Shown: positions 1 to 32,347 of the stretch, in pieces
How the letters are laid out: each line of letters opens with the position of its first letter
Numbering within the stretch: position 1 is the stretch's first letter
NCBI GenBank assembly: GCA_027604185.1
Contig: JADGKB010000137.1
Span: 1-32,347, forward strand
Origin: Boothiomyces macroporosus
Lineage: Eukaryota > Chytridiomycota > Chytridiomycetes > Rhizophydiales > Terramycetaceae
DNA: 32,347 bases
Reading direction: 5' to 3'
Notes under the pieces: generated by a model
Told to the model about the DNA's origin: nothing
The model's database searches: none
What the model saw: the letters and a program-made list of their open reading frames with translations, nothing else
Made by a program: the position numbers and the translations under genes

Positions 1-859
1 ACTTGCAGTCCCAGGGACATCCGTTTTCCTTTAACCATTTCATATTCTCCAAGCTTCCTTGTTTTGTCGCAGAATGAAATGTTCTTTCATCCCAAGGACA
101 TCCTTTTTGTATTAACCATTTCATATTTTCCAAGTTGCCGTTTTCAGCTGCGGCTATAAATGCTTCTTCATTCCAGGGACATCTATTTTGCTTTAACCAT
201 TGCATATTTTGCAAGTTTCCCTCATATGCAGCAGGAGCGAATGTATATTCATCCCAATGACACCCATTTTCCTTTAACCATTTCATATTCTCCAAGTTCC
301 CGTATCTTGCAGCAAAATAAAACGTGCATCGACTCCATGGACAACCATTCTGTAACAACCATTTCATATTATCCAGGCTCCCATTCTTTGCGGCAGAGTC
401 AAAAGTATATTCATCCCAATGACACCCATTTTCCTTTAACCATTTCATATTTTCCAAGTTGCCGTTTTCAGCTGCAGAATCAAACGTGAGCGTATCCCAC
501 GGACATCCATTATCTAGTAGCCATTTCATATTATCCAAATTTCCGTTAACCGCTGCCGCCATAAACGCTTCTTCATCCCAAGGACATCCATTCTCTAATA
601 ACCATTTCATACTATCCAAGTTTCCACTCCAGCTTGCATTCATAAAGGTATCTTTATTCAGTAACCTTCCTTTTCCGAATAACCACTTCATATTCTCCAA
701 GTTTCCCTGCTCTGCTGCTTCGTCGATTTTAAAATACTCGGTTCTGCTCTTTACGTAATTGCTTTGCAGTTCCCTGGTATTTATTAGAGTATCCTCGTCG
801 CACAGTAACCAAATTCTATCCCAAATTTCTGATGGCAGTGCTGTGGTTTGGGATTGCAT
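1..859 (-). CDS. F-box-like / ankyrin-repeat protein, 3' end beyond window
   Basis: Reading the reverse strand from the ATG at 859 gives an open frame with no stop to the window edge (286 codons). The first ~40 residues (starting MQSQTTALPSEIWDRIWLL) resemble a degenerate F-box. About nine tandem repeats of 27 residues (81 bp) follow, each close to NGNLENMKWLxENGCPWDE plus a TF.xAA segment. This is the ankyrin variety with the WL..NGCPWD signature known from giant viruses, amoebae and oomycetes. The family usually makes protein-binding surfaces, and F-box plus ankyrin proteins are typically SCF ubiquitin-ligase adaptors; that role is inference here. The repeats are very uniform, suggesting recent expansion. 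No intron is needed. The C-terminus is not in the window. Confidence 0.85.
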   Translation of the reverse strand, partial: MQSQTTALPSEIWDRIWLLCDEDTLINTRELQSNYVKSRTEYFKIDEAAEQGNLENMKWLFGKGRLLNKDTFMNASWSGNLDSMKWLLENGCPWDEEAFMAAAVNGNLDNMKWLLDNGCPWDTLTFDSAAENGNLENMKWLKENGCHWDEYTFDSAAKNGSLDNMKWLLQNGCPWSRCTFYFAARYGNLENMKWLKENGCHWDEYTFAPAAYEGNLQNMQWLKQNRCPWNEEAFIAAAENGNLENMKWLIQKGCPWDERTFHSATKQGSLENMKWLKENGCPWDCK

Positions 860-965
860 AATAATTTTTTGGAAGGAATGAATGTCACAAGATGCCAGTG
901 TCGAATATCCAACATGGTTTACTCATTAATAAAGATTAGTTTAGTATACTCATCATTATTTCAAA

Positions 966-1311
966 TCAATGATTTCCATCTCTAATAGGCACATTTGTGC
1001 TTTTAGAGTTTCTAGGGGCTTGAGAGATATTCTTAGATTCATGAGGTGAATTCCTGTCATCACTCTTTAATCCATTGTTCCAACTTGAAAGAGAAGAAAC
1101 AGAATAGCGTTTAGCAACCATTGGACAGAGAAATTCAAGCTGGGCAGCCAAATCATCCAAGTCGTTGATTCAGCTATCCCGTCAGCTACTTTTTGGTTCA
1201 AAACTCGTTGGCAGTCAGTATAAGATCGCCATTTAATACTGCATTCAGGGTTTTAAAAGTTTTAGAGTCTTTTAGCTCCTGCAGACGCTTCAAAGCCTTT
1301 TCAATAGTGGT
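966..1311 (-). pseudogene. Possible decayed small coding region
   Basis: Three short reverse-strand stretches in different frames look coding. The 5' part contains IEKALKRLQELKDSKTFKTL, the middle contains TDCQRVLNQKVADGIAES, and the 3' part contains LDDLAAQLEFLCPMVAKRYS followed by a hydrophilic tail that stops at 966. They could join into one mostly helical protein, but stops and frame changes lie between them. None of the junctions offers a 19-22 nt GTA...AG intron that restores a frame, and there is no convincing ATG. I read it as a gene remnant. The product is not recognised. It could also be chance. Confidence 0.25.
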
Positions 1312-1881
1312 AGCTATGGAATGAAATATTGGTCAGCAAGAATAACCTGTTGTATTAATATAGTAATTATTAAAAGCAAAGAAATTGCTTTCCAAGAAGG
1401 AATGTTTTAGTGCTGGTATTTGGTTGCCAAACTGTTTGTATTTATATCCCATTTACTCTTTGATATTACTTCCAATTGTACTATCTAATGGTTCTGCTTG
1501 ATATTTCTTTGATGGTTCTATTTAGCTCCTAAATATAATAGTTTGCTGACATCCATTTGGTTTCAAATTAGTTTTTCACATAGCACTCTGGAGCGCTACT
1601 CGATGGGGTTTGTTTCCTTTTATATTTTGAACCAAGTACTAACTTCCACTTCTTTCAACAAATCTTTGACAGGAACAAATGTAATAATTTGGTTCCAACA
1701 GTACAATCAAGTGGCTCTACATGCGACTCTAACTATCAGTTTTTAACACCTTTAACATCTACATTTTAGATGGTGGTTTAGATTTACTAACAAACTTTCC
1801 TTTAAAACGTTAGACTGATTAAAAATTGAGCACCGCGTAATTATTGAGACCCTGTAGATAAAATAATATTTATTACATATA
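1312..1881. other. Gap without recognisable gene
   Basis: About 570 bp lying between two decayed reverse-strand regions. A forward open frame at 1543-1746 has no family resemblance and unfavourable composition. I see no RNA gene or mobile element. It may be further degraded accessory sequence. Confidence 0.4.
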
Positions 1882-2770
1882 CTACTGGCGAGTTTTAACT
1901 CTTTTGCCTGAGATTGGGGGCGTTGGTCCAAAGCAACGTCTGAGTTCAGTAAGGGAATCATCAATATTTAACGCGTTTAAATCCTTGCTGGATGCTCTTG
2001 GAGAGACAGATTTGATGGTAGTCATAAACCAAGCAAACCAACGAAGGATTTAAGACAAAGAAGAGCTTGAGTTGTAAGTACCATCATTTCCAACTTTAAG
2101 AGTTCGATATCAGAAGCATACACAACACCATCGGTATCAATTGCAAAGAAGCAAAATAGAAGCCCATTTGTAAGCACAGCAAACACAGGAGTGTTCTTCC
2201 CAGCTGCCAGTCGTTTTCTGAGTAAACAACCAGCTTCGCAAAGGACTTGTGGGACTGCACTATCAGGCCATTCCTTTTTTGCCTCCAATACCAGAAGAAA
2301 GGAGTCCATGTTATCCACTGATTTGGTTTTTGAAGACCCAAACATATAATCCACATCACCAGTATACCCAAATCCCGTCCCTTCCCAGTCATTCTCAACT
2401 CCACAAAACCCCAAGTTATCATTGGTTTCACTCAATAAGACCTCAGTTAGAATAGCATCAATAACAATTCGGCAAGCTTTTTCGTTGTCCAATACCCAAA
2501 CACTCTTGATTCTGTGCAAGTTTTCGCACAAGAAATCACTTGCAGATTGAGCTGCAAATGAAGTTGGAACATGCAGCGAAGGAACATCAACAGTTACATA
2601 ATCAATGTTTAAATTCAAACCATCTTTTCTAATACAGTGGTCAAGAGTGGCAGAGGAGAATAGAACCAAAGGTTTGGAGCCAATAAGAGCTTTGAGAGCT
2701 TTCTTTGTTTGTCTGAGAGCTGACTCTTTTCTTCTATGAGTCGGTTGAGCTTATTGAGTATTTCGTCCAT
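1882..2770 (-). pseudogene. PD-(D/E)XK-like domain protein, probably frameshifted
   Basis: The main open frame (about 2700 down to 2022) encodes a domain with GYTGDVDYMFG, then LLVLEAKKEWPDS, then QVLCEAG. These are spaced like the Asp, ExK and Gln elements of PD-(D/E)XK nucleases and the nuclease-like C-terminal domains of Crinkler-type effectors. The only good ATG (2770) opens a different frame, MDEILNKLNRLIEEKSQLSD, a coiled-coil-like N-terminus. At the other end a third frame continues plausibly (KSVSPRASSKDLNALNIDD) to a TAG at 1882 after the main frame has stopped at 2022. No intron of the local type joins these frames, so two frameshifts are the simplest reading. If the main frame alone is used, it would be a shorter protein with an unclear start. 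Function is unproven. Confidence 0.5.
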
Positions 2771-2898
2771 TCTTTGAAAAGGTGAAATTTCTGTTATACT
2801 GGAAGACTATTCCAAAAAACTAAAAAGTATTTGCTTCAAATTAATCTAGAAGTGGATGAGTTTTGAGTTATCTTGACACCATGATATTTTTTCCCTAA

Positions 2899-3223
2899 AT
2901 GTTGGTCAAATCATTTGAATTCAGTAACCCTAACTAGTAATATAGAGTTCCCTCAAGTCTCGATTTTAATTTTTGGTCTCGTTTTGATCTGCTTACCTAA
3001 TCACCATTCAAGTGGCGGAGAAACATATAAAACCAAATCAGGATTCCTATCGACCATGGAAAAAGATTTGGAATTGAACATATGGGATCCATTGGATGCA
3101 TACCATAGCGGATATACCAAACGGGATGTCTACATTACAGCCCTAGTTGGGGTACTCCTGACTATTATTTGTATCATTTTCACTATTACTATATCCACAA
3201 GACTGTTAAGTATCCACACATAG
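2899..3223 (+). CDS. Small membrane protein, two hydrophobic segments
   Basis: Exons 2899-2923 and 2946-3223, with a 22-nt intron (GTAACC...ATATAG), give a 100-residue protein. Without the splice, the ATG at 2899 runs into a stop after 12 codons. The N-terminal segment VSILIFGLVLICL may be a signal anchor. A hydrophilic stretch of about 50 residues follows, with WDPLDAYHSGYTKRD, and then a strong C-terminal transmembrane helix (YITALVGVLLTIICIIFTI). A small two-pass or signal-plus-anchor protein is likely. I do not recognise the family. It sits downstream of the decayed left-end region. Confidence 0.55.
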
Positions 3224-3457
3224 ACTAATTGATTGTTTTTGCATTAAATAATAAAACCTATTTATACCTCAAGTATTGGATAAAGTTTAACAAACTCTAT
3301 TTCAACAATCAAATAGTCTACTTGAAGGCTGGATGCAATACATGGAGTAAACTTGACTTTGGAGTGGTCACCAAGTACTAGACGTATAAATTCGATTACA
3401 GAGTTATTTGGAAGGATTCTAAAAAGTTTAAACTTTCTGTTTACTTTTTTTCGTGAA

Positions 3458-4256
3458 ATGATCACTGAAAAAGAGGATCAGATTCTAAAGTCGGTCTTGC
3501 TCTATGTAGACTCGCTCAAAGATATCCAAAAAGCCCCGTTCAAGCCTCCCAGTATCCCCATATACATAACAGACAAGTTGTACGATATTCTACAGGAGGA
3601 GGATGACTGGAAACATGACAAAATCACTACACGAAAGTAAACCGTATTAATATAGACGATTGCTCCAACTCAACAGACTGGAAATGCAAAGAAAGAATAC
3701 AAGTCCAGTAAAGAAAAGAACTGCACCAAAGAACGAAAAGGTTGTTGGTGTTGACTTGTTGAAATGGATGGATGAACAATCAGATGAAGAAGAGGAACAA
3801 ATACCCCACTTTTCAAGTAAAAAGAATTCAGAGAATGGCGTAGATTCAAACCAAGTTAAGGAAAGTGCACTTTGTCGCAAGTTGGTATTTCCAGCTCGTA
3901 AAGACTCTCCAACTATTCTAAGAGAGCAGCTCACCCCCACCAAAGGAAAATATCTTGGTCCCAACAGAGTAGAGACAAAATCAGCTCTTGCAAAACCAAA
4001 TCTTTTTAAAGATAATCTCCTAGAGAAACTGCCTATTAATTTCATTGGCAAACCAAGATCAACTCCTCGCAAAGACAAACCAGTTGCAATTACTCGCAAA
4101 GAAGACCAAAGCGAAATGGTGACTCCTCAAAGACGCTCCTCCCGAATCAGGTACAAGATTAAAGAATTCTCTAGTGTAAATAAATCCCCAAAGAGAATCC
4201 CAGACTTGGCGGCAGAATCACCAGTCTCTGTAAAGAAACCCAAATTTACTCTTTAA
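3458..4256 (+). CDS. Basic, low-complexity protein with RRSSRIRYK motif
   Basis: Exons 3458-3636 and 3656-4256, joined across a 19-nt intron (GTAAACC...AATATAG), give 259 residues. The N-terminal ~75 residues are predicted helical and contain DDWKHDKITTRKRLLQLNRL across the splice. The remainder is hydrophilic, with an acidic patch (DEQSDEEEEQ) and many Lys/Arg-Ser/Thr-Pro sites. Near the C-terminus PQRRSSRIRYKIKEF resembles the RRS.R basic motifs of chromatin and kinetochore proteins such as CENP-C, but the resemblance is short and not diagnostic. A nuclear role is inference. The frame stays open upstream to about 3350 without an ATG, so a missed upstream exon is possible. The next gene starts 34 bp downstream. 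Confidence 0.6.
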
Positions 4257-4290
4257 TAAACTTTTTCAAAGCTTAACTCTTAAAAAAAGT

Positions 4291-5109
4291 ATGCACTTTT
4301 ACAAGCAAGATCTCGAATTGCTAAATTCCAAAAACAAGTTTCAAGTAAACCCAAAGAAACTCTTGACCATCAAACCAGACACTCTCTTATCAACCGAACT
4401 CTACTCAACTCTCTACACAGCCATCCAGTACAAATCATCACCAAAATTAACAAAAACACTCCTAACCATAATCTCCAAACGCTTTAATCTGGACACTTTT
4501 AGCGAGAATGGCGAGTTTACTATCTGTGGCAAAGTGTTTGTATTGGATATAGCTGAAAAGTGTCGGTTAACTAGTACGTTTCCTGTTCTAGACCAGTTCT
4601 CCTCTTACTTTGATTCAGTGATAAACAATTTTCCCAAACTATTCAAAGCTATTGAACAACTGTCTTATTTTGATGCTGATCCGGAAAGATACCATAAATA
4701 CGTTGAATTCATTACTGGATGGAAAGGAGACTTGTTTAAGGAATGTATGGGGCCTAGTTTAGAGATTCAAGGAATTAAAGGAAAGATTGTAATGGAAGAG
4801 CAGTTGGTGCTTTATCTGGACGAGTGTGTTACTATACCTGCTGGATTGTTTAGTGAATTTGATATACAAGCGAATAGGTTTGAATATGACGAAAATACGA
4901 TTAGTTTGGTTAATAGGCTGGTTATGGTTAAAGGATTGTATGTCCTGGAATGGAGAGGATTGGATTGTCTAGTTTTAATAATCTCTCAAAACGTGGAACG
5001 CTTCTATTGTCTGTTTGCAAATGATATTCAAGTATTTCAGGACGAAAATCTCTCCCAGCTAGTTGCTACTTGCTCTGATTTGAATCAAGTTTACAAATTA
5101 ATAAATTAG
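4291..5109 (+). CDS. Conserved-looking protein of unknown function, 272 aa
   Basis: An uninterrupted ATG-to-stop frame of 272 residues, begun at the first ATG after the preceding gene. It has no signal peptide and no transmembrane segment. The composition is that of a globular, mixed alpha/beta protein, with a helical first half (e.g. ELYSTLYTAIQYKSSPKLTK) and a second half richer in beta strands (LVLYLDECVTIPAGL, RLVMVKGLYVLEWRG). I do not recognise a family. It is one of few longer genes here without an intron. It is convergent with the eEF3 gene, whose stop is 17 bp away. Confidence 0.7.
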   Translation: MHFYKQDLELLNSKNKFQVNPKKLLTIKPDTLLSTELYSTLYTAIQYKSSPKLTKTLLTIISKRFNLDTFSENGEFTICGKVFVLDIAEKCRLTSTFPVLDQFSSYFDSVINNFPKLFKAIEQLSYFDADPERYHKYVEFITGWKGDLFKECMGPSLEIQGIKGKIVMEEQLVLYLDECVTIPAGLFSEFDIQANRFEYDENTISLVNRLVMVKGLYVLEWRGLDCLVLIISQNVERFYCLFANDIQVFQDENLSQLVATCSDLNQVYKLIN

Positions 5110-5126
5110 AATGCAGATGGATTATA

Positions 5127-8100
5127 TTAATTGTAGAGTTCCTTTTCATTTGCAAACTCGTCTTCATCAGAATCCAATTCTTCACCCTTGTCAATCTTGG
5201 CCTTGATCTTTTTAATCATGGCTTTTTCTTCTCTCTTGTTGAGCTTCTTTTTCTGTTTCACTTGGACAGTGTTACCAGTGGCATCAACAATAGATTCGAT
5301 ATTAACTTGGTCATTGATCTTGTCGTCTTGACGGTCCATCCATCCAGATTGTCCCTTGGTGGTCAAGTGACCGGCATCCATAACCCATTCTTCAGTACAT
5401 AGAGTAGAGACGAATTCATTGTGGTGGGAAATAATAACTACACCACCTTGGTATGCCTCGATAGCAGATGCCAATGCACCCAAAGATTCACGATCCAAGT
5501 AGTTGGTAGGTTCGTCCAAAATCAAAATGTGAGGTTCGTTCCATAGAGCAGCAGCCAAAACGACCTTGACCTTTTGACCCCCAGACAATGCACCCATACG
5601 AGTGTGGGATGCGAATTCTGGCTCCAAACCAACATCATTGAGATGCTTTTCAACGTTGACAGATGAAAGAGCTCTCATTTGTAAACCAGATGATTGTGCA
5701 ATACGCATATCAATTGCTTTACATGCCTTTTCCCAACCTTGCTTGATCAAGGTCTTGTGTGGAACATAGGTACCATCAGCAGTTGGTGCTTCGTTCAAGA
5801 AACGGACCTCATATTCAAAGTCACCACCCTTTGCCTTTCTACGAGTACCAGCAACAGTTGCAATAGTCTTCTTGACCATCTTGCCAGTAGCAGGATCTTT
5901 CCATTCAAATGGAGTCTTTTGAAGCTTTTCTTCTTCAGGAGTGTATGCCTATCATTAATTGAGTATTACCATAGAGACTTTGACCAAAGATTCTTTATCT
6001 TCACCAGTTTCGTATCTCCATCTGATATATTCGTTAGGAGTCTTTTCCAAGTGGGCTTCAATGTGGTGGAAGGCGTGTTGAGCGACATAAGCAACACGAG
6101 CATTAGGATGCATCCATACATCACCTTCTTGTGGAACGACTTCACCAGTCAAAACTTTAATCATGGTAGACTTTCCGGCACCGTTTTCACCTACACAACC
6201 GACTCTGGAAGCCATGGATACTTGAATGGAAATATCGTACAAAGTTGGCTTGTCGTTACCTGGATAGGTAAAGTAACAGTGAGACATTTTCATCAAAGCT
6301 CTGGAACGGGACTTGATACCTTCAATAGCACCAGGTTGTGGGAAACTAGATTAGTGAATAACTTACGTAAACTTGAGCTTGGAAGATTTGATGTTAAAGT
6401 ATGACTGAGCTTCTGGGTGAGCTTTGATAAAGTCATCAAGAGTTCCCTTAAATTGCTTAAGCTTAAGGTTCTTGATTTGGATGTAACTGGTACAGCAGTC
6501 TCTCAAGAATCCAGAGTCGTGAGATACCATGATACAGGTTACGTTGGTCAAGGAGTTGATGTAGTTCTTTACCCAAGCGACGTTGATGACATCCAAGTGG
6601 TTAGTAGGTTCATCCAAAAGCAGGATTTCTGCCTTTTGTAACATACAACGAGCCATAGCCAATTTCATTCTCCAACCACCAGAAAGGGAAGATACAGGGT
6701 GGGTTGGCTTGGCTTTACCGTCTGGAGTGAAACCGACTGTAGCCATGATGGACAATACTTCTTCTTTTGGAATACCTTCCAAGGCAGGATCAGCCATGAT
6801 ATAATCAACGCAAGAAAGATGGGACAATTCTCCCAAGATATCGGCTTCAACAAACACAGTCTTTACTTCGGCTGGGTCAGGGAAACCTTCGACAGATCCG
6901 TTAGCAATGGCACGCATGAGAGTGGTTTTACCAGAATCGTTACCACCAAGCAAACCATACTTTCCACCTCTCATCAATCTGAGTTTAGTGTTGTGCAAAA
7001 GAATCTTTGTACCGTAAGCCAGAGTGAATTGGCAGTTACACAATTCAAGTGCTGGATCGTCATCTTCTTCGTCCTTTCCAGGTAATGGTTTTGCCATGGC
7101 TTCACATTCAGTTCTGAGCTTGTCGATAATTGAAGCTGCTTTTTGCTTGTCAATAACTGCCAAATGCTCTTCAATTTCCTTCCAGTGAGACTTGTTGAAC
7201 TTGCGAACGGTCATCAATGAGCAACACAAGCTTGCAACATGGGAAAGGTATGAATCAGCTCCCTTGGCAGAGATTTTGCTCTTGATTGCTTCAAGGACAC
7301 GGGAGTGTTCAATGTGCTGTTGTCTTGATTGAGCTTCTTCTACTTGAGCATTCAAGGATCTCAATTGAGCAACAGATCTTTCAGCAATGTTTCTGGCTTC
7401 AGGGTCAGAAACCATATCAGCAGCCTTTTCCAAAACAGGCATAAGCAAAGGCATGAATGGAGCAGCGTCCAATGGATCATCAACCAATCTAGACATGTTA
7501 TCAATGATAACAGCAGATTGACGGACGGTGGCTTTTGAGCGAGAGTTCAAACCTAATATTAGAAAATACTGTACCTTTAATCAGCAATGGAGTGACCATG
7601 GCTAATGCTGGGGATTCTACAGATTGTACAAAAGTAACACCAGCCAATTTGTGCATGATTTCTTCAGTTTCTTCAGGGTGGGTAATAGAACGCAGGATAT
7701 CGCTAGTCAAATGTTCAATATCTCTATTACCAACAACATCACAAACAGCAACCATGGCAGCTTCAGCGGCAGCGCAAACTTCAGCTTTAAGATCTACGAC
7801 ACACTTTGATACTTCTGGAACTACTGATGGAAGAGCATATCCAAGTTGTTCTGGAGCATGATCGCCAAAACCAGTAATGGCGTTCAAAGCAGCAACACGA
7901 GTTTGCCATCTACACTTGATATCAAGCGCCTGGAACAAGTATGGAAGTAATTCGGGCACAGCGTTAGGAGAAATCTTGTCAGTGATAGCTTTCACGGCTG
8001 CTTGCGCATTAGCGACAGTTTCAGGGGTGGCCTTCTTGTCACCGCAAGCATTGAGAACATCTGGCAAGGTTTTGATCAAATATGGTTGAGCTCTGATCAT

Positions 8101-8289
8101 ATCTTTGTTTGCAAGCTCTTCAAAGACTTTCAAAGCGTGGTTGGCAGCAGTTTGATCCTTCTTGTCCAACTTGGCAACTTTTTCGTTCATCAGATTGACA
8201 ATGTTTTCTAGGATAGAGAGATCTGATTTGCATGCATTCAGAATCTCTGTTGCAGAAGAATTGATATTGAGTTTGCCTACTGAGCTCAT
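5127..8289 (-). CDS. TEF3: Translation elongation factor 3 (eEF3), ABC-F-like ATPase
   Basis: Four exons: complement(5127-5948, 5970-6345, 6367-7552, 7575-8289), with introns of 21, 21 and 22 nt, encode 1032 residues, the usual eEF3 length. eEF3 is a ribosome-bound ATPase that promotes E-site tRNA release. The N-terminal ~310 residues form HEAT repeats. The first ABC domain has its P-loop at ~441-449 (GGNDSGKTT), LSGGW at ~529 and LLDEPTNHLD at ~549. The second has GENGAGKST at ~686, a chromodomain-like insert (~783-845), LSGGQ at ~880 and LDEPTNYLD. The tail is Lys-rich then acidic. The first P-loop deviates from GPNGCGKST. The start MSSVGKLN is the first ATG; a TATA-like TATTTAAA lies about 30-40 nt upstream. 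Identification is firm. Confidence 0.97.
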
Positions 8290-9287
8290 CTTTGGTAAAC
8301 GAAAAATCTTGAATCATTTTTTAAATAGCCTCTCGCGCAAGCCACCGTTCATGAAGTTCATGTGATACTGACTAATGAGGGGCTATTGAAGTAGTACAAG
8401 TAGTCTTGTGATTGGTGCATTGACAATTTCAGAGAAATATAAGCGAGTTTATCTTGATAGATTATCGCATATTGTGCCCGGCATCATTTACCTTACTTTA
8501 TGCATCCAGATGGCAAGTGAATCATGCTCCGTCATCTGAGTGCTGGTAATACGATGGCGCCCTTGCTTTTTTGGTCTTTGATTAGTACTCTTATTGAATC
8601 TCTCTATAAATAGGACTCGAATAGACTATTAGAACCAGATTATGATTCGGAAATAGTTGAAGTTTGTTGGGAGAGCGAAAGGCCTTTTGTGTCGAGTTTG
8701 TAGGATGAAGGCTATTGGAGAACAGAAACCGCAGCTAATCTCAGTCAGAAGGTATGGTTAGCGTAGCTGCTTTCGGGTTTTATGGAAACCTAGAGATCGA
8801 CCAGGGTCTACATTAGTCGATTCTGTATTCGCTCTTGCTGTATTACTTTGAACTTGTAATTATCTCTCTTAAGGTCCACTGCAGGAAAATGTAAAGAAAC
8901 GTGTGCATGAATTTCAAGAGAAACGTGGGCAAAGAGATTGCATAACATCAAACTGGCCATAAAGAATAGTACCATCAATTCCACTGTCATTTTATCAGCT
9001 TGAACAAACTATCATTTGGAAAAACTTCTACTAGTGAAGGGGATAAATTTAGAGTAACAAGAGGGTTTAGCAAAGTTATTGAAGTTTCAGTTCATAGTTC
9101 TTTTGCACAGGGTGGAATCGAATGCTTAGACTACACTTGTCAAGGTTTTATTATTGACATTAAATATACTCTATAAAATTATATTTAATCAAGATATTAT
9201 TTATCCATTTGATAGTGTTCGTTACGAGATAATCTGTTTATACAATTTACAGACTTAAACAGATTAAAGATGGTGAGTGAATCAGTG
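8290..9287. other. Long gap, mostly without recognisable genes
   Basis: About 1 kb between eEF3 and the truncated seven-TM copy, long for this otherwise compact window. It must hold the eEF3 promoter. A TATA-like CTATAAATAG lies near 8602-8611 on the forward strand with no open frame downstream, so an unrecognised noncoding transcript from about 8630 is possible but unproven. I found no tRNA or snRNA signature. The one coding candidate is listed separately (8808-8990). Confidence 0.4.
8808..8990 (-). CDS. Candidate small secreted peptide
   Basis: A 60-codon frame begins at an ATG (8990). It starts with a plausible signal peptide (MTVELMVLFFMASLMLCNLF, then AHVSLEIHAH) and continues as a short basic peptide ending QERIQNRLM. 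No family is recognised and there is no independent support. The 3' part includes a possible donor (GTAATACAG) whose use would alter the C-terminus. A chance open frame cannot be excluded. Confidence 0.28.
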   Translation of the reverse strand: MTVELMVLFFMASLMLCNLFAHVSLEIHAHVSLHFPAVDLKRDNYKFKVIQQERIQNRLM

Positions 9288-9700
9288 AATAATTTCTGCT
9301 ATGGATTCTCTTGTTTGACTTGATTCCAATAATTATTATGCTATACAGGATACTATTGCAGTATGGGTTTGAAACTAAAGGCTTTGATTTGATATGCAAG
9401 TATAAAACTCCAATTTTTATCATAGTAGTTGAGATTATTGGAACAGTTGGATACGCGATTCTGTACTATCTTTATGCACTGACAAATGTACTCTATAGTG
9501 ATCAAAACAAACTTGGAATTCAAGGTGTGTTTGCCCTACTAGAGCAGCTGCAAATTACTGGAACCCTGTTGCTTTACTCTTATTTGAGATACTTTGCTGA
9601 AGAATTAGTACGCACACCGACAAACAAGAGACTGGCTCCAACGACTGAAAAGTCTATTCAAGAGCCTCCAACCGTAAAAATGACTGATCTTAATGGATGA
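9288..9700 (+). pseudogene. Truncated tandem copy of the seven-TM gene
   Basis: This stretch encodes the last ~135 residues of a protein very similar to the C-terminal third of the next gene: FDLIPIIIMLYRILLQY against FDLIPIIVMLYKILLQF, then TM6 and TM7 (GTLLLYSYLRYFAEELV against GTLLLYRYLAFFTEQLV). Homology begins near 9288 (NNFCYGFSC aligned with RNFYRGTSF), where the frame needs a one-base shift before FDLIP. The ectodomain and TM1-4 are missing. The copy ends at TGA 9698-9700, overlapping the ATG of the intact gene. A tandem duplication with loss of the 5' two-thirds is the simplest history. The fragment could still be translated from ATG 9340. Confidence 0.65.
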
Positions 9701-11132
9701 AAAATACATTATTTTTTTTATGTCTATTGTATTCCAGTCACTCTGGAACCAAACCGAATGTTTCGGTGTACCAGTATCATTCATAGCCTTTAATGAAACA
9801 TTTGCACCTGATTATTACTGGTGGAATAACGTTGGGTACTGCGGCCAAGAGAATTATCCCTCTGTTAATGGAATTGGATGCTGCACGTCATCAATCGATT
9901 TAAAACAAACTGATATGCGATCAAGTTGGCAGAGTAACTACATTGGAGGCGAATGGGATTATCAGACTTCAGCTTTTTACTCTGCTAATGGACACGCATA
10001 CTGTCAAATTGATTTTTACAATTCGACAAACATGTCCACTCTATTTCCATATATTGAAAAGGCTTATTACCTATATAATGGCGAATGCAACTATGGGTTT
10101 AAATGTATAGATCATCTGCTGTCAGTTTATCAAGATCTGGAGTGTACTAATTTGTTGGAAACTGTTCCAGTTGGTGGAAATACGTCTTCCTATTCATTGG
10201 GGAGTATCCAGGTAACTTTGGTGAATTATACAGGAGCGAAAAACTATATCGAGTGGACAAACTATCAACCAGCATTAGAGTTTGTCCCTCTTCGAAAAAC
10301 AGCAGCAGATATTTGCGGACTGTCAGGCTATATTATCAGCCTCGTAACTTCTTTGTCATTTATTGGATACTACATACCCAGATTCCGTGATCGAAAAGCA
10401 ATGTTTGTACTAGCAATTCAAAGTTTCTTTGTTTTAGAGACTTTGGGGTTCATTTACAACGTCTATGGGTATTTTCCCAATTACGAAAGTATGATGATAA
10501 TAACAGTAATTATTGAGCTTGGTGGATTCAATTTATGTCTTAGAAACTTGGTCAGTGCTATTGTCCTTTTTCAACTCCAGAATATAAGAATGCCCAGAAA
10601 GCTTGTACAAGGGATACTTGTGGTTCTGTACATTACTCACCTCACAATTGATATCTTGTTGGCTTTGGATGTACTAGTAACAATAATCCCAAACTTGATT
10701 TACTGGACTCAAGTTGCGCACGCCTTTCGTAACTTTTACAGAGGCACTTCATTTATATTTGACTTGATTCCCATCATAGTAATGCTGTACAAGATACTGT
10801 TGCAGTTTAAACTAAAGGAGAAAAGAAAAGGAAATGAAACTACTAATTTGGAATTACTACTAAAGTATCGGATGGCATTCTTCTTAATTCTGTTGCAGAT
10901 AGTTGGGTCAGTGTGTTATGGCATACTCTATTATTTCTATTCAATGACCAATATTCTTCAAAGCGATGACGCTATTCTAGGCTTGGAAGGGGTATTTTCT
11001 CTCTTTGAGCAATTCCAAGTTACAGGGACTCTATTGCTGTATAGATACTTGGCATTTTTCACAGAGCAACTCGTTCACCCTTCAAGAAAAATACCAGAGA
11101 AAACAAGCCAAGATAGAACCGTTAAAATGTAA
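9693..11132 (+). CDS. Seven-TM protein with Cys-rich N-terminal ectodomain
   Basis: An uninterrupted frame of 479 residues. The N-terminus is signal-like (KYIIFFMSIVFQSLW). About 190 extracellular residues follow, with many cysteines (YCGQ, GCCTSS, YCQIDF, ECNYGFKC, LECTN) and several N-glycosylation sequons (NES-type NxS/T such as NSTNMS and NTSS). Seven hydrophobic segments fill the rest, beginning at GLSGYIISLVTSLSFIGYY and ending at GTLLLYRYLAFFTEQ. The topology is receptor-like (large outside domain, seven helices, short charged tail), but I recognise no GPCR family signature, so a receptor function is inference. A truncated paralogue lies immediately upstream, and promoter elements must lie inside that copy. 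An in-frame ATG at 9721 is an alternative start. Confidence 0.8.
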   Translation: MDEKYIIFFMSIVFQSLWNQTECFGVPVSFIAFNETFAPDYYWWNNVGYCGQENYPSVNGIGCCTSSIDLKQTDMRSSWQSNYIGGEWDYQTSAFYSANGHAYCQIDFYNSTNMSTLFPYIEKAYYLYNGECNYGFKCIDHLLSVYQDLECTNLLETVPVGGNTSSYSLGSIQVTLVNYTGAKNYIEWTNYQPALEFVPLRKTAADICGLSGYIISLVTSLSFIGYYIPRFRDRKAMFVLAIQSFFVLETLGFIYNVYGYFPNYESMMIITVIIELGGFNLCLRNLVSAIVLFQLQNIRMPRKLVQGILVVLYITHLTIDILLALDVLVTIIPNLIYWTQVAHAFRNFYRGTSFIFDLIPIIVMLYKILLQFKLKEKRKGNETTNLELLLKYRMAFFLILLQIVGSVCYGILYYFYSMTNILQSDDAILGLEGVFSLFEQFQVTGTLLLYRYLAFFTEQLVHPSRKIPEKTSQDRTVKM

Positions 11133-11186
11133 TGGCAGACAGAAATAAATTGGATTGCGGATCAAAATTCATTAAATATATATTAG

Positions 11187-11589
11187 TCAGTCTTCATCTG
11201 AATGTATAACTCTCTTTTTCCTGGTAGAATCAGTCTTTTTCTTCTTTTTCTTTTCAATATACTCTTCTTCATCTACATCAAATCCAATTACCATCAATAA
11301 TCGCATCTTGTTCTTGCTGTATCTTTGAAAACGAAACGGAGGACTGGGAAAAGATCCGGTCTTGATCTATAGTCCTCGCTCGTCTGTTTGGAGTCCTAGA
11401 ATTCAGAAATCCTTCGTATCCTCTAATTATATTTCCATAAGTTGAATCTTCAATGTAGGACGTTTCGAGATTGTATAGACTCTGTTCGATGGAATCAAGG
11501 TTCTTGAACAACTGCTTCTTTTTCTGTAGCATCTCTGTCAGCTCTTTTTCTGCTTGTGTCAAATCGTCCATGCTGTATTCCTTGCTCAT
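11187..11589 (-). CDS. EAF6: NuA4 histone acetyltransferase subunit Eaf6/MEAF6
   Basis: Two exons, complement(11187-11272, 11292-11589), with a 19-nt intron, encode 127 residues. The coiled-coil MDDLTQAEKELTEMLQKKKQ is followed by the family hallmark SYIEDSTYGNIIRGYEGFL. After the splice comes DDEEEYIEKKKKKK and an acidic end. Eaf6 is a small scaffold subunit of NuA4 and MOZ/MORF-type acetyltransferase complexes in the nucleus. I chose the ATG at 11589 (MSKEYSMDD); an in-frame ATG at 11649 would add 20 hydrophobic residues atypical of the family. The splice is required for the basic-acidic C-terminus, because the unspliced frame stops at once. The gene is divergent from RPT1. Confidence 0.92.
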
Positions 11590-11710
11590 TTCGAATTTCA
11601 AAAAAAAGAGATCAGAAAAGAATTCGAGATAGATTTTTATTTGCACCATTTATAAATTTACGATTATTTATTACAATAATCCTATTTCTAGGAATTATTG
11701 AATTGGGTAA

Positions 11711-11724
11711 AAGTCACGTGACTT
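11711..11724. promoter_or_regulatory. 14-bp palindromic E-box in EAF6/RPT1 divergent promoter
   Basis: AAGTCACGTGACTT is a perfect 14-bp palindrome centred on CACGTG. It is placed in the 182-bp gap between the divergent EAF6 and RPT1 start codons, 48 bp before the RPT1 ATG. GTCACGTGAC is the core bound by bHLH factors of the Cbf1/USF/MiT type. Use as a shared regulatory site is inferred from position and symmetry only. Confidence 0.55.
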
Positions 11725-11771
11725 AAACCCTTGTTGAAATTCCAACTTTTTCATTTACAAATCAAAAAAAG

Positions 11772-13237
<1,466 letters not shown>

Positions 13238-13320
13238 AGAGGTTAATATAAAAGCTTTTTTTATTCTTGGTGTTCAAAGCAAAGGTATTGTTTGAAAAAA
13301 AAAGTTACGCGTTTCTTGAA

Positions 13321-15121
13321 ATGGCGATTAATGTCGTTCTAGTAATAACAGCAGTAGTATTTGCAGTCCTAGTCACAATCGCATCACTCTATTTCGTTGT
13401 TTATTTCCAGCATCCTCAAGATAAATGGGTGGCGTGGTTTCCAAAAGCAGTGGTGGTAATCGAGTATTAAAAAGGTTGCATCTTTATCTTGCGCGGCGTG
13501 GAATTTGTTCTTGCTTCCGTTGGACGTAGCTAATCAAAACGGAATAATTGGAGACGCTAATGGATTGCCTATGGATAAACTAACCCTTGGGTTTTTTGGA
13601 TGTACAATTGGCTTAGTGGTACTAATAGTCCCATTCACTGTATTCTATTATGAAGGGGAAGATTCAGACGACAGTGATAACGGAGAATCATCAAGGTACT
13701 TTTAGGTAATGTAGGTCTGCTGGAGCGCAATTTGGATATGCTATAAAGTATATTATCCCAACACTTGTCATTCTAGCAGGTATCATTGCAGCAATGTACT
13801 GGGGAGGCCTAGGCTACGCTGAAATCCAAACCACCTATTTACAGTCACCGTTATTTGATACTACGCTGATTGAACAAAACTCGTTGGATTTCTTTTTCTC
13901 TTTTGATTTTTATTGTAATGGAAGTGCTATTGGAGTGCCAATTACGTTGCATCCAAAAATACCGCTTTCCAATGGGACTGTTTATACACCTATACCTGTT
14001 GGGTACTCTAGCAATACTTGGGAACCTGGGTTTGGGTGCCAGTCACTTACTTCAAGTGGAATTGCAATAGTACTTTATGTTTTATATAGGCTTGTTGTAA
14101 AGTGCCTGCTGTCAACGATGTCGTGGTATCACCTGGTGTATTTATAGTTGCAGTAATGACACTTGTTGGTTGGGCAATCTTTAGTGTATTCTGTGGGGTA
14201 GGAATGGCAGCACTGCCATACGACTGGCTGAACGAGTTCAAACACCGACCAAAACCAATAACAGCTGCAGAGTACCAAGATCGTAAGAAAATGATTGGTG
14301 AGCAATCAGTGATTCTCATGGAAGCTTACAAGACGCTCTCACAAGAATTAAAAATGGCTGGAAGGAGCAACAACTTTAGCAGGAAATACAGACAAATCAA
14401 GAATCGAGAAAACAGGTTTAGAAAGGACGTTGTTATCCTCGAGTATCATTATAGAAATCTTGAAGATGCGTATAGGTTCCAGGGTGGAAACCTGATACTC
14501 CAATACTCAAAGTTTAGTTTTGCCATTCTTTCGTAACTGTTATTAACCAAGAACTATATTGACTTTGATGTGGCTAATTCATATTGCGTTGTATGTGATT
14601 CCGGTAACGCTTCAAATGAAAGGTGTGCCAATCAATCCGATCAGTCCATTTTTGAATGATATGCTTAAAGCCACGGCTGGTATCCCTATAATCGGAATTT
14701 TGTTGTACGCTATCTTTACTTTTTACTTGCTTGGGTGTGTGATTAAAGGAAACGCCAAACTAGGCATGAGGATAATCTTTTTCACTATTCATCCACTGGC
14801 GTAAATATTGCTAATGTAGAATTGGAGAAACTTTGATGAGCGCGATGGTGTTCAATGCCGGTATAATTCTCTTGTGTTCAATGCCATTAACTCAGTTTAC
14901 CACAATTGCGTTCCAGGAATACGCAAAGTTCACGGCAAACCAATGTAATATTAATTAACATAGCCATATTTGGTGTGCAGATTTCAAGTATGAAGGGAAT
15001 CAGTTGGGGATTCGATATTTTCATGTACGTACTGCTTGGATTCTGTGTCCTGACATTCTTTTATAATATGTACAATCCTTATTCCAAACAAAAAGAGAAT
15101 CAATTGCGGTTCAACTGGTGA
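13321..15121 (+). CDS. LMBR1-domain (LMBD1/LIMR family) multi-pass membrane protein
   Basis: Seven exons: 13321-13455, 13475-13695, 13715-14069, 14090-14532, 14552-14800, 14820-14944 and 14964-15121. The introns are 19 nt except one of 20, and the product has 561 residues. Several TM helices alternate with loops. Family landmarks are LLPLDVANQNG, FYYEGEDSDDSD, GMAALPYDWLNEFKHRPKPI followed by a charged coiled-coil loop, and HPLAIGETLMSAMVFNAGII. Animal LMBD1 is a lysosomal membrane protein that works with a cobalamin exporter; plant and fungal LIMR homologues are uncharacterised, so a vacuolar or endomembrane site is inference. Without splicing, the gene falls into six short frames. The product name is firm at family level only. 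Confidence 0.92.
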
Positions 15122-15459
15122 TTTGTAATAAACTCTTTAATTTGATTCATCATCTTTTCAGTTATAACCAGTCCCCACTCTATAACTCAATTTCGCTGTA
15201 CTGGGCTAGTTTGAGTCTAGTTATTGACTGAGTTAGTACAAGCAGGCAGTTGAGCTTGTCCATGCTACATCTAGCAGCCTATATCACGACTTGCCGTTTC
15301 AGCACTCAGATGAGCTCAAGCAATTGATGCAGATGAGTTCAATTATCAAGGTTTAGCTCTAGAACAGCTCTCTATTTTCCCTCACCTCCAATTTCAAAAA
15401 TGTCCAGTAAAGCTTGTCCAGGACTAAAAACTATTATTTTTTGATCTGCTAATCTAATA
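15122..15459. other. Gap before MCM5
   Basis: 338 bp between the LMBR1-family gene and MCM5. No open frame of merit, no tRNA and no repeat is seen. It presumably contains the MCM5 promoter, but no clear TATA box is visible. Confidence 0.4.
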
Positions 15460-17739
<2,280 letters not shown>

Positions 17740-17977
17740 TAAATGTGTTTGACATTACTGCTCATGCATTGCTAATACCAGCTCGTTTGCATGGTTAATT
17801 TATTGATTTTGTTTATTTGAATCGTTTGGCTACTAAATGGGCTGGCGATAACACTCTCGACTCATTCACCCGTAACGAAATGAGCTACAAGAGAGTCTCT
17901 TTACATTGTGCACCATAATTTAACTTTTTTTAAAATCACTTTTTTTAATCATTTTGAATTGAATCGAAAAAAGAAAA

Positions 17978-19121
17978 ATGAAACCATTCCCAGATGATTC
18001 ACAGATCCCAAAACCAAGAGAAATAAACGGAAATGAAAAGATACCAAATTTCGTCAATGTCCTGAATCATAAAATCAAGGAGCTGGAGCAGCAGAAGATT
18101 GATGGGTACAAGGAACGAAAAAAGGATTTTCAAGATGTTATAGAATGGCTGCAAGTGGGAGATGATGAGTCTAGAGAAAAGCTGGCTCAGAAATTCCTCA
18201 TGTTGTTTCAAAACTACTTGGATTCCAACTCTAGTCTTGCTAAAGTCAAGCAAATGGCTCATCAGAAAATAAAGGACAACGAGCAGAGTAATCATTGTTA
18301 ATATAGTGCGAAAAGAAAATGCGACCATCAAGCAAGAAATGGCAAGATATTTGGAGTTTTCACAAAACAAGGATTACGATAAATTGGCAAATGACTTTAA
18401 GCAGAAACTGATTCAAGAGCAGCAAAAGTTTCAGCAAGAAAAGCAGCGAGGGCAAGAGCGGTTGATGCAACTGGAACAGACCTTTAAACTCCAACTCCAA
18501 GATTTGCACAAGAAATCTATTCAAGAACGCAAGTCAAAGCTGTTTGAAGAAAATCAAATTTTAAAGGAAAAGCTAAAAGGATTTCTATTAGAGATTGATT
18601 TGCAGCAAAAATCCTTTAAATCGACTCTAAAGCGACAGCACAAGGAGTACGAACTTGCTCTGGCAAAGTCGGAATTACACAGACAGGAATCTTCAAAAGC
18701 CAAAGAGCATTATCAGGAGACCAAACAAGTACATCAATTTAATATAGAAACTGGACAATTGTATAAAGACCGAACAAGAGTTGCGCAAGCAGCTATCAAT
18801 CTACGTAGAGAAATTCAAACAAGTGGAAGAAACTCTAAACAAGTCCAACGAACTGTTTATCACATTTCGAAAAGAAATGGAACAGGTAAATCTGATTAAC
18901 CAAGATGGCAAACAAGACAAAGAAACTTGAGCTGGACAACAAGAATGTGCGACAGTTGAATGAAAATTTACAAGAGCAGTTGAAAAAAGAAACTAACCAA
19001 GTACTTTATACTAACCTAGAAAAAGAGTTTAATGGGCGAGCTTGATAACTTGAATGAACAAATTCGTAAAAAGGAAGATCTGTGCAGATATCTACAAGAC
19101 CAATTGAATAAAAAAAAGTAA
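17978..19121 (+). CDS. Taxilin-family coiled-coil protein
   Basis: Five exons, 17978-18287, 18307-18728, 18748-18885, 18905-19000 and 19020-19121, with four introns of exactly 19 nt, give 355 residues. The protein is almost wholly coiled coil. Diagnostic taxilin sequence appears only after splicing: ELRKQLSIYVEKFKQVEETL, then NKSNELFITFRKEMEQM, then ANKTKKLELDN. In animals taxilins bind syntaxins and the nascent polypeptide-associated complex and act in vesicle traffic; the fungal role is less known. The reading frame changes at 18729-18747, where the unspliced DNA appears frameshifted. The stop codon lies 5 bp from the stop of the convergent SCYL2-like gene. Confidence 0.92.
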
Positions 19122-19126
19122 CTATA

Positions 19127-21242
19127 TTATAACAGATCAAATTCGCGAATTTCTTTTTTTGATAGCTCTCTTTTTATATTGGACGCGATTGTTGGTATTT
19201 TTGGGTTGATTGATGGTTGCATAACTGGCAGTGATTGTAGACCTAGTGTGTCTGAATAATTTGTTGGTCTTGATTGCAGACCTAGCGTGTTTGAATAGTT
19301 TGATGGTGGTGGATTTATTGTCATTGATTGTAGAGCAAGTGTATCTGAATAATTGGGTGGTCTTGAGGGCGGAACTAGTGTTGCAGGTTTGTTGAATGAT
19401 GAAAGAGGTTTCTGATCGGTTATGTTGTCGATTCTATTCCAGAAATCCAATGATGCTGGCGTCTCTTTCTGTTCTCTAACTATCGGGTTGGTTGGCTGTA
19501 CTGGTTTACTTTGTTCAACAGGCTTGTTTTGCTCAATTTGTTTTAGTTTTTGTTGTCTCGCTAAAGTACTCAAATTATCAATTGTTGCAGTGATATTCTT
19601 AAAGTTTTGCATTGTTATTTGTTGGTGGAATGATAGTACCCATAGCTGAGGGATAATAATTGTTCCTATTATTTGGTAATCTACTAATTCGCTTGATTTC
19701 TGGTATATACTAATGTATAATGATATTAATGATTGATGCGGTTTGTTTCTTTGTTCTAGTAAAGGTAGCAATCCTTTACTAATTGTTGTCTATATTAGAT
19801 TAATTGTACAGAGTCTAGTTTTGGAACCAGTGACTTGATTGCCAGTAAAGTGTTTCCTTGGACTCCCACTACTTTTGCAGTTGAAAATATTTGCTGAATC
19901 TTATCGTATATCTAAATTAACACGATTTACATTTTTAATCGTGTGATAATCCAGGTTTGGGGCAATTTTTGACAGAGACTGACAAGCAGTAGTTTGAATT
20001 TGCATGTCACTACTTTCGATAGCATCCATAATGAAAGGTATCAGCTCCTTGATGTCGCATTTTTGTAATATCAAGTCAATTTTTGAATATATAGCCAGTA
20101 TAATGTCATTGTTTTGGCTTGAAAGACTGATCTTTATGCAGGGCAGTATATGCTCTTTAAAGTCTGTTTCATTAGTTTTTTCAGCAATAAACAGAATATT
20201 AGGAAGTAAAAAGTTGATTAATGCCGGGTTCTTCATTTCCTGTTCTAGTACTGGAAGAATTTTCTTTACCAACGTCAAAGTAGAAAACAAAGGTAGCATG
20301 CCCAACAGCCCCTTCAAAAACGCGGCTTTATCACTATTTGATTGTTCAATAAACGTGCCAAGGTATTTTATGGTATTTACTGTGTTGCTGTTAAAGTAGT
20401 CTGTTTGAAGGAATTCATCAAGATCAATCCTCATCGTGATTTCTACGGCAAGCATCCGCCTAACGACTGATTCTAAAAATGCAGGTAAAAATGAAAGGTT
20501 GAGAGGTTGTGCTATTGCATCCTTGAAATTTTGCATTGTAGCAATACAATGGGGATGTCCTTTGTTGAATAGCGCACATACTAGCGCACCGAGAGAATAG
20601 ACTTGTTAAATACAATTTACCATCACTTTTTGGTTCGCACTGGTCGTTCAGAATCACTTCTGGTGCAAAATAAGCCAAGGATGGCAGGCAATACTGTGGA
20701 AATGTTCTTATAGAAAGGGTTCCTACTCTTGAAGCAAATTCAAATCCGCTTATTTTCCAATCGTTTTTCACATCAATAAATATACTTGAAGGTGTTAGAC
20801 AGTTGTGCACGATGCCATTGGAATGTAGAAACTCCAACCCTTTGCAGATGTTTAATAGCCCAGCTTGTATTTCCAGTTCATCCATTGGGTTAGTATGGAT
20901 TAAACTGGATAAATTCCCAATTAGCGGGTCAGAACCAAAGCAAAACATGGTCTTTAAATCCACAAATGCTTCAGTGACGTGTAAAATACATGGGTGCCGC
21001 AACCTAGTCAATTGCTGCACCGATTGCTTCATTATTTCAGAAATATACTCTGTTTCTTTTTTCAATTGCTCTGGTTTAGCGAACGGAATCAATTTCTGTA
21101 TTCTTGATTTGTCAAACATAAAAATCGAGAGCTGTTTTCCGGTTTGCTTCTTTGTAGCGCTACTAATATTCCATAGATCCCCAGGTCCTGATTTGGTAAT
21201 CGACTGTTTTATTTCGTACTGCTGCGAAAGTGCATTTCCCAT
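19127..21242 (-). CDS. SCY1-like pseudokinase, SCYL2/Ppk32 type
   Basis: Four exons, complement(19127-19789, 19810-19911, 19931-20601, 20621-21242), with introns of 20, 19 and 19 nt, give 685 residues. The N-terminal half is a degenerate kinase fold. VQQLTRLRHPCILHV matches SCYL2, the catalytic HRD is replaced by HNC (IVHNCLTPSSIFI) and DFG by SGF (KISGFEF), so phosphotransfer is unlikely. HEAT-like repeats follow (FLKGLLGMLPLFS, LPNILFIAEK). The C-terminal tail is low-complexity with three NYS[DN]TL[AG]LQS repeats and ends EFDLL. SCYL2 proteins act in clathrin-dependent traffic between Golgi and endosomes. I chose the ATG at 21242 (MGNALSQQ), which fits an N-myristoylation signal; an upstream in-frame ATG at 21275 adds residues unlike the family. 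Confidence 0.92.
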
Positions 21243-21631
21243 TTCCTGAAAAAAAGTAAAAGGTGTTAGCCCCATGTTTCTCTTTTATAATTTAATAAAC
21301 GACGGCGTTTAATATTCAAGCTGCACTCGCATAAGGGGAAATTAGAGCATCTCAAAACTAAATATCCAAGGATATTAGGTCGTGTTTGGTTAACCGGAAA
21401 CTGTGAGGGTTCATTTCAACTGAGTCATCTATCAATTGAGGTGATTAAAAATGCTAAAAGTGCCTTATGGAATAGTGCACTGTAACCTTTCGGGTCAAGT
21501 TGAATTCTTCTGTCCAAATCATCTCCCGGGATGGATGAGCGATTCGTTGATTTATTCTTTAGCAGTAGAATCACTATTGCATTCGAGCCATTGATAGCAT
21601 TTAGCCTTTCAATTTGGCCCAGTCATCCTGT

Positions 21632-21642
21632 AGGGTTAGGGT
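21632..21642 (+). promoter_or_regulatory. Telobox-like TAGGGTTAGGG
   Basis: One and a half copies of the TTAGGG telomere unit stand 40-50 bp upstream of the FSH1-type start codon and just upstream of a TATA box. Single TTAGGG-type boxes in fungal promoters are bound by Tbf1/TRF-like factors. Use here is inferred from position only. Confidence 0.35.
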
Positions 21643-21651
21643 CCCGCCCTT

Positions 21652-21658
21652 ATAAAGC
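21652..21658 (+). promoter_or_regulatory. TATA box (TATAAAG) before FSH1-type gene
   Basis: TATAAAG begins 30 bp before the ATG at 21682, in a locally GC-richer context. If it works as a TATA box at ordinary spacing, the 5' untranslated leader would be extremely short. Confidence 0.4.
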
Positions 21659-21681
21659 ACAAAAAGTGATATCACCTTGAA

Positions 21682-22894
21682 ATGGCGCCAAAGATTCTGT
21701 GTCTGCATGGCATGGCAGGATGCAAGGAAAGGCTGCAGAAATCGTTACAGCCACTGCAGGACCTACTTTACGAAAAGTACGAACTGGTCTACATTAACGC
21801 TCCCTTTGAATTTCCCAAAGAATGGCTGCCAGAACCTCTTTTAAACTCTGGTGCACCTAGTTTCAACCGTTGGTTTGAAAAATGCCAGCATTTGACAAAC
21901 GGGGAAACTAGAATGGTATACAAAGGGCTTCCTGAAGTATCAGTGGATTTGGACTTGGAACCAGCATTGAAAAAAGTGCAAGAGGTATGGGATGATACTT
22001 TTGTCGGTATATATGGCTTTTCTAACGGATCAATGGTCGCTGGCATGGTGTCGAGTTTGTTGGTTCCACAACCAAAGTTTGTGTTATTCAATGGAGCTAT
22101 CCCTGAAGGTTTGGAAATGTTTTCAAAAACCTTGAATTGTCCTAGTTTAAATTTGATGGGATATACTGACGGAAACAGGCACTTGATTTCAAGAGGAAAC
22201 GGGCTATTTGAAACTGTCCATTATGAAGGAGGACACAGGACCATTTACGATCAAGCGACTTTTGACCGAATTGTTTATTGGTTGGAATTATTAGGACAGG
22301 ATCATTCAATCCCCATTCAACCTTTAAATTACACACTGTCCATGTTTTGTTTAAACCCTGATGAACCTAATGTCAAAGGAACAGTGTCTATAAGGTACCT
22401 GTGGATTTAATTCTAGCGTTGGAACCAAATCTGAACTGAAATCAATCACGTTGGACAAGAATAAAAACATTCGGGCATCAAAGGCTAGCGTAACTTGTCT
22501 ACGAACATTTGACAATCTAGAATCAGTAAAGGATTGGGAAACTGCGCAAGATACTTTTAGGTACACACAAAATCCAACCATCAGCCAGTCTGACTCACGA
22601 GTTGATATAATCTTTCCTTTAACACTCCCAAAAGATTCCAATTTCATTATTTACCTTGAATTTGACACGAATATGAATGAAATTGGTGGTGATTTGCGAT
22701 TTCCCTGCTTCAAGTGGACAAAATCAACATTCTCTGTAAACATTTTCCATCCAACTGGAACATTGATTGACTTTATCGAGTCTAGTAAACGAACGGAATC
22801 CATCACCATCAATGACATAGACTATCTTTCTCAGCAGTACTCTATTCTGACTCCTATTGCGCCAGGATTGTTATCCTTTGATCTTAAAGTATAG
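21682..22894 (+). CDS. FSH1/OVCA2-type serine hydrolase with extra C-terminal domain
   Basis: Exons 21682-22394 and 22417-22894, with a 22-nt intron, encode 396 residues. Residues 1-~215 form an FSH1-family alpha/beta hydrolase: KILCLHGMAG oxyanion region, nucleophile Ser114 in GFSNG, Asp163 in GYTDG, and His185 in EGGHRTIYD. The family comprises small esterase/lipase-like hydrolases of about 220-270 residues. The remaining ~180 residues form a separate part, rich in beta strands (VDIIFPLTLPKDSNFIIYLEF, DLRFPCFKWTKSTFSVNIF), that I do not recognise. The splice joins the two parts in frame (SIR/S-VGTKSE). The catalytic triad looks intact. The substrate is unknown. Confidence 0.88.
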
Positions 22895-23227
22895 AGATGG
22901 TGTCAATTTTGGTTACCAAAAAGAAACCATACGTGAATCATTAAAATGCTTTCAACTCTTTTAATTTTTAACTGTATATTCTGGAGTGGGTTATGGATCT
23001 ATTCTTTATTCCAAACATTTTTGTAGGCCATAAAGTACACCCGCCATATTTAACTTTCGCGTTTTTTGCATTCTCAAAGTGGAATTGGACAGTGCTCCCT
23101 CACTTGAAAAACTATAGCAATGTACCTCCTACTCTGATGAGGCGTTTCATTCGTTCCATATAATTTTCTATATGCTCCTTGCTAAACTACTTTTCTTTAT
23201 TTTAACAGCACAACAATCTGTACCAAT
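22895..23227. other. Convergent gap, no gene seen
   Basis: 333 bp between the convergent 3' ends of the FSH1-type gene and the first multi-TM paralogue. T-rich tracts suitable for 3' processing are present. No RNA gene or credible frame is seen. Confidence 0.45.
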
Positions 23228-23986
23228 TTAGTCTTGCTCATCATCTGAGCGTACCATAGATTTCTTGTTGGCTGTACTAGACTTTACAGACCCTTTTGCG
23301 TTTGATGGTCCGTCCTTCTTGGCACCCATCGCGATACGCATTCGTCTAGACACTTGCTGATAAGCCAATACGTCAATTGCATAAGCCAAGTAAAAAGGAC
23401 AAGCATCTATGTTTGTATCGATAGTCGCAGCGACTGCATTCGCAATGAACAAGACACCGGCAATCAGCGGAAAATAGTCAATCAGTTCTTGTTTTGATTG
23501 GTATTTGAATAACCAAAAAGTAACACACAAGTCTAGTACAAAGAAGGTAATTCCAAAAGCAATATTGCCGATAGCATAGATTACTGGGCCGAGGGCAGGG
23601 TTAACAGGGTACCCAATCAATACCAAAACAGTGTAAACATCAACAATTGGGTAGAGTATTGGAACAACCATCCATAAATACAAGTATTTGCTGAATTGGT
23701 GATTGGGCAAGATCGCAACCAGCCTAGAAATTAGGGCATAGACATAAGGGATTGAACTGGTAGCATCAACAAATGCCATCATAATCCCTACCCCAATGTA
23801 CGCCGGAGAGCCTGGGTCTAAAGGGGTTCTAGCTTGTATTTCATACCCCAAGATATAGAAAAACGCTGTGATAATAGATAAAAAGATCAAGATGGGGATC
23901 TTTTTTCGTTGCAAAAGCGGTTCTATACCTATATCATGAAAAGTAATTCCTAATACGACGCCAGAGAGAAAGTTTGTAACATCCAT
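23228..23986 (-). CDS. Multi-pass membrane protein, paralogue A
   Basis: An intronless frame of 252 residues. About seven hydrophobic helices are visible, from FLSGVVLGITF at the N-terminus to the conserved FYLAYAIDVLAYQQVSRRM. The cytosolic tail is basic and Ser/Lys-rich (KGSVKSSTANKKSM) and ends in DDEQD. It is clearly paralogous to the gene at 24919-25671: shared motifs include KIPILIFL/RIPVLMFL, YILGYEI/YILGFEI, ISRLVA.LP, YPIVD.Y and LAYAID. No family is recognised and there is no transporter signature, so I assign no function. A TGACGT element lies 27 bp upstream of the ATG. Confidence 0.8.
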   Translation of the reverse strand: MDVTNFLSGVVLGITFHDIGIEPLLQRKKIPILIFLSIITAFFYILGYEIQARTPLDPGSPAYIGVGIMMAFVDATSSIPYVYALISRLVAILPNHQFSKYLYLWMVVPILYPIVDVYTVLVLIGYPVNPALGPVIYAIGNIAFGITFFVLDLCVTFWLFKYQSKQELIDYFPLIAGVLFIANAVAATIDTNIDACPFYLAYAIDVLAYQQVSRRMRIAMGAKKDGPSNAKGSVKSSTANKKSMVRSDDEQD

Positions 23987-24918
23987 TTTGAAAGAAGGGT
24001 GAAAGATTTAGGTGACGTGAATAGTTCTTTCGCGTCTGGAAACCAAAAACGTTTCTCTGCAGTTTGGCTATATCTTTTAAATATACTTTTAAAGTAGCCC
24101 ATCTATAATTTTATGGGATTCGGTGGATTTTCCAAATGTAAAAACTCGAGAGGGACGAAAAGGACACTTTACAAATGTGCCATATATTAAGGTAAATAGC
24201 AATTGAAGATTGTAGAGGCTAAATAGCAGTGATTAGGCAAAAGATTGGATGAAATTCAGGTAAATGCACTCATAAATGCAGTTTTTAAAATTCTGTTTGT
24301 TTTGGGCAAAAAATAGAGTAACGCGTGCAGAATTCAGAGGCTACAGGCTTCTCAGTTGATTTGTAACTATAAAATCAAGACGTTTAAATATCGATTTTGT
24401 GGCTTTGAGCTCTTTTAGAAAGTATGGTCTAGTCTACCCGAAAATAAAATTTTTTAATTAGCGAAAAGCGGAAAATTAACGATTTTTGATAATGCCCGCA
24501 AAACATTAGTTTTTTATAGCTGTGGAATCGATTGTAGATTTTTTGCGTGTTTCCAGAAGTTAACTTTACCCAGTCTCAGATTCTGTCTGATACGGTAGAC
24601 TAAATCAACGTAATGCATCTATCATTCTTTATTCACCGTTTTTAGTTAAATTGTATAGTCGAGTCTCTTCAAAATACAAACTGGTATCAAAAGTTGCAAT
24701 TAAACAGAGTCTTTTGTAACTAGACATCGTTTGGAGAAGCTTTTAAATATCTTTAAATTTCTAATTGAAAGACTATTGGAAATAGACAAAATGAATTATT
24801 CACTATTGGAAAATCAATTGAGCAACGCCCTTTTCGATTAGGTCGGCAATTTTAGAAATGTTTTGGATAATGAACTCAAACTTGATTATCGCGACTGGGT
24901 AATATTCCAGCTTCTTTA
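23987..24918. other. Long AT-rich spacer between paralogues
   Basis: 932 bp separate the two tandem membrane-protein genes. It is AT-rich, with three scattered TTTAAATAT occurrences (near 24075, 24385 and 24742). I found no credible frame, tRNA, snRNA or mobile-element end. It contains the upstream region of paralogue A; the rest is unexplained. Confidence 0.4.
24013..24018. promoter_or_regulatory. TGACGT element upstream of paralogue A
   Basis: TGACGT within GGTGACGTGA lies 27 bp before the start codon of the reverse gene beginning at 23986. It matches the half-site core bound by CREB/ATF-type bZIP factors. The other paralogue has the same core at similar distance. Confidence 0.3.
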
Positions 24919-25671
24919 TTACAAGGATGGATTTGTAGAGTGAGAAACGCTGTTTTGGACACGTACTGACGAACTCTTCACTAACGGTTGCGCAATAGAC
25001 GTTCTTTTCTTTACCACAAAGGTCAGACGCCTTGAAACAATTTGAAAAGAGTATATATCGATTGCATAGGCTAGATAGAGTGGGGAGGCGTCAATTGAGG
25101 AATTAAAAGTTGCTGCAAGAGCGGTTGCAATGTATATCAATCCTCCTACCAATGGGAAAATGTCTACCAGGTGAAAATTTAACTGGTTTTTAATTAGCCA
25201 ATAGCTGACACAAGCATCTAGACAAAAGAAAGTGGTTCCAAAAGCTACATTTCCCAAGGCATAAAGTGTACTAGCAAAAACAGGATTGAATGGATAGCCC
25301 AAAAGCACCATAATGCCGTAAATATCGACAATTGGGTAAATAATTGGAATAATCATTAACCCAAATAAATAACGGCTGTTCCGATGTTCAGGAAGGAGTG
25401 CAACCAGTCTGGAAATCAAGGAAAAGATGTATGGTATGGCAGATACACTATCCATAATGTTCATGATAATCACTATGATAAAGTATGCTGTAGATGAAGG
25501 ATCCAAAGGCACTCTGGTAATAATTTCAAAGCCCAAGATGTAGATTGCTGCAGTCAAAGCGGCAAGGAACATTAACACTGGAATTCGCTTTCCCAAAGCT
25601 ATTGGCTTTAGCCCTATATCATAAAATGTCATCCCCAAGAATATCGCAGATACATAGTTGCACACATCCAT
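24919..25671 (-). CDS. Multi-pass membrane protein, paralogue B
   Basis: An intronless frame of 250 residues, paralogous over its whole length to the protein at 23228-23986. It starts MDVCNYVSAIFLGMTFYDIG against MDVTNFLSGVVLGITFHDIG and has the same seven-helix pattern, including YPIVDIYGIMVLLGYPFNP and LYLAYAIDIYSFQIVSRR. The tail is basic and Ser-rich and diverges from paralogue A. A TATA-like TATAAAAT (25723-25716) lies about 45 bp upstream of the ATG. Tandem orientation indicates duplication. Function is unknown. Confidence 0.8.
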   Translation of the reverse strand: MDVCNYVSAIFLGMTFYDIGLKPIALGKRIPVLMFLAALTAAIYILGFEIITRVPLDPSSTAYFIIVIIMNIMDSVSAIPYIFSLISRLVALLPEHRNSRYLFGLMIIPIIYPIVDIYGIMVLLGYPFNPVFASTLYALGNVAFGTTFFCLDACVSYWLIKNQLNFHLVDIFPLVGGLIYIATALAATFNSSIDASPLYLAYAIDIYSFQIVSRRLTFVVKKRTSIAQPLVKSSSVRVQNSVSHSTNPSL

Positions 25672-25703
25672 TTTTCAAGATAAAAATTATTTCGTTGCAA
25701 AGA

Positions 25704-25709
25704 TGACGT
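25704..25709. promoter_or_regulatory. TGACGT element upstream of paralogue B
   Basis: TGACGT within GATGACGTCTC lies 33 bp before the start of the gene beginning at 25671, between the start codon and a TATA-like box. It corresponds to the element found 27 bp before the paralogue's start. Function is inferred from this shared position only. Confidence 0.3.
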
Positions 25710-25728
25710 CTCTCAATTTTATACAGAT

Positions 25729-25965
25729 ATGACATTTTATAATTTCACTCCTATCGATAGTATTGGCGGCAAACAAACATCAATTGTAATTGAATTACCT
25801 GATAGGAATCGGTGCCGACAGACAGTAAGGTACTATTTCCATCACTGCAAGGAAAGGCTGAAAACCAAAGTTACAGATATAGATTTATTAAAAAGAAATT
25901 ACAATCTTTCTGGATTTACCATCTTCAGATTCATGAATTTCAACCTTTGCACCTTGGTCAATTAA
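25729..25965 (+). CDS. Doubtful small ORF
   Basis: A 78-codon ATG frame begins MTFYNFTPIDSIGGKQTSIV. The first ~30 residues look protein-like, but the frame then runs antisense into the end of the reverse gene at 25888. A splice near GTAAGGTAC (about 25826) could change the 3' part. No family is recognised. It may be a chance frame in the spacer between two reverse genes. Confidence 0.2.
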   Translation: MTFYNFTPIDSIGGKQTSIVIELPDRNRCRQTVRYYFHHCKERLKTKVTDIDLLKRNYNLSGFTIFRFMNFNLCTLVN

Positions 25966-26502
25966 ATCAGCTAATTCAGCTTCAGAAAAACGAGGAGTTG
26001 GCGCGACTGGTGGGATAGGAGGAACTGGAGGCAGAGGTGGAATTGGAAGACCCCCTTCAAAAGATGGAACTGGTGGTGGAGGTGGGAATGGAAAGTGTGG
26101 ATGATTGAATCTTTCACCTCTCTTTGCTCTCTTGGCCCTTTCAGCCCTGTGATGCTCGTGTTCTTTCATGGCATTCTTTACTTCATAGGAAGCGTGCTTT
26201 AGTTCTCTAGCCAGTTCTTTTGCAGCTTTCTTTGTTTCCCTGGCCACCTCTTCTTTTGCCCCACACAATTCATCTCCAACTTCTTTTGCAATCATTGCGG
26301 CAAACTTTCCGATACTTTCTGCCAAATCACAGAATGGCTGGTATGCGTCAGTATAGTCTTTTTTTTCTTGTTCTTTGTAAGAGTCAAACTGTTGCTTGAT
26401 TCTCGAGTCAATGTCAAAATCTGGACATTTTTCATCAGTGCAGATATTTTCTTTTGGAGCGCTTGGTGAGTGTGAGTGCAAATATACGATATTGTTTGCC
26501 AT
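25888..26502 (-). CDS. Helical, proline-rich protein of unknown function
   Basis: An intronless frame of 204 residues, beginning MANNIVYLHSHSPSAPKEN. Residues ~30-130 are helical and strongly charged (EEVARETKKAAKELARELKH, then HEHHRAERAKRAKRGE). A proline-rich segment follows with runs such as FPFPPPPPVPSF and IPPLPPVPPIPPVAPTP, of the type bound by profilin, SH3 or WW domains. The C-terminus (AELADLIDQGAKVEIHESED) is a short ordered piece. There is no signal peptide or TM segment, so it is probably cytosolic. No family is recognised; a link to actin or membrane traffic would be guesswork. Confidence 0.7.
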   Translation of the reverse strand: MANNIVYLHSHSPSAPKENICTDEKCPDFDIDSRIKQQFDSYKEQEKKDYTDAYQPFCDLAESIGKFAAMIAKEVGDELCGAKEEVARETKKAAKELARELKHASYEVKNAMKEHEHHRAERAKRAKRGERFNHPHFPFPPPPPVPSFEGGLPIPPLPPVPPIPPVAPTPRFSEAELADLIDQGAKVEIHESEDGKSRKIVISF

Positions 26503-26528
26503 TTTGTTATTTCAATTGAATCCGCGTC

Positions 26529-26741
26529 CTATTTATATGCAAATGTGGGGTCCGGGTAAAGGTATGTAAAATTTACCCGAGGTAATTCCTGCAAATTTCG
26601 TGATTCATAACTAACACCTATGTTCGTCAGTGATTCGGCAAAGAAGGGATAAAGGTTATTCCATAATCTCCGGTGTTTATCCTGGAATTTAAATAATCGA
26701 TTGTAAAATATTTCTGCAAACAAAATATCATTGTCAGACAA
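26529..26741 (-). CDS. Possible small gene, start unresolved
   Basis: A 70-codon open frame with protein-like composition (FAEIFYNRLFKFQDKHRRLW, LPRVNFTYLYPDPTF) lies between the proline-rich gene and the zinc-transporter promoter. It has no ATG at its 5' end. The upstream sequence ends in GTTAAATAG, like the acceptors used here, so a tiny first exon may exist, but I could not find one with an ATG. It may be a fragment. Confidence 0.3.
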   Translation of the reverse strand: MSDNDILFAEIFYNRLFKFQDKHRRLWNNLYPFFAESLTNIGVSYESRNLQELPRVNFTYLYPDPTFAYK

Positions 26742-26846
26742 GCTATTTAACTTTAGACCTGTTTACAGGATTTGTATTAATATTTAATGCCGACCTACGG
26801 CTCAAGTGCTTAAACCGCACCAGTAAGTTTGACTTTTTTTGTCAAC

Positions 26847-28057
26847 ATGGACAAACAAACAAAACTGATAGTGATGATTTGCTTATCCTCACTATTTTTC
26901 TTTGCAGAGCTATTTGGAGGATATGTGTACGGATCAGTCGCTCTCATTGCAGACTCGTTCCATATGCTCTCAGATATATTCTCGTTTATTATCGCACTTT
27001 ATGCCACCAGAGTATTTTGTAATAACGATAGATATCAAAGGCGGTTGTCGGGCCAGAGTTTTCATTCGGATTACAGAGAGCCGAAATTATAGGGGCGCTG
27101 ATTAATGGTTGTTCATTGCTTTCCCTCTCCTTTATTTTGATAATCGAAGCGATGCAGCGTCTAATAGAACCAAGTGGTATTGAAAATCCGTGGGTAGTGC
27201 TCTGTGTTGCTTCGTCTGGATTGGTCATGAATATCGTTGGAATGCTTATTTTTCATGGTTAGTTTGATTAATGCAGGTCACTCACATGGCCACTCTCATG
27301 GACATGATCACTCTGGACATGCAGGACATTCACACTTTGAAGATCGTTTATTGCACGATGAAGAGAACCCTCATGAGCCACACACGCATACTCACAATGG
27401 ACAGGTTTATCACCAATTGCCAACAGATTTAGAAGAGATTGTGGAACAAGATCCACTAGAATTGAATACTGCCGTTGTTAAAGCTGCAGAATTACTCAAA
27501 AAAGAACACACTCATACGGATTTGAATTTACACGGAGTCTATTTACACTTGTTTGGTGATTTGCTAACTTCAATCGGAGTAATATCCTCTACGTTAATTA
27601 TTATTTATGTAAAACAAGACTGGACGATCTATATGGACCCACTAATGTCGTTATTGATTACAGTGATTATTATTATTTCAACCATCCCCCTCTGTCGGTC
27701 GGCAATATTTATCCTACTTCAAGCAACTCCGCAGACAATATCCCTGCCTGCGCTAAAGAAGGATTTGATGAAAATCAGAGGTATAGCTAATATTCATGAG
27801 CTACACGTTTGGCAACTGTCAGATACTCAAATTATTGGATCAGTACACGTAGTATTGGCTAAAACGAATGAATCGTATATGGAAATTGCAGATTTAATTA
27901 AAATCAAGATGCACGTAAGTATATGTTGACGTAGGATCATGGAATTCATAGCTCGACTGTCCAGCCAGAGTTTGTTGACGAATATGATGACTGTGCACTA
28001 CAGTGTCCAGTTGGTTGCGACGAGCTTCGTTGCTGTCCCCTTGAAAGAACTGAATAA
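26847..28057 (+). CDS. CDF zinc transporter, ZRC1/COT1/ZnT1 type
   Basis: Exons 26847-27011, 27032-27257, 27277-27914 and 27935-28057, with introns of 20, 19 and 20 nt, give 383 residues. Six TM helices are present, with the metal-site motifs ALIADSFHMLSD in TM2 and HLFGDLLTS in TM5. The loop between TM4 and TM5 is histidine-rich (GHSHGHSHGHDHSGHAGHSH and more), as in ZRC1-type H+/Zn2+ antiporters that load zinc into the vacuole or export it. The C-terminal domain contains ELHVWQLSD and, after the last splice, HDHGIHSSTVQPEF. The tail has six cysteines (CALQCPVGCDELRCC), an unusual ending. One intron begins GTTAGT. Confidence 0.93.
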
Positions 28058-28828
28058 ACTTTATTGCTACTCCAACTTTACCTTTCAACAAATTATTTAA
28101 ATGAATTTAGGCTCTTACCATTACAATTACTTCATACAAATAAACGTTTGACACTATTCTTATACAAACTGTCATGTAATAGGTATATTAGACAACATAA
28201 TTGTCAAAGTAAAGAGAGAATCTACCTTATTTTCAGACAAATTACGTTCACTACTCACATAAAATCGCTGTCGACTCTCAAATAAATGTATCTCTAACTT
28301 ATCGGATAGAAAAGTATCTATTAAGTAGGGTTGACAGCCCTAATTCTCCGTTTTAGTATAACCTCAAGTCACATGACTGTATATCTATTTCAACCACAAA
28401 AAAAAACTTTACATTCATAAAGGTAAGACCGACAATGCACTCGATGATGAGACAAAGCAAACCGCTACTCTTAAATATACTGTAGATGAAATGCCTACAA
28501 ATTCGTTGAGAGTGCCAATTCTTTATTGAACAAATTAACAGTAGGTATGTTGAAGATTGCCAAATGAAGAAGAAATGATCTTGACTATGATGATGTCTCT
28601 AAAACTACAATTCCCTGATGGCATTATTTTCGTAGACTAATTTTAGGAATCAGATTCTTAAATTATTTTACTCTTAATGTAGAGTAATTTGGTGAATCAG
28701 TTTACATTGCCAAATGATGCTTGTAATTTGCGTCTTACGGTAATCATTGGGAGGTTTCGCCGCCTCGTTATCCGTGGTTACTTGGATGATGCCAACTTTA
28801 ACTGATGGTATTATGTAGACTTTACAAT
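28058..28828. other. Long gap with no intact gene
   Basis: About 770 bp between the zinc transporter and the convergent WLM protease. A forward frame at 28064-28285 lacks protein-like composition. AAGTCACATGACT near 28366-28378 is a one-mismatch relative of the E-box palindrome before RPT1. A possible gene remnant is listed separately. No tRNA or repeat is seen. Confidence 0.4.
28440..28567 (+). pseudogene. Possible remnant of a small gene (weak Pcc1-like look)
   Basis: Two short forward pieces in different frames, TLKYTVDEMPTNSLRV and ANSLLNKLTVGMLKIAK, abut where one base appears missing (AGAGTGCCAAT). The joined pattern faintly resembles the C-terminal half of the small KEOPS subunit Pcc1 (LRVS-NS-L-L), with the middle strand absent. 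This rests on pattern memory only and may be chance. Confidence 0.2.
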
Positions 28829-29653
28829 TTATTTTGAGCCGCATCCATCTTGGATTTCTTGCTCTTCTTTTGTTAATCTCGAAGTAGCTGCCTGGAGCAA
28901 GATGTCTCGTAATTCTCCTTGTTTCTTTCCCCCAAGTACATTTACGGTAGATTCTACAGAGACGACGCTGCCAGTGCTACCGTCCAATCTCCTTCCTTTA
29001 TACCTTTCATAATCCCTGTTAAGTTCACGGTCCAATCTATGGAAATGCTCATCATGTTCATTGAATATCATATGAGCTAATTCATGCAGGAGCACTTTAA
29101 CAATCGAATTATAGTATCTAAATCCATCCAAATTATCTGTACGCAACCGTAATGCTACAACTTGTCCTTTGTTTTGATTATATCCCAAAATAGTCTTTTC
29201 ATCTGGATGTAATTCAGTCAACCTAGTAACTCTCCATTCCCTTTCGTACATGATTTGTTTAATTGAAGGATCGTCTCGTAACTTGAACAACAGCTCCCTA
29301 GCCTTTTCCTTTTCATGTAACTCTAGCGGCTCGATGTGTTTGAAATATCCTTGTTTCACTATATTATATTTTGGACGAGATAGCAGAGCGTTATTATAGT
29401 TCTTTTGTGCTTGGTGTGCAAACTCTTCTTTTTGGTGCAGTGTATCTACTTGGCGGTTTGAAGTCACAAGCACAATAATCTTGTATGGAGAGTTTGATGG
29501 TTGTGGGAGCTGGTGAATCTGTTTTCCAGAATGCAGTATTTTTACTAGTGATGGGTCTGGATTGAATTTACTGGTCAAGTCTGTAAAAACCGCATCGTCT
29601 GGCAAGTCAATCTGAAGCGACTCTTTTTGGAATTTTGTTGTGAATGAAATCAT
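28829..29653 (-). CDS. Ubiquitin-like plus WLM-domain metalloprotease
   Basis: An intronless frame of 274 residues from the ATG at 29653 (MISFTTKFQ). Residues 1-~65 look like a ubiquitin-like domain (LQIDLPDDAVFTDLTSKF, VKILHSGKQI). The WLM domain follows, with zinc-binding HELAH at 190-194 and a third His at ~200 in NEHDEHF, the family's HExxHxxxxxHD pattern. The domain order matches fungal ubiquitin/WLM metalloproteases related to Wss1 and SPRTN, which cleave DNA-protein crosslinks or SUMO/ubiquitin-conjugated substrates. Its exact substrate is unknown. It is convergent with the upstream decayed region, and no intron is needed. Confidence 0.9.
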   Translation of the reverse strand: MISFTTKFQKESLQIDLPDDAVFTDLTSKFNPDPSLVKILHSGKQIHQLPQPSNSPYKIIVLVTSNRQVDTLHQKEEFAHQAQKNYNNALLSRPKYNIVKQGYFKHIEPLELHEKEKARELLFKLRDDPSIKQIMYEREWRVTRLTELHPDEKTILGYNQNKGQVVALRLRTDNLDGFRYYNSIVKVLLHELAHMIFNEHDEHFHRLDRELNRDYERYKGRRLDGSTGSVVSVESTVNVLGGKKQGELRDILLQAATSRLTKEEQEIQDGCGSK

Positions 29654-29835
29654 TACTGGCAAGGGTTTGCCCTTGTGAATTTATACTTTGCGGAAAAACG
29701 GAAAAATCTGCAACTTGATGTCAAAGAATGTTACAGAAGCTGATATTACACTAGCGCAAACTAATAATTTGATTACACTAATGGAAACTACTTTAATAAT
29801 TTGACTAAAATAATTGATAAAGTAACACCAATTTA

Positions 29836-30770
29836 TTACAAATTAGGCTGGCCAGACAAAAAGAACCACTTGTCAATAGATGGATCCATTGGTTCTGGTG
29901 CTTTAGGGCTGGACTTTGGAATGGCTTTGAATTGAGCATCATCAGCTGCCACTTTGTATGGAGAAGCATCTACTGACGAGTTTGCAGTACTGATACTGTA
30001 ATCGTCAGTCTTTGCTGGTGCTTGGTTGTTGATCAACTTTTTCCATGCTTCGTGACATTCAAGGATAACTTCCCAAGTATAAGTCTTGTTCTTGGCCTCA
30101 CCACTGAAGGCAAAGTTGTTTTCTGGCTTTCCGTCTGGGATTTTGTAAATACGGAACCATTCGTTTGTAGCTCTTAATAAACCTGGCAAATGCTTTTCAA
30201 CATCTTCAATATCATTTAATTTAGGTGCTAATGGATCTTTAACGTCAATGACAATGACTTTCCAGTCAGTCTCACCTTTGGTTAATAACAATTACCTTCA
30301 TCTAAGAGAGCCATGACACCCAAGACTTTGACTTGTTTAATTTGGCCAGTGTAGCCAACCAACTCACCAATTTCAATAACATCAAGAGGATCACAGTCTC
30401 CCTTGGCTTTAGTATCTGGGTGGGTGTGGTTAGGGTCTTCCCAGGTTTGTGGGAAGGCACCATAGTTCCAAATGTAACCATGGTGAGGGAAACAGTTGCG
30501 AACATAACGCAATTTACCCTTCTTTGTATCTTGCAGGATTGGGTTAAAGAATTCTTCCTTTGAGATTTCCATCTTTGCATTTGACCAACGTGGGATTTCA
30601 ACAACCATGTTCAAAACAGTTTGTTCGGCATTTGCAAACAGAGGAATGTCGTGGAAAGGAGAAACTGGTTTCTTGTTTTGATCTTCTGAACGTTAACACA
30701 AATTACCGAAAAATACTCTGTATTCCAATGTGTTTGGAGCACCGACGATACGAGGTTGAATGTTTGCCAT
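29836..30770 (-). CDS. IPP1: Soluble inorganic pyrophosphatase (family I)
   Basis: Three exons, complement(29836-30275, 30296-30685, 30707-30770), with introns of 20 and 21 nt, give 297 residues. The enzyme hydrolyses PPi to two phosphates in the cytosol. The core is highly conserved: [20 protein letters not shown] across the first splice, [36 protein letters not shown], the metal-binding signature DCDPLDV at ~118-124, [13 protein letters not shown] across the second splice, and [16 protein letters not shown]-terminal extension of ~60 residues ending [12 protein letters not shown] is absent from yeast Ipp1 but resembles the tail of animal enzymes. This supports an opisthokont outside the budding yeasts. 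Confidence 0.97.
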
Positions 30771-30993
30771 TACCGATGAGAATGTTCGCTTGAAATTTTT
30801 CAGCATTTATTTAGTGGGATGTGGCGAAGCAGAAAAAGGATCGCCATCAATTTTGATGATAACAGAAAGTATTATTACTTGGAAAATGAGTCTACGAGAT
30901 GGTATTCCGAATACTCACTTGAACTCGCTAATACCTGTATAGCTTGGCAAAGACTACTAAGCTTGTGAAATTGAACAGGATTTATTAACAGAA

Positions 30994-31680
30994 CTATTGA
31001 ACAGAAGGAGCTTGGACTTGTGGGGCAGGTTGAGTGGTTCCTGTTCCAGCAGCGTTTTGTCCATTCTGTGCTCCATTAGGTAGTCCTCCTTGTTGGGATT
31101 GAGCGTTTGCTGCTCCAGTTCCTGGTGCTGGCAGATTTTGCAACGTTAGTTGAGATGCTTGTGCTGCAGAATTCAATATTGCCTGGGCTTGATTGGCAGT
31201 TACTGATACAGGTTTTACACCGGTATTGGTAGTTGGTGGTATCCCTGAAGTTCCATCTGGTTGCCCTGTGGCTACTTGAGCAGTTCTGATGGCAGTTTTG
31301 GCGGTATACCAAGCTGATCGTACATTCAAGTAAGCTGCATTAACTTGAGTTCCCCCATTACATGCAGCTGCGAAATCAACCATTGGCTGAATGTTTTGAA
31401 CTGCTTGTTCATAAGTAGCCAGATCGTTTAGATTTGCATTCAGAGTCTGTTGATTGGTAGCAGCAGCTCCTCTTTGGTTTACATTGTTGAGGACCAGTTG
31501 CATCACTCCGACAATAGATGCAGCACCATTGACGACTGTTTGGCAAGCTGGGGTATTTCCTGCAGGGCGGTTGTTGGCAGGCAAAGCATTGGCATTTCCA
31601 TTATTATTATTGTTGTTGTTGTTCTTTTTCTTTGCTGCAAGGACAGTTAACGCAAGCAAGAAGAAAGGTTTGATAAACAT
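30994..31680 (-). CDS. Secreted Ala/Gln/Asn-rich protein A
   Basis: An intronless frame of 228 residues. A signal peptide (MFIKPFFLLALTVLA) is followed immediately by AKKK and a run of eight asparagines. A predicted helical domain (~45-140) contains two cysteines (TPACQTVV, FAAACNGG) that could form a disulphide. The C-terminal ~70 residues are low-complexity, rich in Gln, Asn, Gly and Ala. No family is recognised. A secreted wall, spore-coat or host-facing protein is possible, but this is inference. The gene is divergent from another secreted low-complexity gene that shares the AAKKK..N start. Confidence 0.75.
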   Translation of the reverse strand: MFIKPFFLLALTVLAAKKKNNNNNNNNGNANALPANNRPAGNTPACQTVVNGAASIVGVMQLVLNNVNQRGAAATNQQTLNANLNDLATYEQAVQNIQPMVDFAAACNGGTQVNAAYLNVRSAWYTAKTAIRTAQVATGQPDGTSGIPPTTNTGVKPVSVTANQAQAILNSAAQASQLTLQNLPAPGTGAANAQSQQGGLPNGAQNGQNAAGTGTTQPAPQVQAPSVQ

Positions 31681-31708
31681 TTGTGATTGGCAGATTGGAT
31701 TCTGTACG

Positions 31709-31716
31709 CTTTTATA
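31709..31716 (-). promoter_or_regulatory. TATA box (TATAAAAG) of secreted protein A
   Basis: On the reverse strand TATAAAAG lies about 30-36 bp before the ATG at 31680. It is one of two TATA boxes in the 197-bp divergent promoter region, each facing its own gene. Confidence 0.5.
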
Positions 31717-31831
31717 TGCAACGGAGGGCTGTTATTATCTCATATCAAATATCACTATGACCTAGTATGACACATTCATTGAGTTTTTAATGACACTACT
31801 ATTGGGTAAGAGGTTGAGCCTGTGAAACGAA

Positions 31832-31839
31832 TATAAATA
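31832..31839 (+). promoter_or_regulatory. TATA box (TATAAATA) of secreted protein B
   Basis: TATAAATA lies 39-46 bp before the ATG at 31878 on the forward strand, mirroring the TATA box of the divergent neighbour. A strongly regulated, paired promoter is plausible. Confidence 0.5.
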
Positions 31840-31877
31840 TTTGAGGCTTGCAGGTGAAAATTGAAACTCGAATACCC

Positions 31878-32347
31878 ATGAGATTCTCTGAACTTGTAAC
31901 TGTGATTTTGACTATTGCCGCATCCGAAGTAGTTGCTCTGCCATCTTTTTCATCTGGAGAAGTGGTTTCCCACGAACAGGTTGGATCTTCATTGTACAGA
32001 CGCGTTGCAGCCAAAAAGAAGAAAAACAAAAAGAAAAAGGCAAAAAAGAACAAGAACAAGAATACCAACAACAACAATACTGGGGCTAATCAAGCCGCTG
32101 CACAAGCTTTACTAAACGCTCCGCCACCAGCCGCGAATGCTGCAGGACAGCAGGCAACAGTGACCAATGCTGCTGGTTCGACTGCTGGAATTCTTGTTCA
32201 AGGACAGCAAGTGGGATGTGCTAATGGACAAGCGGTTGGAGTTGCAACTGTCACTACACCAAATGGACTAGTCTCTGGAACTTTAGCGAATGGCCAGGTT
32301 TTGGGATGTACCAACACTGGAACGGCAGCAAATACTGGAACAAACAC
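31878..32347 (+). CDS. Secreted Lys/Asn-rich repeat protein B, cut by window end
   Basis: An open frame from the ATG at 31878 runs off the right edge (156 complete codons). The signal peptide MRFSELVTVILTIAASEVVA is followed by a possible propeptide ending SSLYRR, a Kex2-like dibasic site. AAKKKKNKKKKAKKNKNKN and an Asn run come next. After an Ala/Pro-rich spacer, Gly/Val/Thr-rich near-repeats with single cysteines appear (GQQVGCANGQAVG, then GQVLGCTNTG). The layout signal / AAKKK / Asn run matches the divergent neighbour, though the following domains differ. Function is unknown, and the C-terminus is not in the window. Confidence 0.75.
   Translation, partial: MRFSELVTVILTIAASEVVALPSFSSGEVVSHEQVGSSLYRRVAAKKKKNKKKKAKKNKNKNTNNNNTGANQAAAQALLNAPPPAANAAGQQATVTNAAGSTAGILVQGQQVGCANGQAVGVATVTTPNGLVSGTLANGQVLGCTNTGTAANTGTN

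Follow-up and report, generated by a model that had tools for sequence, protein, structure and literature searches.

A chytrid genome with predicted introns of about 20 nucleotides that stack head to tail and may leave one-codon exons

Regimes of ultrashort introns are known in other lineages, but to our knowledge none is known in fungi. In the excerpts of PMC10245619 on which we draw, 217 of the 224 introns of the mikrocytids Mikrocytos mackini and Paramikrocytos canceri, parasites with a reduced spliceosome, are 16 nt long and the rest 17 nt, and these nuclear introns are very uniform and conserved. The same excerpts give 18-21 nt for chlorarachniophyte nucleomorphs and 15-16 nt for free-living heterotrich ciliates, in agreement with the comparison that an earlier sequence-only reading of this DNA had made. 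As portrayed there, mikrocytids share with the chytrid Boothiomyces macroporosus very short, uniform spliceosomal introns in a nuclear genome, although the predicted chytrid introns are mostly 19-24 nt and less strict in length (44 and 111 nt occur). The nucleomorph comes near to the same length window but is a relic endosymbiont nucleus, whereas the heterotrich introns, also ultrashort, are shorter still and belong to ciliates.

We analysed a window of 32,347 nt, positions 1 to 32,347 of contig JADGKB010000137.1 (assembly GCA_027604185.1), in which the sequence-only reading had placed 38 introns in 12 genes. On the coding strand (plus for 29, minus for 9) every one of the 38 segments runs from GT to AG, their lengths had been counted correctly (16, 13, 5, 3 and 1 of 19, 20, 21, 22 and 41 nt), and 12 open reading frames (ORFs) are restored once they are removed. 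The 41-nt outlier is exactly two introns, so the window total is 39, with 16, 14, 6 and 3 at 19, 20, 21 and 22 nt; the restored ORFs comprise 16,173 nt of coding sequence, or 2.41 introns per kb. Recognisable proteins, also claimed, emerge in ten of the 12 ORFs, with the families MCM5, Rpt1, eEF3, Eaf6/NuA4, LMBR1, taxilin, kinase, FSH1, cation efflux and pyrophosphatase; the restored MCM5 has the length of the Terramyces protein, 719 aa, and the kinase ORF matches as a kinase, its name SCYL2 coming from the earlier reader. No Pfam match was found for ORFs 2899-3223 and 3458-4256, so that introns 2924 and 3637, two of the 38, have the ORF and the motif as their sole support. The predicted introns are given below; each has GT-AG ends and a restored ORF, with any further evidence after the semicolon.

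2924-2945, plus: 22 nt, small ORF 2899-3223; no Pfam match
3637-3655, plus: 19 nt, ORF 3458-4256; no Pfam match
5949-5969, minus: 21 nt, eEF3; eEF3 match
6346-6366, minus: 21 nt, eEF3; eEF3 match
7553-7574, minus: 22 nt, eEF3; eEF3 match
11273-11291, minus: 19 nt, Eaf6/NuA4 subunit; just beyond NuA4 match (36-107)
11787-11807, plus: 21 nt, Rpt1; precedes aligned part of Rpt1
11863-11882, plus: 20 nt, Rpt1; Rpt1 alignment
11921-11940, plus: 20 nt, Rpt1; Rpt1 alignment
12023-12043, plus: 21 nt, Rpt1, tandem-pair intron 1; AG abuts next GT, protein alignment continuous across pair
12044-12063, plus: 20 nt, Rpt1, tandem-pair intron 2; zero-length exon before, Rpt1 alignment
12524-12543, plus: 20 nt, Rpt1; Rpt1 alignment
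12944-12963, plus: 20 nt, Rpt1; Rpt1 alignment
13094-13112, plus: 19 nt, Rpt1; Rpt1 alignment
13456-13474, plus: 19 nt, LMBR1-like; Pfam match
13696-13714, plus: 19 nt, LMBR1-like; Pfam match
14070-14089, plus: 20 nt, LMBR1-like; Pfam match
14533-14551, plus: 19 nt, LMBR1-like; outside best LMBR1 stretch (8-340)
14801-14819, plus: 19 nt, LMBR1-like; outside best LMBR1 stretch (8-340)
14945-14963, plus: 19 nt, LMBR1-like; outside best LMBR1 stretch (8-340)
15609-15628, plus: 20 nt, MCM5; MCM5 match
15876-15895, plus: 20 nt, MCM5; MCM5 match
16066-16085, plus: 20 nt, MCM5; MCM5 match
16768-16787, plus: 20 nt, MCM5; MCM5 match
17109-17127, plus: 19 nt, MCM5; MCM5 match
17238-17258, plus: 21 nt, MCM5; MCM5 match
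18288-18306, plus: 19 nt, taxilin; Pfam match
18729-18747, plus: 19 nt, taxilin; Pfam match
18886-18904, plus: 19 nt, taxilin; Pfam match
19001-19019, plus: 19 nt, taxilin; Pfam match
19790-19809, minus: 20 nt, SCYL2-like kinase; outside kinase match
19912-19930, minus: 19 nt, SCYL2-like kinase; outside kinase match
20602-20620, minus: 19 nt, SCYL2-like kinase; kinase match
22395-22416, plus: 22 nt, FSH1-type hydrolase; outside FSH1 match
27012-27031, plus: 20 nt, cation efflux (CDF); Pfam match
27258-27276, plus: 19 nt, cation efflux (CDF); Pfam match
27915-27934, plus: 20 nt, cation efflux (CDF); inside ZT_dimer match
30276-30295, minus: 20 nt, inorganic pyrophosphatase; Pfam match
30686-30706, minus: 21 nt, inorganic pyrophosphatase; precedes pyrophosphatase match (60-242)

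These segments share one anatomy, GTA followed by a YTRAY-like motif and AG. The best branch-site match is a YTAAY 5-mer (TTAAT, TTAAC, CTAAT or CTAAC) in 29 of the 39 and YTGAY in three more; in the rest, such as 13456, 14070 and 17238, the motif is weak. Among the 16 introns of 19 nt, 13 have the presumed branch A placed 13 nt past the opening G and 5 nt short of the closing G, the branch point being assigned by motif alone; our script keeps the leftmost of tied motifs, and several of its distances are off for that reason. Phases are distributed 16/13/10, and in-frame stops occur inside 27 of the 39 introns and in all six whose length is a multiple of three. We infer that the segments are spliced from RNA through a branch point at the motif, each forming a module of GTAnnn, about 4-6 nt, the YTRAY branch site, 1 to 3 nt and AG. 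All needed signals would then lie within about 20 nt, and recognition would proceed across the intron without help from exons.

Because the window segments were picked by the earlier reader, they cannot serve as their own proof, and other contigs provide the independent test. In 200 kb outside the window, drawn from 20 other contigs and counted without gene models, GTA[AC]...[CT]TAA[CT]N(1-3)AG pairs occur 43, 45 and 22 times at 19, 20 and 21 nt, compared with a background of about 3 for each length from 40 to 400 nt, and at other lengths up to 400 nt in this sample the main motif shows no excess over chance. Genome-wide, GTAAN(5-8)TTAAYATAG has 307 matches versus 26 for the reversed pattern, while gaps of 9-38 (22-51 nt in total) before the same 3' motif give no excess (99 versus 160 reversed). 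The first listed places of GTAAN(5-8)TTAAYATAG matches are spread over contigs C1-C22. In six CCT chaperonin genes located by homology, 29 of 31 introns measure 19-24 nt and the other two 44 and 111 nt; all six proteins are restored near full length, and the alpha and gamma proteins align without gaps at the 111- and 44-nt sites. Motif counts and CCT genes thus both bear out the proposed genome-wide dominance of introns of about 20 nt, with longer introns dominant in neither. The proposed 19-22 nt range holds for the 19-21 nt peak outside the window but is too strict at its upper edge, which lies near 24 nt: introns of 23 and 24 nt occur, and two of the 31 CCT introns are longer. The length distribution is narrow and below about 25 nt across the genome, which places this chytrid among ultrashort-intron regimes. 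With about 0.5 introns or more in each kb sampled and a genome of 15.2 Mb, the introns of this fungus would number in the thousands. A matrix-based spectrum has an additional bump at 15-16 nt (counts of 6 and 9 versus 2.0 under the most permissive threshold, and at 16 nt further counts of 4 and 3 versus 0.65 and 0.18), in which 5 of 15 pairs end in an AG that also has a GT 19-22 nt before it; we take it for an artefact, as the two matrices overlap at such lengths and count the same bases twice.

It is scarcely credible that the segments arose through errors of sequencing or assembly, or that they represent coding inserts. The assembly is redundant in places, with identical 3.1-kb copies, but GT-AG ends with the inner motif recur at set lengths elsewhere in the assembly (20 other contigs sampled; C1-C22), and the in-frame stops noted above weigh against coding inserts. 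It is also very improbable that a non-spliceosomal process, like that of euglenid nonconventional introns or acting on DNA, removes them: their uniform short length resembles that of excised DNA elements, yet they have GT-AG ends and a branch-like motif, by eye the 38 listed sequences carry no terminal repeats, and the genome encodes canonical spliceosomal RNAs. U1 RNA starts with AUACUUACCU (68.8 bits, slightly below the gathering score of 69.5), U2 contains GUGUAGUAUCUGUU and U6 contains ACAGAGA, the usual recognition sequences. A U2AF large-subunit-like gene at C2:122543, matched exon by exon, scores 230.7 bits (curated cut-off 310.3), and U12 RNA had no match in the genome, an absence that according to the search tool proves nothing. 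The GT-AG ends, the branch-site motif and U1, U2 and U6 with pairing sequences appear to fit the major, U2-type class. The segments are thus very probably ordinary U2-type spliceosomal introns, which the sequence suggests have been squeezed to a near-minimal module in this member of the Terramycetaceae.

The ultrashort regime itself has precedents in other lineages; the surprising part is the arrays. The 41-nt Rpt1 segment at 12023-12063 consists of GTAATTAACGATTAATTCTAG (21 nt) and GTAAATTAGTTCTAATCAAG (20 nt) with no exon between, and in an ING gene as many as five introns stand in direct succession, across which the Boothiomyces protein P0121 has identical residues. A zero-gap tandem pattern finds nine matches, at eight places, versus none in the reversed control, and at all eight the first unit begins with a GT 19-23 nt upstream of its AG end, which the pattern does not require. 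Family matches span the junction in Rpt1, ING, BRE, a ubiquitin-conjugating protein, a TRIP12-like protein, a Gid4-like protein (Vac_ImportDeg) and transportin. We know of no tandem arrays among chlorarachniophyte nucleomorph introns. The AG|GT junction inside the intervening sequence is as in zero-nucleotide recursive splicing in Drosophila, where, as Duff 2015 reportedly described, AG is directly followed by GT, the first step leaves the junction with a 5' splice site and very long introns are subdivided; in the chytrid, by contrast, the stacked elements are complete introns of 19-23 nt, as many as five. In the Hypoxylaceae, stwintrons are, in the excerpts of PMC9024468, complex intervening sequences of canonical fungal introns, and most external introns in one group have 5-7 nt between branch and acceptor. 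As described there they are nested, the inner intron splitting a signal of the outer, whereas the chytrid units are consecutive; a stwintron was ruled out, since both units are complete in the Rpt1 pair and the other pairs examined.

Each array unit would be removed as an intron of its own, one by one. The arrays would yield the same mRNA if cut as one longer intron, so unit-by-unit removal remains a prediction, and we regard it as unlikely, though well worth weighing, that they are single longer introns in which only the outermost sites are used and the inner units are minisatellite-like relics of duplication. Tandem duplication is evidently at work, as an array on contig C8 opens with two copies of one 19-mer and units 3-5 of one on C92 resemble each other, and the 44- and 111-nt CCT introns show that longer introns exist. 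Against this, inner units with differing middles retain GT, a branch-like motif, AG and a length of 19-23 nt, zero-gap tandems (nine versus none) stand out over near-tandems with gaps of 1-15 nt (19 versus 6 taken together, four of them on C103), and the same 3' motif has no genome-wide excess at 22-51 nt. Moreover, a formin read without its ACC exons would have proline runs about half as long, while relatives' runs are 7-8.

Of the exons predicted for the proline-rich FH1 region of this formin, 27 are 3 nt long and 25 of these read ACC; another proline-rich gene of that contig is predicted to have 14 further exons of this size. With 50 introns removed, chosen partly by hand in the final gene model, the formin is one ORF of 1,214 aa that runs through FH1 and includes GBD, FH3 and FH2. 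Such an array of 3-nt exons is extreme, and its splicing is predicted from sequence with that partly manual choice, but we doubt that it is left unspliced as a decayed repeat or pseudogene, or translated by other means: the uninterrupted ORF and the near-uniform ACC exons speak against this, 34 of the 36 array introns are distinct yet all 36 have GTA and 34 have TAG, and in four relatives' formins FH1 likewise combines long runs of proline with spacers like GMGG or GSGFGG. If the introns are self-sufficient, they can stack without an exon (Rpt1, ING, BRE, transportin and others) or leave 3-nt exons between them, as in the formin FH1.

We consider it reasonably probable that introns of this lineage are self-contained cassettes of 19-24 nt and multiply in the manner of a minisatellite, stacking up to five deep and cutting coding repeats into one-codon exons, so that the FH1 polyproline would be assembled from 27 exons of 3 nt, one proline each, with the 14 others in the second gene. 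Intron gain would then be cheap and near-neutral, with no lower limit on exon size. Excerpts of PMC4974935 present tandem genomic duplication as a source of new introns; in the chytrid, what duplicates is apparently the intron itself, which leaves the coding sequence unchanged.

These findings also bear on annotation. The deposited ING protein of Boothiomyces sp. JEL0838 (P0121) ends in YTLVN, the codon reading of the B. macroporosus 19-nt intron GTATACCTTGGTTAATTAG up to its TAG; gene models of these fungi are therefore liable to drop real exons. A chytrid with near-minimum introns, canonical U1, U2 and U6 and natural arrays offers a test of the minimal RNA that the spliceosome requires around splice sites and between them, and of whether splicing can be repeated some tens of times within about 1 kb. 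The view that exons help to define introns is called into question by its arrays, which also make a path of intron gain visible.

In the window, all 38 intervals proposed as introns by the sequence-only reading run from GT to AG on the gene strand, and their removal restores 12 open reading frames, as had been claimed. Ten of these fall in known families (MCM5, Rpt1, eEF3, Eaf6/NuA4, LMBR1, taxilin, kinase, FSH1, cation efflux and pyrophosphatase), and two have no Pfam match. The restored MCM5 has 719 residues, exactly the length of its best relative's MCM5, and is 96% identical to that of Terramyces sp. JEL0728; Terramyces and Boothiomyces both belong to the Terramycetaceae (Rhizophydiales, Chytridiomycota). 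Rpt1 aligns with the proteasome subunit 7 chain with one gap of one residue, away from the interval 12023-12063. This interval had been read as a single 41-nt intron; it consists of two complete introns of 21 and 20 nt, the AG of the first abutting the GT of the second. Reading through into the first unit meets TAA within three codons, and removal of both yields 12 residues in register with the solved chain in the alignment. Two other features of the window were observed:

1-859, minus strand: a series of repeats, ankyrin-like by eye, in which the motif NLENMKWLKENGCPWDE occurs, extending past the window start
28829-29653, minus strand: intronless open reading frame with HELAHMIFNEHDEHF, metalloprotease-like by eye

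Among the resulting 39 window introns, with phases 16/13/10, 37 start with GTA. A YTRAY-like motif lies close to the 3' end, its A 13-14 nt past the first G in 28 of the 39 and 5-6 nt ahead of the last G in 28. All six introns with a length divisible by three contain an in-frame stop, a feature known from Paramecium introns of such length. We found genes for U6, two U2 and one U1 snRNA with the usual pairing sequences, and as judged from these RNAs the splicing machine looks ordinary. A gene resembling the U2AF large subunit was matched with a score under the curated cut-off; its division into exons may account for this.

Intron lengths were also counted free of gene models, by pairing donor-like with branch-acceptor-like motifs in 200 kb sampled outside the window. 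With the main motif, GTA[AC]...[CT]TAA[CT]N(1-3)AG, pairs at 19, 20 and 21 nt numbered 43, 45 and 22 against about three at each other length, and no further length between 10 and 400 nt rose more than 4 standard deviations over baseline. Three further motifs were tried in the same sample. Two have their maxima at 19 and 20 nt, and one of these peaks also at 10 nt, where its donor and acceptor motifs overlap themselves; the third is very rare (11 acceptors, baseline 0.04 per length), with 6 counts at 19 nt, and is too rare to judge beyond that length, so single counts flagged at many other lengths were discounted. A motif-matrix spectrum agrees with the main-motif result at lower counts and has a bump at 15-16 nt. 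Fifteen pairs above threshold have these lengths, including a high-scoring 16-mer in the fetched stretch L010; they are probably matrix overlap, and some real introns below 19 nt may exist. Across the whole genome, the strict form GTAAN(5-8)TTAAYATAG has 307 matches versus 26 with the reversed pattern, and a longer-gap form (22-51 nt in all) has 99 versus 160 reversed, a count that presupposes an unchanged 3' motif. Scaled to the 15.2-Mb assembly, the excess of about 100 pairs per 200 kb would correspond to roughly 7,700 introns, a figure to be read with the many introns missed by the motif and with redundancy in mind. The assembly (216 contigs, the window being C137) is partly redundant, and copies may be included in genome-wide counts; the stretches L004/L005 and L007/L008 on contigs C1 and C173 are identical 3.1-kb copies. 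A generalised HMM gene finder with a flat intron length prior and bare GT-AG was too weak and was not used as evidence, nor was its version with the motif matrix, which recovered 18-25 of the 39 window introns depending on the setting, fused genes by long false introns and likewise peaked at 19-22 nt.

The proposed genome-wide regime of 19-22 nt holds in that most introns are ultrashort; its range, however, is 19-24 nt for most, with a few longer ones, seen in chaperonin (CCT) genes. These genes were found exon by exon with a Pfam profile, and six were fetched; removal of 31 introns gives six open stretches of 514-552 residues (the proteins being the longest open stretches, with provisional starts in L035 and L033). 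Lengths of 19-24 nt account for 29 of the 31 introns, the others having 44 nt (CCT gamma) and 111 nt (CCT alpha). The alpha and gamma proteins, the only two aligned, are gapless against solved CCT chains across these sites, so longer introns exist, although few here. The list was made by eye, because the spliced-ORF scripts admitted false in-frame introns and left some 20+22 nt pairs as coding, and it leaned partly on CCT sequences of other species. From 49 script candidates we dropped those contradicted by the protein, terminal ones and a single one that preceded the start codon; two misplaced introns, of 20 nt in L035 and 111 nt in L037, were placed by eye, and one listed start in L035 was off by one (correctly 116), with the product unaffected. 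Three of the longer introns carry GATC-rich palindromes:

L037:615-725
L038:654-697
L036:294-317

Hairpin folding beats 95% of shuffles in two of these three, and in three of the six introns in the test, which were picked by eye, so that no claim is drawn. Looping-out of a hairpin might cut the effective length of longer introns.

Ultrashort intron regimes are already known in other lineages: PMC10245619 gives lengths of 16-17 nt for mikrocytids, 18-21 nt for a nucleomorph and 15-16 nt for heterotrichs. In the portion consulted of a study of 644 fungal genomes, Cryptococcus introns with a mean of 63 bp are termed relatively short (PMC8476143). Our literature search, partial in coverage and no proof of absence, returned no report of chytrid introns below 25 nt, of serial 3-nt exons or of intron arrays.

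Introns standing head to tail with a zero-length exon between them, as in Rpt1, recur elsewhere. The tandem pattern has nine matches at eight places in the genome versus none for the reversed control, and all eight places have a complete first unit, with GT 19-23 nt before the AG end, which the pattern did not require. The ING gene on contig C92 has five consecutive units of 20, 19, 21, 21 and 20 nt; taking them out gives HVFTELINSSNDLL, identical there to the protein of Boothiomyces sp. JEL0838, to which the ING protein has 97% identity over 90% of the length. That deposited protein (P0121; compared with L040, G000:C92:39800-41400) ends in ...CMYEWYTLVN, which is the 19-nt intron GTATACCTTGGTTAATTAG of the present genome translated to its TAG, and the PHD finger is cut short in the record. 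The BRE gene on C8 has two triple arrays, the first including two identical 19-mers and the second noticed solely through its location in the same gene. Arrays also occur in genes for transportin, a TRIP12-like protein (three units), a Gid4-like protein and a ubiquitin-conjugating protein (L047), the last coming from the longer-gap match list; in L041 and L044 the family match leaves the junction undecided, and L046 is without identification. Independent chance insertion, considered as a source of the zero-gap tandems, was rejected since it predicts equally many exons of 1, 2 and 3 nt, which were not seen outside contig C103, although selection against tiny exons could also deplete them.

On C103, one-codon exons are concentrated in a Diaphanous-type formin (GBD, FH3, FH2) whose proline-rich FH1 region is split by introns of 20-24 nt. 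The predicted model, a script result with two doubtful in-frame segments removed and three motif introns added by hand, encodes 1,214 residues after removal of 50 introns and has 27 internal 3-nt exons, up to four of them in succession; 25 read ACC, and one each reads GCC and TCC. Phase 2 in 42 of the 50 introns means that each ACC exon supplies one proline. The 36 introns adjoining 3-nt exons include 34 that are mutually distinct; GTA is present in all 36 and TAG in 34, and 33 have an A at the usual branch position. Comparable runs of prolines, interspersed with GMGG- or GSGFGG-like spacers, occur in the formins of four relatives. A second proline-rich gene has 51 predicted introns, 14 3-nt exons and 10 6-nt exons; we read WH2-like motifs in it, and its first 353 residues have no Pfam match. 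The two genes, about 23 kb apart on this 49-kb contig, look like proline-rich actin regulators. Genome-wide, an NCC-exon pattern has 23 matches (22 on C103, one on C133) versus none in the control, and a pattern for 1-15 nt exons with the strict branch motif has 19 (four on C103) versus 6.

These observations suggest a mechanism in which donor, branch site and acceptor would all lie inside the roughly 20 nt of each intron, so that splice sites could be paired across the intron. The exon's contribution to recognition could then be only small, and exons of 3 or 0 nt would be tolerated because little is needed from them. Duplication of a unit within a gene would leave the protein unchanged and could spread. 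Since the signals of each unit are kept up, the units of an array are probably removed one at a time. A zero-exon array may instead be removed as one long intron; such removal fits the 3-nt exons less well. Going by the parts of the sources consulted, stwintrons are nested (PMC9024468), unlike the arrays described here, and zero-nucleotide recursive splicing (PMC5126111) is the closest mechanism for the arrays.

Arrays may also have broken formin gene models in Terramyces and Boothiomyces: among 36 matches to a formin search (5 without organism name), limited to proteins 0.55-1.75 times the length, none was labelled with either genus, while other chytrids were present. The Globomyces formin P0183 contains the odd FH1 peptides MMMGKDCLLTIGGG and PGLMPLDLCIGMGG, which could be in-frame ultrashort introns kept in the annotation. 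If they are introns, the ultrashort regime predates the Terramycetaceae.
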